Shown one piece after another: positions 1 through 57,827 of a DNA stretch of 57,827 nt. The stretch is from Candidatus Planktophila sp. (GTDB lineage: Bacteria > Actinomycetota > Actinomycetes > Nanopelagicales > Nanopelagicaceae). The position numbers and the translations under genes are program-made. The stretch spans positions 1 to 57,827 of the forward strand of contig JAFMBT010000008.1 in assembly GCA_017858325.1 (NCBI GenBank), read 5' to 3'. Below the pieces are notes generated by a model, which was not told the origin of the DNA, made no database searches, and worked only from the letters and a program-made list of their open reading frames with translations. Numbering within the stretch: the stretch's first letter is position 1; the number at the start of each line of letters is the position of its first letter.

Positions 1-81
1 TCGATGTGAGGAGCTCGGCTCTGAGACTCGCTGCGATGGCCTAACCCTAGAACCCATAGGTAAAAATGGCATCATCGCTGT

Positions 82-97
82 GTTACAACCTTGTTAC
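82..97 (-). promoter_or_regulatory. Candidate GlnR-type operator
   Basis: On the minus strand this reads GTAAC-N6-GTAAC, a 9 of 10 match to the actinobacterial GlnR consensus gTnAC-N6-GaAAC. The RDD/DUF4191 pair that follows is often next to glnA in actinobacteria, so glnA may lie just outside the left edge reading leftwards, which is where such a site would be expected. No glnA codons are visible in the window, so this is a motif match plus synteny, not proof. Confidence 0.3.
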
Positions 98-107
98 ATC
101 CCCACCT

Positions 108-140
108 GACTCGGCTAAAGAACCGGACTCGGCTAAAGAA
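108..140. repeat. 15-bp perfect direct repeat in the RDD-gene promoter region
   Basis: GACTCGGCTAAAGAA occurs at 108-122 and again at 126-140, separated by CCG. The two copies lie 18 bp apart (start to start), just upstream of the -10 element of the RDD gene and downstream of the GlnR-like site. It could be a tandem operator or a simple slippage duplication. Confidence 0.6.
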
Positions 141-152
141 GTTGACCTCGGA

Positions 153-158
153 TAGGCT
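153..158 (+). promoter_or_regulatory. -10 element TAGGCT, leaderless promoter of the RDD gene
   Basis: TAGGCT is followed by exactly six bases and then ATG at 165, so the predicted transcript starts at the start codon. No Shine-Dalgarno sequence precedes the ATG. No clear -35 hexamer is seen. Confidence 0.5.
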
Positions 159-164
159 CACCCC

Positions 165-554
165 ATGGACTCCACAGCGATAGATCCGCGGTACCCGCGA
201 GTGGGGCAGGGGCGGCGAATGGTGGGTCTCCTCATAGATTGGGCTCTCTGCTATTTCATTACTTGGGGATTCTTTGCCGACCCCGGCACGGGTGCCTTTA
301 CCCCCATCGTCTACTTCCTCTACCTTGGCCAGTACCTCTTCTTCAGCGTTCTTGGCGGGGCTACGCCAGGACATCGGATTGTCGGACTGAAAATAGTGAG
401 CTTCTCTGACGCTCAGATGCCAACGCCTAGGCAGGCGCTGATCCGCACCGCATTACTTGCAATCGTGATCACGGCAATTACATTTGATCAGAATGGACGC
501 GGCATTAACGAGCGTTTTAGTGGAACAGTATTAATCCGAAGCAGAAAGAATTAG
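165..554 (+). CDS. RDD family membrane protein
   Basis: A 129-residue RDD-domain protein, a small integral membrane family of uncertain, possibly transport-related function. The N-terminal part has the RRMVGLLIDW segment, which supplies the Arg and Asp of the RDD signature at the start of the first helix. Hydrophobic segments follow at about residues 20-40, 45-65 and 100-117, with the family-typical TPGHRIVGLKIV loop between the second and third. The last codons overlap the convergent DUF4191 gene by four bases. The ATG fits a leaderless promoter (TAGGCT plus six bases). Family assignment is secure, molecular function unknown. Confidence 0.85.
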   Translation: MDSTAIDPRYPRVGQGRRMVGLLIDWALCYFITWGFFADPGTGAFTPIVYFLYLGQYLFFSVLGGATPGHRIVGLKIVSFSDAQMPTPRQALIRTALLAIVITAITFDQNGRGINERFSGTVLIRSRKN

Positions 555-1228
555 CGCTTAGGAACTCGTAGATTCTTAGGCATCGGCCCCTTAGGAATTG
601 GAAGTGACATTCCACCTACCGCCTTTAAGCGCGCACGCACTTCACGCATCTGGTGGGCCGATAAACTCTTCTTATATTTGCCCACCTGCTTCTGAAGTTT
701 TCGCAAGGGAACTTGTCCTTCGCCATCGCCTACCCAGATCTCATAGATGGGTACACCGGGAGCGAATCGTTCGGCATCTTTTCTCGCCGATTGAACTAAT
801 TGACGGGTAGCGATCGAGCCTTCGGCGGTAAGAACAATTCCGGCACGGCCAACACTTCGATGGACCATATCTTGATTCTTATTGACGGCAACTGCTGGAG
901 TTGTTGTCCACCCTTTACGAATAGCCATAAGAACACTTGCACCCGCTCCGATCTGTCCTTCAACACTGGCAAAACTTGCAGCGAGGGCGATGCGCGAGAA
1001 GATGAAAAGTGATGCAAGTAGCGCTAAAGGAAGAGCGATAAATCCCACGTAGACGGGGTGGCCAACTAGAAAGCCGATACCGACACCGATTCCAAGGACA
1101 GCTACAAAAATGGCTATAAGCAGAGTTCCGATCCAAGGCTTGACGCTCTTGGTAACCGCGTAGGCATCTCTGATCGCCTTAAATCTCGGCTCGCGGATCT
1201 TTCGTTCCTTCTTCTTTCGCTTAAACAT
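551..1228 (-). CDS. DUF4191 family membrane protein
   Basis: A 225-residue protein matching the actinobacterial DUF4191 family, whose function is unknown. It has a very basic N-terminus (FKRKKKERKIREPR), two adjacent transmembrane helices at about residues 36-80, and a long cytoplasmic C-terminal domain containing the WTTTPAVAVNKNQDMVHR and VGRAGIVLTAEG segments typical of the family. It starts four bases after the plsC stop, so it is probably the last gene of the lipB-lipA-plsC operon. A TAAACT hexamer six bases upstream of its ATG (1235-1240) includes the plsC stop codon and could be a secondary leaderless promoter or coincidence. Confidence 0.8.
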   Translation of the reverse strand: MFKRKKKERKIREPRFKAIRDAYAVTKSVKPWIGTLLIAIFVAVLGIGVGIGFLVGHPVYVGFIALPLALLASLFIFSRIALAASFASVEGQIGAGASVLMAIRKGWTTTPAVAVNKNQDMVHRSVGRAGIVLTAEGSIATRQLVQSARKDAERFAPGVPIYEIWVGDGEGQVPLRKLQKQVGKYKKSLSAHQMREVRARLKAVGGMSLPIPKGPMPKNLRVPKR

Positions 1229-1232
1229 GGCC

Positions 1233-1931
1233 TTAGTTTAGGGGAGCGGGGGCGCTTCCACCAAGACGGACAGGGGCCCAGCGCGCTCCTACATGGCTAT
1301 CGGGATAACGGGCTTGAAGATCGAATAAGAGTTCTTGCATTGCTTGTCGAAGTTCAATCTCACCCTCTTCGACACTTGAGCCCTTTGTGAAATAGAGTGG
1401 CTCCCCGAAGGCGACAAAGATTGGAACCTTCTTACGCGAAAGATCACGTTTGACTTTCTTGGTCCAGATTCTCTGAGATCCCCACACTGCAACGGGGATG
1501 ATCGGAACATTTCCACCGATCGCAAGACGCACCGCCCCAGATTTAAACTCCTTTAATTCAAAACTGACAGAGATGGTTCCTTCCGGAAAAATTCCGACAA
1601 TCTCGCCAGATCGCAAGGCGCGCAACGCCGCCACAAATGAGGCAGAACCACTGGAACGATCAACGCTGATGTGGTGCATTCCCCGTAAGAGCGGGCCGGC
1701 AATTTTGTTATCAAAGAGTTCACGTTTTGCCATAAAACGTATATATCTCTTTACCGGAAGTGCGCAGGTTCCTATCAATGCGAAATCAAGATAACCAATG
1801 TGGTTCATAGCCAGGATAGCGCCCCCTTCGCGAGGGATGTTCTCAACACCTTTTGAATCGAATCTGAGTCCGAGATACTTCCAGAATGTCTTCAGAGTAA
1901 GGACTACAGGAGGATAGACAAGGTCAGCCAT
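1233..1931 (-). CDS. plsC: 1-acyl-sn-glycerol-3-phosphate acyltransferase (PlsC family)
   Basis: A 232-residue membrane-associated acyltransferase that would transfer an acyl chain to lysophosphatidic acid in phospholipid synthesis. The catalytic NHxxxxD box is present as NHIGYLD near residue 43, the substrate-binding FPEGT motif near residue 116, and the IIPVAVWGS segment further on. Length is normal for the family. It starts directly after the lipA stop and lies four bases before DUF4191, consistent with one operon. Exact acyl acceptor specificity cannot be read from the sequence; several PlsC paralogues exist in actinobacteria. Confidence 0.85.
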   Translation of the reverse strand: MADLVYPPVVLTLKTFWKYLGLRFDSKGVENIPREGGAILAMNHIGYLDFALIGTCALPVKRYIRFMAKRELFDNKIAGPLLRGMHHISVDRSSGSASFVAALRALRSGEIVGIFPEGTISVSFELKEFKSGAVRLAIGGNVPIIPVAVWGSQRIWTKKVKRDLSRKKVPIFVAFGEPLYFTKGSSVEEGEIELRQAMQELLFDLQARYPDSHVGARWAPVRLGGSAPAPLN

Positions 1932-2870
1932 CTACTTCAATCCACTGCTGGCGCGAGATTCCATTGCTTGGCGATAAAGACGTCCAGCGCGGTAGCTGCT
2001 GCGGACTAGCGGTCCACTCATTACACCTAGGAAACCTACCTCGGTCGCTTCTTGGGCAAGCTCAACAAACTCTTCTGGTTTTACCCAGCGCTCTACCGGA
2101 TGATGCTTCATCGTTGGTCGTAGATATTGCGTAATTGTGATGAGATCACATCCAGCAGCGTGAAGATCAACCAGAGCTTGTGAAATCTCTTCTCGAGTTT
2201 CACCTAGACCCAAAATCAAATTCGATTTTGTGATGAGGCCGTAATCACGAGCTTGAGTAATGACATTAAGTGATCGCTCATAGGTAAAAGCTGGTCGAAT
2301 TGTTTTAAAAATCCGCGGAACAGTCTCAAGGTTATGTGCAAATACTTCTGGTGCCGCGTCGAAAACTTGGTTGAGTAGTTCGGGGTTTCCACTAAAATCC
2401 GGCGCTAACATTTCAACGCCGCATCCTGGATTCAATTCATGAACTTTTCGAATGGTTTCGGCATATAACCAGACGCCCTCATCCTCGAGATCATCTCGGG
2501 TGACGCCGGTAATGGTTGCGTACTTGAGTCCCATGCTTTTGACAGATTCTGCAACTTTTCTAGGCTCTTGGTGATCTATAGGAAGTGGTTTACCAGTGTC
2601 AATGTTGCAAAAATCGCAACGACGAGTGCATCGATCTCCGCCGATAAGAAAAGTTGCTTCCTTATCTTCCCAGCATTCGAAAATGTTTGGACATGCTGCC
2701 TCTTGACAGACAGTGTGAAGGCCTTCACTTTTTACCAATGAGAGCAAGCGTGTGTATTCAGGACCCATATTGGCGCGAGTTTTAATCCACTCAGGCTTAC
2801 GCTCGATCGGAGTCTGTGAATTACGAGCTTCGATGCGAAGTAATTTGCGGTCATCCGGGTGTGTGGTCAT
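1932..2870 (-). CDS. lipA: Lipoyl synthase
   Basis: A 312-residue radical SAM enzyme that inserts two sulfurs into octanoyl groups carried on lipoyl domains. The auxiliary cluster motif is [12 protein letters not shown] (residues about 56-67), the radical SAM cluster motif is CTRRCDFC (about 82-89), and the C-terminal RSSYRAG supplies the serine ligand and conserved arginine. It overlaps the upstream lipB by four bases, so the two are translationally coupled. Its substrates in this window would be the lipoyl domains of SucB; the GcvH partner of GcvT is not in the window. Confidence 0.97.
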
Positions 2871-3526
2871 CTGCTCACCTTCGCTAGTGATTCGTACATA
2901 TGCTTTTCAACTATGGGAAGTACTTCGTCAGTGCTGATATTACGGCCGAGCTCCTTTGAAAGAGATGTGACGCTGGCATCATCGATCCCGCAAGGAATAA
3001 TTGAATTATATGCGCTGAGATCAGGCTCAATATTGAGGGCAAAACCGTGCATGCTGACACCTGATGCGACTCTGATTCCGATAGCTGCAATCTTTCGTGA
3101 ACCTTGGCCATCAACTACCCACACGCCGGAACGGCCCTCAACGCGTTGGGTTTCTAGACCAATCTCTAGGCAGATTAAGATTAAGGCGCTTTCAATCTCG
3201 CGCACAAAGCCAACAAGTTCTGTCGGCTTAGCAAGGCGAACAATCGGATAGCCAACGAGTTGGCCCGGTCCATGCCAGGTTATCTTTCCGCCGCGATCAA
3301 CATCGATCACCACCGATCCATCAGTGGGGCGTTCATGTATTTGCGTACGCTTGCCGGCGGTAAAGACTGATGGATGCTCTAGGAGAAGTAGCGTGTTTTC
3401 GCGAACGCCTTCTGCAATCTCGCGATGCAGTGACCTCTGCAATTCAAGTGCGTCGAGGTAGTCAATCGTCCCGCCTCGCTGCATTGCAATGTGTGAATAT
3501 GAGACGGCTGAGTCGGCAACTGGCAC
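2867..3526 (-). CDS. lipB: Octanoyl-[acyl carrier protein]:protein octanoyltransferase
   Basis: A 219-residue LipB that moves octanoate from ACP to lipoyl-domain lysines. The conserved [16 protein letters not shown] block, the lysine in [10 protein letters not shown] and the catalytic cysteine in IPCGI are all present, with the ALNIEPDL segment between the last two. The GTG start at 3526 is supported by a TAGGCT element exactly six bases upstream, indicating a leaderless transcript. This gene heads the lipB-lipA-plsC-DUF4191 unit and is divergent from the MmpL-like gene. Confidence 0.96.
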
Positions 3527-3532
3527 ACCCCC

Positions 3533-3538
3533 AGCCTA
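3533..3538 (-). promoter_or_regulatory. -10 element TAGGCT, leaderless promoter of lipB
   Basis: On the minus strand TAGGCT, six bases, then the GTG start of lipB. The hexamer is also the left arm of a small inverted repeat AGCCT-N6-AGGCT (plus strand 3533-3548), which could be a regulator site overlapping the promoter. Confidence 0.5.
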
Positions 3539-3599
3539 AAGGTAGGCTTGCCTTCTTGCTAATCCAGCAGATGAAACCGCGAGAAAGGCCGTCATTGCC

Positions 3600-5753
3600 G
3601 TGTCAACTCCTGCGACAAAGAACCGTAAACCCTTTGCACTAGCGATGCTTGTTGTCATCGCCTGGATTGTGATCTCTGGGATCTTTGGGCCACTCTTCGG
3701 CAAGCTCACCTCTGTTCAGGAGAATAACAATTCATCCTTCCTGCCTAAAGGGGCGGAAGCCACTCAGGCTGCAGAAGTCATTGCAACTTTTTCAGATCAG
3801 GATTCTTTTACATTTCCAACTCTTATCCTCTTAGAAGGTAAGGCGGATCCCGCGACCTTTGCAGCGATTAATTCTCACTTCGCTACAGTCGGTGAATTAA
3901 CTCTTGCCGGAACGACAGCAACAATTTCTGATTACATCGCACCTGATCAGCAGATCACTGCTTTCCCATCACAGGACGGTGGGGCCATTCTGGTCAATAT
4001 TCCATTAGATGGAAGTTCACTAGGACAAGTTTTACCAAATGATGAACCAGTTTTACCGGCGCTTATCGAAGCGTTGCGTGAAGATATCGCGCCGATCGCC
4101 GAAGCAAATGGATTGGATCCTTATGTCACTGGCCCTGGTGGCCTCTTTGGAGATCTCTTTGCCGCATTTGGGACAATCGATTCGACTCTCTTGCTGACTA
4201 CCCTCAGCGTTGTTGCGGTGATTCTCATTGTTGTCTATCGATCACCAATTTTGTGGATCATTCCGCTGATCTCTGCCTTGATTGCTCTTGCACTGGCGGG
4301 CGGAATTGTTTACCTCCTTGCAAAAAATGACATTATTGATGTTGACGGTCAATCGCAAGGAATCCTCTCCATTCTTGTTATTGGAGCAGCGACAGATTAC
4401 GCACTCTTGCTTATTGCTCGATATCGAGAAGAGCTGCATCTGCACAGCAGTAGATTTGCTGCGATGCGCGCTGCCTACAAAGGTGTATGGGAGCCGATTC
4501 TTGCCTCGGGATCAACGGTTGCAATCTCTCTCTTAATTTTGCTCTTCAGTCAATTATCAAACACAGCAGGGCTTGGACCTGTTGGAGCCATCGGCATTGC
4601 CTCTGCCATGTTGACGATCTTGACTCTTCTGCCCGCGCTCTTACTTGTCTTTGGTCGCTGGATCTTTTGGCCGCGTAAACCACTTTATGACGGTAGCGAT
4701 CACGTCATGACAGGGATCTGGTCCAAAGTTGGGGCAAGTGTGGAGCGCAACCCTCGTAGAGCGTGGGTAGTTACTGGTTCAGTTCTTCTCCTCTTTGCCT
4801 TTGCATCTACAACTCTCAAGACTGATGGACTAGGAACAATCGATACATTTACAGGTAATCCAGAGTCAGTTGTGGGCCAGAAGAAACTGGAAACTCACTT
4901 TCCAGGGGGAGAGGGAGATCCGACTCAAGTTGTCTTTTCGGCTGCTCGACTTGATCAGATGAGTGCTGCACTTAAGAACGCACCAGGAGTTTCAGAGGTA
5001 GCGCCACAGTTAGATGGACCAGCGCTACCGGGGCAACCAGCGCCTCAAGTCGCCGAAGTCAGCGGGAAAGTCATTCTTAACCTCACTTTAAATAAATCAC
5101 CAGATAGCGTTGAAGCGGGTAACGATGTTCCCGAAATTAGACGCATAGCAAAATCTGTCGATATATCTGCCCTTGTCGGTGGAACAAGTGCGGTTTATTA
5201 CGATGTCAGAACTGCTAATGCTCAAGATAATCGCACCATTATTCCAATCGTATTATTAGTAATCACGCTCATTCTCGGTCTTCTTTTGAGAAGCATTCTG
5301 AGTGCGGTACTTCTGCTCGGAACTGTAGTTCTCTCATACTTTGCCACTCTCGGAGTCTGCGCGCTTGTGTTTAATCACATTTTCGGTTTCCCAGGTGGCG
5401 ATAACTCATTCCCACTCTTTGCATTCGTATTCCTTGTTGCACTAGGTATTGATTACAACATCTTCCTTATGACACGAGTTCGTGAGGAATCGCTTAAAAT
5501 CGGAACTCGTGCAGGAGTGATTAAAGGACTAACTGTTACAGGAGCTGTTATTACTTCAGCCGGTATCGTTCTCGCCGCGACCTTTGCAGTACTTGGCCTA
5601 TTGCCACTGGTTCCACTTGCCCAACTTGGATTTGCTGTCGCCTTCGGAGTGTTGCTCGACACCATTATTGTTCGCTCAATTTTGGTACCAGCGCTAGTGC
5701 ATGACATCGGTCCAAAAGTGTGGTGGCCATCCAAACTTGCCAAGGGTAATTGA
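3600..5753 (+). CDS. MmpL/RND family transporter
   Basis: A 717-residue polytopic membrane protein of the MMPL family (RND superfamily), which in actinobacteria exports lipids or other hydrophobic compounds by proton antiport. The layout is a first helix (about residues 12-30), a large extracytoplasmic loop (to about 195), five helices including the GAATDYALLLIARYREE segment (about 258-274), a second loop (about 405-545) and a second bundle with the parallel VALGIDYNIFLMTRVREE segment. The GTG start at 3600 follows a GAGAAAGG purine run. A partner lipoprotein or polyketide cluster is absent, so the substrate is unknown. Confidence 0.85.
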   Translation: MSTPATKNRKPFALAMLVVIAWIVISGIFGPLFGKLTSVQENNNSSFLPKGAEATQAAEVIATFSDQDSFTFPTLILLEGKADPATFAAINSHFATVGELTLAGTTATISDYIAPDQQITAFPSQDGGAILVNIPLDGSSLGQVLPNDEPVLPALIEALREDIAPIAEANGLDPYVTGPGGLFGDLFAAFGTIDSTLLLTTLSVVAVILIVVYRSPILWIIPLISALIALALAGGIVYLLAKNDIIDVDGQSQGILSILVIGAATDYALLLIARYREELHLHSSRFAAMRAAYKGVWEPILASGSTVAISLLILLFSQLSNTAGLGPVGAIGIASAMLTILTLLPALLLVFGRWIFWPRKPLYDGSDHVMTGIWSKVGASVERNPRRAWVVTGSVLLLFAFASTTLKTDGLGTIDTFTGNPESVVGQKKLETHFPGGEGDPTQVVFSAARLDQMSAALKNAPGVSEVAPQLDGPALPGQPAPQVAEVSGKVILNLTLNKSPDSVEAGNDVPEIRRIAKSVDISALVGGTSAVYYDVRTANAQDNRTIIPIVLLVITLILGLLLRSILSAVLLLGTVVLSYFATLGVCALVFNHIFGFPGGDNSFPLFAFVFLVALGIDYNIFLMTRVREESLKIGTRAGVIKGLTVTGAVITSAGIVLAATFAVLGLLPLVPLAQLGFAVAFGVLLDTIIVRSILVPALVHDIGPKVWWPSKLAKGN

Positions 5754-5788
5754 TGCACGTTGCAGTAAATTTCAAAGTGATCGTGCAT
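5753..5788. promoter_or_regulatory. Inverted repeat between the MmpL and FAD genes
   Basis: ATGCACG at 5753-5759 is repeated in inverse as CGTGCAT at 5782-5788, ending three bases before the GTG start of the next gene. The arms are seven bases with a 22-base centre. No T-tract follows, so it is more likely an operator or translational element than a terminator. Confidence 0.3.
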
Positions 5789-5791
5789 TAA

Positions 5792-6970
5792 GTGTCAGAT
5801 AAAGAGCTACCAGTCATCGTCGTAGGTGCAGGACTTGCCGGCCTTTCTGCAGCCCTGACATTGCAAGACGCTGGGATCTCAGTAAAGGTACTGGAATCCG
5901 GCGGCAGAGTGGGGGGCCGAGTACAGACGGATAAGGTAAACGGTTTTCGCTTGGATCGCGGATTTCAATTGATCAACGCGTCATACCCAGAACTACAACG
6001 GTTGAACATCATCGAGGAGTTAGATTTCATTTACGCTCCGCGAGCAGTTGATGTAGCTGTTGATAATCGGATAGTTCGTCTGGGAGATCCCCGAAGATAC
6101 ATCCTCTCGATTTTTGCGAGTGGGGTGGGTTCATTCGGAGAGAAGGTTGCTTTTCTTAAATACCTTCTATCTCGTTCTACGCACGGTCAAAATGTTGCGA
6201 GTGAGTTACGTGCGGCAGGATGCGGAGATCTTTATGAGAGAGTTCTCAGACCTTTCCTTACTGGAGTATTCTTGGCTGATCCCTCTCTCGTCGACGCTGA
6301 AACTGGTCGCTCAATTATCAAAAGCTTTATCTCAGGAAAACCTGGATTGCCAGCAGCTGGAGCAGGCTGCCTCACTCAGATTCTGGCCACAAGAGTCAAA
6401 GATATTGAGTGCGGTGTACAAGTAAATTCAATTGAGGGGCTTTCACTTCACACAAGTCGTGGCGTTATCAGCGCTCGAGCAATTATTGTTGCAACAGATC
6501 AGACGACAGCTGTGCAGATACTCGATATCGATGAAATCGGTGACAGCGCTTCTTGCACAACGTGGTACCACTCAACTGACCTTCCCAATAAATTCGATGC
6601 AGTCTTACGCGTTGACGCTTTAAGCCGTGGCCCAGTAGTGAACTCAATTGCAATGTCACGATTACTCAAAGCAGCCTCTCCGTCAGGAACGACTTTGTTC
6701 TCTTCCACAACCCTGGGTTATGCGTCAGAGTCAGAGGTACGGAGACATCTTGCGGTTATCTGGGGAGTAGATACAGCAGGGTGGGAGTTAGTTGCAAAGT
6801 ATGAGATAAAAAATGCTCTACCGCTTACTTCACCTGGAGAGTCTTCGATGCTTTCGCACCACGTTGCACCTGGAATTTGGAGAGCAGGAGATTATCTCAG
6901 TGCACCATCACAGAATGGCGCTCTCGCGTCTGGGCGTTTAGCTGCCCTTGAAGTAATTAATTTTCTATAA
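5792..6970 (+). CDS. FAD-dependent oxidoreductase, amine oxidase/protoporphyrinogen oxidase-like
   Basis: A 392-residue flavoprotein with an N-terminal Rossmann motif [15 protein letters not shown], followed by the second nucleotide-binding segment RVGGRVQT that marks the flavin monoamine oxidase superfamily. The C-terminal [21 protein letters not shown] is the conserved FAD-closing motif (GD...P...GA..SG). The substrate is not evident; members act on amines, carotenoid precursors or porphyrinogens. It starts with GTG 38 bases after the MmpL gene and may be co-transcribed. Its end overlaps the convergent epimerase gene by 14 bases. Confidence 0.8.
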
Positions 6971-7850
6971 GAGCAACGAGGGCAGATGTCACGTGCGGAT
7001 AATCCCACGTGAATCCTTCATCAATAAGTTTCTGTGGAATAACTTTTTTTGATCCCAGAACTTCCGATGAGAATCCTCCAAGTGCGATCTTAAGTGCGAT
7101 AGCAGGAGCAGGAAATACTGCTGGTCGATGCATCGCACGAGCTAGCGCTGATGTAAATTCTTGATTTGTTACAGGATTTGGGGATACCAGATTTATCGGA
7201 CCTGAGATTGGTTTCTCGAGCGCAAAGGAAATAGCGCGGATAACATCATGGAGAGTGATCCAAGACCACCACTGTTTTCCAGAGCCGAGCTTTCCACCTA
7301 AACCAAATTTAAAGAGCGGCAACATTTTTCCAAGCGCACCACCGGTTGGATCTAAGACGAGTCCGGTACGAAGCTTTACGGTGCGCACACCACTGGCCAA
7401 GTCGGCTGCAGCTTCCCACTCGCGACATACAGCGGCCAAGAAATCATCTCCAGCACGATCCGCTTCTGTCACACCGCGGTTGCCTGATTCCCCGTACCAC
7501 CCGATCGCACTTGCTGAGATAAAGACTTGAGGTTGTACTTCGGCAACTGCCTTGGCTATCGCCTCGGTTCCGAGTAAGCGTGAATTTAGAATCTCTGCCT
7601 TGTATTTCTTGCTCCACCGTTTATCGCCAACACCCACTCCAGCCAGATGAATAACTGCATCTACTCCTGCGAGGGCATCGGTATCTACATATCCGGTAGT
7701 TGGATCCCATTGGATTTCATCGGGGGAGACAGGCAACCGTCGCACTAACCGCTGGACTGTGTGACCTTCGCTTTTGAGGTGTCCAACAAGAGCGCTACCG
7801 ATCAAACCGGATGCACCCGTGACCGCTATGCGCTGAGGGAGAGCTGACAT
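6957..7850 (-). CDS. TIGR01777 family NAD(P)-dependent epimerase
   Basis: A 297-residue extended short-chain dehydrogenase of the TIGR01777 (YfcH/SDR39U) family. It has the nucleotide-binding [15 protein letters not shown] at residues 10-24, [22 protein letters not shown] around the active-site Tyr, and the C-terminal DUF1731-like segment with KVIPQKL. The physiological substrate of this family is unknown. Its ATG overlaps the sucB stop by one base (TAATG), so it is probably translated with sucB and lpdA. Confidence 0.85.
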
Positions 7851-9511
7851 TAGAGACCTAGGTCAGATTCGAATGCGCCGCCCTCGAGTCGCTCTTTGAG
7901 AGTGACTAGGAATCGAGCAGCATCTGCTCCATCTACAACGCGGTGATCATAAGAAAGTCCGAGATAGACCATGGAGCGAATTGCAATTGTCTCTCCACCG
8001 TCTTCACCGCGGACGACCATTGGTCGTTTAACAACTGCGCCAAGACCAAGAATTGCAACCTGTGGCTGATTGATAATCGGTGTATCAAAGAGAGCACCAC
8101 GTGAACCTGTGTTGGTGAGGGTAAATGTTCCACCACTGAGTTCATCTGGATTCACCTTGTTATCACGAGTGCGCGCAGCGAGATCTGCAATCTTGCGAGC
8201 AACACCACCCATATTCAAATCTCCAGCGTTTTGAATAACCGGAACAAGTAACCCGCGTTCAGTGTCTACTGCAACACCAAGGTGCTCGGCACCATGATAA
8301 ATAATCTGATCGCCCTCAACTGACGAGTTCAGTACTGGGTGTTGCTTAAGGGCCTCACACACAGCAACAGCAAAGAATGGAAGGAAGGAGAGCTTAACGC
8401 CCTCGCGTGCTTCAAATGACGCTTTCGCGCGATCACGTAGTCGAGCAACCTTTGTCACATCGACTTCAACAACTGTCGTCAACTGAGCAGAAACTGCAAG
8501 TGATTCAACCATGCGAGCAGCAATTACCTTACGGAGGCGAGACATTGTCACTGTGGTACCGCGCAACGGCGATGTACTCATGACTGGCGCTGATCGCACT
8601 GGTGACGATGTGACGGGCGATGCCGATGTCACAGGTGCAGCCACTGCCGCAGGTTTTGCCGCAGCCTCAACATCTTCACGTCGAACGCGACCACCGATTC
8701 CTGATCCCTTAATTGAAGAGAGGTTAACTCCTAGTTCTGAAGCAAGCTTTCTCACGATAGGAGTGACATAGGAATCTGTTGGTTGCGCAACTGGAGCGGG
8801 GACAACTGGCGCAACGGGCGCTTGTGCAACTGGTGCAACTGGTGCGGCAACAACTGGTGCGGCAACAACTGGCGCAACGGGTGCTTGTGCAACTGGAGCG
8901 GGTGCGCTTTCTCCTGCTCCGCCAATAACGGCAAGTCGGGCACCAACAGGAACAGTGGAATCTACTGCAACATCAATTGAGATAAGAGTTCCCGCAACTG
9001 GTGAAGGAATCTCTGTATCGACCTTATCGGTTGATACTTCAAGGAGTGCTTCATCGACTGCAACGCTATCGCCCACGCTCTTTAACCATCGTGTGACAGT
9101 TCCTTCGGTGACGCTCTCACCAAGTGCTGGCATTGAAATGATTGTTCCGCTTGCTGGAGCAGCAGGCGCTTGTGCAACCGGTGCAGTAGGCACTTGTGCA
9201 ACGGGTGCGGCAATTACTGGAGCAGGAGCCGCAGCAGCAGGCGCCGCAGCAGCAGGTGCTGCAACCGGAGCAGCACCATCTTCGATGAGTGCAAGATCTG
9301 CACCGACAGCAACAGTTGAATCGATGGGAACAAGTATCTTGGAGAGGGTTCCTGCAACAGGTGATGGGATTTCAGTATCTACCTTGTCAGTTGACACTTC
9401 GAGCAGTGGCTCGTCGACATTGATGTGATCGCCTTCGTTCTTAAGCCAGCGAGTAACGGTACCTTCGGTGACGCTTTCACCAAGTGCTGGCATCTTTACT
9501 GAAAATGTCAT
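7850..9511 (-). CDS. sucB: Dihydrolipoamide acyltransferase (E2), two lipoyl domains
   Basis: A 553-residue E2 component of 2-oxoacid dehydrogenase complexes. Two lipoyl domains, at about residues 1-75 and 125-200, each carry the lipoylation motif [12 protein letters not shown]. Ala/Pro-rich linkers separate them. A peripheral subunit-binding domain with [14 protein letters not shown] lies near residues 247-285, and the acyltransferase domain near 325-550 ends with the catalytic [13 protein letters not shown]. In actinobacteria this E2 can serve both pyruvate and 2-oxoglutarate dehydrogenases, so SucB is the usual name rather than a proven specificity. It lies 13 bases after lpdA, and lipB and lipA needed for its modification are encoded nearby. 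Confidence 0.92.
8795..8905. repeat. Low-complexity repeats coding the Ala/Pro linker of SucB
   Basis: Repeated units such as GGTGCGGCAACAACT and CAACTGGTGCAA encode alternating Ala-Pro-Val runs between the second lipoyl domain and the subunit-binding domain. A similar stretch around 9140-9275 encodes the linker between the lipoyl domains. These are flexible swinging-arm linkers and are prone to length change by slippage. Confidence 0.7.
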
Positions 9512-9524
9512 TTCTATTTTCCCC

Positions 9525-10892
9525 TTACCCGTGTGCGTGAAGCGGTTTTCCGGCTAGAGCCATGTGCGCTTCGCCCATAGCTTCAGACATTGTTGGATGT
9601 GCATGAAGCAACGGCGCTACATCATCTGCCGTTGCCTCCCAATTAAAGATGAGTTGCGCTTCGGCAAGAAGTTCACCGACGCGCGAACCAACCATATGAA
9701 TTCCAAGAACTGGTCCATTCTTCTGGCTCACAAGTTTGATCGAACCCGCAGTACCAAGAATTTGTGCCTTACCGTTTCCAGCGAGGTCATAGGTAAGTTC
9801 AACAACGTCATGCCCACGCTCCTTTGCCTGAGCAGTTGATAAACCAACCGATGCAACCTCAGGCTCTGAATATGTCACGCGTGGAACTCCGTCATAATTT
9901 ATTGGGCGAGGATTGAGCCCTGCAATCTCTTCGGCAACAAGAATTCCTTCTTGGAAGCCAACGTGAGCGAGTTGGAGAGTAGGAATGAGATCGCCAACCG
10001 CCCAAATGCCTGGCACATTTGTGCGACATTTATTGTCCACGATCACATATCCACGATCCATCGTGATGCCCTGCTCTTCATAACCAAGATTTGCAGAAGT
10101 TGGGCCACGTCCCACTGATACTAAGAGAAGTTCAGCACTGAATGTTCGCCCATCTTCAAGTTCTACCGTTACTCCGTCTGCAGTGACGGTGTGGGATTTA
10201 AATCGGGTCCCAAGTTCAAAGTTGATTCCACGTTTGCGATATGCGCGCTCAAGAAGTTTTGACGAAGACTCATCTTCCAGTGCGATTAGGTGCGGTAGAC
10301 CTTCGATGATTGTTACATCAGAGCCAAATGATTTCCATACTGAAGCAAACTCACAACCAATAACTCCGCCGCCTAGGACTATGACGCTCTTTGGGATGTA
10401 ATCGAGTTTAGTTCCATGATCTGAGGTGATGACGCGCTTGCCGTCAATCTCTAAACCGGGGAGTGTTCTTGCATATGATCCTGTAGCCAAAATTACGTTC
10501 TTACCGGTGTATCGAGTGCCATTTACTTCAACCGTATTTTTCGATACGAGCTTTCCATATCCCTCGACATATGTGATGCCACGATGTTTCACGAGCCCTT
10601 GTAAGCCTTTATGGAGCTTTGCAATGACACCGTCTTTGTATGAATTTACACCGGTCATATCGATTGAGTTCAGGGTGGTGTTGATTCCAAAAGTTGATGA
10701 TTCGCGAGCCGTATCTGCAACCTCGCCGGCGTGAAGCAGGGCTTTTGTTGGGATACATCCGCGATGCAGACATGTGCCACCGAGCTTATCTGCCTCGATC
10801 AGTACAACGGAGATCCCGAGCTGGGCACTTCTCAAGGCCGCTGCATAGCCGCCACTTCCACCGCCGAGAATTACTAGATCGACATCAGGCAC
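9525..10892 (-). CDS. lpdA: Dihydrolipoyl dehydrogenase (E3)
   Basis: A 455-residue flavoprotein disulfide reductase that reoxidises dihydrolipoamide with NAD. The FAD motif is [17 protein letters not shown] at the N-terminus. The redox disulfide is [15 protein letters not shown] (Cys near residues 40 and 45), the NAD-binding segment is [15 protein letters not shown], and the C-terminal [13 protein letters not shown] contains the catalytic His-Glu pair of the dimer partner. It is the first gene of lpdA-sucB-TIGR01777. One E3 normally serves PDH, OGDH and glycine cleavage, which links it to gcvT nearby. Confidence 0.96.
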
Positions 10893-11037
10893 AGAAGTTG
10901 CACTCCTTTTCTCACCAGACCACTAGGTCTACACCCTTATCTTGCCAGCCTCAACGCTCAATGACTAACTGACTCAGGGGTGCAATCTCAGAATGCGAGC
11001 GAGATAACACCTAAAGCCCGCAGGAGCCCGCCTCACC

Positions 11038-12558
11038 CTAGATTTGTTCTTGAGCGATGGCAATCAGTGATCTGACACCAATACCGGTGCCACCGACGGG
11101 GGTATATCCGTGTGGGCTACGGTCATTGTAGGCAGGGCCCGCAATATCTAGATGGAGCCATGGAAGATCATCGGCAACAAATTCTTTCAAGAATATTCCT
11201 GCGACGAGCATTCCACCCATGCGATCACCAATGTTTGCAAGATCTGCAACGGGTGAATCAAGTGATGCGCGGAGTTCGCTTGGCAATGGCATTGGCCAGA
11301 ACAGTTCGCCGGTTTTTTCGGTAAGAGATACAAATGCATCTGAAAGGGCTTGGTTATTTGTCATCACTGCACTTGTACGAGTACCGAGTGCAACAACTTG
11401 TGCACCCGTCAATGTGGCAATATCAAAAATTGCGTCAAGCTTCTTCTCTTCTTGGGCGCGTTGCAGAGCATCTGCCAAGACCAAGCGGCCTTCGGCATCA
11501 GGATTGAGAACTTCGACAGTTTTTCCTCCGTAGATCGTGATGATGTCACTTGGTCTGGTTGCGTTATCGCTGACCATGTTCTCTGCCAAGGGAGCCCACG
11601 CATCGATTGCAATCGGTAATTTAAGTGCTGCTATTGCAAGAACGGCTGCACAGACTGCCGCAGCACCGCTCATATCAGATTTCATCGCCTCCATACCGAG
11701 TGCGGGCTTAAGGGCAAGTCCACCACTGTCAAAGGTGATTCCCTTGCCGACAAATGCATACTTCTTCGCCGCCTTAACTTTTCCGGTCGGCGTATAAGAG
11801 ATACGAACTAAGCGCGGAGGATTAGCAGAGCCTTGACCTACCGCTGTAATTCCACCATACCCCTTACTTTTAAGGGCCGACTCAGTCATCACGGTGATGG
11901 AGAGCCCGGCACGTGTGCCTCCAGCAACTTTTACCTCGTTAACCATTCGAGCAGCGAAAGTGGACGGATTGAGATGGCTTGGGGGAGTATTAATTAAGTT
12001 ACGGGCTAGGTGCGTGTACGCAGCGATTACAGACGCTTCATTGGCAACTTCTTTGTACTCAGCCTTCGACGCCTGTGGGGTATAGATTTTTGCCGCAGCT
12101 AGTGGTGAGGTACTTGTTGCCGACTCATCGCTGCGAAATTCATTGAAGAGATACGCGCCAAGGCCAGCGCCTTGCGATACTGCGGAAACGTCTTGGATCC
12201 CGCGAACTGGTAGTGCAAATGTGGCAGATTTTTGGTTGGTAAGAACTCGAGCGGCAGCACCTGCAGCACGCCGTAGCGTTTCATGTCCATACTGCTGCGA
12301 TGCTTTACCAAGACCGGTGAAAACTAGAAGCCGTACTGAATTACCTGGAATTTTAATAACCTCATCAGCTTTTCCCGTAGCACCCAAATCTGTCAAAATT
12401 TCTTCTAGGGTCTTTGTATCCAGTGCTAGCTCTCCAGATTCAATGACTAGGGAAGCCTTGCCACCCTTTCGTGCGGGTGCACCTTGCGCCAGACCAACAA
12501 CAAGAATGTCATCTTTGAGTGCGGAGGTGAGTGAGAGAGCGGTCATAGTTGAAGTCAC
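11038..12558 (-). CDS. pepA: Leucyl aminopeptidase (M17 cytosol aminopeptidase)
   Basis: A 506-residue di-metal aminopeptidase releasing N-terminal amino acids from peptides. The C-terminal catalytic domain has the metal-binding lysine and aspartate in GKGITFDSGG and MKSDMSGAAA, and the signature NPDAEGRLVLADAL. The N-terminal macro-like domain is less conserved, as expected. It stands alone between lpdA (145 bases away, same strand) and the divergent gcvT. The 145-base gap before lpdA holds no recognisable gene or terminator. Confidence 0.95.
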   Translation of the reverse strand: MTSTMTALSLTSALKDDILVVGLAQGAPARKGGKASLVIESGELALDTKTLEEILTDLGATGKADEVIKIPGNSVRLLVFTGLGKASQQYGHETLRRAAGAAARVLTNQKSATFALPVRGIQDVSAVSQGAGLGAYLFNEFRSDESATSTSPLAAAKIYTPQASKAEYKEVANEASVIAAYTHLARNLINTPPSHLNPSTFAARMVNEVKVAGGTRAGLSITVMTESALKSKGYGGITAVGQGSANPPRLVRISYTPTGKVKAAKKYAFVGKGITFDSGGLALKPALGMEAMKSDMSGAAAVCAAVLAIAALKLPIAIDAWAPLAENMVSDNATRPSDIITIYGGKTVEVLNPDAEGRLVLADALQRAQEEKKLDAIFDIATLTGAQVVALGTRTSAVMTNNQALSDAFVSLTEKTGELFWPMPLPSELRASLDSPVADLANIGDRMGGMLVAGIFLKEFVADDLPWLHLDIAGPAYNDRSPHGYTPVGGTGIGVRSLIAIAQEQI

Positions 12559-12613
12559 AGATACCTTTCAAAGTTACGGAGTTTTCTGGGCTGGATTCCA
12601 AGCCCCCTAAGTG

Positions 12614-12619
12614 TAGGTT
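12614..12619 (+). promoter_or_regulatory. -10 element TAGGTT, leaderless promoter of gcvT
   Basis: TAGGTT is followed by six bases and then the gcvT ATG at 12626. The 67-base gap to pepA is too short for a glycine riboswitch and none is seen. Confidence 0.5.
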
Positions 12620-12625
12620 GATGGG

Positions 12626-13720
12626 ATGAAAAATTCACCTTTGCATAGTCGCCACCTTGATCTCAAGGCGAAGATGGCTGACTTTGGTGGCTGGTTAATG
12701 CCCATTGAGTATCCAGCCTCAGGTGTCCTTGCTGAGCACGCGGCTGTACGTGAACGGGTTGGACTCTTTGATGTTTCACACTTGGGAAAGGCGAGCGTCA
12801 AGGGTATTGGCTCTTTAGATTTTCTCAACAGCATGTTCTCAAACGATCTCAATCGAATTTCTGATGGTCATGCTCAGTACACCCTTCTCTGTAATCCGGA
12901 AGGGGGAGTTATCGATGATGTGATTATCTACCGCAAGAGCGAAACTGATTTTTTCCTTGTTCCTAATGCATCGAACACTCATGAGGTAGTAAGAAATTTG
13001 CAATCACATGCACCAGATTCTCTCACCATTGAGAATCTTCATGAAGATTATGGAGTCATTGCACTACAGGGCCCACTTTCAGCAACTGTTCTCAAGAATT
13101 TAGGCGTCTCCTGCGAGTTGGATTACATGGCATTTTCTGAAATCACAATTGCACACATGCCCGCTATTCTTTGTCGCACGGGCTATACAGGTGAGCATGG
13201 TTTTGAGATCATCCCATTGCGGGCCGATGTTGGGCCAATGTGGGATTTACTTGCTGAACACGTTCTCAAAGTTGAAGGTTTAGTTTGTGGCCTCGGAGCG
13301 CGAGACACGCTAAGAACAGAGATGGGCTATCCGCTGCATGGCCATGAACTTTCTCTTGCTATCTCACCAGTACAAGCAAGTGCGACCTGGGCGATCGGGT
13401 GGAGAAAGGGCGCTTTCCAAGGAAGTGATGCTCTCACTGCAGAGAAAAGCGTTGGTCCCACACGACGCCTTCGCGCTCTGCGATCTAAGGACAAAGGAAT
13501 TCCACGGCCAGAGATGATCGTCACTGATGCAAGCGGCTCAACCATTGGTGTTGTTACCAGCGGAACATTCTCTCCGACTTTGCGGGTAGGAATTGCCCTT
13601 GCGTTGGTGGAGTCGTCTTATTCAATCGGAGACGAAGTCTCTATCGATATCCGAGGGCGAAAAAGCGTTGCATCGATCGTTGAGTTACCTTTTGTACCAT
13701 CACGAGTGCGAGGTAAGTGA
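12626..13720 (+). CDS. gcvT: Glycine cleavage system aminomethyltransferase (T protein)
   Basis: A 364-residue T protein that takes the aminomethyl group from lipoylated H protein and gives methylene-tetrahydrofolate and ammonia. It starts MKNSPLHSRHLDLKAKM, continues with FGGWLMPIEYP, and contains YTLLCNPEGGVIDDV (folate-site Asp), GRTGYTGEHGFEI-like CRTGYTGEHGFEI, and LGARDTLRTEMGYPLHGHEL. Length is standard. gcvH and gcvP are not in the window, so the gene is unlinked here. It ends 21 bases before the convergent ECF operon. Confidence 0.95.
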   Translation: MKNSPLHSRHLDLKAKMADFGGWLMPIEYPASGVLAEHAAVRERVGLFDVSHLGKASVKGIGSLDFLNSMFSNDLNRISDGHAQYTLLCNPEGGVIDDVIIYRKSETDFFLVPNASNTHEVVRNLQSHAPDSLTIENLHEDYGVIALQGPLSATVLKNLGVSCELDYMAFSEITIAHMPAILCRTGYTGEHGFEIIPLRADVGPMWDLLAEHVLKVEGLVCGLGARDTLRTEMGYPLHGHELSLAISPVQASATWAIGWRKGAFQGSDALTAEKSVGPTRRLRALRSKDKGIPRPEMIVTDASGSTIGVVTSGTFSPTLRVGIALALVESSYSIGDEVSIDIRGRKSVASIVELPFVPSRVRGK

Positions 13721-13741
13721 TTTCAACCTTCTGCAATTGCC

Positions 13742-14542
13742 CTAAATTCTGTTCGTCTTAAATTCTATAGGGGAGACGAAGGCAGCCTTGAAGTGAGAGC
13801 GTCGTAACGCGTGAAGAAAAGGGGTAGCGGTCAATGCGATTAATACAGATGTGAGAATTGCTCGCGGCACATCCCATGCCATTGAGGATGCAAAGTGAAA
13901 AGTAATGAAGCGCGACATGTTTTCGCTTAAGGGACCACCCGGAATGTAGGACAGCTTAGTGCTTTGACCCAGGACCCAGGGCCAAAACTGTAGATCCATA
14001 AGTAAGCCGAATACGAATGAGGCGAAGATGCCCATGACAATAAGCATCGCCTTCTCCGGTAATCCGCGAATTTCTCGTCGCCCAATTTTCTGAGGAAGTA
14101 GACCAGCAAGTAATCCGATCCAACCTGCAGCAAAGATTTGATAAGGCAACCAAGGTCCAACGCCACCTGTAATCAGTGCTGAGGATGTCATCGAGGTGAC
14201 TCCGAGTAAAAATCCCCAGGAGGCCCCAAATACACGCGCCGCAACTATGAGAGCAAACCAAATTGGCTCAAGCCCTGCAGCGCCTGCACCTAATGGTCGC
14301 AATAAAGTAATGAATGCACTCATGACGCCAAGCAAAGCAATTGATTTTGCATCAATCGAACCAATCCCAATTTCTGAAATGAGAAGAAACGCTGACGCAG
14401 CGATTGCCACCGCGAAGATCCAGTGAAGATTTCCCGTATAGAAAAATGGCCAGATAAAGCCAAGCAGGGCAATGGCCGACGTCAGAGTTAATACGATTAT
14501 GGATTGGGGCGAGAGTCGATAAATATCGGCAGTTCTATTCAT
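13742..14542 (-). CDS. ECF transporter S component (substrate-binding membrane subunit)
   Basis: A 266-residue membrane protein with about six helices, the substrate-specific subunit of an energy-coupling factor importer. Helices are visible at about residues 14-32, 37-55, 65-82, 90-112, 125-148 and 165-185, with a longer C-terminal part than small S components. It overlaps the ATPase gene by four bases and is the last gene of the cobalamin-riboswitch operon. From that regulation the cargo is probably a corrinoid (inference); cobalt or another B12-related nutrient is the alternative. Confidence 0.8.
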   Translation of the reverse strand: MNRTADIYRLSPQSIIVLTLTSAIALLGFIWPFFYTGNLHWIFAVAIAASAFLLISEIGIGSIDAKSIALLGVMSAFITLLRPLGAGAAGLEPIWFALIVAARVFGASWGFLLGVTSMTSSALITGGVGPWLPYQIFAAGWIGLLAGLLPQKIGRREIRGLPEKAMLIVMGIFASFVFGLLMDLQFWPWVLGQSTKLSYIPGGPLSENMSRFITFHFASSMAWDVPRAILTSVLIALTATPFLHALRRSHFKAAFVSPIEFKTNRI

Positions 14543-16161
14543 TGCGCTGAATCCTCACCCGTTGCAGCCGAGATTCCCTTTAACGCTTGTTTCACGGTAA
14601 GCCATGGTGCCGGAGACATTACTTTGGCTACTTGAGGCGCAAAGGCAGGTGAGGAGAGAAGAACATCAATAGTCCGGCCATCGGCGACTACATCACCGTC
14701 TGCAATAAAGACAACGCGATCAGCAGCCTCTGCCACTAGCTCAACATCGTGCGTAGCGAGAAGTACGCACTTACCGAGGTTTCTAGCGTAGGAGATAAGT
14801 GTGTCCACAAGGATAGATTTCGCTTGGTAATCAAGACCTCGTGTGGGTTCATCCATAATCAAAATATCTGGCGCACTGCAGAGAATAATTGCGAGAACTA
14901 GTGAGAGACGTTGACCTTCAGATAAATCTCGTGGATGAGAATCTGGACTCACCGTTGGGAGTAACCGTGAGAGAAACTCAGTAGTTGCTCCTTCTGGAAG
15001 TCCATTATCTCGATCACTGGCACTGCACTCTTTTGCCACACTGGTATGAATCAGTAGGTCGCTTGGCTCTTGTGGGATGTATCCGATGCGAGAAAGGCGC
15101 ACGCGGCCTTGTAGCTTTATTGGATCCTCTCCAAGCACGCGCACTATTCCAGAACTTGGCGAGTGATATCCGACTATCGATTTAAAAAGCGTACTTTTGC
15201 CTGCCCCATTACGCCCCATAATTGCAGTAATTTCACCAGCACGAAAGTCGAGTGAGATATTTCGAAGTGCAGTTTTGCCGCCGTATAAATGCGAAATTTT
15301 TCTTACCTCTACAACGATTTTCTCATTGATCTCTCGGTCTATATTCTCGAGTGGAGTAAAATCACGCAAGTGGGTTGTCATGCGACGCACTTCTCGCACA
15401 CTGGTGCCGACAGAATCTAGGTTAAGAGCACGAGCTAAATGCACAATCGGCGGTGCAATAGGGGAATCTTTAAGAATCTGCTCGGGTAGATCGATCACAG
15501 CACTTCCATCAGAAGAAATTGCAATTATTCGATCTGCAAATCCGATCACTCTCTCGAGTCTATGTTCTGATATAACAACTGTGAGGCCGAGATCGTGAAC
15601 GAGTCGGTGCAGAATGGAGAGAACTTCTTCTGCGGCAATCGGATCGAGGGCAGATGTGGGTTCATCTAGAACCAAAACCTTCGGATGCATCACTAAAGCG
15701 CTACCGATAGCAACTCTTTGCTGTTCGCCACCGCTTAATGTGGAAATCGAACGAGTGCGAAGATGGGTGAGCGAAAGTAAATCAAGTATCTCTTCAACCC
15801 TTTTACGCATGACTTCGGAGGCAAAATTCAGCGCTTCCATTCCGAAGACAAGTTCATCTTCTACCGTATCTGTCACAAATCCGTGGGCAGGATTTTGGCC
15901 TACGATGCCGATCAGATGAGCGAGCCCTCCCGGCTTAGTTGTCGTTGTTGATAAACCATTGACCGTGATATCTCCGGCCAGAATGCCCCCCGTATGGTGG
16001 GGAACAAGGCCGTTGATGAGCCGAAGCAGTGATGACTTTCCCGATCCTGTTGCGCCAATTACTAAAACCATTTCTCCTTCATCGATAGTAAAGGTGAGGT
16101 TTTCGAAGATGGTTTTTACTGAGTTCGGGTATATGAGGGAGACGTTATTAAAAGAGATCAC
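14539..16161 (-). CDS. ECF transporter fused ATPase (two ABC domains)
   Basis: A 540-residue protein joining the two ATPases of an ECF importer. Domain 1 (about 1-235) has Walker A GATGSGKSS, signature LSGGEQQRVAIG and Walker B VLVLDEPTSALDP. Domain 2 (about 280-500) has Walker A GRNGAGKST, a signature altered to LSEGQRLSL, and Walker B ILIMDEPTRGLD. Fused A1A2 proteins are usual in actinobacterial ECF systems. It overlaps the T component by four bases upstream and the S component by four bases downstream. Confidence 0.92.
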   Translation of the reverse strand: MISFNNVSLIYPNSVKTIFENLTFTIDEGEMVLVIGATGSGKSSLLRLINGLVPHHTGGILAGDITVNGLSTTTTKPGGLAHLIGIVGQNPAHGFVTDTVEDELVFGMEALNFASEVMRKRVEEILDLLSLTHLRTRSISTLSGGEQQRVAIGSALVMHPKVLVLDEPTSALDPIAAEEVLSILHRLVHDLGLTVVISEHRLERVIGFADRIIAISSDGSAVIDLPEQILKDSPIAPPIVHLARALNLDSVGTSVREVRRMTTHLRDFTPLENIDREINEKIVVEVRKISHLYGGKTALRNISLDFRAGEITAIMGRNGAGKSTLFKSIVGYHSPSSGIVRVLGEDPIKLQGRVRLSRIGYIPQEPSDLLIHTSVAKECSASDRDNGLPEGATTEFLSRLLPTVSPDSHPRDLSEGQRLSLVLAIILCSAPDILIMDEPTRGLDYQAKSILVDTLISYARNLGKCVLLATHDVELVAEAADRVVFIADGDVVADGRTIDVLLSSPAFAPQVAKVMSPAPWLTVKQALKGISAATGEDSAQ

Positions 16162-16919
16162 GTGAAGACCGCTAAGGATGTCGGAATGAGAACGATGGCT
16201 GAGCAGACGAAAGTGATGTCGCGAAAATTAATCGCCTCACGCTTGTACCGCGATCTTTTTCGTGAAAATCCATAGCCTCTGGAATCCATAGCCGCGGCAA
16301 GGTCGAGTGAGCGGGCAAGAGATTCCTCCAAGAGGGCCAGTGCCACTCCTGACCAGCCTCTGCGGGAAATCCCGCGCATTCGTTGTGCCGTTTTTATCCT
16401 GGATGCGCTAGCGACAAGTTGAGGCAAGACAGATGTAGTAATCACCAGGGCTACGCCAAATTCGTAGATAAATATCGGCATTTGTCGCAAAAGCCTATGG
16501 GGAGATGTAAGAGAAGTTGCAGCAGCAAAGATGCAAATCAGTGTTGCAATATGCACACCTTCAGATACTGCGAAGAACAATCGTTCCTGGGTGATTGCTC
16601 CACCGATCCTAATTCCAGTCATCCACTCTGGTAGGTAGAGAATGGGAAGTTCAAAAATGGTTGTTCCAGGGATAGGAACACCGATGGCAATACCAATAAA
16701 AGTTCTTATTGCAACAATAAGGGCGGCAATTTTCAGTGCAAACCAGAGACCACCCGACCATGGGGTGCGCTCTATAGACTTTCGATTGATGAAGTACACA
16801 AGACAAGACACTCCACCCACAACTAGAAGATTGAAGATTGTGTTTTCGGTAAGCAGCACTGCGATCGCTATTGCAGCAGCACCTATCCACCAAGTCAGGG
16901 GGTGGAATGTCTTTGTCAT
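16158..16919 (-). CDS. ECF transporter T component (CbiQ family)
   Basis: A membrane scaffold of about 253 residues that couples the ATPases to the S subunit. The two arginine-bearing coupling motifs of the CbiQ/EcfT family are visible: AQRMRGISRRGW and AAAMDSRGYGF. The ATG at 16919 (MTKTFHPLTWW) is chosen because it begins seven bases after the upstream stop; a longer reading from 16973 would overlap the SCO2322 gene by 47 bases. The four-base overlap with the ATPase gene indicates coupled translation. Confidence 0.88.
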   Translation of the reverse strand: MTKTFHPLTWWIGAAAIAIAVLLTENTIFNLLVVGGVSCLVYFINRKSIERTPWSGGLWFALKIAALIVAIRTFIGIAIGVPIPGTTIFELPILYLPEWMTGIRIGGAITQERLFFAVSEGVHIATLICIFAAATSLTSPHRLLRQMPIFIYEFGVALVITTSVLPQLVASASRIKTAQRMRGISRRGWSGVALALLEESLARSLDLAAAMDSRGYGFSRKRSRYKREAINFRDITFVCSAIVLIPTSLAVFT

Positions 16920-16926
16920 ATGCAGA

Positions 16927-17460
16927 TTATTTATTTGATACGAGCTCTGCTGGTGTTGGTATTTCAACGCCACACTCTTTGCGCGGATAGCCTGCCAGGC
17001 CGCAGATTAATCCGGACTTGTTAGCACGGACTCTCACAACTCTGGCTAACACATCAATACCTTGTGCCTTTTTTTTGATCACAATGCAACGTTTAACTGT
17101 CTTGAGCGTTCTCTCACTAGCGGGTGCTAAGTAACTTGGGCCAAAATCGATCACAATACCGATTCGTTTCTTTCCAGAACGCGGGCGAGTTTTCTTACAG
17201 AGTGCTTGAAAATCTGGCAGAACCGTGGGCGAAGAGGCATCCGGAATTGAACTGCCGGAGAAGGTAAAGGCCCAACCTTCGACTGAACCGTCTTCGACGT
17301 TAACTGTTGGTCCTGTCATCGCAGCTGTCCACACTGTCTCCTGTGGCGCAGCTTGGAAGTAACCCCAATATCTGTAGCCAGTCTCAGTTGCCTGCGCAGG
17401 AGTTGAGATAGATAGTAGTAAAGCTGTGATAGTTATATAGAGAGAGTATTTCTTATTCAA
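16927..17460 (-). CDS. SCO2322 family secreted protein of B12-regulated ECF operons
   Basis: A 177-residue exported protein with a signal peptide (residues 1-24, ending AQA-TE) and the conserved blocks GYRYWGYFQ, DGSVEGWAF, FQALC, RIGIVIDFG and GLICGLAGYPRKECGVE. These match the actinobacterial SCO2322 family, found with CbiQ-type ECF genes; its role, perhaps capture of the cargo outside the cell, is unproven. The start is TTG at 17460, set by a good AAGGAG Shine-Dalgarno sequence seven bases upstream. The gene directly follows the cobalamin riboswitch. Confidence 0.85.
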   Translation of the reverse strand: MNKKYSLYITITALLLSISTPAQATETGYRYWGYFQAAPQETVWTAAMTGPTVNVEDGSVEGWAFTFSGSSIPDASSPTVLPDFQALCKKTRPRSGKKRIGIVIDFGPSYLAPASERTLKTVKRCIVIKKKAQGIDVLARVVRVRANKSGLICGLAGYPRKECGVEIPTPAELVSNK

Positions 17461-17484
17461 TCTGGAGCTCCTTAAAAATCAAGA

Positions 17485-17665
17485 GTCTCACAGGGGTAGC
17501 TCAAAGAAAGACGTAGATACGCTTCGCTCAGGGACTACGCCCCGCAAACCTCGGCGGGTGTTGGTCTTTAATTCTTAGGTAGGTAATCCGACTACGAGCA
17601 AAGGCTCTTACGGTTGCGGGTCAGCGTCGGATTTGCACCGAACTTCCCCTACAAAAGAACTTTTA
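17485..17665 (-). ncRNA. Cobalamin riboswitch
   Basis: On the minus strand the leader contains the conserved core GGTGCAAATCC followed by GCTGACCCGCAACCGTAA, a GTCGGATTACCTACC segment, and a B12-box-like GCTACCCCTGTGAG just before the Shine-Dalgarno of the SCO2322 gene. Boundaries are approximate. It should repress the ECF operon (17460 to 13742) when adenosylcobalamin is plentiful. It fills most of the gap between the DUF3043 gene and the operon. Confidence 0.93.
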
Positions 17666-17695
17666 TTAAGTTGTTGATCGGAGCCTAATGGATGG

Positions 17696-18229
17696 CTAGA
17701 TCTTTTCTCCCGTCGCCACGCCAGGTTTTGGCGCACGCATGCGTCGCATCTGTGTGGAGCGTAGCCAGCCATACATTCCCAGACCTTTGAAAGATTCAGA
17801 TGGAAAACGAGCAATGACTTCGCGTTTGATCTTTCGACTCAGCAGAATTCCATCAATGACCGATGCAAAGAGAACGGTGTACATCATGACAACACCGACC
17901 AGAGCCGCCGCTGGATGAGGAACTAGAGATACCAGTAAAACGATGCCAATGATTGGCAAGAAATACTCGCCAATTGATCGGCGAGAGTCTACGTAACTGC
18001 GTACAAACTTTCTGACAGGACCGCGATCTCGAAGCGGGAGAGCATTCTCATCACCACGAAGGTATGCCGCACGTTGTGCAACTCGTGCTGCGCGAGTCGC
18101 CGCCTTTTGGCGCGCCTTCTCTTCCTTTGAATGCGCTGGGGCAAGAGAGGAAACTTTTCGGGCGGATTCGGCCTCCTTACGCTTTGGGGTAGGCCTTCCC
18201 TTTTTCTGTGGCGTCGAATCGTTGGTCAT
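17696..18229 (-). CDS. DUF3043 family membrane protein
   Basis: A 177-residue protein of the actinobacterial DUF3043 family, function unknown. The N-terminus is highly charged with the family hallmark KKGRPTPKRKEAE, then an Ala/Arg-rich segment, RGPVRKFVRSYVDSRRSIGEYFLP, two transmembrane helices at about residues 95-140, and a basic C-terminus. The ATG at 18229 is preferred over an in-frame start at 18259 because the conserved family block begins there and it leaves the nadA stop (18237) free. It follows nadA by seven bases. Confidence 0.82.
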   Translation of the reverse strand: MTNDSTPQKKGRPTPKRKEAESARKVSSLAPAHSKEEKARQKAATRAARVAQRAAYLRGDENALPLRDRGPVRKFVRSYVDSRRSIGEYFLPIIGIVLLVSLVPHPAAALVGVVMMYTVLFASVIDGILLSRKIKREVIARFPSESFKGLGMYGWLRSTQMRRMRAPKPGVATGEKI

Positions 18230-18236
18230 GAGCGGA

Positions 18237-19385
18237 CTATAGAGCCAGCATTCGCTCAAGTGCTAGTTGAGAGAATTGCTTGACTCGGGGATCTACCTTG
18301 ATCTGATTGACCACATGTCCTGCAACCAAAGATTCCATCACCCAGACCAGGTGAGGCAGGTCAATACGATTCATAGTTGAGCAATAGCAGAGAGTTTTAT
18401 CCAAGTAGACAATATTTTTATCAGGATGGGCTTTAGCTAGCCGAGATACGAGATTGAATTCAGTTCCGATCGCCCAGGCGCTGCCACTTGGTGCGTTTTC
18501 AATAGTCCTAATTATAAATTCGGTACTGCCCACAACATCTGCATTGGTGACCACTTCATGTGTGCACTCAGGGTGGACCAGTATTTTTACTCCAGGAATT
18601 CTTGATCTCACATCGTCAATTGACTCTTTAGAAAAACGCCCATGGACCGAGCAATGTCCTCGCCACAGGATTACCTTGGCATTTTCTAACTCCGCAGCCG
18701 TTAGACCACCCATCTCCTTCCATGGATTCCACAGCACACAATCATCGAGTGAGAGTCCCAAACTTTGCACGGCGGTATTTCTACCTAAGTGTTGGTCGGG
18801 CAAGAAGAGCACTTTGGAACCCTGCGTAAATGCCCACTCCATTGCCGCCTTAGCATTTGATGATGTACAGATGGTTCCACCATTTTCTCCAGTAAAGGAT
18901 TTAATAGCGGCAGAAGAATTCATATATGTCACTGGGATTGTCTGGGATGCAATTCCAAGATTAGTAAGCGTTTTCCAACAGGCATCGACTTGCGATGCTG
19001 TTGCCATATCCGCCATCGAGCAACCAGCTGCAAGGTCGGGCAATATCACCTGTTGTTTTTCGCTGGTGAGGATGTCAGCACTTTCTGCCATGAAGTGCAC
19101 TCCACAGAAAATTACAAACTCAGCCGTCTCTTGTTTTTGAGCAGCTTGAGCTAACTTAAATGAATCACCAGTGATATCTGCAAAGTTGATCACTTCATCG
19201 CGTTGATAGTGGTGGCCAAGAATGATGGCCCGATCACCAAGAGCTGCTCTGGCGACGCGAGCCCGCGACACTAGTTCAGGGTCACTCGCATCAGGCACTT
19301 CGCCAGCACATGTCACTCCTCGCTCGGAGAGTGGGTCTGATTGAGATCCCAGGAGCAGGAGGTTGGTCACGTTACTCGTTGACAT
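18237..19385 (-). CDS. nadA: Quinolinate synthase
   Basis: A 382-residue iron-sulfur enzyme that condenses iminoaspartate with dihydroxyacetone phosphate to quinolinate for NAD synthesis. Visible motifs are IILGHHYQRDEVI, FCGVHFMAESADIL with the first cluster cysteine, HPECTHEV with the second, and TLCYCSTMN with the third. The SAN/SSNA region TICTSSNAK is also present. nadB and nadC are not adjacent. An AGGTGAG sequence lies about nine bases before the ATG. Confidence 0.96.
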   Translation of the reverse strand: MSTSNVTNLLLLGSQSDPLSERGVTCAGEVPDASDPELVSRARVARAALGDRAIILGHHYQRDEVINFADITGDSFKLAQAAQKQETAEFVIFCGVHFMAESADILTSEKQQVILPDLAAGCSMADMATASQVDACWKTLTNLGIASQTIPVTYMNSSAAIKSFTGENGGTICTSSNAKAAMEWAFTQGSKVLFLPDQHLGRNTAVQSLGLSLDDCVLWNPWKEMGGLTAAELENAKVILWRGHCSVHGRFSKESIDDVRSRIPGVKILVHPECTHEVVTNADVVGSTEFIIRTIENAPSGSAWAIGTEFNLVSRLAKAHPDKNIVYLDKTLCYCSTMNRIDLPHLVWVMESLVAGHVVNQIKVDPRVKQFSQLALERMLAL

Positions 19386-19431
19386 ATGCCTATTCTCACC
19401 TATAAAAGTCGCAAATGTGAAGTGACGCTAG

Positions 19432-19437
19432 TAGGCT
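19432..19437 (+). promoter_or_regulatory. -10 element TAGGCT, leaderless promoter of erpA
   Basis: TAGGCT is followed by six bases and ATG at 19444. An earlier in-frame ATG at 19438 directly abuts the hexamer and would lie upstream of the predicted transcript start, so 19444 is the better start. Confidence 0.5.
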
Positions 19438-19443
19438 ATGGCC

Positions 19444-19800
19444 ATGACAACTCAAGACACATCAGTAACAACATCGACAAGCATCGCACTTACAGATGGA
19501 GCTGCAGCCAAGGTCGCTGCGCTTCTAGCTCAAGAAGGTGCAGATGATCTCTACCTCCGCGTTGAGGTTCAGCCTGGTGGTTGCTCGGGATTGAAATACC
19601 AACTCTTCTTCGATAACCGTGAGTTAGAGGGCGATGTTGTCCGCATGTTCGGTGACGTTAAAGTGATTACCGGAAAGCTGAGCGATCCTTACCTCATGGG
19701 CGCAACAATTGACTTTGTGGATACGATCGAAAAGCAAGGCTTCACGATTGATAACCCAAATGCACAAGGCTCTTGTGCCTGCGGTGATTCCTTCAACTAA
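19444..19800 (+). CDS. erpA: Iron-sulfur cluster insertion protein ErpA/HesB family
   Basis: A 118-residue A-type carrier that delivers iron-sulfur clusters to apoproteins. The three conserved cysteines are present: GGCSG near residue 48 and CACGD near the C-terminus, with GLKYQLFFD and VDTIEKQGFTI-type family segments between. Length is standard. The start was placed by the leaderless promoter. Likely clients in this window are LipA, NadA and the Rieske protein (inference). Confidence 0.93.
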   Translation: MTTQDTSVTTSTSIALTDGAAAKVAALLAQEGADDLYLRVEVQPGGCSGLKYQLFFDNRELEGDVVRMFGDVKVITGKLSDPYLMGATIDFVDTIEKQGFTIDNPNAQGSCACGDSFN

Positions 19801-19830
19801 AGCTGGGTTTTGCTTGTAGATTCTCGCTCT

Positions 19831-20805
19831 ATGAAGATAGGCGTTGCTGGGTCGGTTGGTCGGGATCACATCATGACTTTTCCGGGGAAATTCTCTGACT
19901 CAGTTGTTGTGGGTTCACTCGAAAAAATTTCGCTCTCATTTCTTGTCGATGGACTGGAAGTCCGACGCGGCGGATGTGCGGCAAATATTTGTTTTGGTCT
20001 GGCAGTTCTGGGCCATAAGCCGGTACTCATTGCAGCCGTTGGAAAAGATTGGCCGGATTACAATGCATGGTTATCACGCCACGGCGTTGACACCTCACAT
20101 GCGCGCGTATCAACCACACAATTCACTGCTCTCTTTACCGTGACAACAGATTCTGAACATAATCAATTTGCTTCATTTTTCCCTGGTGCTATGTCGGAAG
20201 CGCGCGACATTGAACTGCAACCCATCATTGATAAAGAGGGAACTCTTGATCTTCTTGTGATCTCACCGGATGATCCGTCGGCGATGCTCCGTCATACCGA
20301 AGTGGCTCGCTCGAAGGGGATTCCGATCCTGGCAGATCCTTCGCAGCAGATGGCCCGACTTTCGGGGGAGGAGATTAGAGCTCTGATCGATGGAGCTACC
20401 TATCTCTTCTTAAACGAATATGAGTTGGCGCTAGCTATTCAAAAAACAGGTTGGAGTGATGACGAAATTCTTGATCGTGTGCAATATCGTGTAGTGACTT
20501 TAGGCGCGGAAGGTTCACGAGTTGAGAGCCGTACGAATCCAACAGTTACCGTCACCTGCCCGAAAGAACGTGCCAAGGTTGATCCCACCGGAGTGGGTGA
20601 TTCTTTTCGTAGCGGCTTTGTTGCTGGTCTTGCGTGGGGACTTTCACATGAACGATGCGCACAGGTTGGTTCGATGCTCGCTACCTACGTAATCGAAACG
20701 ATGGGGACGCAGGAATACTCGTTCACAGCAACTGAATTTTTGGATCGCTTTGAGGGTGCCTACGGAACAGATGCGCGGTTAGAGATCGCTGCACACCTTC
20801 ACTAA
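19831..20805 (+). CDS. PfkB family carbohydrate/nucleoside kinase
   Basis: A 324-residue ribokinase-like kinase. The first PfkB signature region is GGCAANICFGLAVLG and the ATP/anion-hole signature with catalytic Asp is DPTGVGDSFRSGF near residue 252. The residues suit a nucleoside or sugar kinase; the position between erpA and ctaC is conserved in actinobacteria where it is often called adenosine kinase-like. I chose ATG at 19831; a TAGATT hexamer lies eight bases upstream. It overlaps the convergent aminotransferase-like gene by 27 bases. Confidence 0.85.
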   Translation: MKIGVAGSVGRDHIMTFPGKFSDSVVVGSLEKISLSFLVDGLEVRRGGCAANICFGLAVLGHKPVLIAAVGKDWPDYNAWLSRHGVDTSHARVSTTQFTALFTVTTDSEHNQFASFFPGAMSEARDIELQPIIDKEGTLDLLVISPDDPSAMLRHTEVARSKGIPILADPSQQMARLSGEEIRALIDGATYLFLNEYELALAIQKTGWSDDEILDRVQYRVVTLGAEGSRVESRTNPTVTVTCPKERAKVDPTGVGDSFRSGFVAGLAWGLSHERCAQVGSMLATYVIETMGTQEYSFTATEFLDRFEGAYGTDARLEIAAHLH

Positions 20806-21825
20806 AGATTTCACGAGCTCATCAATTTCATCGTGACTATGGCTATCGCGAAACCTTATTCGGATCGCACCTTCGGTAGGTAACCCCATGGCAGCAAGAA
20901 CATGGCTCGGCGCTAAATCAATGGGGGAGCAGGCAGAACCCGCTTCAACGGTAATACCCATTGCATCTAGATCACGTACAACCATTTCACTTATCGTATT
21001 GGGCAGGATCACTGTCAAAAGATGCGGTAGGCAATCATCTAATTCACCCACACAGATACTTCCAGGTATGGCCTCGACAATGGCAAGTCGAAAGCGGTGA
21101 TTGAGCTCGCGTAGATGTGCGCGATCTTCTGAGAAGTTTTCAAGGGCAACTGATGCCGCTAGCAGTAACGGGAGTGAGTAACCACCGGGAGTTCTAATAG
21201 GCGCGATATGAGGAAGTGGATAGCGCCATCTCTGGGAATTGCGTACCGCCATAATTGCTATTCCTGCTGGTCCACCCCACGATTGGGCCGAAAAGATGGC
21301 GGCATCCCAATCTTTGCCAAGAGATATACGTGGACCTGATGTCGTTGCATCTAGCACAATTGTCTCAGCGCTCTCGGAAAGGGTTTCTAAATTCTGAAAT
21401 ATTCCAGTTTCACCGTTAGCAACTTGCAGCGATAGAACGCTGCCTCGCGAGAAACTTTCGGGAATCAATCTCCCCTTGTGATCAACTGGAATGATTCGGT
21501 GGTTCTGGTGGGTTCGCGTGAGTGCGCGGATCTTTCCGCGATCAATAGCGCTAACCACCAATTGAATATCTGGTGTGAGAAAGCCAGAGATCGCAAGAAA
21601 GGTCGCTAACTCTTCTTCACCGAGAATTTCAATTTCATCTTCTGCGATACCAAGGCCTGAAGCGATCGATTCTCGTGCCTGCGATTCAAGGATCCTAGAT
21701 CGCGTGGATGCCTGTGACAATTTCTTGGGGTCGCCCCATCCAGCATCAAAGGCTGCAGATATAGCCGAGCGAATGACCTCGGATAGGGGCGCTTGCCCGC
21801 CAAAATTTCCTGTGACACGAACCAC
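20779..21825 (-). CDS. Cysteine-desulfurase-like protein, class V aminotransferase fold, PLP lysine missing
   Basis: A 348-residue protein related to NifS/IscS. The C-terminal active-site loop is well conserved as GSACSPIDLAPSHVLAAMG, including the persulfide-forming cysteine. At the place where desulfurases read S-x-H-K with the PLP lysine, this protein reads FSAQSWGGPAGIA, so the lysine is replaced by serine; the codons are clear. The N-terminal NFGGQAPL segment is also degenerate compared with the usual AATTP. It may be a sulfur carrier, regulator or nonfunctional relic. The GTG start fits TAGCCT seven bases upstream. It is divergent from ctaC. Confidence 0.75.
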   Translation of the reverse strand: MVRVTGNFGGQAPLSEVIRSAISAAFDAGWGDPKKLSQASTRSRILESQARESIASGLGIAEDEIEILGEEELATFLAISGFLTPDIQLVVSAIDRGKIRALTRTHQNHRIIPVDHKGRLIPESFSRGSVLSLQVANGETGIFQNLETLSESAETIVLDATTSGPRISLGKDWDAAIFSAQSWGGPAGIAIMAVRNSQRWRYPLPHIAPIRTPGGYSLPLLLAASVALENFSEDRAHLRELNHRFRLAIVEAIPGSICVGELDDCLPHLLTVILPNTISEMVVRDLDAMGITVEAGSACSPIDLAPSHVLAAMGLPTEGAIRIRFRDSHSHDEIDELVKSLVKVCSDL

Positions 21826-21832
21826 CTGAGGA

Positions 21833-21838
21833 AGGCTA
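21833..21838 (-). promoter_or_regulatory. -10 element TAGCCT, leaderless promoter of the desulfurase-like gene
   Basis: On the minus strand TAGCCT is followed by seven bases and the GTG start at 21825. It lies back to back with the ctaC promoter in a 58-base divergent gap. Confidence 0.4.
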
Positions 21839-21871
21839 CTCCCACTCGTGCAGAACTTCTCACCTCCCCAC

Positions 21872-21877
21872 TATCCT
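21872..21877 (+). promoter_or_regulatory. -10 element TATCCT, leaderless promoter of ctaC
   Basis: TATCCT is followed by six bases and the ctaC ATG at 21884. No Shine-Dalgarno sequence is present. Confidence 0.5.
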
Positions 21878-21883
21878 TAGGCC

Positions 21884-22642
21884 ATGACGCCGTTCAAGGG
21901 TAAATCGCGCGCCTTGCGCTCAGGACTTATCGTCCTCCCTTTCTTATTTACCGTGACTGGGTGTTCACAAGTATCAGGTCTGGGATTTTCCGAAGGTGTC
22001 TCCAGCGTAAACGACATCTCGCTCTCGCTCTGGCAGGGATCTTGGATCGCGGCGGGAGTTGTTGGAGTTTTTACACTCATCCTTATTTTATGGCCTGCAG
22101 TTTTTCATCGCGCACATGCGTCAAAGGGTGAATTTCCAAAGCAAACTCAGTACAACATTCCAGTAGAAGTTCTCTACACCGTGATTCCATTTATTATCGT
22201 TGCGGTGCTTTTCTATTTCACCGCAGTTAAGCAGGAAGAGATTATTGAAAAATCACCAGCGGTTGCGCATGAAATTACAGTCAACGCTTTTCAATGGTCT
22301 TGGCAATTTACCTACCCTGAAGCTGGAGAGAACGCCACTGTCACCGGCACCCCAAATAAACCTCCAACGCTGGTTGTGCCAGTTGGTGAGCGCGTTCGCT
22401 ACACGATTACTGCTACCGATGTAGTCCATGGATTTTGGATACCAGCATTTATGATTCAGATGCAGAATATTCCAGGTGTGACAAATAGCCTTGAATTCAC
22501 TGCCAATGAAATTGGTGAGTATCCGGGACGCTGCAATATTCTTTGTGGCCGTAACCATTCTCAAATGCTTTTTACTATCAAAGTCGTTTCCCAAGCTGAC
22601 TATCAGCAATATCTCGAGACATTGAAGGCGAGCGTGGCATGA
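21884..22642 (+). CDS. ctaC: Cytochrome c oxidase subunit II (aa3 type)
   Basis: A 252-residue lipoprotein subunit carrying the CuA centre. The signal peptide ends in a lipobox-like VTGCSQ at about residues 23-28, two transmembrane helices follow (about 52-75 and 97-117), and the CuA ligands are in [12 protein letters not shown] near the C-terminus. The upstream [13 protein letters not shown] aromatic patch for electron entry is present. It overlaps ctaD by four bases. Electrons come from the diheme cytochrome QcrC in the actinobacterial supercomplex. Confidence 0.96.
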
Positions 22643-24294
22643 CAACGTATGCAGAGCGTCCAACAATTGCACCCGTTCCGGGAATGGCCCCTGTCTCTAA
22701 GGGCAGGCTATTTGTTAAGTGGATAACCTCAACAGATCATAAGACGATTGGTTACCTCTACCTCTTTACATCCTTTGCCTGGTTTTTGATAGCGGGATTA
22801 CTGGCCCTTATTCTGCGAATCGAACTTACTCGCCCGGGTATGCAGTTCATCTCTAATGAGCAGTACAACCAAGTATTTACAATGCACGGCACGATCATGC
22901 TTCTCATGTTTGCGACCCCACTTTTCGTAGGATTTGCAAATGTAATTATGCCACTTCAAATCGGTGCCGCCGATGTTGCTTTCCCTCGCCTAAATATGTT
23001 CTCGTACTGGCTATACCTCTTCGGTGGTCTTATGACATTCTCAGGGTTCTTAGCACCCGGTGGCGCTGCTTCATTTGGGTGGACGGCCTACGCTCCACTT
23101 TCGAACTCGGCGTACTCTCCAGGTATCGGTGGAGATTTATGGGTTGTCGGCCTTGCAATTGGTGGACTCGGAACAATTCTCGGGGCGGTCAACTTCATCA
23201 CAACAATCTTTACCATGCGCGCACCCGGTATGACGATGTTCCGTATGTCGATTTTTTCATGGAACGTTCTGCTCACATCAATTCTCGTTTTACTCGCATT
23301 TCCGCCACTAGCAGCAGCGCTATTAGCTCTGGAGTCAGATCGCTTATATGGCTCGCACATCTTTGATCCAGCGAACGGTGGAGCAATGCTGTGGCAACAC
23401 CTCTTCTGGTTCTTTGGACATCCAGAGGTATACATCTTGGCCTTACCATTTTTCGGAATTGCAACGGAGATTCTTCCTGTCTTTAGCCGCAAACCAATCT
23501 TTGGCTATAAAGGTTTGATCGCTGCCACTATCGCAATCTCAGCCCTCTCCGTTGCAGTCTGGGCTCACCACATGTTTGCAAGTGGACAAGTTCTCTTACC
23601 GTTCTTCTCCTTCATGACATTTTTGATCGGTGTGCCGACTGGCGTGAAATTCTTTAACTGGATTGGCACAATGTGGCGAGGCCACGTCACCTTTGAAACT
23701 CCGATGCTCTGGGTAATGGGCTTCCTAGTCACATTCCTCTTCGGTGGCCTCACCGGAATTATTCTCGCTTCACCACCACTGAACTTCTCGGTATCTGCCT
23801 CATACTTTGTTGTTGCTCACTTCCACTACGTGCTATTTGGAACCGTCGTCTTTGCCATGTTTGGCGGCTTCTACTTCTGGTGGCCTAAGATGACGGGAAA
23901 GATGCTCAACGAGCGCCTCGGTAAGATTCACTTCTGGACTCTTTTCTTCGGCTTCCACATCACATTTTTGATCCAGCACTGGCTTGGAATCAAAGGATTC
24001 CCTCGTCGATACGCTGACTACTTAGCAACTGATGGATTTACGGGAATGAATATGATCTCAACAGTCGGCTCATTCTTACTCGCCCTCTCTATGATTCCGT
24101 TTGCAGTCAATGTGTGGATCACCCGAAAGAGCCCTATGGTTGGAGTGGATGATCCTTGGGGTTATGGCTCATCTCTTGAATGGGCGACCTCATGTCCGCC
24201 ACCACGACATAACTTCTTATCGATGCCACGTATTCGTTCAGAACGACCAGCATTTGATCTGCACCATCCGCACATTAAGACAGAAGGTCACTAA
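22639..24294 (+). CDS. ctaD: Cytochrome c oxidase subunit I (aa3 type)
   Basis: A 551-residue heme-copper oxidase core with about twelve helices. The CuB/heme a3 site is visible in [14 protein letters not shown], the following WAHHMF has two further CuB histidines, and [12 protein letters not shown] carries the heme ligands. Length and C-terminal tail are typical of actinobacterial CtaD. The ATG overlaps the ctaC stop (ATGA). Confidence 0.97.
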
Positions 24295-24314
24295 CCAGTG
24301 AAAGCGACTAGCTC

Positions 24315-24731
24315 ATGAAAGCTAACTGGCAACTTTTCTCTAGCCTTAGCATCTTCTATCTCATCATGACGGTGATTTATTGGTATGTGGGTGGCGAAGC
24401 GGTAGGAATTACAGGAATGTTGCTGGCAGCATGCCTTTCGGGCATGGTGGGCTTCTACATCTGGTTTACACAAAAGCGCATCGGTACATTGATGCCATCA
24501 GATAACCTCACCGCCGAAATAGCCGATGGCGCCGGCGAGCTTGGTTTTTATAGCCCTCATTCTTGGTGGCCGCTACCAGTTGCCCTTGCTGCGGTAGCGA
24601 TGGGTATGGGTTTAATTATCGGATGGTGGCTCACAATCATTGCGACCACTGCACTATTCTTTGGAATCATCGGCTGGGTTACTGAATATGAGAAGCCACT
24701 CGATGACCCAGCAATGACCACTTCACATTAA
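24315..24731 (+). CDS. ctaF: Cytochrome c oxidase subunit IV, actinobacterial type
   Basis: A 138-residue protein with four transmembrane helices in two hairpins (about residues 8-28, 33-53, 88-106 and 108-128) and the family segment LGFYSPHSWWPLP in the middle. This is the actinobacteria-specific subunit IV of aa3 oxidase. It follows ctaD by 20 bases, in the usual order ctaC-ctaD-ctaF. Confidence 0.92.
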   Translation: MKANWQLFSSLSIFYLIMTVIYWYVGGEAVGITGMLLAACLSGMVGFYIWFTQKRIGTLMPSDNLTAEIADGAGELGFYSPHSWWPLPVALAAVAMGMGLIIGWWLTIIATTALFFGIIGWVTEYEKPLDDPAMTTSH

Positions 24732-24743
24732 ATCGGTAAGTAA

Positions 24744-25208
24744 ATGCGCGCTGAAATCCTCTCCTTAGAATCACCCTATCTAGTGGGGGCTCGGATTGAC
24801 ATCCATGCGCCAGCCGAGAAGATTTTCTCTTATCTTTCTAATCCACATGCTCACTCACTCTTTGATGGGTCGGCAACGGTGGAGTCAGTTATCTCAGGAC
24901 CCGAACGATTATTTCTTAGTGCTCGTTTTGGAATGAATATGAAGATAAAAATTAGATATCGCATCACAAATGAGGTTGTTGAGTTCCAAGAGTCGAGGTT
25001 AATTGCTTGGCGTCACTTGATGAAATGGATCTGGAGATACGAGTTAGTGGATCTGGGTGGAGGCAATACCCAAGTGAGTGAGTATTTTGATGCAACACCG
25101 TGCAACAGGGCGCAGCTATGGTGGCTAAAGAGAACTCAATCCCTGACACGAAACCCTAAGTGGATGGCAAAATCATTAGTAAAACTTAAGGTTCTAGCTG
25201 AAGGCTGA
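24744..25208 (+). CDS. SRPBCC (START/polyketide cyclase-like) family protein
   Basis: A 154-residue soluble helix-grip protein. The segment IHAPAEKIFSYLSNPHAHSLFDG near residues 24-46 is the start of an SRPBCC ligand-binding domain, and WRYELVDLGGGNTQVSEYFDAT forms the later strands. Ligand and role are unknown. It lies 12 bases after ctaF on the same strand and may be co-transcribed, and is separated by only 20 bases from the convergent qcrB. Confidence 0.75.
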   Translation: MRAEILSLESPYLVGARIDIHAPAEKIFSYLSNPHAHSLFDGSATVESVISGPERLFLSARFGMNMKIKIRYRITNEVVEFQESRLIAWRHLMKWIWRYELVDLGGGNTQVSEYFDATPCNRAQLWWLKRTQSLTRNPKWMAKSLVKLKVLAEG

Positions 25209-25228
25209 TGAGATCCGCCGTTGGCGAA

Positions 25229-26815
25229 TTAGTGGCCTTCTAGTTCATGCACGTCGTTGAGCGTCGGCTTAGCCACTTGCTCAGCATGGGCCACTGCAAA
25301 TCGCTTACGAAGTTTTGATTTGATCAGCCCGGGCCTACGAACACCGCGTTGATCGACATCGGCTAACTCAAGTGGCGCATTTTGCTCGTGTTGGGTGAGC
25401 AGCCATGCTTTCTCAGGTGAGATTGGTTCGTGAACTTCGACGAACTCGCCAGATGGCATCATCACGAGGCGACCAGTCTCGCGTCCATGGAGAACTAATT
25501 CGCGGTCTGCTCTCTGTAGAGATAGGCAGAGACGTTTAGTAATAATAAAGGCAAGAGGAGGAAGGACGATGATTCCGATTCTACTAAACCACATAATCTG
25601 ATTGATCGAGAGATCAAAGTTTGTGGCGATGAGATCGTTTCCTCCGTTGATGAGAGCGACCAACATAAAGGTTAATGACATCACACCGAGTGCCGTGCGA
25701 TTTGGCGCATTGCGAGGACGATCTAGGATGTGATGTTCGCGCTTATCACCAGTGATCCACTGTTCGATAAACGGATAGAGCGCCATCCCCGTGAAGATAA
25801 TTCCAGGAATAATCAAGCCAGGGATAAGGATATTAAGTGAGAGCGTGTAACCAAAGATCACCGGCTCAAGAGGTGGAGCCATTCGGACAAGGCCATCTAG
25901 CCAACCCATATACCAATCGGGCTGCGATCCAGCCGTGACCTGCCCCGGAGTGTATGGACCGTAGAGCCAGAGCGGGTTAATCGATGCAACAGCCCCGAGC
26001 AGAGCGGTTATTCCAAAGACGATAAAGAAGAATCCACCTGCCTTAGCCATATAAATTGGCATCAGCGAGTAACCAACAACATTTTTCTCTGTGCGACCAG
26101 GACCTGGATATTGGGTGTGCTTTTGATACCAGACCAACATTAAGTGAACTGTGATCAGGGCCAAGAAGATGCCAGGCAGGATCAAGACGTGCACAATGTA
26201 AACGCGCGGTATAAATATAAACCCCGGAAATTCTCCACCGAAGGCGAAGAATGCAAGAAATGTTCCTATAACTGGAATTGCCTGGATGATCGCATGTGCG
26301 ATGCGAACTCCGGTACCAGAGAGAAGATCATCTGGCAGCGAGTAGCCAAGGAATCCTTCGACAATTGCAAGGGTCAGAAGGCCCACGCCAAGGATCCAGT
26401 TGAATTCACGAGGTTTACGGAAAGCTCCCGTAAAGAAAACGCGCATCAAGTGGACAACAATTGAAGCTATAAAAATCAGGGCGGACCAGTGGTGGATCTG
26501 TCGCATAAGGAGTCCGCCTCGAACTTCAAAAGAAATCTCAAGGGCGGAGGCATATGCGGCAGACATTTCAACACCCTGTAGCGGAACATACGCACCCTCA
26601 TAGACCACCTCGCGCATTGAAGGGTCAAACCAGAAAGTGAGGAACGTGCCAGAGAGCAACAAAATTACAAATGAGTAGAGAGCGATCTCACCCAGCATAA
26701 ATGACCAGTGGTCAGGGAATACTTTTTTGAGATTCTTCTTCATCCAGGCAGCAGCCCCTGTACGGTCATCTACATAGCTGGCTACATTTCCTGCAATTCG
26801 CTCACGTGCGCTCAT
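25229..26815 (-). CDS. qcrB: Cytochrome bc1 complex cytochrome b subunit
   Basis: A protein of about 528 residues with the cytochrome b fold and the long actinobacterial C-terminal extension. Heme-binding histidines lie in RQIHHWSALIFI and in the later VHVLILPG/TVHLMLVWYQKHTQ helices; the Qo-site loop appears as NPLWLYGPYTPGQV (the PEWY equivalent is QPDWYMGW). The ATG at 26815 is chosen because it overlaps the qcrA stop as ATGA; an in-frame start at 26830 is possible. Last gene of ctaE-qcrC-qcrA-qcrB. Confidence 0.96.
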   Translation of the reverse strand: MSARERIAGNVASYVDDRTGAAAWMKKNLKKVFPDHWSFMLGEIALYSFVILLLSGTFLTFWFDPSMREVVYEGAYVPLQGVEMSAAYASALEISFEVRGGLLMRQIHHWSALIFIASIVVHLMRVFFTGAFRKPREFNWILGVGLLTLAIVEGFLGYSLPDDLLSGTGVRIAHAIIQAIPVIGTFLAFFAFGGEFPGFIFIPRVYIVHVLILPGIFLALITVHLMLVWYQKHTQYPGPGRTEKNVVGYSLMPIYMAKAGGFFFIVFGITALLGAVASINPLWLYGPYTPGQVTAGSQPDWYMGWLDGLVRMAPPLEPVIFGYTLSLNILIPGLIIPGIIFTGMALYPFIEQWITGDKREHHILDRPRNAPNRTALGVMSLTFMLVALINGGNDLIATNFDLSINQIMWFSRIGIIVLPPLAFIITKRLCLSLQRADRELVLHGRETGRLVMMPSGEFVEVHEPISPEKAWLLTQHEQNAPLELADVDQRGVRRPGLIKSKLRKRFAVAHAEQVAKPTLNDVHELEGH

Positions 26816-27807
26816 GCTGATCGCTCCCAAAAACTCGGTCCGACTGGTTCATTAAATGGTGCCTGTGCAATGAGGAATCCTTCCGCATCGACAGTGATTG
26901 CTAATTGAGGTAATGGGCGAGCAGATGGGCCAAAGATGACCTTGGCTGCGCGCGTTACATCAAAAGTTGATTGGTGACATGGGCAGAGCAGATGCTTTGT
27001 CGTCTGCTCATAGAGCGCAACGGCACAACCCATATGTGAACAGATCTTTGAAAAGGCGATAATTCCCTGATAGGTCCATGAGAGACGTTCGGCATCTAAA
27101 TTAAATTCCTCGGGACGCAAGCGAATAAGCAGAACGGCATCTTTTGCAATGTCATTGAGTGAGTGATGATCTTTTCCAGGTGCCAACTCAGGCAGCGTCT
27201 GTGCGACTGCTCCGACTTCAAGGTCTTCTGGTCGAATCGGACGATCACCTGGATCTGTCACCAGGCGAGTCCCAGCCTTCCAACTTGTTGTACGAAGTGC
27301 GTTACCTGGCAATGGACCAAGATCTCCCAATAACAAAATGGGGGAGAGGCCAACAAGTCCGAGTGAGAGTCCGAGTGAACGTTTAATCAGTGAACGGCGA
27401 CCAAGTCCGGCAGCCGCGGCACCTTCTTTGGCGGTCGTCACAAATTCTTCCCGATCGATATCAGGTGATCTTAATTCATGACGGTAAGCGATAACCTCGT
27501 GATCTGGCATCAAAGTTTTTGCCCAGTGAACTGCGCCAAGGCCGATAAAGAGTAGAGCTGCGGCGAAACCTAATCCGAGGAGGAGTTGATGAACATTCTG
27601 CTCGCCCATAAGCGGAATAAATACGAAGAGGTCAGTTGAGATAAAGAGATATGAATAAATGAAGAGAACGGTTCCAAGAGCTGAGAGTCCAAAGAGAATT
27701 GCAACCTGGCGTTCGGCACGGTCTGCAGCTTTTGGATCGATATCGCTTTGACGCAACTTATGTTCAGGAAGTCCTGGGTCCTTAATTAACTCAATCTCAT
27801 TGCTCAT
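26812..27807 (-). CDS. qcrA: Cytochrome bc1 complex Rieske iron-sulfur subunit
   Basis: A 331-residue Rieske protein. Unlike the usual single anchor it has an N-terminal cytoplasmic segment and three transmembrane helices (about residues 37-57, 75-95 and 145-165), an actinobacterial trait. The cluster-binding boxes are CSHMGC near residue 258 and CPCHQS near residue 276. It lies nine bases after qcrC and overlaps qcrB by four bases. Confidence 0.96.
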   Translation of the reverse strand: MSNEIELIKDPGLPEHKLRQSDIDPKAADRAERQVAILFGLSALGTVLFIYSYLFISTDLFVFIPLMGEQNVHQLLLGLGFAAALLFIGLGAVHWAKTLMPDHEVIAYRHELRSPDIDREEFVTTAKEGAAAAGLGRRSLIKRSLGLSLGLVGLSPILLLGDLGPLPGNALRTTSWKAGTRLVTDPGDRPIRPEDLEVGAVAQTLPELAPGKDHHSLNDIAKDAVLLIRLRPEEFNLDAERLSWTYQGIIAFSKICSHMGCAVALYEQTTKHLLCPCHQSTFDVTRAAKVIFGPSARPLPQLAITVDAEGFLIAQAPFNEPVGPSFWERSA

Positions 27808-27816
27808 AACTATTAC

Positions 27817-28608
27817 CTATCTCGCCTTCGTTGTAAGCCATACAGCGATCCCGACCAGAAGGCCAAGTCCGAGAGTCCATACAAGCAAACCTTCAGTAAC
27901 CGGCCCGACGCGACCGAGTGCAAGACCACCAAGCTGTGGTTCTTTCTCAGCAGACTTGATCCACGCAATAATTGAAAGTTTCTCTTCTGGTGTAAGGGTC
28001 TTATCTGAAAACACTGGCATTGCTTGCGGACCAGTAATCATCGCTTCATAAATATGAACAGGCTTTACACCCATGACAGTTGGCGCGTATTTACCTTTAG
28101 TCAGTGCGCCCCCTTGCCCTGCGAAGTTATGACACATTGCGCAATTTGTCCTAAAGAGTTCACCGCCCTCAGCGATCGAACCATCACGTTCATAATTGAG
28201 CATGTCATCGGTGGGGATTTCAGGACCAGGTGCAAGAGATGCGATGTACGCGGCTAGCGCTGCCACTTCTTCATCATTGTAGACCGGAGTTTTTCTCATA
28301 GCCTGTTGGCTCATATCAGCCATAGGCATGCGCCCGGTGGCGACTTGGAAGTCAACCGATGCTGCTCCAACGCCGATGAGTGAAGGAGAAATTGAACTTC
28401 CTTCAGCATTGAGGCCATGACATGAAGAGCATCCCCTTAAGAAGATTTCTTTTCCTTCTGCAATTGCCTTGGTCCGCTCTTCTGCTGTCATCACTGAAGC
28501 AGTTGTGGCGCCGGCTACTTGAAATGTTGTACCAATACCAAGGAGTGCAAAAATTAAGAGAAGAGGAGCGACGATACGGTGTCTACGGTACTTCGAAAGT
28601 CTTTTCAT
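27817..28608 (-). CDS. qcrC: Cytochrome bc1 complex diheme cytochrome c subunit
   Basis: A 263-residue exported cytochrome with an N-terminal signal/anchor helix (about residues 12-34), two CxxCH heme sites, CSSCH near residue 60 and CAMCH near residue 157, with a distal methionine in MPMADM and MPVFSD, and a C-terminal anchor helix (about 235-257). It replaces soluble cytochrome c by wiring the bc1 complex directly to the aa3 oxidase. It follows ctaE by 11 bases. Confidence 0.96.
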   Translation of the reverse strand: MKRLSKYRRHRIVAPLLLIFALLGIGTTFQVAGATTASVMTAEERTKAIAEGKEIFLRGCSSCHGLNAEGSSISPSLIGVGAASVDFQVATGRMPMADMSQQAMRKTPVYNDEEVAALAAYIASLAPGPEIPTDDMLNYERDGSIAEGGELFRTNCAMCHNFAGQGGALTKGKYAPTVMGVKPVHIYEAMITGPQAMPVFSDKTLTPEEKLSIIAWIKSAEKEPQLGGLALGRVGPVTEGLLVWTLGLGLLVGIAVWLTTKAR

Positions 28609-28619
28609 AATTTTCCTCT

Positions 28620-29243
28620 CTACTTAATCAGGTAAATCGCAGCGAAGAGAGCGATCCACACAACGTCAACGAAGTGCCAGTAGTACGAAACAACGATGGT
28701 GGTCGTCGCCTGTTGATGAGTGAATCGACGAGCTTTGGCTACTCGAACGAGGACGATTAGAAACGCGATCAAACCACCAGTGACGTGAAGACCATGGAAT
28801 CCGGTGGCAAGAAAAAAAATGGAGCCATATGCATTTGATGACAGGGTTAACCCTTCAGAAACTAAGACTGCGTATTCATAGATTTGGCCGGCAATAAAGA
28901 ATGCGCCCATAAGAAACGTGAGCGCAAACCATTCGCGCATTCCCCACAAATTAATTTGCATAAAAGAGCCGCGACGCTTGCTCTGAAATCTCTCTGCAGC
29001 GAAAACGCCAAACTGGCAGGTGACAGATGAGAGAACTAGAACAGTTGTATTAACCGCTGCAAAGGGAATGCTGAGAAGTTCAGTCGACTCTGCCCAAATT
29101 GCTGGGCCTTGCACGCCGCGAGTGGTGAAGTACATTGCAAAAAGTGCGGCGAAGAACATCAACTCACTTGAGAGCCAGACGATAGTGCCGACTGCCACAA
29201 CGTTGGGCTTCGTAATTCTATGCATAGTCTCAGCGGCGGTCAT
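28620..29243 (-). CDS. ctaE: Cytochrome c oxidase subunit III
   Basis: A 207-residue subunit III with five helices; the actinobacterial form lacks the first two helices of the mitochondrial-type protein. Typical segments are [17 protein letters not shown], the [18 protein letters not shown] helix and [14 protein letters not shown] at the end. It is the first gene of the bc1 operon. TAATCT lies five bases before the ATG, close to the leaderless pattern seen elsewhere. An alternative start six codons later (MHRITKP) cannot be excluded. Confidence 0.95.
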
Positions 29244-29359
29244 AGAGGAGATTATTCCCGAAATTGCGTACTTTCACCTCTTTGCTCATGCAATAAACCC
29301 TCATATTTGCCCCTGAAGAGGGTGAAACGGGTCACCATGATTGAACTGGCTCCACGATG

Positions 29360-29365
29360 TAGACT
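29360..29365 (+). promoter_or_regulatory. -10 element TAGACT, leaderless promoter of the receiver gene
   Basis: TAGACT is followed by six bases and ATG at 29372. It faces the ctaE promoter in a 128-base divergent gap. Confidence 0.45.
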
Positions 29366-29371
29366 TTTGCC

Positions 29372-29803
29372 ATGGATGCAACGCAGAAACCTCTGAAGAT
29401 CGTTATTTACTCAGACGACAAGACGGTTCGCTCACACATCGCCGCCGCCTTAGGGTCGCGGGTTGCCCCAGAATTATCTACCCATCGCATTGTTGAATTC
29501 GCTACCGGCCCTGCTCTGCGCCTCTACGTTGATGGTCGCGCTCGGAGCGGAGATATCGATATCGACCTGTTTATTCTCGATGCAGAGGCGGCCCCTGAAG
29601 GCGGAATGGGGATTGCGCGCCAATTAAAGGATGAAGTTTTCAACTGTCCACCGGTTCTCTTACTTACTGCTCGCAAAGAGGATGCTTGGCTAGCAACGTG
29701 GTCTCGAGCTGAGGCAAATGTTTTGCACCCAATCGACCCATTCACATTGGCCGAGACGGTGGCAGATCTGCTCCGTACCTCGATTGCGCGAGTTAAGGCG
29801 TAG
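29372..29803 (+). CDS. Stand-alone receiver-like (pseudo-receiver) protein
   Basis: A 143-residue CheY-like domain with no output domain. The acidic pair is seen in IVIYSDDKTVRS, the phospho-acceptor position in LFILDAEA, and the switch Thr in LLLTARKED, but the invariant lysine before proline is replaced (VLHPIDP). It may therefore signal without normal phosphorylation. It lies between ctaE (divergent) and trpD (40 bases downstream, same strand), an arrangement I recall from other actinobacteria. No partner kinase is adjacent. Confidence 0.7.
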   Translation: MDATQKPLKIVIYSDDKTVRSHIAAALGSRVAPELSTHRIVEFATGPALRLYVDGRARSGDIDIDLFILDAEAAPEGGMGIARQLKDEVFNCPPVLLLTARKEDAWLATWSRAEANVLHPIDPFTLAETVADLLRTSIARVKA

Positions 29804-29843
29804 ACATTTCTCACTCTCACAGTCCTAAGAAGGAGACTCCGCA

Positions 29844-30875
29844 ATGACGTGGATTGAGAGTATTGCTCGACTTGAAGGTGGCGCTGATTTAGAGCCAGAT
29901 GAAATTTCCACAATAATGCAGACCATTCTTGAGGGTCGAGCTGAGATCAGCGCTATCAAGGAATTCCTCCTCGCCTTGAAAAGTAAAGGCGAAAGTGCAG
30001 GCGAGGTAGGCGCACTTGTTGCAGAGATGTTTCGTCACAGCTCACCCATTAGCATTACAGAGCGCTCTGTCGACACGGTTGGCACCGGCGGCGATGGCGC
30101 TCATACAATAAATATTTCGACAACAGCAGCAATCATTGCCGCTTCGGCAGGAGCGAGAGTTGTCAAACATGGCAACCGTGCGGCGTCGAGTAAATCTGGT
30201 TCGGGGGATCTACTTGAAGCACTGGGGGTTGCCATCACACTCGATGGCCCTAAGGTCGCGCAATGCGTTAAAGCGTTAGGAATCGGATTCTGTTTCGCTC
30301 CGATTTTCCATCCTGCCATGCGATACGCAGCCCCAGCACGTAAGGAGCTGGGTGTACCTACCGTCTTTAATATTCTTGGCCCATTGGCCAACCCAGCTAA
30401 ACCTCAAGCGGCAGCAATTGGCGTTGCCGATCAACGCATGCACCCTGTGATGGCAGAGGTGTTAGCCACCCGAGGTGTTGATGGATTTGTCTTTCGCGGT
30501 GATGATGGCCTTGATGAAATCACGCTCTCCACAACTACCTCTGTAATGACTATTGGTTCGGGAAAAATCCAGAGCGATCGCATCGACCCACTCGATTTTG
30601 GAATGTCTCGAGCGCCGATCAGTGATTTAGTCGGTGGTGATGCAAGCGAAAATGCGCGCATTACTACAGCAATTTTCAACGGTGAGCTCGGAGCGGCTAG
30701 AGATGCCGTACTCCTCAATGCCGCCGCCGCAATAGCCGCATTCGATGGAGAGAGTGAGCTGGGCATTCACGAGAGAATTTCCAAATCTCTGACTAAGGCG
30801 AGTGATGCACTTGATTCTGGTGCTACCCAAAAATTGCTGACAGATTGGGTCGCCTTCTCTCAGTCGCTGGTGTAG
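29844..30875 (+). CDS. trpD: Anthranilate phosphoribosyltransferase
   Basis: A 343-residue enzyme joining anthranilate to phosphoribosyl pyrophosphate in tryptophan synthesis. The PRPP-binding segments VDTVGTGGDGAHTINIST and KHGNRAASSKSGSGDLLE are intact, as is the second metal motif GDDGLDEIT. An AAGGAG sequence seven to eight bases before the ATG supports the start. It is separated from other trp genes. It overlaps the convergent exonuclease gene by 16 bases. Confidence 0.96.
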   Translation: MTWIESIARLEGGADLEPDEISTIMQTILEGRAEISAIKEFLLALKSKGESAGEVGALVAEMFRHSSPISITERSVDTVGTGGDGAHTINISTTAAIIAASAGARVVKHGNRAASSKSGSGDLLEALGVAITLDGPKVAQCVKALGIGFCFAPIFHPAMRYAAPARKELGVPTVFNILGPLANPAKPQAAAIGVADQRMHPVMAEVLATRGVDGFVFRGDDGLDEITLSTTTSVMTIGSGKIQSDRIDPLDFGMSRAPISDLVGGDASENARITTAIFNGELGAARDAVLLNAAAAIAAFDGESELGIHERISKSLTKASDALDSGATQKLLTDWVAFSQSLV

Positions 30876-31504
30876 CGACCCACCTTTCTCTGTGGTCTCT
30901 TTCTCGCGCCTAGCAGTTGGTTGATTGTAAAAATATCAAAGGTACCCAAGCGCTCTATGACACCGTGAAGTACATCGACAGTTGCTCGTGCATCATCTAA
31001 GGCTCTGTGACTCGGTGCGACCTTTGTATTAAAATATTGCGCGAGCGTTCCTAATTGGTAGTTAGCGACATCCTCTCGGGTAAGGACTAGTCGAGCCAAT
31101 TTCACGGTATCGAGTACTCGAAAATCAGGCCAGATGTAGCCGTGAAGAGCTGATGCCGCCTTAAGGAATGAGAGATCAAAAGGTGCATTATGAGCCACAA
31201 ATACGACCTCTTCGGGGCTGCCGAAAAATTCAAAGAGTATGGGAAGAATTGTCTCAACTGACGGAGCTTCGGCCAGCATCTGATCTGTTATTCCCGTAAG
31301 TTCAACAATGAAAGGGGATAGAGGCGTGTAGGGATTGATGAGTGTTTGGAATGTTCCCTTCACATCCCCGCCACAAACTTTAACTGCACCTATTTCAGTG
31401 ATGGCGCTACCAGTATTCGCGGAGGCTCCTGAAGTTTCTAGGTCGATAACAACGAAGGTGACTTCACTGAGCCCTCGATCCGGGGCGAACTTTCGCTGAG
31501 TCAT
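30860..31504 (-). CDS. DnaQ-like 3'-5' exonuclease
   Basis: A 214-residue DEDDh exonuclease resembling the epsilon/PolC proofreading domain. Exo I is VVIDLETSG (Asp and Glu), Exo II is VAHNAPFDLSFL, and Exo III is SHRALDDARATVDVL with the DEDDh histidine and aspartate. As a free-standing protein it could act in repair, tRNA/RNA trimming or proofreading. The ATG at 31504 is matched by TACCGT six bases upstream. Confidence 0.88.
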   Translation of the reverse strand: MTQRKFAPDRGLSEVTFVVIDLETSGASANTGSAITEIGAVKVCGGDVKGTFQTLINPYTPLSPFIVELTGITDQMLAEAPSVETILPILFEFFGSPEEVVFVAHNAPFDLSFLKAASALHGYIWPDFRVLDTVKLARLVLTREDVANYQLGTLAQYFNTKVAPSHRALDDARATVDVLHGVIERLGTFDIFTINQLLGARKRPQRKVGRYTSD

Positions 31505-31510
31505 GGAGCT

Positions 31511-31516
31511 ACGGTA
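31511..31516 (-). promoter_or_regulatory. -10 element TACCGT, leaderless promoter of the exonuclease gene
   Basis: On the minus strand TACCGT is followed by six bases and ATG at 31504. Confidence 0.4.
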
Positions 31517-31537
31517 GAGCGATCATCTGACACTGAA

Positions 31538-31813
31538 CTATTTGCGCCTTCGCTTCATCACTCTCTTGGCTTGGACAGTAAATTTCTCTGTCTCTTTCTT
31601 CAATCGGGCAAATACGACTTCGGCCCAGGCAAATTCAGTAGCCAGGATAGCTACACCGAGGACGATGAGTGGCAATCCAGGTCCAGGTATAAAGAGAAAA
31701 ACCACCCCAACAATGGAGAGCGTTGAACCAACGGTTGCCACGATTACCCATCTAATAGGGTGCGGCAGGTACTTCCAGACGCTGTCAAACTTGCGTCGAA
31801 AATTCAGTGCCAT
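31538..31813 (-). CDS. TIGR02611-like small membrane protein
   Basis: A 91-residue protein with two closely spaced helices (about residues 22-42 and 46-64) framed by basic ends, including KYLPHPIRWVIVATVG and IPGPGLPLIVLGVAILATEFAWAE. This pattern matches the actinobacterial TIGR02611 / PGPGW family of unknown function. It precedes the exonuclease on the same strand by 33 bases and is divergent from the aldo/keto reductase gene. Confidence 0.75.
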   Translation of the reverse strand: MALNFRRKFDSVWKYLPHPIRWVIVATVGSTLSIVGVVFLFIPGPGLPLIVLGVAILATEFAWAEVVFARLKKETEKFTVQAKRVMKRRRK

Positions 31814-31885
31814 CTGATAGTTCCATCCGTATACATGTTGGGAAAAGTCTATCCCACCCTACTTTCCTATACATCTTCAATGGCG

Positions 31886-31891
31886 TAGATT
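31886..31891 (+). promoter_or_regulatory. -10 element TAGATT, leaderless promoter of the aldo/keto reductase gene
   Basis: TAGATT is followed by seven bases and the ATG at 31899. Confidence 0.45.
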
Positions 31892-31898
31892 CTCCTGC

Positions 31899-32900
31899 AT
31901 GGAATATAGACGTCTTGGCAGTACCGGAATGTATGTATCAGAAATTTCTTATGGAAACTGGATCACCCATGGTTCCCAAGTTGAACAAGATGCCGCCATC
32001 AAGTGCGTTAAGACAGCCCTCGATGTAGGCATTACAACCTTTGATACCGCAGATGTCTATGCTGGCACTCGGGCAGAGACTGTTCTCGGGAAAGCGCTGA
32101 AAGGCATCCGTCGCGAATCATATGAGCTCTTTACAAAGGTCTATTGGCCAACAGGAGATGGTAAGAATGATCGTGGTCTCTCACGTAAGCACATCATGGA
32201 ATCGTGCCATGCCTCGCTCAAGCGATTAAATGTGGAGAACATCGATCTCTATCAGATGCACCGATTCGATGTTGAAACTCCGCTGGAGGAATCACTGCAG
32301 GCCTTTGAAGATCTTATTCGTCAGGGGAAAGTCAACTACATTGGTTTTTCAGAATGGACCGCTAGCCAGATTTCATCAGCGCTCAAAATTCAAGATCAGC
32401 GTGGGTTCTCTCGCTTTGTTTCGAGCCAACCACAATATTCAGCGCTGTGGCGAATTATTGAAGCAGAAGTGGTCCCGCTATCTCGCAAGGAAGGGATCGG
32501 TCAAATTGTTTGGTCACCGATAACCCAAGGAGTTCTCACAGGAAAGTACAAGCCAGGTGGAAAACTTCCTGCCGGCTCTCGCGCCACAGATAAGAAGAGT
32601 GGCGCAGGAATGATCTCCCGCTGGATGCGCGATGATGTTTTGGAAGCAGTGCAAAAGCTTGCACCAATTGCCGACTCAGTTGGTCTGACCATGTCACAAC
32701 TTGCTATCGCTTGGGTCTTGCAAAATGACAACGTTTCATCGGCAATTATGGGTGCAACAAAGCCTTCTCAGGTGAAGGAAAACGTGAAGGCTTCTGGAGT
32801 AAAACTGGATCCTTCGGTAATGGCTGCAATTGATAAGGCGCTTGGCTCGCTCCCAGAACGCGATCCAAAACTTACGACCAGCCCGCAATCACGCCCTTAA
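31899..32900 (+). CDS. Aldo/keto reductase
   Basis: A 333-residue TIM-barrel NADPH-dependent reductase similar to the Kv-beta/YghZ branch. Catalytic tetrad residues are seen as Asp and Tyr in FDTADVYAG, Lys in LFTKVYWP and His in YQMHRFD. The NADP-binding C-terminal part has VLQNDNVSSAIMGATKPSQV. Natural substrate unknown. It lies 14 bases before the M3 peptidase gene, so the two probably share a transcript. Confidence 0.9.
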   Translation: MEYRRLGSTGMYVSEISYGNWITHGSQVEQDAAIKCVKTALDVGITTFDTADVYAGTRAETVLGKALKGIRRESYELFTKVYWPTGDGKNDRGLSRKHIMESCHASLKRLNVENIDLYQMHRFDVETPLEESLQAFEDLIRQGKVNYIGFSEWTASQISSALKIQDQRGFSRFVSSQPQYSALWRIIEAEVVPLSRKEGIGQIVWSPITQGVLTGKYKPGGKLPAGSRATDKKSGAGMISRWMRDDVLEAVQKLAPIADSVGLTMSQLAIAWVLQNDNVSSAIMGATKPSQVKENVKASGVKLDPSVMAAIDKALGSLPERDPKLTTSPQSRP

Positions 32901-32914
32901 AAGACTCATTATCC

Positions 32915-34951
32915 ATGGCAGATAATATTTTCTTTGAAAGAAGCGTCCTTGAATACGAACTTCCTGATTTTCGCCATCTCGAAGAAGGACATTATCTGGA
33001 TGCTTTTTACAAAGGAACCTCTGCTCAGTTAGAAGAAATCAAAGTGATCATCACATCAGGTGAGCCGACGTTTGAGAATACAATCGTCGCGCTTGAAAAA
33101 AGTGGGCAGATTTTAACCAGGATGCTCAATGTCTTCTATAATAAATCTTCCAGTGATACCAATGACGCACTTGATGCAATTGAAGAAGAGATTGCCCCCA
33201 AGTTATCGGCACACCAAGACGCGATTACTCTTAATCCAGCGCTTTTTTCAAGGATCAAGGATTTGTACGATAAGCGGGATTCTCTCGCTCTTTCATCAGA
33301 AGATGCGTGGTTGCTAGAAAAGTACTACCGAGATTTTGTCTATGCCGGAGCACACCTCACACAAGACCAACGTGATGATTTAACTAAGATTAACGAACGG
33401 CTCTCTTCACTTGAGACGCAGTTTTCTAAGAACTTGTTAACTGACACCAACGAGAGTGCGCTAATCGTTGATTCGGTTGCAGAACTAGCAGGGCTCTCTT
33501 CAGGAGAGATCCAGGCTGCCGCCGATGCTGCCAAGGCTCGTGGATTAGAGGGAAAATACCTCCTAGCAATGGTGAACTTCAGTGGTAACCCGATGCTTGA
33601 AAGTCTTGAGGTTCGTTCTACTCGCGAACGCATCATGAAGACATCTTTACTTCGTGGTAATCGTGACAACGATTCTGACACCAAGAAAATCATTGTGGAG
33701 ATGGCAAAGCTTCGCGCAACGCGCGCACAGCTCTTTGGAAAGAAGACACACGCCGAATACATCATCGCAGAACAGACTGCTGGAAGTGTCGCAAACGTTC
33801 ACGCGATGCTGCGCAAGATCGCACCAGCTGCCGTACGTAATGCCCGCGCAGAGGGAGCAGAGATTCAGGCGATGATTAAAGAATCAGGTGAAAACTTTGA
33901 CCTAGCTAGTTGGGATTGGGATTTCTACACAGAGAAGGTTCGCAAGGCCAAACACAATATCGATTCAACTGCCATGCGTCCCTACTTTGAATTAGAGCGC
34001 GTACTCCGTGATGGCGTCTTCTTTGCAGCCTATAAGCTCTTTGGAATCTCCTTCAAAGAGCGCCCAGACTTGGTCACCTACCACCCAGAAGCGCGGGCCT
34101 TTGAAGTATTTAATGAGGATGGCAGCAAGCTCGGTCTCTTTGTTGGAGATTTCTACACACGCGATTCAAAGCGCGGTGGAGCATGGATGAATAACTTGGT
34201 TGATCAGAGTTTTCTTCTTGGACAGCTACCGGTCGTGGTAAATAACCTGAACATCCCAAAACCGGGTGCAGGACAACCAACACTGCTTACCTACGACGAA
34301 ATCGTCACTTTGTTCCACGAGTTTGGACATGCACTCCACGGCCTTTTATCTAGCGTTACCTATCCGCGTGTATCGGGGACAAGTGTTCAGCGAGATTTCG
34401 TTGAGTTTCCTTCCCAAGTAAATGAGATGTGGATCCTGTGGCCAGAGGTTGTCTCCAACTACGCCAAGCATCATGAGACCGGTGAAGTACTTCCACAAGA
34501 TCTCATTGATCGACTTAAGGGTGCATCAACTTTTAATGAGGGTCACGCAACAACGAGTTACCTGGCGGCCTCAGTCCTTGATCTAGCGTGGCACTCTCTA
34601 GAAGCTGGTCAGGATGTTTCAGATGTCGTGGCATTCGAAGAACAAGCGATAAAGGATTACGGCCTTGATTATCACGCGGTGCCAACCCGTTATCGCAGCA
34701 CCTACTTTTCGCATATCTTCGGTGGCGGATATTCAGCCGGGTATTACGGTTATATCTGGAGCGAAGTTCTTGATGCTGAATCCGTTGAATGGTTTAAGGA
34801 CAATGGTGGCTTGACTCGTGCAAATGGTGACCACTTCCGCACAGAGCTTCTCAGTCGGGGTGGATCAATTGACTCGATGACCATGTTTAAGAATTTCCGT
34901 GGCCGTGAAGCAAGTATTACTCCACTTCTTAAGCGTCGCGGGCTGGAATAA
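32915..34951 (+). CDS. M3 family metallopeptidase, peptidyl-dipeptidase Dcp-like
   Basis: A 678-residue cytoplasmic zinc peptidase of the oligopeptidase A/Dcp family. The zinc motif is HEFGHALHG near residue 470, with the third ligand in the downstream FVEFPSQVNEMW segment, and the substrate-binding HIFGGGYSAGYYGYIWSEV near residue 603. Length agrees with the family. It would degrade short peptides, complementing PepA. Its end overlaps the convergent phosphatase gene by 23 bases. Confidence 0.93.
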   Translation: MADNIFFERSVLEYELPDFRHLEEGHYLDAFYKGTSAQLEEIKVIITSGEPTFENTIVALEKSGQILTRMLNVFYNKSSSDTNDALDAIEEEIAPKLSAHQDAITLNPALFSRIKDLYDKRDSLALSSEDAWLLEKYYRDFVYAGAHLTQDQRDDLTKINERLSSLETQFSKNLLTDTNESALIVDSVAELAGLSSGEIQAAADAAKARGLEGKYLLAMVNFSGNPMLESLEVRSTRERIMKTSLLRGNRDNDSDTKKIIVEMAKLRATRAQLFGKKTHAEYIIAEQTAGSVANVHAMLRKIAPAAVRNARAEGAEIQAMIKESGENFDLASWDWDFYTEKVRKAKHNIDSTAMRPYFELERVLRDGVFFAAYKLFGISFKERPDLVTYHPEARAFEVFNEDGSKLGLFVGDFYTRDSKRGGAWMNNLVDQSFLLGQLPVVVNNLNIPKPGAGQPTLLTYDEIVTLFHEFGHALHGLLSSVTYPRVSGTSVQRDFVEFPSQVNEMWILWPEVVSNYAKHHETGEVLPQDLIDRLKGASTFNEGHATTSYLAASVLDLAWHSLEAGQDVSDVVAFEEQAIKDYGLDYHAVPTRYRSTYFSHIFGGGYSAGYYGYIWSEVLDAESVEWFKDNGGLTRANGDHFRTELLSRGGSIDSMTMFKNFRGREASITPLLKRRGLE

Positions 34952-35438
34952 CAGTATTAATAAATCCGTCGACGGCCGACTCGATCATCTTCAAAACTTT
35001 CTGATATGAATCTTCTGCTTGATTGTAAGGATCTGGAACTTCAAGCTGGTGGTATTGACTGGATAATGGATCTATCTGAGAGAGCTGAGGATCAAAGCTA
35101 CGCAGATAGAAAACTTTTTTTGCTTCTTCCTGGCTTGGTGCTAGCGCAAGTACGTTTTCGAAATTACTTGAATCCATCACCAGAATGTAATCGTTGACGA
35201 AAAAGTCGTTGACTTTAAATTGTGACGCCTTGTGATGATGAACGTACCCCGCTTTCTCCCAGACTTTTTTTGAAGTGGGATGTGGACCTTGCCCAACGTG
35301 CCATCCGCTTGTTCCCGAACTACTTACAAGGATTCGCATCTGTGTGACTGATCGCGCCTTATTCGCCAGCACAGCAGCGGCCATGGGGGAGCGACAGATG
35401 TTTCCTAAACAGACCATCGCCACGTTAAGAGAAGCCAT
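34929..35438 (-). CDS. Low-molecular-weight protein-tyrosine phosphatase
   Basis: A 169-residue phosphatase. The P-loop is VCLGNICRSPMA (CX5R) near residues 9-20, and the general-acid Asp is in the VPDPYNQ loop near residue 135. In actinobacteria such enzymes act on protein tyrosine phosphate, sometimes linked to polysaccharide export. The start is supported by TAGGCT six bases upstream. It is the last clearly core gene before the accessory locus to the right. Confidence 0.9.
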   Translation of the reverse strand: MASLNVAMVCLGNICRSPMAAAVLANKARSVTQMRILVSSSGTSGWHVGQGPHPTSKKVWEKAGYVHHHKASQFKVNDFFVNDYILVMDSSNFENVLALAPSQEEAKKVFYLRSFDPQLSQIDPLSSQYHQLEVPDPYNQAEDSYQKVLKMIESAVDGFINTVIPARDA

Positions 35439-35444
35439 GCCGTA

Positions 35445-35450
35445 AGCCTA
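35445..35450 (-). promoter_or_regulatory. -10 element TAGGCT, leaderless promoter of the phosphatase gene
   Basis: On the minus strand TAGGCT is followed by six bases and ATG at 35438. Confidence 0.5.
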
Positions 35451-35527
35451 ATCTCCTATGGAATCGTTGAGTAATCCTAGCCATGTGCATCGCACAGGAA
35501 GGTAAGTAGCAGTGCTAGTCCAAAAAA

Positions 35528-37333
35528 TTAGGAAAGAACAAAATACGGGAACTCAATATCCACGATGTTCCCATTCGGGTGTAGATGGGTAATTTTCCAC
35601 GTTCCGCCAGCAGATGTAATCGGTGCCAAACCTATCCCGCCACTTCGAATAACTGCATCTTTCATTCCATCATCCCGGCAACAGATTCGGATCGACCATA
35701 AGGACTCCCTACCTATTTCCTCGTTCAACTCAATTTCTATGGTCACACTTCGAGCATTAGCATGTCGATTAGCATTCGCTATTAATTCCTGACAAATAGC
35801 TGAAAGCGATATTTGTGGCAGCTTGAATTTGTCCAACTCTACGAGCCTCGGAGAAATCTTATATTCGACCTCGATGAGTCCGCGCCAATATTCAACAATT
35901 TTCTCTATTTCGTCAAGTACATCCCTTTTGTCATCATTATTTGCCTGAAGAAGGGAGAGCAATTCAGATTCTATATTCTGCATACTTGGTATCACTTTGT
36001 TTTGCAGGAAGTCAGTTTGAGTAAACTGAGCATTGTCATTCTTGATAGAGTAATCCCTTAACATGAGTGTTATCGCAGCTAAGCGCCCAATCACTGGTCC
36101 ATGCATAACCTCTGAGACTTTTTTCCGTAGTGTATTTAGATCTGAATTAATAGCAACATATTCACTTTGATTTTTTGCAATTTCAGACTCGAGTTCACGT
36201 GCTTCTTCATCAGCTTCAGCAACTAATTGCGAAAAAATTCCAGAAACTAAAATTATTATTCCTATTCCAATACTGGTTAGTATCGTCTCGGTGATGGTCT
36301 GGGTTTTGGTACAGGACAGGCCGGGCGAATTGGAGATGAAGACCCAAATGGAGGAGGCAGAAAAAATCACGAACAGGGTTAAATAAGTAGGTCTTGACGA
36401 ATGTGATAAAAAGTTGGTGCGACTGAGTAAGTTTGCGAGTGCAAGTATTATAAGAAGGATGGCATTCATTAGTAGATTTCGCGGCCTACAATCACCCTCT
36501 TCAATTGTGATCAATATTATGAAGAGTACAACTGCAGCAAGGTAGCTAGGTGGCTGGATTGATTTTATGACATCTCTCAGTAGACTCCACGTTTGTTCGG
36601 TTTTTTTCACTCTTAGTGAGAAAACTTCATTGACTCGCGATCTCGTCTTTTCCTTGACTGCGTACTGATGACTAATTTCTCGAATTGGTTCAATTGCCAA
36701 CGCTTGAACTTGCTGAGAGACTTCATGAAATTGAATTGGTTTCTGGCTCTCGGCGAGGGTTCGAATTGATTTTTCAATATCATGCAGTGCGGGAATAATT
36801 CGGGTCTCAAGAATCTCTTTTAGTTTAAATCGCTCGTCATTATATTTTCGTCTTAAGTCATCAAGATTCGTGATAGACCGGTCAAATCGAGCCTCCTGGG
36901 TTTGGTAGTTGGCTAATAAATTTTGAACGGCAATTTTTACATAAGCAGTTGTGGAGAATGCAATAACAATAAATTCGATATTTATCAGTACTGCTAGGAA
37001 CAACTCATTTGGAGTAGCTGCTTGGCCTGAAAAAAGGACTCTGAAAAATACCCCATCTATTACGCCCATAAGTATGTACGTTCCAAGAGTATGGCGAACG
37101 GAGGACTTATTTGGTTCTGTGAGGATTTTCCTATGCGCGAAGTAAAAAGGGACGAGTCCAATAGTCGGACCCAACAATGCGAAGATGGTTACATATAGGA
37201 AATTTGTACCTTGATTATAATTTCTTGCAAATGAGAGCAAGACATGTAAGGGGTATACCAACCAGAAGATCTGAAAACTCAATGAGCGAGGGTCTCGCCA
37301 AGTGGCGAGCAGTCGATTTTTCTCAGCGGACAA
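35528..37333 (-). CDS. Unusual multi-pass membrane histidine kinase
   Basis: A protein of about 601 residues. It has a four-helix membrane module (about residues 10-135), a long coiled coil, a second membrane module of about four helices (about 260-380), another coiled coil, a histidine box EVMHGPVIGRLAAI near residue 420, and a C-terminal HATPase domain with QELIANANRHANA, DDGM and GGIGLAPI. The segments RIIPALHDIEKSI and KVIPSMQNIESEL suggest an internal duplication. I place the start at TTG 37333, which overlaps the regulator stop and has AAGG about eight bases upstream; an ATG at 37411 would overlap the regulator by 89 bases. Codon use looks A/T-richer than the left half. Confidence 0.78.
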   Translation of the reverse strand: MSAEKNRLLATWRDPRSLSFQIFWLVYPLHVLLSFARNYNQGTNFLYVTIFALLGPTIGLVPFYFAHRKILTEPNKSSVRHTLGTYILMGVIDGVFFRVLFSGQAATPNELFLAVLINIEFIVIAFSTTAYVKIAVQNLLANYQTQEARFDRSITNLDDLRRKYNDERFKLKEILETRIIPALHDIEKSIRTLAESQKPIQFHEVSQQVQALAIEPIREISHQYAVKEKTRSRVNEVFSLRVKKTEQTWSLLRDVIKSIQPPSYLAAVVLFIILITIEEGDCRPRNLLMNAILLIILALANLLSRTNFLSHSSRPTYLTLFVIFSASSIWVFISNSPGLSCTKTQTITETILTSIGIGIIILVSGIFSQLVAEADEEARELESEIAKNQSEYVAINSDLNTLRKKVSEVMHGPVIGRLAAITLMLRDYSIKNDNAQFTQTDFLQNKVIPSMQNIESELLSLLQANNDDKRDVLDEIEKIVEYWRGLIEVEYKISPRLVELDKFKLPQISLSAICQELIANANRHANARSVTIEIELNEEIGRESLWSIRICCRDDGMKDAVIRSGGIGLAPITSAGGTWKITHLHPNGNIVDIEFPYFVLS

Positions 37334-37988
37334 CGATTTTCCCTTGATGCCACAAGGACACCGCCATAACACGTGAATTTGTGAGGCTATCAGATTCGAT
37401 TCCCAGTGCATGAACTGTTCTTTGGACTAGGGCCTCGGCGGCTCGTAGAGTTGTTCTCCGATGCTCTGCAATTCCGGCATTAGATAATCCCTGCGCCATT
37501 AGCCAGAGAATTTCAGCTTGATTCGGTGTTAACGTGATTGTATTTTCAGAACTTAGAGAGACTGTTTGCTTTGAGTTATCTGCACTCTCGATCGATTTCT
37601 CAATTGATTTTTTCAGGAGAGAGGTCGATTCCAGTTCTGACTTGACTAAGTAAATTGTTGATTGTGGTAATCGACCAGAAACTCCTGTTGCTAACTCTGG
37701 TGAGGCGTGTGATGAGAGTGCAACTTGTCCAATCCACGGGAAATCCCGATCCACGCGAATGAGGAAGTCTGAGCCATTGGGCCCACTTCCTAAATTCAAA
37801 TCCACCAAGACAGCATTGGGTTCAAATTGAAGGAGCAGATCCAGCGCTTGACTTACATTTGCAGCGCTCTCAACAATGAAGCCGGTGCTTCGCAGATTTT
37901 CAGAGAGCATCGTGCGGGTAAAGTCATCATCCTCGAGTACTAAAACCCTAGCTTTAAATGTGCCGGCCCGCAGGGTGTTTAGTTCCAT
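37323..37988 (-). CDS. LuxR/NarL-type response regulator
   Basis: A 221-residue regulator. The receiver domain (about 14-130) has acidic LVLEDDDFTR, phospho-acceptor VLVDLNLG, VALSSHAS and YLVKSE with the conserved lysine. A C-terminal helix-turn-helix (about 155-210) reads LTPNQAEILWLMAQGLSNAG and RTTLRAAEALVQRTVHALGI, resembling LuxR/GerE but somewhat diverged. It is followed by the overlapping kinase gene. TAGGCT six bases before its ATG indicates its own leaderless promoter. By position it probably controls the adjacent surface-protein genes (inference). Confidence 0.85.
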   Translation of the reverse strand: MELNTLRAGTFKARVLVLEDDDFTRTMLSENLRSTGFIVESAANVSQALDLLLQFEPNAVLVDLNLGSGPNGSDFLIRVDRDFPWIGQVALSSHASPELATGVSGRLPQSTIYLVKSELESTSLLKKSIEKSIESADNSKQTVSLSSENTITLTPNQAEILWLMAQGLSNAGIAEHRRTTLRAAEALVQRTVHALGIESDSLTNSRVMAVSLWHQGKIVVR

Positions 37989-37994
37989 AGAATG

Positions 37995-38000
37995 AGCCTA
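37995..38000 (-). promoter_or_regulatory. -10 element TAGGCT, leaderless promoter of the two-component genes
   Basis: On the minus strand TAGGCT is followed by six bases and ATG at 37988, so regulator and kinase can be transcribed apart from the upstream surface operon. Confidence 0.5.
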
Positions 38001-38077
38001 CTTGTGGCTTTGAACTCGTGGAATATGCAACCGCTCATCGCGAATTTCTATCTACGGTTTTCGCGTTGTTCAAGCCC

Positions 38078-38428
38078 TCAGAGGCCTACAAAGCCAATTA
38101 TGGAGCCCAGGAAGGGGATTATGAAGAGAACTTCTCCTTTGAGTGCTTCCCTGGAGATAACTTCTGTGGTCGAGCCATTGTTTGCAGAGACGCTATTTTC
38201 CTCTAGTGAAGAAATGACTCCGAGCACGGGAGTATTATCTAAATCTAGCGACTCATACATTACTTTATCGCCAACTAATACGTCGTTACCATTTTTGAAA
38301 ATCACTACACTAGATTGAGCGCTACCGAGGGCATGGCTTAAGCCGACTTCGGGATGTGATATTCGCACTCCTAGGGCGGTTGCGGAAAGGATGAGTGCAA
38401 GAAGCACAAGGGAAATTTTCTTAGCCAC
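38078..38428 (-). CDS. Small membrane protein resembling a signal peptidase domain without catalytic residues
   Basis: A 116-residue protein with an N-terminal signal/anchor helix (about 4-20), an extracytoplasmic domain, and a C-terminal helix. The segment VLVGDKVMYES, then PVLGVISS and GEVLFIIPFLGSIIGF parallels the ADIGEVITYQ, SPVGIFSH and GVLIFTIPFIGKIL parts of the SipW-type peptidase at 41813-42550. The Ser-Met-Glu-Pro and His motifs are absent, so it cannot be a peptidase by itself. It is the last gene of the unit that starts at the peptidase, 11 bases after the preceding gene. It may be an accessory or decoy subunit. Confidence 0.65.
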   Translation of the reverse strand: MAKKISLVLLALILSATALGVRISHPEVGLSHALGSAQSSVVIFKNGNDVLVGDKVMYESLDLDNTPVLGVISSLEENSVSANNGSTTEVISREALKGEVLFIIPFLGSIIGFVGL

Positions 38429-38439
38429 TCTGTCCTCCC

Positions 38440-39111
38440 TTAACGACCTGCACTCCGCGAGCGCGGTGTGGACTTTTTCTTGTTTTTTGAATTGGTAGGT
38501 TTTGCTCGGGTAGGAGTGCGCTGAGCCTGTCGTGGTTTCTTACCTGAGTTTATCAGACCGGCCTCTGAACTCTTGGGTAGGCTTGACTCAATCTTACTTT
38601 TGGCAATGATTGATGTGAGCCATTCAGAGATATCCGTATCCGAGTCAGGGCTTTCTGCGGATATACCTCGACCTCCCTGCAACAATCTAGGTCGGGGCAC
38701 CCTTTGATAAAGGGGAAGAAGTCTTGAGATGGAAAAGCGGAGAATCAAGCCTCGCGCAGTCGCAAAGAGCAGAGTCGAGGCGTGAAAAAATCGTCTCAAG
38801 AAAGCCTGCAGGCGATTAAGGAGCGATCTGGGCAGAGATGCATTCGATGTACTCTCCTGAGCATCTGATGCGGATGCACCTTCAACCGGTGCCAGAGATT
38901 CCGCCTGTGATACTCCAAGCATGAGACGAGAGGTGCGTGAATCTGGTCTTCCGGTTCCGCGCCAAGTTGCAACTTCAATAACGCTTCCAGCAGCCATATT
39001 TCCCAATACTAATTTTTGTCCATCTGGCAGATCAATCACCAATGGCGAATCCGAAGGAGGCATCGGTAATCTAGAGAGCGCCAGTTGGTCGCGATCGTCA
39101 TCTTTACTCAT
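38440..39111 (-). CDS. Hypothetical protein with basic low-complexity tail
   Basis: A 223-residue protein I do not recognise. Residues about 20-65 (LVIDLPDGQKLVLGNMAAG, then VIEVATWRG) form a compact beta-like stretch starting after a charged N-terminus. A central Arg/Leu-rich segment (about 95-140, FHASTLLFATARGLIL) could be amphipathic or membrane-touching. The last 40 residues are Lys/Arg/Ser/Pro-rich and probably disordered. It has no signal peptide, so it is likely cytoplasmic or at the inner membrane face. It overlaps the collagen-like gene by eight bases, so it belongs to the same operon. Confidence 0.6.
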   Translation of the reverse strand: MSKDDDRDQLALSRLPMPPSDSPLVIDLPDGQKLVLGNMAAGSVIEVATWRGTGRPDSRTSRLMLGVSQAESLAPVEGASASDAQESTSNASLPRSLLNRLQAFLRRFFHASTLLFATARGLILRFSISRLLPLYQRVPRPRLLQGGRGISAESPDSDTDISEWLTSIIAKSKIESSLPKSSEAGLINSGKKPRQAQRTPTRAKPTNSKNKKKSTPRSRSAGR

Positions 39112-40228
39112 CTGTCTCCTCTATCGCGAAGCCAAGAGTACCGTCAATATCCATAGGGCTGAGTTGACTCAAAGTTGCGATATTAACTTCAGTGGCCCAG
39201 TCATCCTCTGGAGATGTTGCTATGCATGGCGCTGTAGAGCCGATGGTAGCTGTTACATCACCATCGCTATTTGGACTAGTGACGTTCACGCCTGCCACCA
39301 AGTCGATGGTGCAACTGACCACCCCACCAAAGACATACTGGCCAGCCCGCCCCGCGACGCCCTGAAGACAATTTGAATCTAGCGCAGCGCTTAGGTCGCA
39401 TGAGCCACTGAGCTCTTTGATTTGTAGGTACGTTGTCAGCGCGAAGGTGGTGGAAGCGCTCAAACAGGTTTGACTGAGCTCTGAGACGACAATTGAGGAC
39501 ATTGCAAAGCCTGAGTTGGGCGTAAAGGCGTGATTGAGTTTGATTTTTACCGAGTTATCACAGACGTTGGTAATTATCTTACCGCCGATCGTTACAGTGT
39601 TTGTCTCTGAGGTGCCATTGAGCCCATCTTTACCATCTTTACCAGCGACTCCATCTTTACCAGCGACACCATCTTTACCATCGACACCATCACGGCCATC
39701 ACGACCATCACGGCCATCACGGCCATCGACGCCGTTGCAGAGATAGGAAGTTTGAACAATTGGATAAGTCTTGATTTCCAATCCTCCATTGACACAATTT
39801 AGATTCCCCTTGGCCAAAGGAAGTACTGTGACACCTGAACCATCTGCACCGTCGACACCATCTTCACCGTTACAGATGAAGAACTGCTCTGGAGTGGGAT
39901 ATGAATCCAGCTGCATTCCTCCTGTTGGGCAATTCGGATCAGAAAGTGCGAGACCCACCACCTTTACTCCTGCGCCATCAATACCGTTGATACCATCTAT
40001 TCCATCGATACCGTTAATACCATCTATTCCATCTCGACCTATGACGCCATCTTTGCCAGGTTCACCTTTAAGCAAGGTCAGAACTTGGTTGAGATCTGTA
40101 TCTTTGAGTTCGACATCTCCCAGAAAAAAGTTTTGGACAGTATTAGTATCAGTTGCAGCATAGGCAACCCCAATTCCTGGGAGGGTGAAGATGAGAAATC
40201 CGATGACCCATCGCTTCAATGTATTCAT
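39104..40228 (-). CDS. Collagen-like Gly-X-Y repeat surface protein
   Basis: A 374-residue exported protein with a signal peptide (about 1-25). Three collagen-like blocks follow: about residues 54-86 (11 triplets such as GID, GIN), 122-133 and 168-206 (GRD, GKD, GVA). Between them lie two copies of a cysteine motif, C-x-x-GG...CNG, typical of DUF7151-like linkers in bacterial collagens. The C-terminal domain starts near residue 220 with CDNSVKIKL and has a second cysteine 33 positions on, the same core as the small YGQG proteins encoded at 42613, 43276 and 55950. It overlaps both neighbours by a few bases. Confidence 0.8.
   Translation of the reverse strand: MNTLKRWVIGFLIFTLPGIGVAYAATDTNTVQNFFLGDVELKDTDLNQVLTLLKGEPGKDGVIGRDGIDGINGIDGIDGINGIDGAGVKVVGLALSDPNCPTGGMQLDSYPTPEQFFICNGEDGVDGADGSGVTVLPLAKGNLNCVNGGLEIKTYPIVQTSYLCNGVDGRDGRDGRDGRDGVDGKDGVAGKDGVAGKDGKDGLNGTSETNTVTIGGKIITNVCDNSVKIKLNHAFTPNSGFAMSSIVVSELSQTCLSASTTFALTTYLQIKELSGSCDLSAALDSNCLQGVAGRAGQYVFGGVVSCTIDLVAGVNVTSPNSDGDVTATIGSTAPCIATSPEDDWATEVNIATLSQLSPMDIDGTLGFAIEETDE
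39620..39745. repeat. Nine-base tandem repeats coding collagen triplets
   Basis: Near-perfect repeats of CATCTTTAC and CATCACGGC type (plus-strand reading) encode Gly-Lys-Asp, Gly-Val-Ala and Gly-Arg-Asp triplets. A shorter similar array lies at about 39965-40060. Both are likely to vary in copy number between strains. Confidence 0.75.
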
Positions 40229-41820
40229 TGGGTCAAGACCTTTTCCTCACCTTGGATCTTTTCTTTGGGCTGCGCCTGTAACGTTTTCTCACCGGAGACG
40301 ATGAGGACGGAGTACATTGAATGTAAAATCAGTGGAATCGAACCAGCCGCAAGAAAGAGCATTGCTTTCTGCTGTGATTCCATCGCTAAGTTTTGAGTGC
40401 CATAAAATATAGCGAGAGTGGTAGCGGCCAGTAGTAGCGTTTCAATAATAATATTGCGCCTAAATCTTGGTAGAGGAAGGCGAGAAAATTCTGGGAAGAT
40501 CACGAATAGCGTGAAAAAAGGGAAAGAAAGTAGAATCGCCCCGTAGGCAGAGGTGGAGAATGTGTTACTCCAAACGTAAATGACTGCAAAGAATGCTGCG
40601 GCTAGGGTGAAGGCAAATCCAGGTGACACAACTCTAATTACCTCAATCTCATGAAGAGAATGGGTCTCTGGCTCAGAGTCGAGACCAGCTTTTGGCCTAA
40701 GGCCTAATTCGGCTAAGTATTTAATAAATATGAGTGCACCAATTGCGGTCGCGAGTGGCCAGCGCATCACCGGGGTAGAGGTGACCGTAATCGAGAGTGA
40801 ATCTGTCGCAATCATCAACGCCACAACTAAAAGAATAGAAAATATTGAGCCTATGAAATTGGCAAGAGTTTGAGAGAGTACAGAAGAGTTATTTTCTCTC
40901 CCCTTTGAGAAATCTTTAGGTAGCGTTAGGGAGATAAGGGCTGCAATAAGGGCTGGCGCATACCAGATTGCTGTAAAGGCGATGAGCAAGAGAAATGTTC
41001 TCAGATTATTAACATTTCCAAAAGCGATGTAGACAAGAGCAAATCCAAGAGCCGTAGCCAATCCACTAGTGGCATCTATTGCACCGATAGCTGAAGCGGC
41101 CAAGATAAGCGCTAGCGGCAGGAGAGGAATGAGGTGCTTGTCTTGCGTGCTGAGGGCGATGAAAATCCCAAAGACGAGCGAGAGCCACGGCAAGAGTGAC
41201 CAAATAAGGGTTGAGACCTTATGAAGTATCTCAGCATCACGCATCATAAGAAAACGCATCAATGTCTCTCCTTGAGACACTTGTCGCTTTCGTCTAAACC
41301 GATAAAGCAAATTTCTACTCTCAACGGCTTTGCGAGTCTCAAACCCTATGCGCCGATACTTTCCGCTCCTAATGACCGAGAAGGCAGAAGCAAGAATTGC
41401 AAAGAGTACTAAGAGCAATTTTAAATCTGGCGGTATTTGCGCTATCTGGTAAAAAGTTCTCTCGTTTACACGAACTGCTGCGATGATATCCAAGCCAGAA
41501 GTCGAACGATCACTTTGAATTGTGTATGCGCCCAATGGGAGATCATTGGGAAGGAAAATGGAGTAGATGTTGAAACCCTGAGTTTCAGAGTTGCGACCTT
41601 TGAAATTAAGGGGAGGCAACCCTTCTCCCACGAGTTGAATCTGCCAATTTGCCGCAGTGGTTGGACCACCCAAGATAACAAATTGTTCCTTGCCTCTCTC
41701 CCATGTGAGGAATGGAATATCAACTGCTTGTGCGCGTGCCGGAGCTGCAGCCAGTGCAAAGAGAGAGGCAGAGACGACGGCCAAGAGAATTGAGATAATT
41801 TTGAGAGGGGCTCTAGTCAC
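40225..41820 (-). CDS. Polytopic membrane protein with N-terminal extracytoplasmic domain
   Basis: A 531-residue protein not recognised as a known family. A signal peptide (about 1-30, ending ARAQA) is followed by a beta-type ectodomain of about 100 residues containing WQIQLVGEGLPPL and LPLGAYTIQSD. About eleven transmembrane helices then follow from residue 135 to 510, and a charged cytoplasmic tail ends the protein. It overlaps the signal peptidase gene by eight bases and the collagen-like gene by four, so it is translated with them. A role as exporter, assembly platform or glycosylation factor for the surface proteins is possible but only inferred. Confidence 0.7.
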   Translation of the reverse strand: MTRAPLKIISILLAVVSASLFALAAAPARAQAVDIPFLTWERGKEQFVILGGPTTAANWQIQLVGEGLPPLNFKGRNSETQGFNIYSIFLPNDLPLGAYTIQSDRSTSGLDIIAAVRVNERTFYQIAQIPPDLKLLLVLFAILASAFSVIRSGKYRRIGFETRKAVESRNLLYRFRRKRQVSQGETLMRFLMMRDAEILHKVSTLIWSLLPWLSLVFGIFIALSTQDKHLIPLLPLALILAASAIGAIDATSGLATALGFALVYIAFGNVNNLRTFLLLIAFTAIWYAPALIAALISLTLPKDFSKGRENNSSVLSQTLANFIGSIFSILLVVALMIATDSLSITVTSTPVMRWPLATAIGALIFIKYLAELGLRPKAGLDSEPETHSLHEIEVIRVVSPGFAFTLAAAFFAVIYVWSNTFSTSAYGAILLSFPFFTLFVIFPEFSRLPLPRFRRNIIIETLLLAATTLAIFYGTQNLAMESQQKAMLFLAAGSIPLILHSMYSVLIVSGEKTLQAQPKEKIQGEEKVLTQ

Positions 41821-42550
41821 GCGAGTTAGCCCTTAATACATCTAGAAGAAACCAAATTCCAATGATTATAGGAATTACTGTGAAGAGAAATTGCCTGGAG
41901 AGAATTTTACCGATAAATGGAATAGTAAAGATGAGTACTCCAAGAACGTCACTGCCCTGGGGCTTTTGCACATCAGGTGCTGGGTTGTTATCACCTTTAA
42001 CAAGCCAGCCATTCTCTCGGCTCCCACCGATAATTCGGTGGGAGAAAATTCCAACAGGGGAGCCATCGAAGCGTCGGGCTTGATAGGTGATTACTTCGCC
42101 AATGTCAGCAGGAATTCTCTGCGGATTAGCGGAGATGATAATGTCACCGGGAGAGATCGCGGGCTCCATTGATCCAGTCAACACGATTCGCGCCTTGATA
42201 TACCCGGTCGCTGAGAGCCCAGCAAAAGTAAGCATAAAAATTGTCAAGGCGTAGCCAAAAACGGTAACAATTTTAGCAAGGTCGCGTCTTCGCTTTGTTA
42301 CACCGTCCTGCACTCTCTCAGGAGGAGCATCTACAAAATATTTAGCATCGGAGCGCACTATTTGTTGAGGGGTAACTAAATAAGTTTCAACAGAGTGCAT
42401 ATTTGAGATCGTGATTAAAACATTGGAATCTAGAGTTCTAGGGGTATTATAAATTGCGAGCGAGCCTCTCTGCTCTAGTTCAATCTCACAGTAATTAAGA
42501 CCCAAAGAGCCAGAAGAGAGTTCCGTGGAGTGAAGATCTCTCTGGCTCAT
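41813..42550 (-). CDS. SipW/ER-type signal peptidase I (S26B, Ser/His)
   Basis: A 245-residue membrane peptidase. After an unusual 85-residue N-terminal region and one helix (about 93-113), the nucleophile is in TGSMEPAISPGD near residue 125 and the second catalytic residue is His in GIFSHRIIGG, followed by LVKGDNN. Use of His instead of Lys marks the ER/archaeal/SipW type rather than ordinary LepB. A second helix near the C-terminus follows IPFIGKIL. In Bacillus SipW processes TasA-type fibre proteins; here the small YGQG proteins just upstream are obvious candidate substrates. It heads the operon running to 38078. Confidence 0.88.
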   Translation of the reverse strand: MSQRDLHSTELSSGSLGLNYCEIELEQRGSLAIYNTPRTLDSNVLITISNMHSVETYLVTPQQIVRSDAKYFVDAPPERVQDGVTKRRRDLAKIVTVFGYALTIFMLTFAGLSATGYIKARIVLTGSMEPAISPGDIIISANPQRIPADIGEVITYQARRFDGSPVGIFSHRIIGGSRENGWLVKGDNNPAPDVQKPQGSDVLGVLIFTIPFIGKILSRQFLFTVIPIIIGIWFLLDVLRANSRD

Positions 42551-42612
42551 AGGGTTTTACTTCTTCCTTTAGGGCACGTGTTACGGGTTACATCAACTTC
42601 AGTGATAGGGAT

Positions 42613-43248
42613 TTAAGAAGATGTATCTTGAGATTCAACAGTAATGACTGCAAATGATCCAGCATCTGCAAGGTTAGCTGGTGTAGCAGCATCCCAAAGA
42701 ATTTTAAAACCAGTTGCAAGCGGAACAAATTGTGCGCCAGTTCCACAATCTGTCAAATTACCTTGGATTGCGCTAGCTGAGTAACCAGTAATATTTGCTC
42801 GACAAGCGAATATGTCAGTCGCACCGTTTTCAAAGAGTTTCACCGCGGTGTTGTCTGAATTACCATAGGCGGTAAATTTAAAGGTCTTTCCTATGCAATT
42901 ACCTAGCCCTGTTGAAGTGCTTGCGGTACGCGTATCAAGAGCGGTAATCGAAAGTAAACGGAATGCGCGAAGGCTAGGGTCAGCATTATTGACAAACTGG
43001 TTCTCGGGAATAATAACTACCGAGTCGCTACAAGTGACGGTAGAGCTCACACCTTGACCATATTCGAGCGAGGTGTTGCTATTGATTGTGATCGTCGCCG
43101 CGAAGGTTGATCCAATCGCGGCAACAAATAACCCTGCCGCCAATATGCTGACGTAGCCAGCACGGCCTCGTCTGCCTTTTGGGCTTTGACCTGAGTCAAA
43201 TTTTAATATCTCCACGATACTCACTTCTTTCTCTCTCTCTGAGGCCAC
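42613..43248 (-). CDS. Small exported YGQG-motif protein (paralogue A)
   Basis: A 211-residue protein. A basic stretch GRRGRAG precedes a hydrophobic segment (about 31-50) ending GSTFAAT, which looks like a SipW-type signal. The mature part opens with SLEYGQGVSSTVTC, then a beta-rich body with a second cysteine in GNCIGKTFKF, and ends ITVESQDTSS. Two further cysteines are present. The layout matches the proteins at 43276 and 55950. The GTG at 43248 follows a GAGG sequence by five bases. It is 27 bases after paralogue B and 62 before the peptidase gene. I infer a secreted fibre or pilin-like subunit. Confidence 0.72.
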   Translation of the reverse strand: MASEREKEVSIVEILKFDSGQSPKGRRGRAGYVSILAAGLFVAAIGSTFAATITINSNTSLEYGQGVSSTVTCSDSVVIIPENQFVNNADPSLRAFRLLSITALDTRTASTSTGLGNCIGKTFKFTAYGNSDNTAVKLFENGATDIFACRANITGYSASAIQGNLTDCGTGAQFVPLATGFKILWDAATPANLADAGSFAVITVESQDTSS

Positions 43249-43275
43249 GCTGACCTCAGAAAATTGTTGTAGGCC

Positions 43276-43950
43276 TTACGCGCCTGGGTTATTAACCGAT
43301 TCCACTGTAGTTCGGCCAACTATTGCGCCATCAATGTTGATGAATTGTGATGAGGGGTCTAGGTAAAAAGTCACATCAGCACTATTGGGGGATAGGACAG
43401 TGCCGTCATAAATCGAAATTCCACTGACCGATAGAGCAATTGATGCAATATTTACTGCAGAAATTCCTCGCCCATCACCAGTGAGATAGGAAAGTCCGAG
43501 TGTGATCGGATCGGATGAATTAACAGGCGCTTCTGTCGTTGGGATTGCCATCTGTATAACAGTTGCAGCTTCAGGCCCAATTGGAATCTCTTGTCCGGAA
43601 TTATTGATTAATCGCACACGGAGTTTTGTTTTTTGACAAGCAAGGAGATCTAATCCAGAGACCGTAACTGACTTCACTCGAAAATATCCGTTAGTACCGT
43701 CTTCAGGGGTAGGCGATGAATACCATTCTTGGGAGAGAGCTATATAGACTTGTGAGTCACATGCCACGGCCTGTTGCGAACCTTGTCCAAAGTTCAATGC
43801 ACCAGTACCAACTGTGACGCTAGCAGCGAACGAGGTGAGTAAGAAAGGCACAGATGCCACAAATGCAACACCGAGAAAGAGACGTGACCGAGCACGACCC
43901 AAGCCACCAAAGCGAGAGGTCACACTTGACTCCAACGGAGAACGTAACAT
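43276..43950 (-). CDS. Small exported YGQG-motif protein (paralogue B)
   Basis: A 224-residue protein with a basic N-terminus (GLGRARSR), a hydrophobic signal (about 24-43, ending TSFAAS), then ALNFGQGSQQAVACDSQVYI, the strongest form of the family motif. The second conserved cysteine is in LLACQKTKLRVRL. The C-terminus TTVESVNNPGA parallels the other paralogues. Its ATG is preceded by TAAATT and six bases, a leaderless promoter, so it heads a unit with paralogue A and perhaps the peptidase operon. No enzyme motif is visible. Confidence 0.72.
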   Translation of the reverse strand: MLRSPLESSVTSRFGGLGRARSRLFLGVAFVASVPFLLTSFAASVTVGTGALNFGQGSQQAVACDSQVYIALSQEWYSSPTPEDGTNGYFRVKSVTVSGLDLLACQKTKLRVRLINNSGQEIPIGPEAATVIQMAIPTTEAPVNSSDPITLGLSYLTGDGRGISAVNIASIALSVSGISIYDGTVLSPNSADVTFYLDPSSQFINIDGAIVGRTTVESVNNPGA

Positions 43951-43956
43951 GAGGTC

Positions 43957-43962
43957 AATTTA
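43957..43962 (-). promoter_or_regulatory. -10 element TAAATT, leaderless promoter of paralogue B
   Basis: On the minus strand TAAATT is followed by six bases and ATG at 43950. Confidence 0.4.
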
Positions 43963-44000
43963 CGCGTATAGGAGAAGGTAAAACAGGTAGTAGAGGACTC

Positions 44001-44768
44001 TTAGCCAATGGGTATACGGTTTTTGACCAGCGTCATTGTCAGTTCCAGTGGCATCAGATTGAGTCTCTGATTTATCGGCAATTCCTGGCATAGAGATTGA
44101 TCATCAGGGGAACCTATGAGTACCCCCATCCCGATTGCAATCTGCGATGGAGCTATCTTCTGCGGGGAAGTTACTCGTACGCCTGATTGGGCATTGAATA
44201 AGCGTGTGATCGAATCGCCACTACCAATCAGTGAGAGCAATTGACTCCCATTTCCGAGAACAACCACATCTAGCGGCGTCGTTACGAGTTGGAATTGATG
44301 ACCTGGGGCTTCAAGGCAGAGCAGTATCAACTCGTCGCTGCTTATGTGAAGCGGAGAGATGAGGGCAGAGGTAGCTCTAGGATCAACTAGATATCGTCCT
44401 GGCGCTCTAAATACAATCGATTGTCGATCGGCAAATCGTGCCTTTGGGGGCGTTGGTAACTCTGCGAATTCTTCACTGACCACCTCGTTTGGCGCTTGCT
44501 CATGTATCTCTTCCGGGATTTTGCTGGGCGTAGGGAGGGGAGTCGCCTCAACAGCGCCTTCAGCGGCAGCCTCATCGATGGGAAGATCACTTTCGGATTG
44601 CGGTAATGGCGGCATAGCAGTTGATGTTGGTTCTGCAGAACTCACACTCTCAGGAGCGGGATTAGGCGTTAACTCTTCAGCTAACGAAGGGAGAACCTGC
44701 GTTACGAGTAAGGCAGCACAAGTGAGTAGAAATACTCGCTTGAAGAACCTTTGTCGGTAGGCGAACAT
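44001..44768 (-). CDS. Secreted Pro/Glu/Ser-rich protein
   Basis: A 255-residue exported protein I do not recognise. A signal peptide (about 1-30, ending SLAEE) is followed by a Pro/Ala/Glu/Ser-rich spacer (about 33-105) likely to span cell wall, then a folded domain (about 110-250) with RAPGRYLVDP, two cysteines (LLCLEAPG and SLCQELP) and hydrophobic strands. There is no C-terminal anchor. It lies 50 bases upstream of paralogue B on the same strand and has its own leaderless -10. Position suggests a wall-associated partner of the surface proteins. Confidence 0.65.
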   Translation of the reverse strand: MFAYRQRFFKRVFLLTCAALLVTQVLPSLAEELTPNPAPESVSSAEPTSTAMPPLPQSESDLPIDEAAAEGAVEATPLPTPSKIPEEIHEQAPNEVVSEEFAELPTPPKARFADRQSIVFRAPGRYLVDPRATSALISPLHISSDELILLCLEAPGHQFQLVTTPLDVVVLGNGSQLLSLIGSGDSITRLFNAQSGVRVTSPQKIAPSQIAIGMGVLIGSPDDQSLCQELPINQRLNLMPLELTMTLVKNRIPIG

Positions 44769-44774
44769 AGTTAG

Positions 44775-44780
44775 AGCATA
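44775..44780 (-). promoter_or_regulatory. -10 element TATGCT, leaderless promoter of the Pro-rich secreted protein
   Basis: On the minus strand TATGCT is followed by six bases and ATG at 44768. It lies in the 77-base divergent gap with the two-TM/MotB-like pair. Confidence 0.4.
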
Positions 44781-44845
44781 CTCAGTAAATTACACTTGAC
44801 CAGATTCGCAGAAGTAAAAAACCGAATGAGAGACGTGGTCAATCT

Positions 44846-45622
44846 ATGGCAACCCAGCGGTCAACTCCCAAAAGAACTCGTACCCGGAAGAAAATCGCGC
44901 AAGAGCCCAATCATGAATTGATAGATGAGTTGAAGGAATGGTCAAAACGTACAAAAGTTCAAGACGATCCCTACATAATCTCCCTAATCTCAGACCTCGA
45001 GAGCGTTTCAGATTTAGATACGTGGGCAGCCCTGAGCCCAGTTGATCTGCTTCCAATGATGAGCCACCACGCAGGTGATAAGCGCTTACGTATTTCAAAC
45101 ATTCTTACCATTGCGCGCAATATTCTCGTCTTCGTACCAGTTGCGCTGACGTGGTTTGCAGTTGGAAAAGCGACAGCTGGCTTTGAGAAGTACACGAATG
45201 AAAACGCCGATGCAGTCTCTAACTTTTTACAATTTTGGCAGAATGGCTATGGGATACTCGATAAGAAGTGGACTATTGGCCACGTAGCAGTCTTAGATGC
45301 ACAGATTATCTCAGGTGTCATTGCTCTAACCATGATTACTGCCTTTCTGAACCAAAAACATATGCAGGACCAGAAAGTAGCACTAGCCAAATTGGATAAT
45401 GAGCGCCTGGCTATGGGTATCAAAATACACAAGTATCTCCATGCAAATAGAGCGGTAACGACCGAGACCATTAACGCCTTTGTTTCCAACTCCGTAAAGA
45501 ACTTACAGGTAACTTCAAAGGCGATGGCTCAGGCTTCAAAGGAGTTGCGCAAGGATATCAATCAAATCCCATCAAATAAACAGGTAGTCGCAGAGGTAAA
45601 ACGTTTGATGCGCGGGCTTTAA
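44846..45622 (+). CDS. Two-TM membrane protein, partner of the MotB-like protein
   Basis: A 258-residue protein with a basic N-terminus, a cytoplasmic helical domain (about 20-85), a first transmembrane helix (ARNILVFVPVALTWFAVG, about 92-110), an extracytoplasmic loop of about 35 residues, a second helix (LDAQIISGVIALTMITAF, about 150-168), and a long cytoplasmic helical tail. The tightly linked next gene has a MotB/ExbD-like helix, so this may be a reduced MotA/ExbB-type channel subunit; family membership could not be confirmed by eye. It is on the opposite strand to the flanking surface genes. Confidence 0.65.
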   Translation: MATQRSTPKRTRTRKKIAQEPNHELIDELKEWSKRTKVQDDPYIISLISDLESVSDLDTWAALSPVDLLPMMSHHAGDKRLRISNILTIARNILVFVPVALTWFAVGKATAGFEKYTNENADAVSNFLQFWQNGYGILDKKWTIGHVAVLDAQIISGVIALTMITAFLNQKHMQDQKVALAKLDNERLAMGIKIHKYLHANRAVTTETINAFVSNSVKNLQVTSKAMAQASKELRKDINQIPSNKQVVAEVKRLMRGL

Positions 45623-45625
45623 AGA

Positions 45626-46126
45626 ATGCGTAGAGCTAGAGTTCGTGGGAGCGAATTTGCCGAAGATGCCACCGAACAAGCGGGATGGATGTACGCAGAT
45701 CTCTTCTTGGGTTTAATGGTGATCTTTCTTGCAACAATTTCTTTTGTTCCCACGATTACTCCTGAGAAAAACACAGCGGAAAAGCCTAAGTCTGAACTTA
45801 ACTCAATGAAGTTAGATGATGGATTAGTCAAGCTATACAGCACTTTCATCCCGGAGGAAGTTAAGGCAGATATCGAGAAATATCTAACGGATAAGAATCA
45901 GGACTTGAATTCGACAGTTCTCTATGTGCAACTCACCGGTGGCTATGATCCAAAGATTGAAAATTCTAGCGTCGGAGTAGCCAATGCCGTTCAATTTGGC
46001 GTGGAAATGAAACAGAAAGCACCCGAGCTCTTTGCGGGGGTTTCATTTACCATTAGCACCAGCACCGGCGTTCCGAGTCAAACGGTGGGGGTTCGTATGG
46101 CTTTAGCCCCAGGTGCAACTAAGTAA
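45626..46126 (+). CDS. MotB/ExbD-like single-TM protein
   Basis: A 166-residue protein. The N-terminal helix reads GWMYADLFLGLMVIFLATIS (about 21-40), which resembles the MotB helix with its proton-binding Asp after Tyr-Ala. An extracytoplasmic domain of about 120 residues follows, with VLYVQLTGGYD and a helix AVQFGVEMKQKAP that look like a much reduced OmpA-type fold. The gene begins three bases after the two-TM gene, so the pair is coupled. It converges on the giant surface gene with a five-base gap. I infer a small ion-driven channel complex, not a flagellar stator. Confidence 0.65.
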   Translation: MRRARVRGSEFAEDATEQAGWMYADLFLGLMVIFLATISFVPTITPEKNTAEKPKSELNSMKLDDGLVKLYSTFIPEEVKADIEKYLTDKNQDLNSTVLYVQLTGGYDPKIENSSVGVANAVQFGVEMKQKAPELFAGVSFTISTSTGVPSQTVGVRMALAPGATK

Positions 46127-46131
46127 ATAAC

Positions 46132-49100
46132 TCACGAAGTAATTATCACTTCGCTAAATCTAAAGGACGTTCCACCACTTGCAACGACCGAGAGGCTACC
46201 TGCTCCGGCTGGTAGCCCTGCAGGTATCTGAACCACAATTTCGGTATCTGAATTAATCTGGAAAGTGGTAGTTCGATAGCGCCTGTTGAAGATAATCTCT
46301 GTTGCAGTACTAAAGTTTGTCCCAGTGATAGTCAAAAGCGATAATGGCGCAAGAGATCCTGGAGAAATCGATGTAATTGTGGGGACACACCCTGTCGTGC
46401 AAGTGGTTTCGCCACGATTGAGGCCAGTTCCTCCTTGAATACCGATAGTGATTGTCTCTTGGGCGCTCGGAGCTGCCTGAGAGGTTGCCAGTGGGCGCTC
46501 TAATTCTCTAAATGCAATTGTCTTAATTGGTGAAGCCTTCGCTTCATAATTATCATCGGCGGGGCGCGTAGTTCTAACCAAGCAGGTTCCAGTGGAAGAA
46601 GCCGATATAGAACCGTTTTCGATACTACAACCAGAGGCGCTCCCCCCTGAAACTATCTCGTAAGTTGCAGCCACCTCACTTGGACTACTCGTTGAAAAAG
46701 AGAGGGGGAGGGAAGTTCCAACAAAGGCGACATCGGTGAGAATAGAAAACTCTGGCTGTTCTACTCTAAAAATTTGGAAAGGAACGCTTGGATAGATTGG
46801 AGTGTTGTAATTAACTGTTATTGCAACACTTCCGGAGAGTGATACTGAACTTAAGGTGGCCATATACGTACCGCCCCGAGTGGGCCTATCCGCGCCAGTA
46901 TGACTAGTTCCACGTGCTCGGGTTCCAGAGTATGTAAATGAATAAGAGAGAAGTTGATCTCCATTGACGAGACCTTGAACCTGGGTGACCGTTGGGCTAG
47001 CGGGAGCTGCGCCTGAGAATTGTAATGAACGGATAGGCGTCACGGTAAAGATTGGCGCATCTGCCTTTGAGATGGTGATAACCAATGTTGCAGAGCTCGC
47101 TGCCACGTAATCTTCTCCTTCAGATATATTGGCAACGATGGTGCAGCTGCCACTTCCTTTCGTAGCCAGGATGCGTACTTGGAAATTTGCAAGAGTGGTG
47201 ACAGAGCATGCTGAATTGGAAGCGAGTGTGTAGGAGACCACGCCATCATTGCGCGCCCTTGAGATCTGAATACTGGCGGTGGCGCTCTGGCCATATTGAA
47301 GGGCCGAAGAGCTCAGCGAGGTAATAGAGACTGTTCGATTCGACTTTGTAACCGCAAGCGAGAAGGTCACCGAGGAGTAATTAAAATAATCGCTCCAGTT
47401 ATCGCTTGTAATTGTTAGGGTAACGTCGCAATAGCCAGCGATAAGGGCGGTGATACTCCCTGTAGCTGGATCCACAGTGCATACGTTGCGTGATGGTGAA
47501 GAGAACTGGTAGGTGAGCTCCCTAAGTACATTTGAAACTGTAGCGGTGAAGGTCTCGCTAGAACTTACATAAAGTGATGGATATTCAGGTACTGGAGGCC
47601 TCTCAGCTTTTGTAATTGTCCATTGACCCACTCCAGAGGTATATCCGAGATAATTTGTAAGGGTTGGAGTCACACCTTGCGAATTGGCCGCGAAAAATAT
47701 CGAAGTCGAGGTGGAGGTATCCACTCGCACCTGGTAGGTGCCAGGAGTTGTTGGAGCTGTCGTGGATTCGTATGAGGTTCCTGATATTCCAGAGTACCGC
47801 AAGGTAATTGCATTGACTCGATCCAATGGCGCAAGACCTTGAACGGTGAATAGGTTTGGATTCTCTGAGAGTGAAGTCGAAACATTTTTTAAGACCACTG
47901 TGAATGTCTCAGCACGATTGACAGAAAATATAGAAGTTTTCGTCCCACTGGAGTAATTCCGTGAATCACTAGGTGTGAATGTTGCAGTTAAGGGCACGTT
48001 CCCGTGGATGATCGGTATCCAACGACAGGTGATCTGACTTTCTGAGATACTTTTACTATTACAATCGAGAGAGTTATAAAGCGTTGAGCCAAGCATTTGC
48101 TTAAGATCTAACACCCCAACGCCAGCCCCAAGGTCGATAACTATTGGATACTCACTTCCATAACGTAAATTTGATATATCAACACTTGCCGCCAAATCCA
48201 GTGAGATGGGTACGGGAGCCTTCTCAACTTTTATAGTGACGATACTGTGCGCAACCTTACGGTCTATAAAATAGGCATTATTACCCCCCGTCCAACGTAT
48301 TGCCATCAGATCACCATTTGCTGCAACAGCAAGGGCATATGTCGTATAAATATTTATATAAGGAGCACGGACGAAATTGGTATCTCTTTCAATGAGAGTT
48401 ATTCTATTATTTCCACTTTCGCCAATCCAGATATCTCCGACAGGATCGATTGCAATAGTTCGTGGTTGATTAAATCGTGCAGCCAGGGCAGTAACGTTGG
48501 TGGTACTTCCAGATTGACCTGATGTGGCTCCAGCAATGTGGCTCCAAATCTGATCAAGGATGGAGTACTTGATTACTCGATGTTTAGCAACATCTACAAT
48601 AAAGAGATTATCTGCCTTATCAATGGCAATTCCTGTGAATTGTTGACCTAAGACATTGATATTAACTCCGTTGCTAGAGGTTGGAATTGTTAATTCACTT
48701 AAAATTCCAGTGGTGGAATGCACTAAAAATATTCTTGAACCACCTTGGTCAGAGAAGCCGGTCCCTGCGATATAAATATGCCCTTGAGAATCCACCGCCA
48801 GTGCACTTATATATCCGGCTCCACCATTTACTGCTAATCCACCTACTCCAGTTATCGGGCCGCTACCGTAGCGTCCCGTGATCTTCTCAACTGAGCCATC
48901 TAAATTGATGCGCATGAGATATGAAGTGTTGTCCTGGCCACGCCCTACAACACATGTGGAGACTAGTAAACGCTCAAAGTTATCGAGGGCAAGTCGGCAT
49001 GGCTGGTTGATGGCTATCGAGAGTCTATCCAGGGTGAAATCAGAGTCAGCTGCTACCCCTGAGCCGGCATAGACTGAGACTTCACCTGTTGCAGGATTGT

Positions 49101-52100
49101 ACTTTTTTATTCGATCATTACGGTAATCGGCGATATACCAATTCCCAGAGGAGTCAGCGACCACACCTTGGATAGTTCCGCCAAGACCAAGAGTGCTGTA
49201 TAGGTCTGTGACCGCGTCAGCGCTCTCACTTTCAAGTCGATACTGGGCTCCAGCGATGTAATTTCCCGTAGATAAAGTGTTATCGACAGATATTGGAAGC
49301 GTTCCGCTGCTGACAGTAGATGTGTCAACGCGAAACTCTGATGGGGATGGGTATATTACAGTCCGTGGATTATTAACTGCCCGTTCTGGAAGGTTAAAGG
49401 TTCTATTTAATACACTCCCATATGGAATTGTTACGCTCTGAATGTCTACTGCAGCAGATTCGGCGCTTACCTCAACGGTGACGGTAATTGAATCGCTCCT
49501 TAAATTACTATCGGTAACTTTTATTGAAAAGCTATAACTTCCGATAGAGAGTGGAGAATTAGATTGCACATTGATACTTCCTGTTGGTGTATCAACAGCG
49601 CTAACTATTTCAAAGGTATCAGAGGAGATAAGCTGAAATTGGTAGGGAGCGCTTCCACCTGTAACCGTATAGGTCTCAGATAGGAATGAGATACCATCCG
49701 GGAGAGAGTAATTTTTAACGCCAGCCCACTGCGGATTATTTGTAACCGCTGCAACTACCGTGGCTCTTACTGGTAGCGTGGCTCGCGCACCAACTTCATC
49801 TACTGCCACAACGTTAATGAAATAAGTGCCTCCTTGAATTCCGGTAGCAAATTTTAGATGGGCGCTACCGGCATCAATTGTTTCAACAAAAACGGTTTGG
49901 GTGGGGTCAGAGGTAAGTGATGGATAGAAATTACCTATTGGGATAATGGTTCTAGCCTGGGTTGAACCACTCTGATTACTCCAAGAATGATACATATTAA
50001 GATACGTATTTCCACCGACCTCATTGAGCCAGATCCTGAATGGATAGAGTTGGCCCTCTACAAGGTCGGTAATCGTGAAGGCGGTTCCTGGGTTGCTTGA
50101 ATTACAGCAACCGGCATAACCTGTCTCGATTCCATTATCCTTCTCGATTTCAAAGTAAATTGAATCATCATGATTGAAGTTGAAAACTACTTGGCCCGTA
50201 ACCGGGGCTCTATAATACCCTTCTGCATAGATCGTGAAATTATCATTACTGCTTCCCCTATAGCTTCCGCTAAAACTAGTTATATTTAAGTTTCCTAGGA
50301 CACTGGTTTCCCCAAGATATGAGATAGGTGCTGATTTAACATCACATTTAGTATTTGCCAGGCCTGTACAGTTTCGAACATAAATACTAAGTCCTGTACC
50401 TTCAATAGAGGTCGTGGATTTCCTTAAATTAGCGATAGTAAAGGTTTTAGCACCTGTTCCATTAATAGCAGTTACCGTCTCAATATGTTCTGACCCTGCC
50501 GTGATCTCAATTATATTTCTTGAGATGGCTGCTGAAATTGGGGGATTGATAACTATATTCACCGATTTAGAAGCAGATTGACCAAATTCATTGGTAACTG
50601 TGATCGTCTCCACAAAGTTCTGCACTGTTGTTGAGTCAACAATCAAATCCTGCCTAAGCGAGACCAAAACTTGCTTCGCGTTATTTGCTTCTTGGAAAGT
50701 AAGAGTTAGAAGTAAGTTTTGATGAGAATATGCGCTAATAGGTATTATCGTCGTAGATTGAGTTAAACCTCCTTGATTACTCCACGAGTAATAGAGCTTA
50801 AGATCATCATTTCCTCCCAACCCCAGAAACCATATTTTTAAGGGATAGCTCTCGCCAGCGGTAAAACCAGAGATTGAACATGTAGATGTTCCGTTAACTG
50901 TTCTTATGCATTCATTGAGAGCGTCGGTGGTGATTTGCAGTCGCGCCTTATCATCTGCTCTGAGAGAAAATATAATTGTCCCAGTGATAGGAGCAATGAA
51001 ATATCCTTCAGCGTAACCTGTTGTGGGACGGGTGCAAGCGCTGTAGATCGTATGAGTAAAGTCTAGATTGCTCGGGCTCGACATGGTAAAGCAAGGTGAA
51101 CCGCTTGGCGCTGAACTTCCTGCTAAAGCATAAATTGATTGAGTTGGATCGTTATAGAAATTCATTCTCAATCCGCTTAATAGGTTTGGACTCTGTGAGG
51201 TTGCACTCGATAGATTAACTGCACTTGAGACTGTGAAGGTTTCAACAGACGTTAAATTGCCATAGGTAAATTGCAGAACATCTGCTCCGGCTATCGTTGG
51301 AATGGAGGCAACTCGTATTGAGACCATAACTGTTACGCTCTCACCTTGTGAATCAGAGATTACTATCGACTCAAGTGTTGTACTACCCGTTGCTAAACCA
51401 CTTGCAACATTTAACGTTCCAGTCGAGGTTTCAAAGGTAATCGGAATCTCAGCTTGTCCTGAGTAAATAAGGCGTTGATATGAATAGGGGGCGATACCGC
51501 CACTAGGAGTGAAAGTGACAGTTTTAGTCTCGTTGGGATAGATTGAAATGTTGCGGCTAGGTGAGACAACGACGCTAATTCCACCATCGATTACCGCTGT
51601 AAGAGAATCTGTGCCTATCGCCCCTGATTGATCGGTAGCGGTGACTGTGGCGCGGTAACTTCCTTTTGGAGTGGTGCCGTTAAAATATAAAATAGGTTGG
51701 TTGGATTCATTTACATCTAAAAGAATTCCGGTGGCCTCTGGACTCGTAGTTAAGGAGAGAGTTTTGGACCCATTCCCACCAACAACGGAAATGGGAATTG
51801 AGTATGTGGTGTTTGTCGCTACGGTAACCGCTGATTCACCCAAGTTAAGAGCAACGGGTGGATTCACATCGATTCTGATAGATAATCTATCTATCGACGA
51901 TGATTGATCTGTAACGGTTATAGTATCAAAATAGGTGGCAGCGGTAACCGAATCAAGAGCACTCAATGTGGGTGCTACCCGCAAAGTTACAGTGGCGCTA
52001 TCTACGGCGATAAGAGTGAGTTTGCCGGATTGGGAATCTTCAAGAGCAAACGTTTTTGCGCCAGAGCCAAGAGCTGCCCTGAATGGGCCAAAGTCTCTGG

Positions 52101-55100
52101 CTATGCCTTCAGTCGTAGAGAGTGAAACCTGCTGGCCTGGAGCGGAGATATAGGCATCTTTACTTGCTGTGAAGTTATTTACAACGGTTGCTGAATCAAG
52201 GGCGGTGGAGTAGAGATGCAGCGCACCAAATCTGAATTGACCTAGGCCAGCATTGGCTGCAGTCATAGAATCGATAGCAGAGGCACCGAGAGCCAGATAA
52301 GAACGAGATGATCCAGCGCCATTTTCAATCGAGATATCACCAAGTAATTGGCCATTGATGGATGCGCTCAGCGTGGAAGTAGCTGAATCAATAGTGAAGC
52401 CAAGATAATGCCATTGGTTGAGGGAGAGTGTGGTCTCAATTTCTGCACTAACTCCATTTGGATGGCGGATCGAAAGATCTCCTGCGGCAGAGAGCTCCAT
52501 GATGGAAGTTCTCTCAGCGGTATCGCATCTATTTGTTGCACAGAGTGAGATCAGCGAACCACTACCTTGTGGGAAGATCCAGGCGAAGAGTGAGTAACTC
52601 GTTGCCGTCTCTGATATCAACGGCTGATTAGAGGCGATAAATCCATCGGCGCTCAACTGGAGATAGCTTGGGTCACCAACTTCATAGAGCGGGTCTTGCC
52701 CGGAGAATAAAAGCGCCCTTGGATTTGTTGTTGGACCACGGATCGTGGCGTTGCTGCCGCCAGCTAGATCGTTGAGGTAGGAGCCAGTTGCTAAGTAGGT
52801 GTTTGCACTGTTGATCTGCCAGTGGACAGTCAGACTCTCTTGTGAGATTGCCCCAGGCAGAGCTTGATATGTCAATCCAATCGCAGATTTCACATCAAGT
52901 GTGAGCGATGTTCTGCTGTTGAGCCCGGCATCATCTCGCAGGGTAATTGTTATTTGATAACGTCCTCGTTGCGTCTGGTTGGAAACGTTAAGTTTAAGAG
53001 ATCCATCGACAAATGCAGGTTCACCGATGGTTATCGTTGAGGTATCACCCGGTCCTGATACAGCAAGGGTCGGTATGATATCTCCGATACCGCCCATGAC
53101 TGGAATACTAAAAGTTTTTGCAGTTCCTACAGTTGCTTTCAGGTTCTGTGAAGAAGAAGTGAAACCGGCGGGTTTTCGTACCAGAATTGTGGTTGTCTCA
53201 TACCCTCGATTTCCTAGAGAGTCGGTAGCTGTGATGATTGCAGTATAAGTGTCAGCAAAGACAGTGGGGGATATACGAATAGTCGTTGTGCTCGCGGGTG
53301 TATTCCGTTGAATGGTAAATCCAGTACTCGTTGGAGATGTAACAGAGAAAGTTTTTACTCCATATCCACCAGTTGCAGTAATTGTCTCGCTATTGCCACC
53401 TAATCTCTCTGGAAAAATCTGTGTTCCAACGTCATTCATCGTAACGCCAGGACCATAAAGAGCATAAAGAGTTGTATTGCTGGTGAGTGGATAAGACCTA
53501 CCTGAGCCGTAGCAATTTTCAGGATTTACCGTGATTGCACACCATCCTAAAAATGGATCACCATCCTTGGTCGATCCATCCATAGGCGCTAAAAGCACCG
53601 TGCCATTTGGAGGTATTACCGAAGCGGGTGTTACTCCAGATCCGCCATTTAGGTTGTAATTTAATTGGAATCTAAAGATGGCAAAGAGCGTTGTTGAAGT
53701 AGTAATGCTGAACAGTGAATTGCCCTCGAGAAAATAGTTACCACCACCATCTGCGCGAGTGTTCCACCCGGCAAAATACATCCCCGTTCTTTCGAGGGCT
53801 CCTGCATTTGCTGGTGCAGTGGCCTGATTGGGTTGTCCAGGTCTGAAAGTAATCTCAGAGGGCACTTGGCCACTTGTTGCATTATTTGGCGAGAAGGTAA
53901 GTGTCACAGGTTGGCTGGCCCATCGCAGAATAACGATTCCACTTCCGCCATTGCCCGCACATGTCTCCTCGGGATCTGTACCTCCGCCACCACCACCAGT
54001 GTTTGGCTCTCCATTGGTATGAGTCGAGTTACTACAGCCGGCGCCACCACTTCTTCCCCACGAGCTTCCGCGCCCACCACCACCGACACCTGCAGAGCCA
54101 CCACCCCCAAGGAATTGAAATCTCTGGTCGAAGGTTGTTGTAAATCCTCCCGTCGCGGAATTTAAGGCGGTACCCGCGTCATTTAAATTCCACCACCGAT
54201 TGTTATTGTTATTTATTCCACCGCCACCACCACCGGCGTAAAAAACTGAACTGCCAGTTATTGTTGAAGCGACCCCTGGGCCACCCGCGCCACCAGAACC
54301 GCCGAATCCTATATTTGTCGTACCAGTTAAACCTGGGCCGCCAGCGCCTCCACCTCCACCTCCACCTTTATAGCCGGTTGAAACAGGATTTCCTCCGCCC
54401 GCACTACCTTGCCCAACCGTTCCGGCGCCCGGAAGATTTCGATCGCCACCGGTTCCACCGCCAGAGCCGCCAAGTGATCCAGCACCTGCGTAGGGGCCGC
54501 CTTTTCCACCACCGATTGCTATAAGCGTTGATCCGATAGATGAATTTGCGCCATTGGTGGCGTTGCCGTCTACCCCACCAGCGCCACCGGCACCGACAGA
54601 TATTGCAATTGTGGCCGTTTCACTGGACCGGAGTACGGACTCACCTTGAAGGAGACCACCGCCACCACCACCGCCACCGTCGGCGCCGCCACCGCCACCG
54701 GCGACGACAAGGTATGTGTAGGTAAAGGCAGGCGGGCGCACGCTATAAGAGCCAACGGCTAAAAATTCTGCGATGCAATCTGTCCCTACCTTTGTTAATT
54801 GGAGGTTATTGGTATTTGTCACATCAACACCCGGGGAAAGTGACTCTAGGGAACAAGAGCCGGAAGCATCCAGAAGCCTCTGAAATATCTGGATGTAAAA
54901 ATAAGAGGTCTCTGCGGTTTGTCCAGTGCTATCTGTTGCCGTAACTCTTACCAAGGAATTAAGAGATTCCGTTGGAGTTCCAGAGATGACGCCTGTACTC
55001 GGGTCTAATACCAATCCGCCCGGCAATGTTCCGATGTAAGAAAACGTTGGTGATGCAAAGCCGGAGTGGTCGATGGCTAGATTAAATGGCACACCTACCT

Positions 55101-55953
55101 GACCAGTAAGGCCAACAGATGGAGTGGTGATCGATCCACTTCCTGAATTCACATAAATTTGCAACTTCCAACTGCTCTTATCAAATGATCCACTACCTGC
55201 GTTAGTCCAATCACTATGTGAGGTGAGGCGGCTTCCAAAACCTAAGTCGGGATTTGAATTTCCATGTTTATTCCACGCTAAAATAGTTTGAAGATCAGTC
55301 AAGTTGTGAATTTGAAAGCTACCATGGCCGGTACCGCCAGACCTCGCGTCATCATAATCGTGAGTATTTGTTCCCGCAGGAGTGAGACCACTTGCGCCAG
55401 TGGAGTAATTTCCTGACCACATCTCTAGTCGGCATGATTTGCCTGAACCCGTGGTAACTGGGGTGGCGACAGAGCCAAATCCTGGCCAGTTCGATTCGAT
55501 AGAACAATTGGAAACATTGGTCTGGATATCGTTGCTTCCCGTGGGCAGAGCCAAGTTTGTAATCGTTGCAGCCACTGAAAGGGGCGTTGTGGTTCTTGCC
55601 TCCCACTTATCAAAAGATACCTCTGCGTAATATAGAGTGCTCGAATACCTCATCTCCATCCGATACTTGACCCTGGTGAAAGTTGCGCCAGCATTTGTTA
55701 ATTGTGCCGCGCGATCTGAAGCTCCTATGCCATAACCCGTGGCGTAGGTGAAATTTCTCTGGTAATCAGTTGTCTCATAAATCTTCTCCCAACTGCTCTC
55801 CACAGCGGCAGTAGCGCTATTCATCAAATTTTGATTCGGTGATATTGGTTGAACTAAAAGTAGAACAAGAATCGCCACCATAATTTTGGAAATTTTTGGG
55901 CGAAAAAAAATCTGTGCATATTTTTCTTTAATCACTTGAAACTTGAATTTCAT
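46132..55953 (-). CDS. Giant mosaic surface protein (3273 residues)
   Basis: An exported multidomain protein with a long signal peptide (about 1-50, ending SATAAVE). In order: an unknown N-terminal domain (to about 270), an Ig-like putative cell-surface domain (LPGGLVLDPSTGVISGTP, about 275-355), a glycine-rich domain (about 411-676), InlB/Listeria-Bacteroides repeats (AGWNTRADGGGNYF, about 683-831), cadherin-like repeats, a LamG-type lectin domain (about 1055-1265), two PA14-like domains (about 1595-1745 and 1860-2010), NHL-type propeller repeats (about 2255-2560), MBG-like repeats (about 2585-3050) and a C-terminal IPT/TIG domain (about 3190-3273). No LPXTG or C-terminal helix is present. 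Its ATG overlaps the preceding stop. Adhesion or matrix binding is likely. Confidence 0.88.
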   Translation of the reverse strand: MKFKFQVIKEKYAQIFFRPKISKIMVAILVLLLVQPISPNQNLMNSATAAVESSWEKIYETTDYQRNFTYATGYGIGASDRAAQLTNAGATFTRVKYRMEMRYSSTLYYAEVSFDKWEARTTTPLSVAATITNLALPTGSNDIQTNVSNCSIESNWPGFGSVATPVTTGSGKSCRLEMWSGNYSTGASGLTPAGTNTHDYDDARSGGTGHGSFQIHNLTDLQTILAWNKHGNSNPDLGFGSRLTSHSDWTNAGSGSFDKSSWKLQIYVNSGSGSITTPSVGLTGQVGVPFNLAIDHSGFASPTFSYIGTLPGGLVLDPSTGVISGTPTESLNSLVRVTATDSTGQTAETSYFYIQIFQRLLDASGSCSLESLSPGVDVTNTNNLQLTKVGTDCIAEFLAVGSYSVRPPAFTYTYLVVAGGGGGADGGGGGGGGLLQGESVLRSSETATIAISVGAGGAGGVDGNATNGANSSIGSTLIAIGGGKGGPYAGAGSLGGSGGGTGGDRNLPGAGTVGQGSAGGGNPVSTGYKGGGGGGGAGGPGLTGTTNIGFGGSGGAGGPGVASTITGSSVFYAGGGGGGINNNNNRWWNLNDAGTALNSATGGFTTTFDQRFQFLGGGGSAGVGGGGRGSSWGRSGGAGCSNSTHTNGEPNTGGGGGGTDPEETCAGNGGSGIVILRWASQPVTLTFSPNNATSGQVPSEITFRPGQPNQATAPANAGALERTGMYFAGWNTRADGGGNYFLEGNSLFSITTSTTLFAIFRFQLNYNLNGGSGVTPASVIPPNGTVLLAPMDGSTKDGDPFLGWCAITVNPENCYGSGRSYPLTSNTTLYALYGPGVTMNDVGTQIFPERLGGNSETITATGGYGVKTFSVTSPTSTGFTIQRNTPASTTTIRISPTVFADTYTAIITATDSLGNRGYETTTILVRKPAGFTSSSQNLKATVGTAKTFSIPVMGGIGDIIPTLAVSGPGDTSTITIGEPAFVDGSLKLNVSNQTQRGRYQITITLRDDAGLNSRTSLTLDVKSAIGLTYQALPGAISQESLTVHWQINSANTYLATGSYLNDLAGGSNATIRGPTTNPRALLFSGQDPLYEVGDPSYLQLSADGFIASNQPLISETATSYSLFAWIFPQGSGSLISLCATNRCDTAERTSIMELSAAGDLSIRHPNGVSAEIETTLSLNQWHYLGFTIDSATSTLSASINGQLLGDISIENGAGSSRSYLALGASAIDSMTAANAGLGQFRFGALHLYSTALDSATVVNNFTASKDAYISAPGQQVSLSTTEGIARDFGPFRAALGSGAKTFALEDSQSGKLTLIAVDSATVTLRVAPTLSALDSVTAATYFDTITVTDQSSSIDRLSIRIDVNPPVALNLGESAVTVATNTTYSIPISVVGGNGSKTLSLTTSPEATGILLDVNESNQPILYFNGTTPKGSYRATVTATDQSGAIGTDSLTAVIDGGISVVVSPSRNISIYPNETKTVTFTPSGGIAPYSYQRLIYSGQAEIPITFETSTGTLNVASGLATGSTTLESIVISDSQGESVTVMVSIRVASIPTIAGADVLQFTYGNLTSVETFTVSSAVNLSSATSQSPNLLSGLRMNFYNDPTQSIYALAGSSAPSGSPCFTMSSPSNLDFTHTIYSACTRPTTGYAEGYFIAPITGTIIFSLRADDKARLQITTDALNECIRTVNGTSTCSISGFTAGESYPLKIWFLGLGGNDDLKLYYSWSNQGGLTQSTTIIPISAYSHQNLLLTLTFQEANNAKQVLVSLRQDLIVDSTTVQNFVETITVTNEFGQSASKSVNIVINPPISAAISRNIIEITAGSEHIETVTAINGTGAKTFTIANLRKSTTSIEGTGLSIYVRNCTGLANTKCDVKSAPISYLGETSVLGNLNITSFSGSYRGSSNDNFTIYAEGYYRAPVTGQVVFNFNHDDSIYFEIEKDNGIETGYAGCCNSSNPGTAFTITDLVEGQLYPFRIWLNEVGGNTYLNMYHSWSNQSGSTQARTIIPIGNFYPSLTSDPTQTVFVETIDAGSAHLKFATGIQGGTYFINVVAVDEVGARATLPVRATVVAAVTNNPQWAGVKNYSLPDGISFLSETYTVTGGSAPYQFQLISSDTFEIVSAVDTPTGSINVQSNSPLSIGSYSFSIKVTDSNLRSDSITVTVEVSAESAAVDIQSVTIPYGSVLNRTFNLPERAVNNPRTVIYPSPSEFRVDTSTVSSGTLPISVDNTLSTGNYIAGAQYRLESESADAVTDLYSTLGLGGTIQGVVADSSGNWYIADYRNDRIKKYNPATGEVSVYAGSGVAADSDFTLDRLSIAINQPCRLALDNFERLLVSTCVVGRGQDNTSYLMRINLDGSVEKITGRYGSGPITGVGGLAVNGGAGYISALAVDSQGHIYIAGTGFSDQGGSRIFLVHSTTGILSELTIPTSSNGVNINVLGQQFTGIAIDKADNLFIVDVAKHRVIKYSILDQIWSHIAGATSGQSGSTTNVTALAARFNQPRTIAIDPVGDIWIGESGNNRITLIERDTNFVRAPYINIYTTYALAVAANGDLMAIRWTGGNNAYFIDRKVAHSIVTIKVEKAPVPISLDLAASVDISNLRYGSEYPIVIDLGAGVGVLDLKQMLGSTLYNSLDCNSKSISESQITCRWIPIIHGNVPLTATFTPSDSRNYSSGTKTSIFSVNRAETFTVVLKNVSTSLSENPNLFTVQGLAPLDRVNAITLRYSGISGTSYESTTAPTTPGTYQVRVDTSTSTSIFFAANSQGVTPTLTNYLGYTSGVGQWTITKAERPPVPEYPSLYVSSSETFTATVSNVLRELTYQFSSPSRNVCTVDPATGSITALIAGYCDVTLTITSDNWSDYFNYSSVTFSLAVTKSNRTVSITSLSSSALQYGQSATASIQISRARNDGVVSYTLASNSACSVTTLANFQVRILATKGSGSCTIVANISEGEDYVAASSATLVITISKADAPIFTVTPIRSLQFSGAAPASPTVTQVQGLVNGDQLLSYSFTYSGTRARGTSHTGADRPTRGGTYMATLSSVSLSGSVAITVNYNTPIYPSVPFQIFRVEQPEFSILTDVAFVGTSLPLSFSTSSPSEVAATYEIVSGGSASGCSIENGSISASSTGTCLVRTTRPADDNYEAKASPIKTIAFRELERPLATSQAAPSAQETITIGIQGGTGLNRGETTCTTGCVPTITSISPGSLAPLSLLTITGTNFSTATEIIFNRRYRTTTFQINSDTEIVVQIPAGLPAGAGSLSVVASGGTSFRFSEVIITS
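53925..54720. repeat. Glycine-codon-rich low-complexity segment of the giant gene
   Basis: Runs of CCACCACCACC and related triplets on the plus strand encode long Gly tracts on the minus strand (about residues 411-676 of the giant protein). This is a glycine-rich domain known from bacterial surface proteins and ends with the conserved GNGGSGIVILRW. Base composition and strand skew differ sharply from the neighbours. Confidence 0.8.
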
Positions 55954-56528
55954 GATGAAGCCGATTCAAGTACAATCGAATCTACGGCGCTCATAAGGGC
56001 CTTGGGATTAGAGAAAGATATAGTGAATTCGGCAAGGCTCTCGTTATAGTCAATACTCTGGCTTGAATCACCAAATTCGATGTTCTGCCCTGCCGGGTTT
56101 ACCAGCGTTACATCATCGAGTGCTGTGGAAAGTGTTGCTCCTGATGCAATTGATAAAATCACGGCGTTACCGACATTTGTATTACTTGGGGTTGCAAATA
56201 AATCTAGCGGAGAGTCACTTCCTGCCGAAAAGAGTCTGAGTCGTATGGTTGTGCCCGCACACTCACCAACGTTAAGTCCCCTGATCAGGAAACTGCCAAC
56301 GTATGAAGAGCCATTGATGGTGGCGGTCGGCTCGAGTGAAACATTGACATAGGAATCACAGGCAACAATTTGGTAGATACCTTGACCGTATTCAACGCTG
56401 GAACTGGCAAGGATATTTACTGCATAAGTAGAACCAATCACAGCAAGGATTGTGGTGAGCAAAAGTCCTAGTCTGACTTTGGGTGAATGGCGTTTTTTAT
56501 ACACAGTTGTGTCCTCGATGGCAAACAT
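55950..56528 (-). CDS. Small exported YGQG-motif protein (paralogue C)
   Basis: A 192-residue protein. A basic stretch (YKKRHSPKVRL) precedes a hydrophobic signal (about 22-40) and the mature start SVEYGQGIYQIVACDSYVNV. The second conserved cysteine is in GECAGTTIRLRL, and the chain ends IVLESASS like its paralogues. The ATG at 56528 is fixed by a GGAGGTG ribosome-binding site eight bases upstream; the in-frame GTG at 56552 lies upstream of that site. It overlaps the giant gene by four bases, so the two are produced together; it could be the fibre subunit or anchor on which the giant protein is displayed. Confidence 0.75.
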   Translation of the reverse strand: MFAIEDTTVYKKRHSPKVRLGLLLTTILAVIGSTYAVNILASSSVEYGQGIYQIVACDSYVNVSLEPTATINGSSYVGSFLIRGLNVGECAGTTIRLRLFSAGSDSPLDLFATPSNTNVGNAVILSIASGATLSTALDDVTLVNPAGQNIEFGDSSQSIDYNESLAEFTISFSNPKALMSAVDSIVLESASS

Positions 56529-56534
56529 CGAATA

Positions 56535-56541
56535 CACCTCC
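56535..56541 (-). promoter_or_regulatory. Strong ribosome-binding site of paralogue C
   Basis: GGAGGTG on the minus strand lies eight bases (measured from GGAGG) before ATG 56528. It is one of few strong Shine-Dalgarno sequences in the window, where most first genes look leaderless, and it suggests high translation of this small protein and of the coupled giant gene. The rest of the 56553-56749 gap shows no gene. Confidence 0.7.
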
Positions 56542-56749
56542 AGCAGATTCACCCTCGGCGTTCCCTTGAATCTCGCAGAGACTAATTCTATTGAGAAGGG
56601 TAAATGGGAAGTTTTTCGCTTCCGTTTGGACCCATTTGTTGTGCGGTTTCTACACAGAAAAGTGGTTGCTCCGTCTCTTTGGCAGTAAAAATCTTGTGTG
56701 GTGGCTTACCTGTGAGGTGTGGCTTCGTCGATGAAACTTGGATCAGGCC

Positions 56750-57367
56750 CTAGAAGTCGTAGAAAGCTAATGTGATTGCAATAGTGAACATAATTGCCGC
56801 AATAATTGAATCAAGAATCTTCCAGAAGATGGGCTTTGACATGAATCGTGAGGCTGCTCGCGCACCAAAGCCGATTGTAGAAAACCAGGCCAGACTCGCC
56901 AAGGCACCTCCGAGTGCGAAGAACCAGCGATCGCCCTCGAATTGATTAGCAATACTGCCAAGAAGAATGAGGGTGTCTAAGTAAACGTGGGGATTAAGAA
57001 ATGTGAGGGAGAGACAGATACCCACGACTTTGGAGATGCTCATGGCAGAGCCCTCACCAGCGTTCAAGCTATGATTCTTTAAAGCTGAGCGAACACTTCT
57101 GATTCCAAACCACGTCAGGTAGATCACTCCAAACCAGCGAATGAATTCGAGCAATGATGGCTTACTCTGAATAAGAGTGCCTAGCCCGCCTGTGCCAAGG
57201 AAAATGAGGGCGGCATCTGAAATCGCACAAATTGCGACAACCGATAGGACATGTTGGCGAAGTAATCCCTGACGAATCACAAAGGCGTTCTGTGCGCCTA
57301 TTGCGATAATGAGAGAGAGCCCTGTAAGAAATCCAGGTAGAAGGGCTAGCATGAAAGAACTGTACAA
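56750..57367 (-). CDS. LysE/ArgO family amino-acid exporter
   Basis: A membrane protein of about 205 residues with six helices. The N-terminal GFLTGLSLIIAIGAQNAFVIRQGL is the hallmark of the LysE family, and the SLTFLNPHVYLDTLILLGS segment is conserved in the LysE/ArgO branch, indicating export of lysine or arginine. The start is uncertain: TTG at 57367 or ATG at 57352, neither with a Shine-Dalgarno sequence. Its upstream region contains the tRNA-like remnant. No LysG regulator is visible in the window. Confidence 0.88.
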   Translation of the reverse strand: MYSSFMLALLPGFLTGLSLIIAIGAQNAFVIRQGLLRQHVLSVVAICAISDAALIFLGTGGLGTLIQSKPSLLEFIRWFGVIYLTWFGIRSVRSALKNHSLNAGEGSAMSISKVVGICLSLTFLNPHVYLDTLILLGSIANQFEGDRWFFALGGALASLAWFSTIGFGARAASRFMSKPIFWKILDSIIAAIMFTIAITLAFYDF

Positions 57368-57381
57368 GAGAGATCTCTACG

Positions 57382-57411
57382 TGGACGATACTGGGATCGA
57401 ACCAGTGACCA
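57382..57411 (-). pseudogene. 3' half of a tRNA gene (T-arm and acceptor strand only)
   Basis: On the minus strand: variable-loop TGGTC, T-stem ACTGG, loop TTCGATC, T-stem CCAGT, acceptor 3' strand ATCGTCC and discriminator A. The five-base T-stem is perfect. A complementary 5' acceptor strand (GGACGAT) and a D-arm are absent from the 160 bases upstream, and no proper anticodon loop is seen. This is what remains when an element integrates into a tRNA gene and a duplicated 3' end is left behind, but no integrase is in the window. CCA is not encoded. Confidence 0.5.
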
Positions 57412-57716
57412 TATAGATCATGTTCCACAACTAGTAGAAATTCCTACTTGGACTGACCACCTTTGGCTCTGGCAAATCAGCGGCATTTTTCTTATTTTTA
57501 GGACCTTATTTGCACATTGGTAGCACAGTCTAGTCGTGAGAAGAATTATCTAGAACGACCTGAGTAAGCAACAAAGAATGCTACTTGTTCTGCTCGTGAT
57601 TGCATGTATTATTTTTAGCCGTTCTCGGCCTTTATGTTTCTTGGTATTTGGGCCTGGCCATGGTTTAAGAATAAAAATAACTAATTTTAAGCCTTTGCCC
57701 TTAACTTTTAGGGGTG

Positions 57717-57722
57717 TATGGT
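57717..57722 (+). promoter_or_regulatory. -10 element TATGGT, leaderless promoter at the right edge
   Basis: TATGGT is followed by six bases and ATG at 57729. A TTGCCC at 57695-57700, 16 bases upstream, may be the -35. The region 57412-57694 holds no gene or RNA that I can support apart from a short hairpin AGTAG/CTACT near 57440-57455. Confidence 0.5.
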
Positions 57723-57728
57723 CAAGAT

Positions 57729-57827
57729 ATGAAGTTACGCTTAATAGGAGTTCTGACCATTCTCGTCTTGTACGTAAGTGCGACGGCTGTGCCGGTAAGC
57801 GCTGCGGTTAAAGCTGGAGCTAAATGC
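57729..57827 (+). CDS. Exported protein, partial (N-terminus only)
   Basis: The first 33 codons of a gene that runs off the window. A signal peptide begins KLRLIGVLTILVL and ends near VSAAVKAGAKC. The segment after cleavage, K-A-G-A-K-C, resembles the start of a short cysteine motif I recall at the N-terminus of many exported acI actinobacterial proteins. The start is supported by the leaderless promoter. Function cannot be judged. A longer overlapping reading frame at 57578-57811 lacks these signals and was rejected. Confidence 0.6.
   Translation, partial: MKLRLIGVLTILVLYVSATAVPVSAAVKAGAKC

What the first reader, a model, noticed from the sequence alone, without database searches (positions are those of the whole stretch)
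35528..56528. A 21-kb surface-fibre/adhesion locus with its own peptidase, regulators and giant mosaic protein
One block combines a SipW-type signal peptidase, three paralogous small exported proteins, a collagen-like protein, a 3273-residue adhesin-like protein, a Pro-rich secreted protein, an 11-TM protein, a MotB-like pair and a two-component system. Overlapping reading frames tie most of these together (42550-38078 and 56528-46132). Bacillus tapA-sipW-tasA is a known parallel for a peptidase dedicated to fibre subunits, but this gene set is much larger and none of the small proteins is recognisable TasA. It may be a distinct extracellular matrix system of streamlined freshwater actinobacteria.
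Basis: partly seen in the sequence, partly recalled or inferred. Interest (0 to 1): 0.85.

Follow-up and report, generated by a model that had tools for sequence, protein, structure and literature searches.

The report
Conserved surface-fibre gene cluster of lake actinobacteria
Some small, free-living actinobacteria related to abundant lake species carry a conserved block of genes that probably exports and assembles protein fibres on the cell surface, with its own signal-cutting enzyme, an apparently dead copy of such an enzyme, a collagen-like part and a membrane pair that may link the fibre to proton power.

Summary
Of 39 named actinobacterial loci, 26 show SipW-F-E-D-C unbroken and 13 the whole order J–subunits–SipW–F–E–D–C; most others are cut by contig ends. 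D and the subunits co-occur in 18 of 19 D-positive genomes among 151 of the order (expected 3.3). The peptidase is ER/archaeal type (TIGR02228 above cut-off; SEC11A profile hit 2e-9). The three small proteins form a new family with a conserved mature N-terminal tail (xFGQG…CD) before a confidently predicted beta-sandwich: compatible with donor-strand fibres, not proof. New points: (1) C (38078-38428) has a predicted signal-peptidase/LexA fold without a recognisable catalytic set; one match is SipA, the inactive signal-peptidase relative needed for Streptococcus pyogenes pili. (2) The collagen-like protein ends in a subunit-like domain. (3) L has a MotB-plug-like membrane segment (sub-threshold) and pairs with K; the pair also accompanies collagen-like or giant proteins in loci without D and subunits. 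K shows no MotA similarity. The giant is not core: similar stretches occur in 6 of 39 loci, and another genome has a different giant. Function is inferred; fibre, matrix role and energy coupling are untested.

The parts
35528..37411 (-). HK: membrane histidine-kinase-like protein with 7 hydrophobic segments; partner of the response regulator
   Evidence: sub-threshold HATPase_c and UhpB-like match E 0.0013; hydropathy; similar kinases near the regulator in G009, G007 and 4 of 39 named loci
37323..37988 (-). RR: response regulator with LuxR-like C-terminus
   Evidence: PF00072 above cut-off, GerE sub-threshold; divergent to J in 7 of the 39 named loci
38078..38428 (-). C: membrane-anchored protein with predicted signal-peptidase/LexA fold, no recognisable catalytic set; proposed assembly factor
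   Evidence: AF2 pLDDT 79; Foldseek best SEC11C 7p2q E 1.9e-3, SipA 4n31 E 0.029, none under 0.001; VIA Z 9.7 LexA, 8.5 SipA, 8.5 SEC11C; hhalign to SipW prob 51%, E 1.5e-4, with SipW His171 and Asp187 opposite a gap; residue counts
38440..39111 (-). D: predicted cytoplasmic protein with a strongly conserved N-terminal block (VIDLPDGQKLV...SVIEVATWRG) and a Lys/Arg-rich tail; marker gene of the system
   Evidence: no transmembrane segment; 39 named loci; 19 of 151 genomes of the order
39104..40228 (-). E: collagen-like secreted protein whose C-terminal domain resembles the small subunits
   Evidence: PF01391; hhalign of its family to the subunit family prob 95%, E 2e-8
40225..41820 (-). F: polytopic membrane protein with an extracellular N-terminal part; candidate platform
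   Evidence: 11 hydrophobic segments incl. signal; conserved family; only weak matches outside the own genome in the phylum sample
41813..42550 (-). SipW: ER/archaeal-type signal peptidase I
   Evidence: TIGR02228 above cut-off; PDB profile best SEC11A E 2e-9; Ser127, His171, Asp187, Asp193 invariant in 30 sequences
42613..43248 (-). H: small exported subunit
43276..43950 (-). I: small exported subunit, best conserved paralogue (16 relatives at 52-64% identity to it); beta-sandwich after a low-confidence N-terminal part that includes the conserved tail
44001..44768 (-). J: Pro-rich secreted protein at the head of the operon
   Evidence: J in 14 of 39 named loci, each time followed by a subunit gene; one N-terminal hydrophobic segment
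44846..45622 (+). K: protein with 2 hydrophobic segments, partner of L; identity unknown
   Evidence: found in 23 of 151 genomes of the order and only the own one of 246 in the phylum sample
45626..46126 (+). L: single-pass protein with a MotB-plug-like membrane segment carrying an invariant Asp
   Evidence: MotB_plug in 8 of 16 N-termini, best E 0.013, not in the window's own; PDB best 8qyd E 0.027; all sub-threshold
46132..55953 (-). Giant 3273-aa secreted mosaic protein (PA14, GLEYA, NHL, He_PIG, Flg_new, Gly_rich_2); accessory, variable
   Evidence: similar stretches (E 1e-3 or better) in 6 of 39 named loci, same place beside L in L056 and L068
55950..56552 (-). N: third small exported subunit, 4-base overlap with the giant

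Best explanation
The block encodes a SipW-type surface-fibre export and assembly system of Candidatus Nanopelagicales-type actinobacteria. SHOWN by sequence: a conserved operon J–subunits–SipW–F–E–D–C, a family of small exported proteins with a conserved mature N-terminal tail, an ER-type signal peptidase with invariant Ser/His/Asp, a second protein of predicted signal-peptidase fold without a recognisable set of these, a collagen-like protein ending in a subunit-like domain, and an L–K pair. INFERRED: subunits leave by Sec as membrane-anchored precursors. SipW cuts after the hydrophobic segment (…STFAA) and frees the tail. The tail fits the next subunit's beta-sandwich (donor-strand exchange), giving a fibre. 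C holds or hands over subunits like the inactive SipA of streptococcal pili. F is the membrane platform, E a collagen-like stalk or adaptor with a subunit-like end, and the giant an exchangeable adhesive cargo. L–K is a membrane module serving the collagen-like or giant partner, perhaps by proton-driven force or wall anchoring. The two-component system sets expression where present.
For: Gene order in 39 named loci (26 with SipW-F-E-D-C unbroken, 13 with the whole J-to-C order) and in the 6 same-genus genomes with SipW. Co-occurrence in 151 genomes: D with subunits 18 of 19 D-genomes, expected 3.3, p 3e-16; D with K 13 of 19, expected 2.9, p 1e-8 (relatedness of genomes not corrected). SipW family: TIGR02228, SEC11A E 2e-9, Ser127/His171/Asp187/Asp193 invariant. 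Subunit tail: mean share of the commonest residue 0.66 at positions 43-66 against 0.40 in the body and 0.44 in positions 1-42; AF2 beta-sandwich with block means of 84-96 from 91 to 220. TasA polymerises by an N-terminal donor strand (PMC9674648, passages). C: SEC11C, LexA, SipA and SPase I folds. E end related to subunits. K-L in 10 genomes without D or subunits.
Against: No fibre has been seen. No significant PDB fold match (best Foldseek E 0.015; VIA best Z 6.2 to antibody V domains, a generic sandwich) and no TasA match by sequence. Eight genomes have subunit-like proteins but no D and no SipW-family match; one is a single-contig genome (G310), another carries 7 matches (G340), so the tail alone does not prove dependence on this SipW. 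One genome (G364) has D and K but no subunit match and only a weak peptidase match, 6e-14. L069 and L071 continue past D without a detected C, and L070 has another order. K has no MotA/ExbB similarity. Six D-genomes lack K. All matches of L to MotB-type proteins are below curated or usual thresholds.
Confidence: 0.65

Rival explanations
1. The small proteins are separate secreted or wall-associated proteins (ligand binders, decoys against phages or grazers) that share an export signal and a dedicated peptidase but do not polymerise.
For: Subunit-like proteins of about 320-600 aa share the tail but differ behind it, and some genomes hold up to 17 matches on many contigs, G328 and G395; no fibre fold match; subunit genes also occur without SipW of this family.
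Against: Tight operon with a signal-peptidase-fold protein resembling a pilus assembly factor; the tail is more conserved than the body, which a mere export signal would not need after cleavage.
Confidence: 0.22
2. A matrix system in the strict TasA sense: H, I and N are divergent TasA homologues and the locus makes biofilm matrix.
For: Same logic as tapA-sipW-tasA: dedicated SipW-type peptidase beside small exported proteins.
Against: No TasA/camelysin-type family among the Pfam matches of 39 members, no PDB sequence hit below E 1, no TasA among the listed fold matches (inconclusive). A biofilm is not demonstrated; the Bacillus operon as described in PMC9674648 (passages) has three genes and none of C-F, J, K, L.
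Confidence: 0.1
3. The block is a chance cluster of surface genes in a variable genomic region, not one system.
For: Patchy: SipW in 6 of 36 same-genus genomes; D in 19 of 151 of the order; GC 0.43-0.47 in 36-54 kb against 0.48-0.50 in 1-33 kb; flanking genes are patchy too.
Against: Order and overlaps are kept over large divergence (F family 26-31% identity to the window; synteny).
Confidence: 0.03

Closest known systems
Bacillus tapA-sipW-tasA fibre operon
   Same: ER-type signal peptidase beside small exported proteins in one operon; conserved mature N-terminal tail where TasA has its donor strand (PMC9674648, passages)
   Different: Subunits are not TasA by sequence; adds the signal-peptidase-fold protein C, F, collagen-like E, D, J and K-L
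Streptococcus pyogenes SipA (signal peptidase-like protein essential for pilus polymerisation)
   Same: C shares the predicted signal-peptidase fold (4n31: VIA Z 8.5, rmsd 2.9, 85 aligned, 18% identity), shows no recognisable catalytic set and sits in a surface-protein locus
   Different: SipA serves sortase-built pili (PMC4049620, abstract); no sortase in this locus; C is smaller and stands beside an ER-type peptidase
5:2 ion-driven motors (MotAB, ExbBD, GldLM; ZorAB recalled)
   Same: L has the consensus GWMYADLFLALMVIFLA, like the MotB-type segment W-YAD-L-x-x-A-M-M-V-x-F-L of 8qyd (that this chain is ZorB is recalled), and forms a gene pair with K; 5:2 motors have a conserved MotB aspartate in the membrane (PMC9389320, passages)
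   Different: No detectable MotA/ExbB partner: K has two hydrophobic segments and no similarity; no OmpA-type domain among L's Pfam matches
Archaeal thread filaments (Saci_0406)
   Same: Subunits predicted to be Sec-exported and cut by a signal peptidase I, joined by donor-strand complementation (PMC9715654, passages)
   Different: No PDB sequence hit to it; no gene-set likeness was seen or looked for
Bacterial collagen-like adhesins (Scl type)
   Same: Gly-X-Y stretch, exported
   Different: C-terminal domain resembles this system's own subunits; far below the cut-offs of the Scl models

Membership tests
SipW/TasA-type fibre operon | ER/archaeal-type signal peptidase with Ser-His-Asp | tested here: met
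   that these residues are catalytic is recalled knowledge
SipW/TasA-type fibre operon | subunits of the TasA/camelysin sequence family | tested here: not met
   39 members: 7 Pfam families at E 0.1, each in one member, best DUF2964 E 0.0017, none of TasA/camelysin type; one PDB sequence at E 1.2, a viral fusion protein
SipW/TasA-type fibre operon | jelly-roll subunit joined by an N-terminal donor strand | tested here: inconclusive
   beta-sandwich, conserved tail, whole N-terminus of low confidence; no specific fold match
SipW/TasA-type fibre operon | fibres formed, SipW-dependent cleavage | not testable with these tools
   needs experiment
Inactive signal-peptidase assembly factor (SipA type) | signal-peptidase fold | tested here: met
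   predicted model; Foldseek best E 1.9e-3, prob 1.0; the first 30 VIA rows are LexA, phage repressor, UmuD or signal peptidase entries
Inactive signal-peptidase assembly factor (SipA type) | catalytic residues lost | tested here: inconclusive
   In the hhalign alignment (prob 51%) SipW Ser127 lies opposite C residue 46 (Ser in 3 of 33) and His171 and Asp187 opposite a gap; but His25 (33 of 33), Ser36 (28), Ser39 (31) and Lys55 (30) are conserved in C, so activity of another kind is not excluded
Inactive signal-peptidase assembly factor (SipA type) | works with sortase-assembled pilins | tested here: not met
   no sortase among Pfam hits of the locus; rest of the genome not searched
MotB/ExbD/ZorB-type motor subunit (L) | single membrane segment with conserved Asp in MotB-plug context | tested here: inconclusive
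   Asp25 and Trp21 invariant; MotB_plug in 8 of 16 N-termini, best E 0.013, none for the window's own; best PDB hits 8vvn 'MotB-related' E 0.35 and 8qyd E 0.23 and 0.027
MotA/ExbB/ZorA-type channel (K) | MotA_ExbB domain or detectable similarity | tested here: not met
   own genome has no PF01618 match; not among the 25 of 31 families shown for 22 members; hhalign to 5 ORFs from MotA loci prob 0.1 (a poor control)
Bacterial collagen-like protein (E) | Gly-X-Y repeats above Pfam cut-off | tested here: met
   39.7 against 27.2 bits

The most novel reading that the evidence does not exclude
K and L form a new family of membrane energy-coupling module (L a MotB-like axle with an invariant Asp, K an unrelated or extremely diverged channel) that drives or anchors extracellular fibres of collagen-like, giant adhesive and TasA-like proteins through the wall of streamlined actinobacteria, as proton-driven GldLM motors drive the adhesin SprB in Flavobacterium (PMC8986121, search listing). 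In the SipW loci it is joined to an assembly line of an active and an inactive signal peptidase.
Probability: 0.2. Interest if true: 0.9.

Novelty: new variant of a known kind. Interest (0 to 1): 0.72.

Why it matters
Nanopelagicales-type actinobacteria are abundant in fresh waters (PMC10202952, search listing and passages). The window's genome has 1.34 Mb, yet it spends a 21-kb block on surface proteins. If the reading is right, this gives such bacteria a defined fibre system, a case of a probably inactive signal peptidase in fibre assembly outside sortase pili, and perhaps a new way to couple membrane energy to surface fibres in a walled bacterium. Patchy presence suggests a role in phage, grazer or particle contact (a guess) that can be tested, since members of the order are in culture.

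Tried and rejected
Tried without result: naming the small subunits (Pfam and NCBIfam, Pfam on 39 members, PDB profiles). Fold match of the subunit: Foldseek best hits adenovirus knob and a tail spike at E 0.015-0.06, VIA best Z 6.2 to antibody domains: taken as a generic sandwich; TasA is not among the listed rows, which excludes nothing; the Pyrodictium cannula protein 9h8b (rank 27, E 0.23) and two chaperone-usher pilus entries appear, too weak to use. K as MotA/ExbB: rejected for now (in one search only 5 MotA-locus ORFs, at least one of which looks wrong-frame, and 2 MotB-locus ORFs were recovered from 12 loci, and the MotB set held a wrong-frame fusion, so that control is poor). A relation of L to the subunits: none. 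C against SipW by profile alone: prob 48-51%, not enough; C by PDB profile: one irrelevant hit, E 0.072; the fold decided. Mobile-element origin: F has no match in plasmids and I none in phages (each gene was tried in that one collection only). Promoter and terminator scans gave counts near shuffled expectation. 'The locus includes the giant by necessity': rejected. Finding the locus on an otherwise constant flank: the neighbours at 34929 and 56750 are themselves patchy, 13 of 41 and 16 of 41 genomes counting the own one and weak hits. Literature: searches listed no description of this gene set; the library lacks most subscription journals and all bioRxiv preprints.
Full report
What is there. 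The window is one contig (C8) of a 1.34-Mb, 32-contig genome. On the minus strand, from 44768 down to 38078, lie J (Pro-rich, secreted), I and H (small exported proteins), SipW, F (11 hydrophobic segments including the signal), E (collagen-like), D (no membrane segment) and C. Below them are a response regulator and a kinase-like protein. On the plus strand are K and L. Beyond L, on the minus strand, are the 3273-aa giant and a third small exported protein, N.

Is it one system? SipW was sought in the own genome and 59 relatives; among 36 of the same genus, 6 have a strong match. Their neighbourhoods hold the same genes in the same order as far as the contigs reach. A scan of one genome per species with the family of D gave 39 named loci, all titled as metagenome-assembled genomes of actinobacteria. 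Of these titles 6 name Candidatus Nanopelagicales, Nanopelagicaceae or Planktophila, 7 name other taxa (Bifidobacterium breve 4, Streptomycetaceae 2, Streptomyces griseus 1) and 26 only the phylum level. That the samples are lakes is read from isolate names and recall, not from a call. HMM annotation shows SipW-F-E-D-C unbroken in 26 of 39 and J–subunits–SipW–F–E–D–C complete in 13 of 39. Most of the rest are cut by contig ends; L069 and L071 run on past D without a detected C, and L070 has another order. Neighbouring same-strand pairs among recognised genes: E-D 37 (gaps up to 114 bases), F-E 34 (all overlapping), D-C 32 (gaps up to 100), SipW-F 31 (gaps up to 3), subunit-SipW 28 (2168 bases in L050), J-subunit 14. 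L is in 22 of the 39 loci and K beside it in 21; the other is cut by a contig end. L is convergent with C 18 times and K divergent to J 4 times. In 151 genomes of the order, own one included, D is in 19, K in 23, subunits in 26; D with subunits 18 (expected 3.3), D with K 13 (expected 2.9). These p-values ignore relatedness. In a sample of 246 genomes of the phylum, K is found only in the own genome, and F in the own plus four with weak matches.

The peptidase. SipW passes the curated cut-off of TIGR02228. Its profile finds the human SEC11A and SEC11C subunits (2e-9 to 5e-8). Ser127, His171, Asp187 and Asp193 are invariant in 30 sequences; that these are the catalytic positions is recalled knowledge of the family.

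The subunits. H, I, N and relatives (39 sequences, alignment A10) match no Pfam family in more than one member, best DUF2964 E 0.0017, and no solved structure by sequence below E 1. Invariant are Gln56, Gly57, Cys64 and Cys105. The mature tail (43-66) is better conserved than the body, mean 0.66 against 0.40. AF2 gives a beta-sandwich with block means of 84-96 from residue 91 to 220 (mean pLDDT 77.6, pTM 0.69). Residues 1-60 are all at 42-51, the membrane segment included, so the loose tail fits the donor-strand idea but is not specific to it. TasA polymerises by such an N-terminal strand (PMC9674648, passages). Foldseek and VIA gave no specific match, so the fold claim stays open. Larger proteins of about 320-600 aa with the same tail occur in relatives, and two genomes hold 17 matches each. 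The own genome has three, all in this block. Eight genomes have such proteins without D and without a SipW-family match, which speaks against strict dependence; G364 has D and K but no subunit match.

C, a second signal-peptidase fold. C was predicted with an alignment of 33 sequences (pLDDT 79.1, pTM 0.66). Foldseek: SEC11C E 1.9e-3, LexA from 2e-3, SEC11A 7.6e-3, SipA 0.029; none under 0.001. VIA: LexA C-domain Z 9.7, SipA Z 8.5 (rmsd 2.9, 85 aligned), SEC11C Z 8.5 (rmsd 4.2, 113 aligned). These Z values are moderate, but the first 30 rows are LexA, phage repressor, UmuD or signal peptidase entries. In the weak profile alignment (prob 51%) SipW Ser127 stands opposite C residue 46, which is Ser in 3 of 33, and His171 and Asp187 fall opposite a gap. 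Against a plain loss, His25 (33 of 33), Ser36 (28), Ser39 (31) and Lys55 (30) are conserved. C is therefore probably, not certainly, inactive. SipA of S. [quoted passage not shown]

E. The collagen-like protein's family aligns at its C-terminal end with the subunit family (prob 95%, E 2e-8, 57 columns). It may be an adaptor that joins the fibre.

K and L. L has one membrane segment, consensus AGWMYADLFLALMVIFLATISFVP, with invariant Trp and Asp. MotB_plug is the most frequent Pfam match: 4 of 22 full proteins, best E 0.059, and 8 of 16 N-termini, best E 0.013; the window's own L is not among them. Best PDB hits are 8vvn, named MotB-related, E 0.35, and 8qyd, E 0.23 and 0.027 (that 8qyd is ZorB is recalled). 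All are below normal thresholds. K has two hydrophobic segments and no similarity to MotA/ExbB; the own genome has no MotA_ExbB match. Ten genomes have K but no D and no subunits; in all ten L stands beside K. There K-L adjoins collagen-like proteins and a Lys-rich membrane protein (G383, G036, G345, G436), giants of at least 2,566 and 2,669 aa, both cut by the fetched stretch (G336, G355), the start of another large ORF at a contig end (G371), or a kinase and/or other secreted proteins (G323, G394, G363). In the tree of 32 K proteins the two kinds of locus need three changes against 8.7 in shuffles. So K-L goes with large surface proteins in general, not with SipW as such.

The giant. Pfam finds PA14, GLEYA, NHL, He_PIG, Flg_new and Gly_rich_2 above cut-off. 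Similar stretches occur in 6 of 39 named loci, from E 1.7e-71 to 2.8e-5, in L056 and L068 at the same place beside L; in others only repeat-type domains may be shared. In G009 a 1791-aa protein with peroxidase and RTX repeats lies between the regulator and J. It is best seen as an exchangeable cargo.

Regulators. The response regulator is divergent to J in 7 of the 39 named loci; regulator-kinase pairs also stand beside some K-L loci without SipW.

Mechanism and standing. Shown: conservation, families and predicted folds as above. Inferred: export, SipW cleavage, donor-strand polymerisation, the role of C, F as platform, E as adaptor, K-L as force or anchor module. It works like a SipW/TasA system, but TasA membership by sequence was tested and not met; I therefore file it as a new variant of the SipW-type fibre operon. 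The paper searches listed no description of it.

Noticed in passing
L080-L085, L092-L095: K-L pair in loci without D and subunits, beside collagen-like proteins plus a conserved Lys-rich membrane protein, or beside giants of at least 2,566 aa (DUF285/Big_3_5 in G355).
   Followed up: partly
L024:10594-15969: 1791-aa secreted protein with animal-haem-peroxidase domain, RTX repeats and Ig domains in the SipW locus of G009.
   Followed up: partly
G328 and G395 genomes (L087-L090): 17 matches per genome to the subunit family, many in proteins of 350-600 aa outside the main operon.
   Followed up: partly
L039, L045, L048, L049, L060, L065, L071: Records of clearly similar loci bear unlikely titles (Bifidobacterium breve, Streptomyces griseus, Streptomycetaceae); L049 has the contig length of G007, placed in the window's genus, so at least that title looks wrong.
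   Followed up: partly
window 34929-35438 and 56750-57367: Genes on both sides of the block (tyrosine phosphatase, LysE exporter) are themselves patchy in the genus, and GC falls to 0.43-0.47 inside: looks like a variable genomic region.
   Followed up: partly
L074, L075, L076 (G266, G286, G222): Weak F-like stretch inside ORFs of up to 1291 aa in another family of the phylum; possible distant relatives of F.
   Followed up: no
L070: Most distant locus found: subunits, SipW, another subunit-like ORF and D in a different order, with a weak F match on the opposite strand.
   Followed up: no
window 38078-38428 (C family, alignment A13): His25, Ser36, Ser39 and Lys55 are strongly conserved although the signal-peptidase catalytic set is not recognisable; their role is unexplained.
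   Followed up: partly
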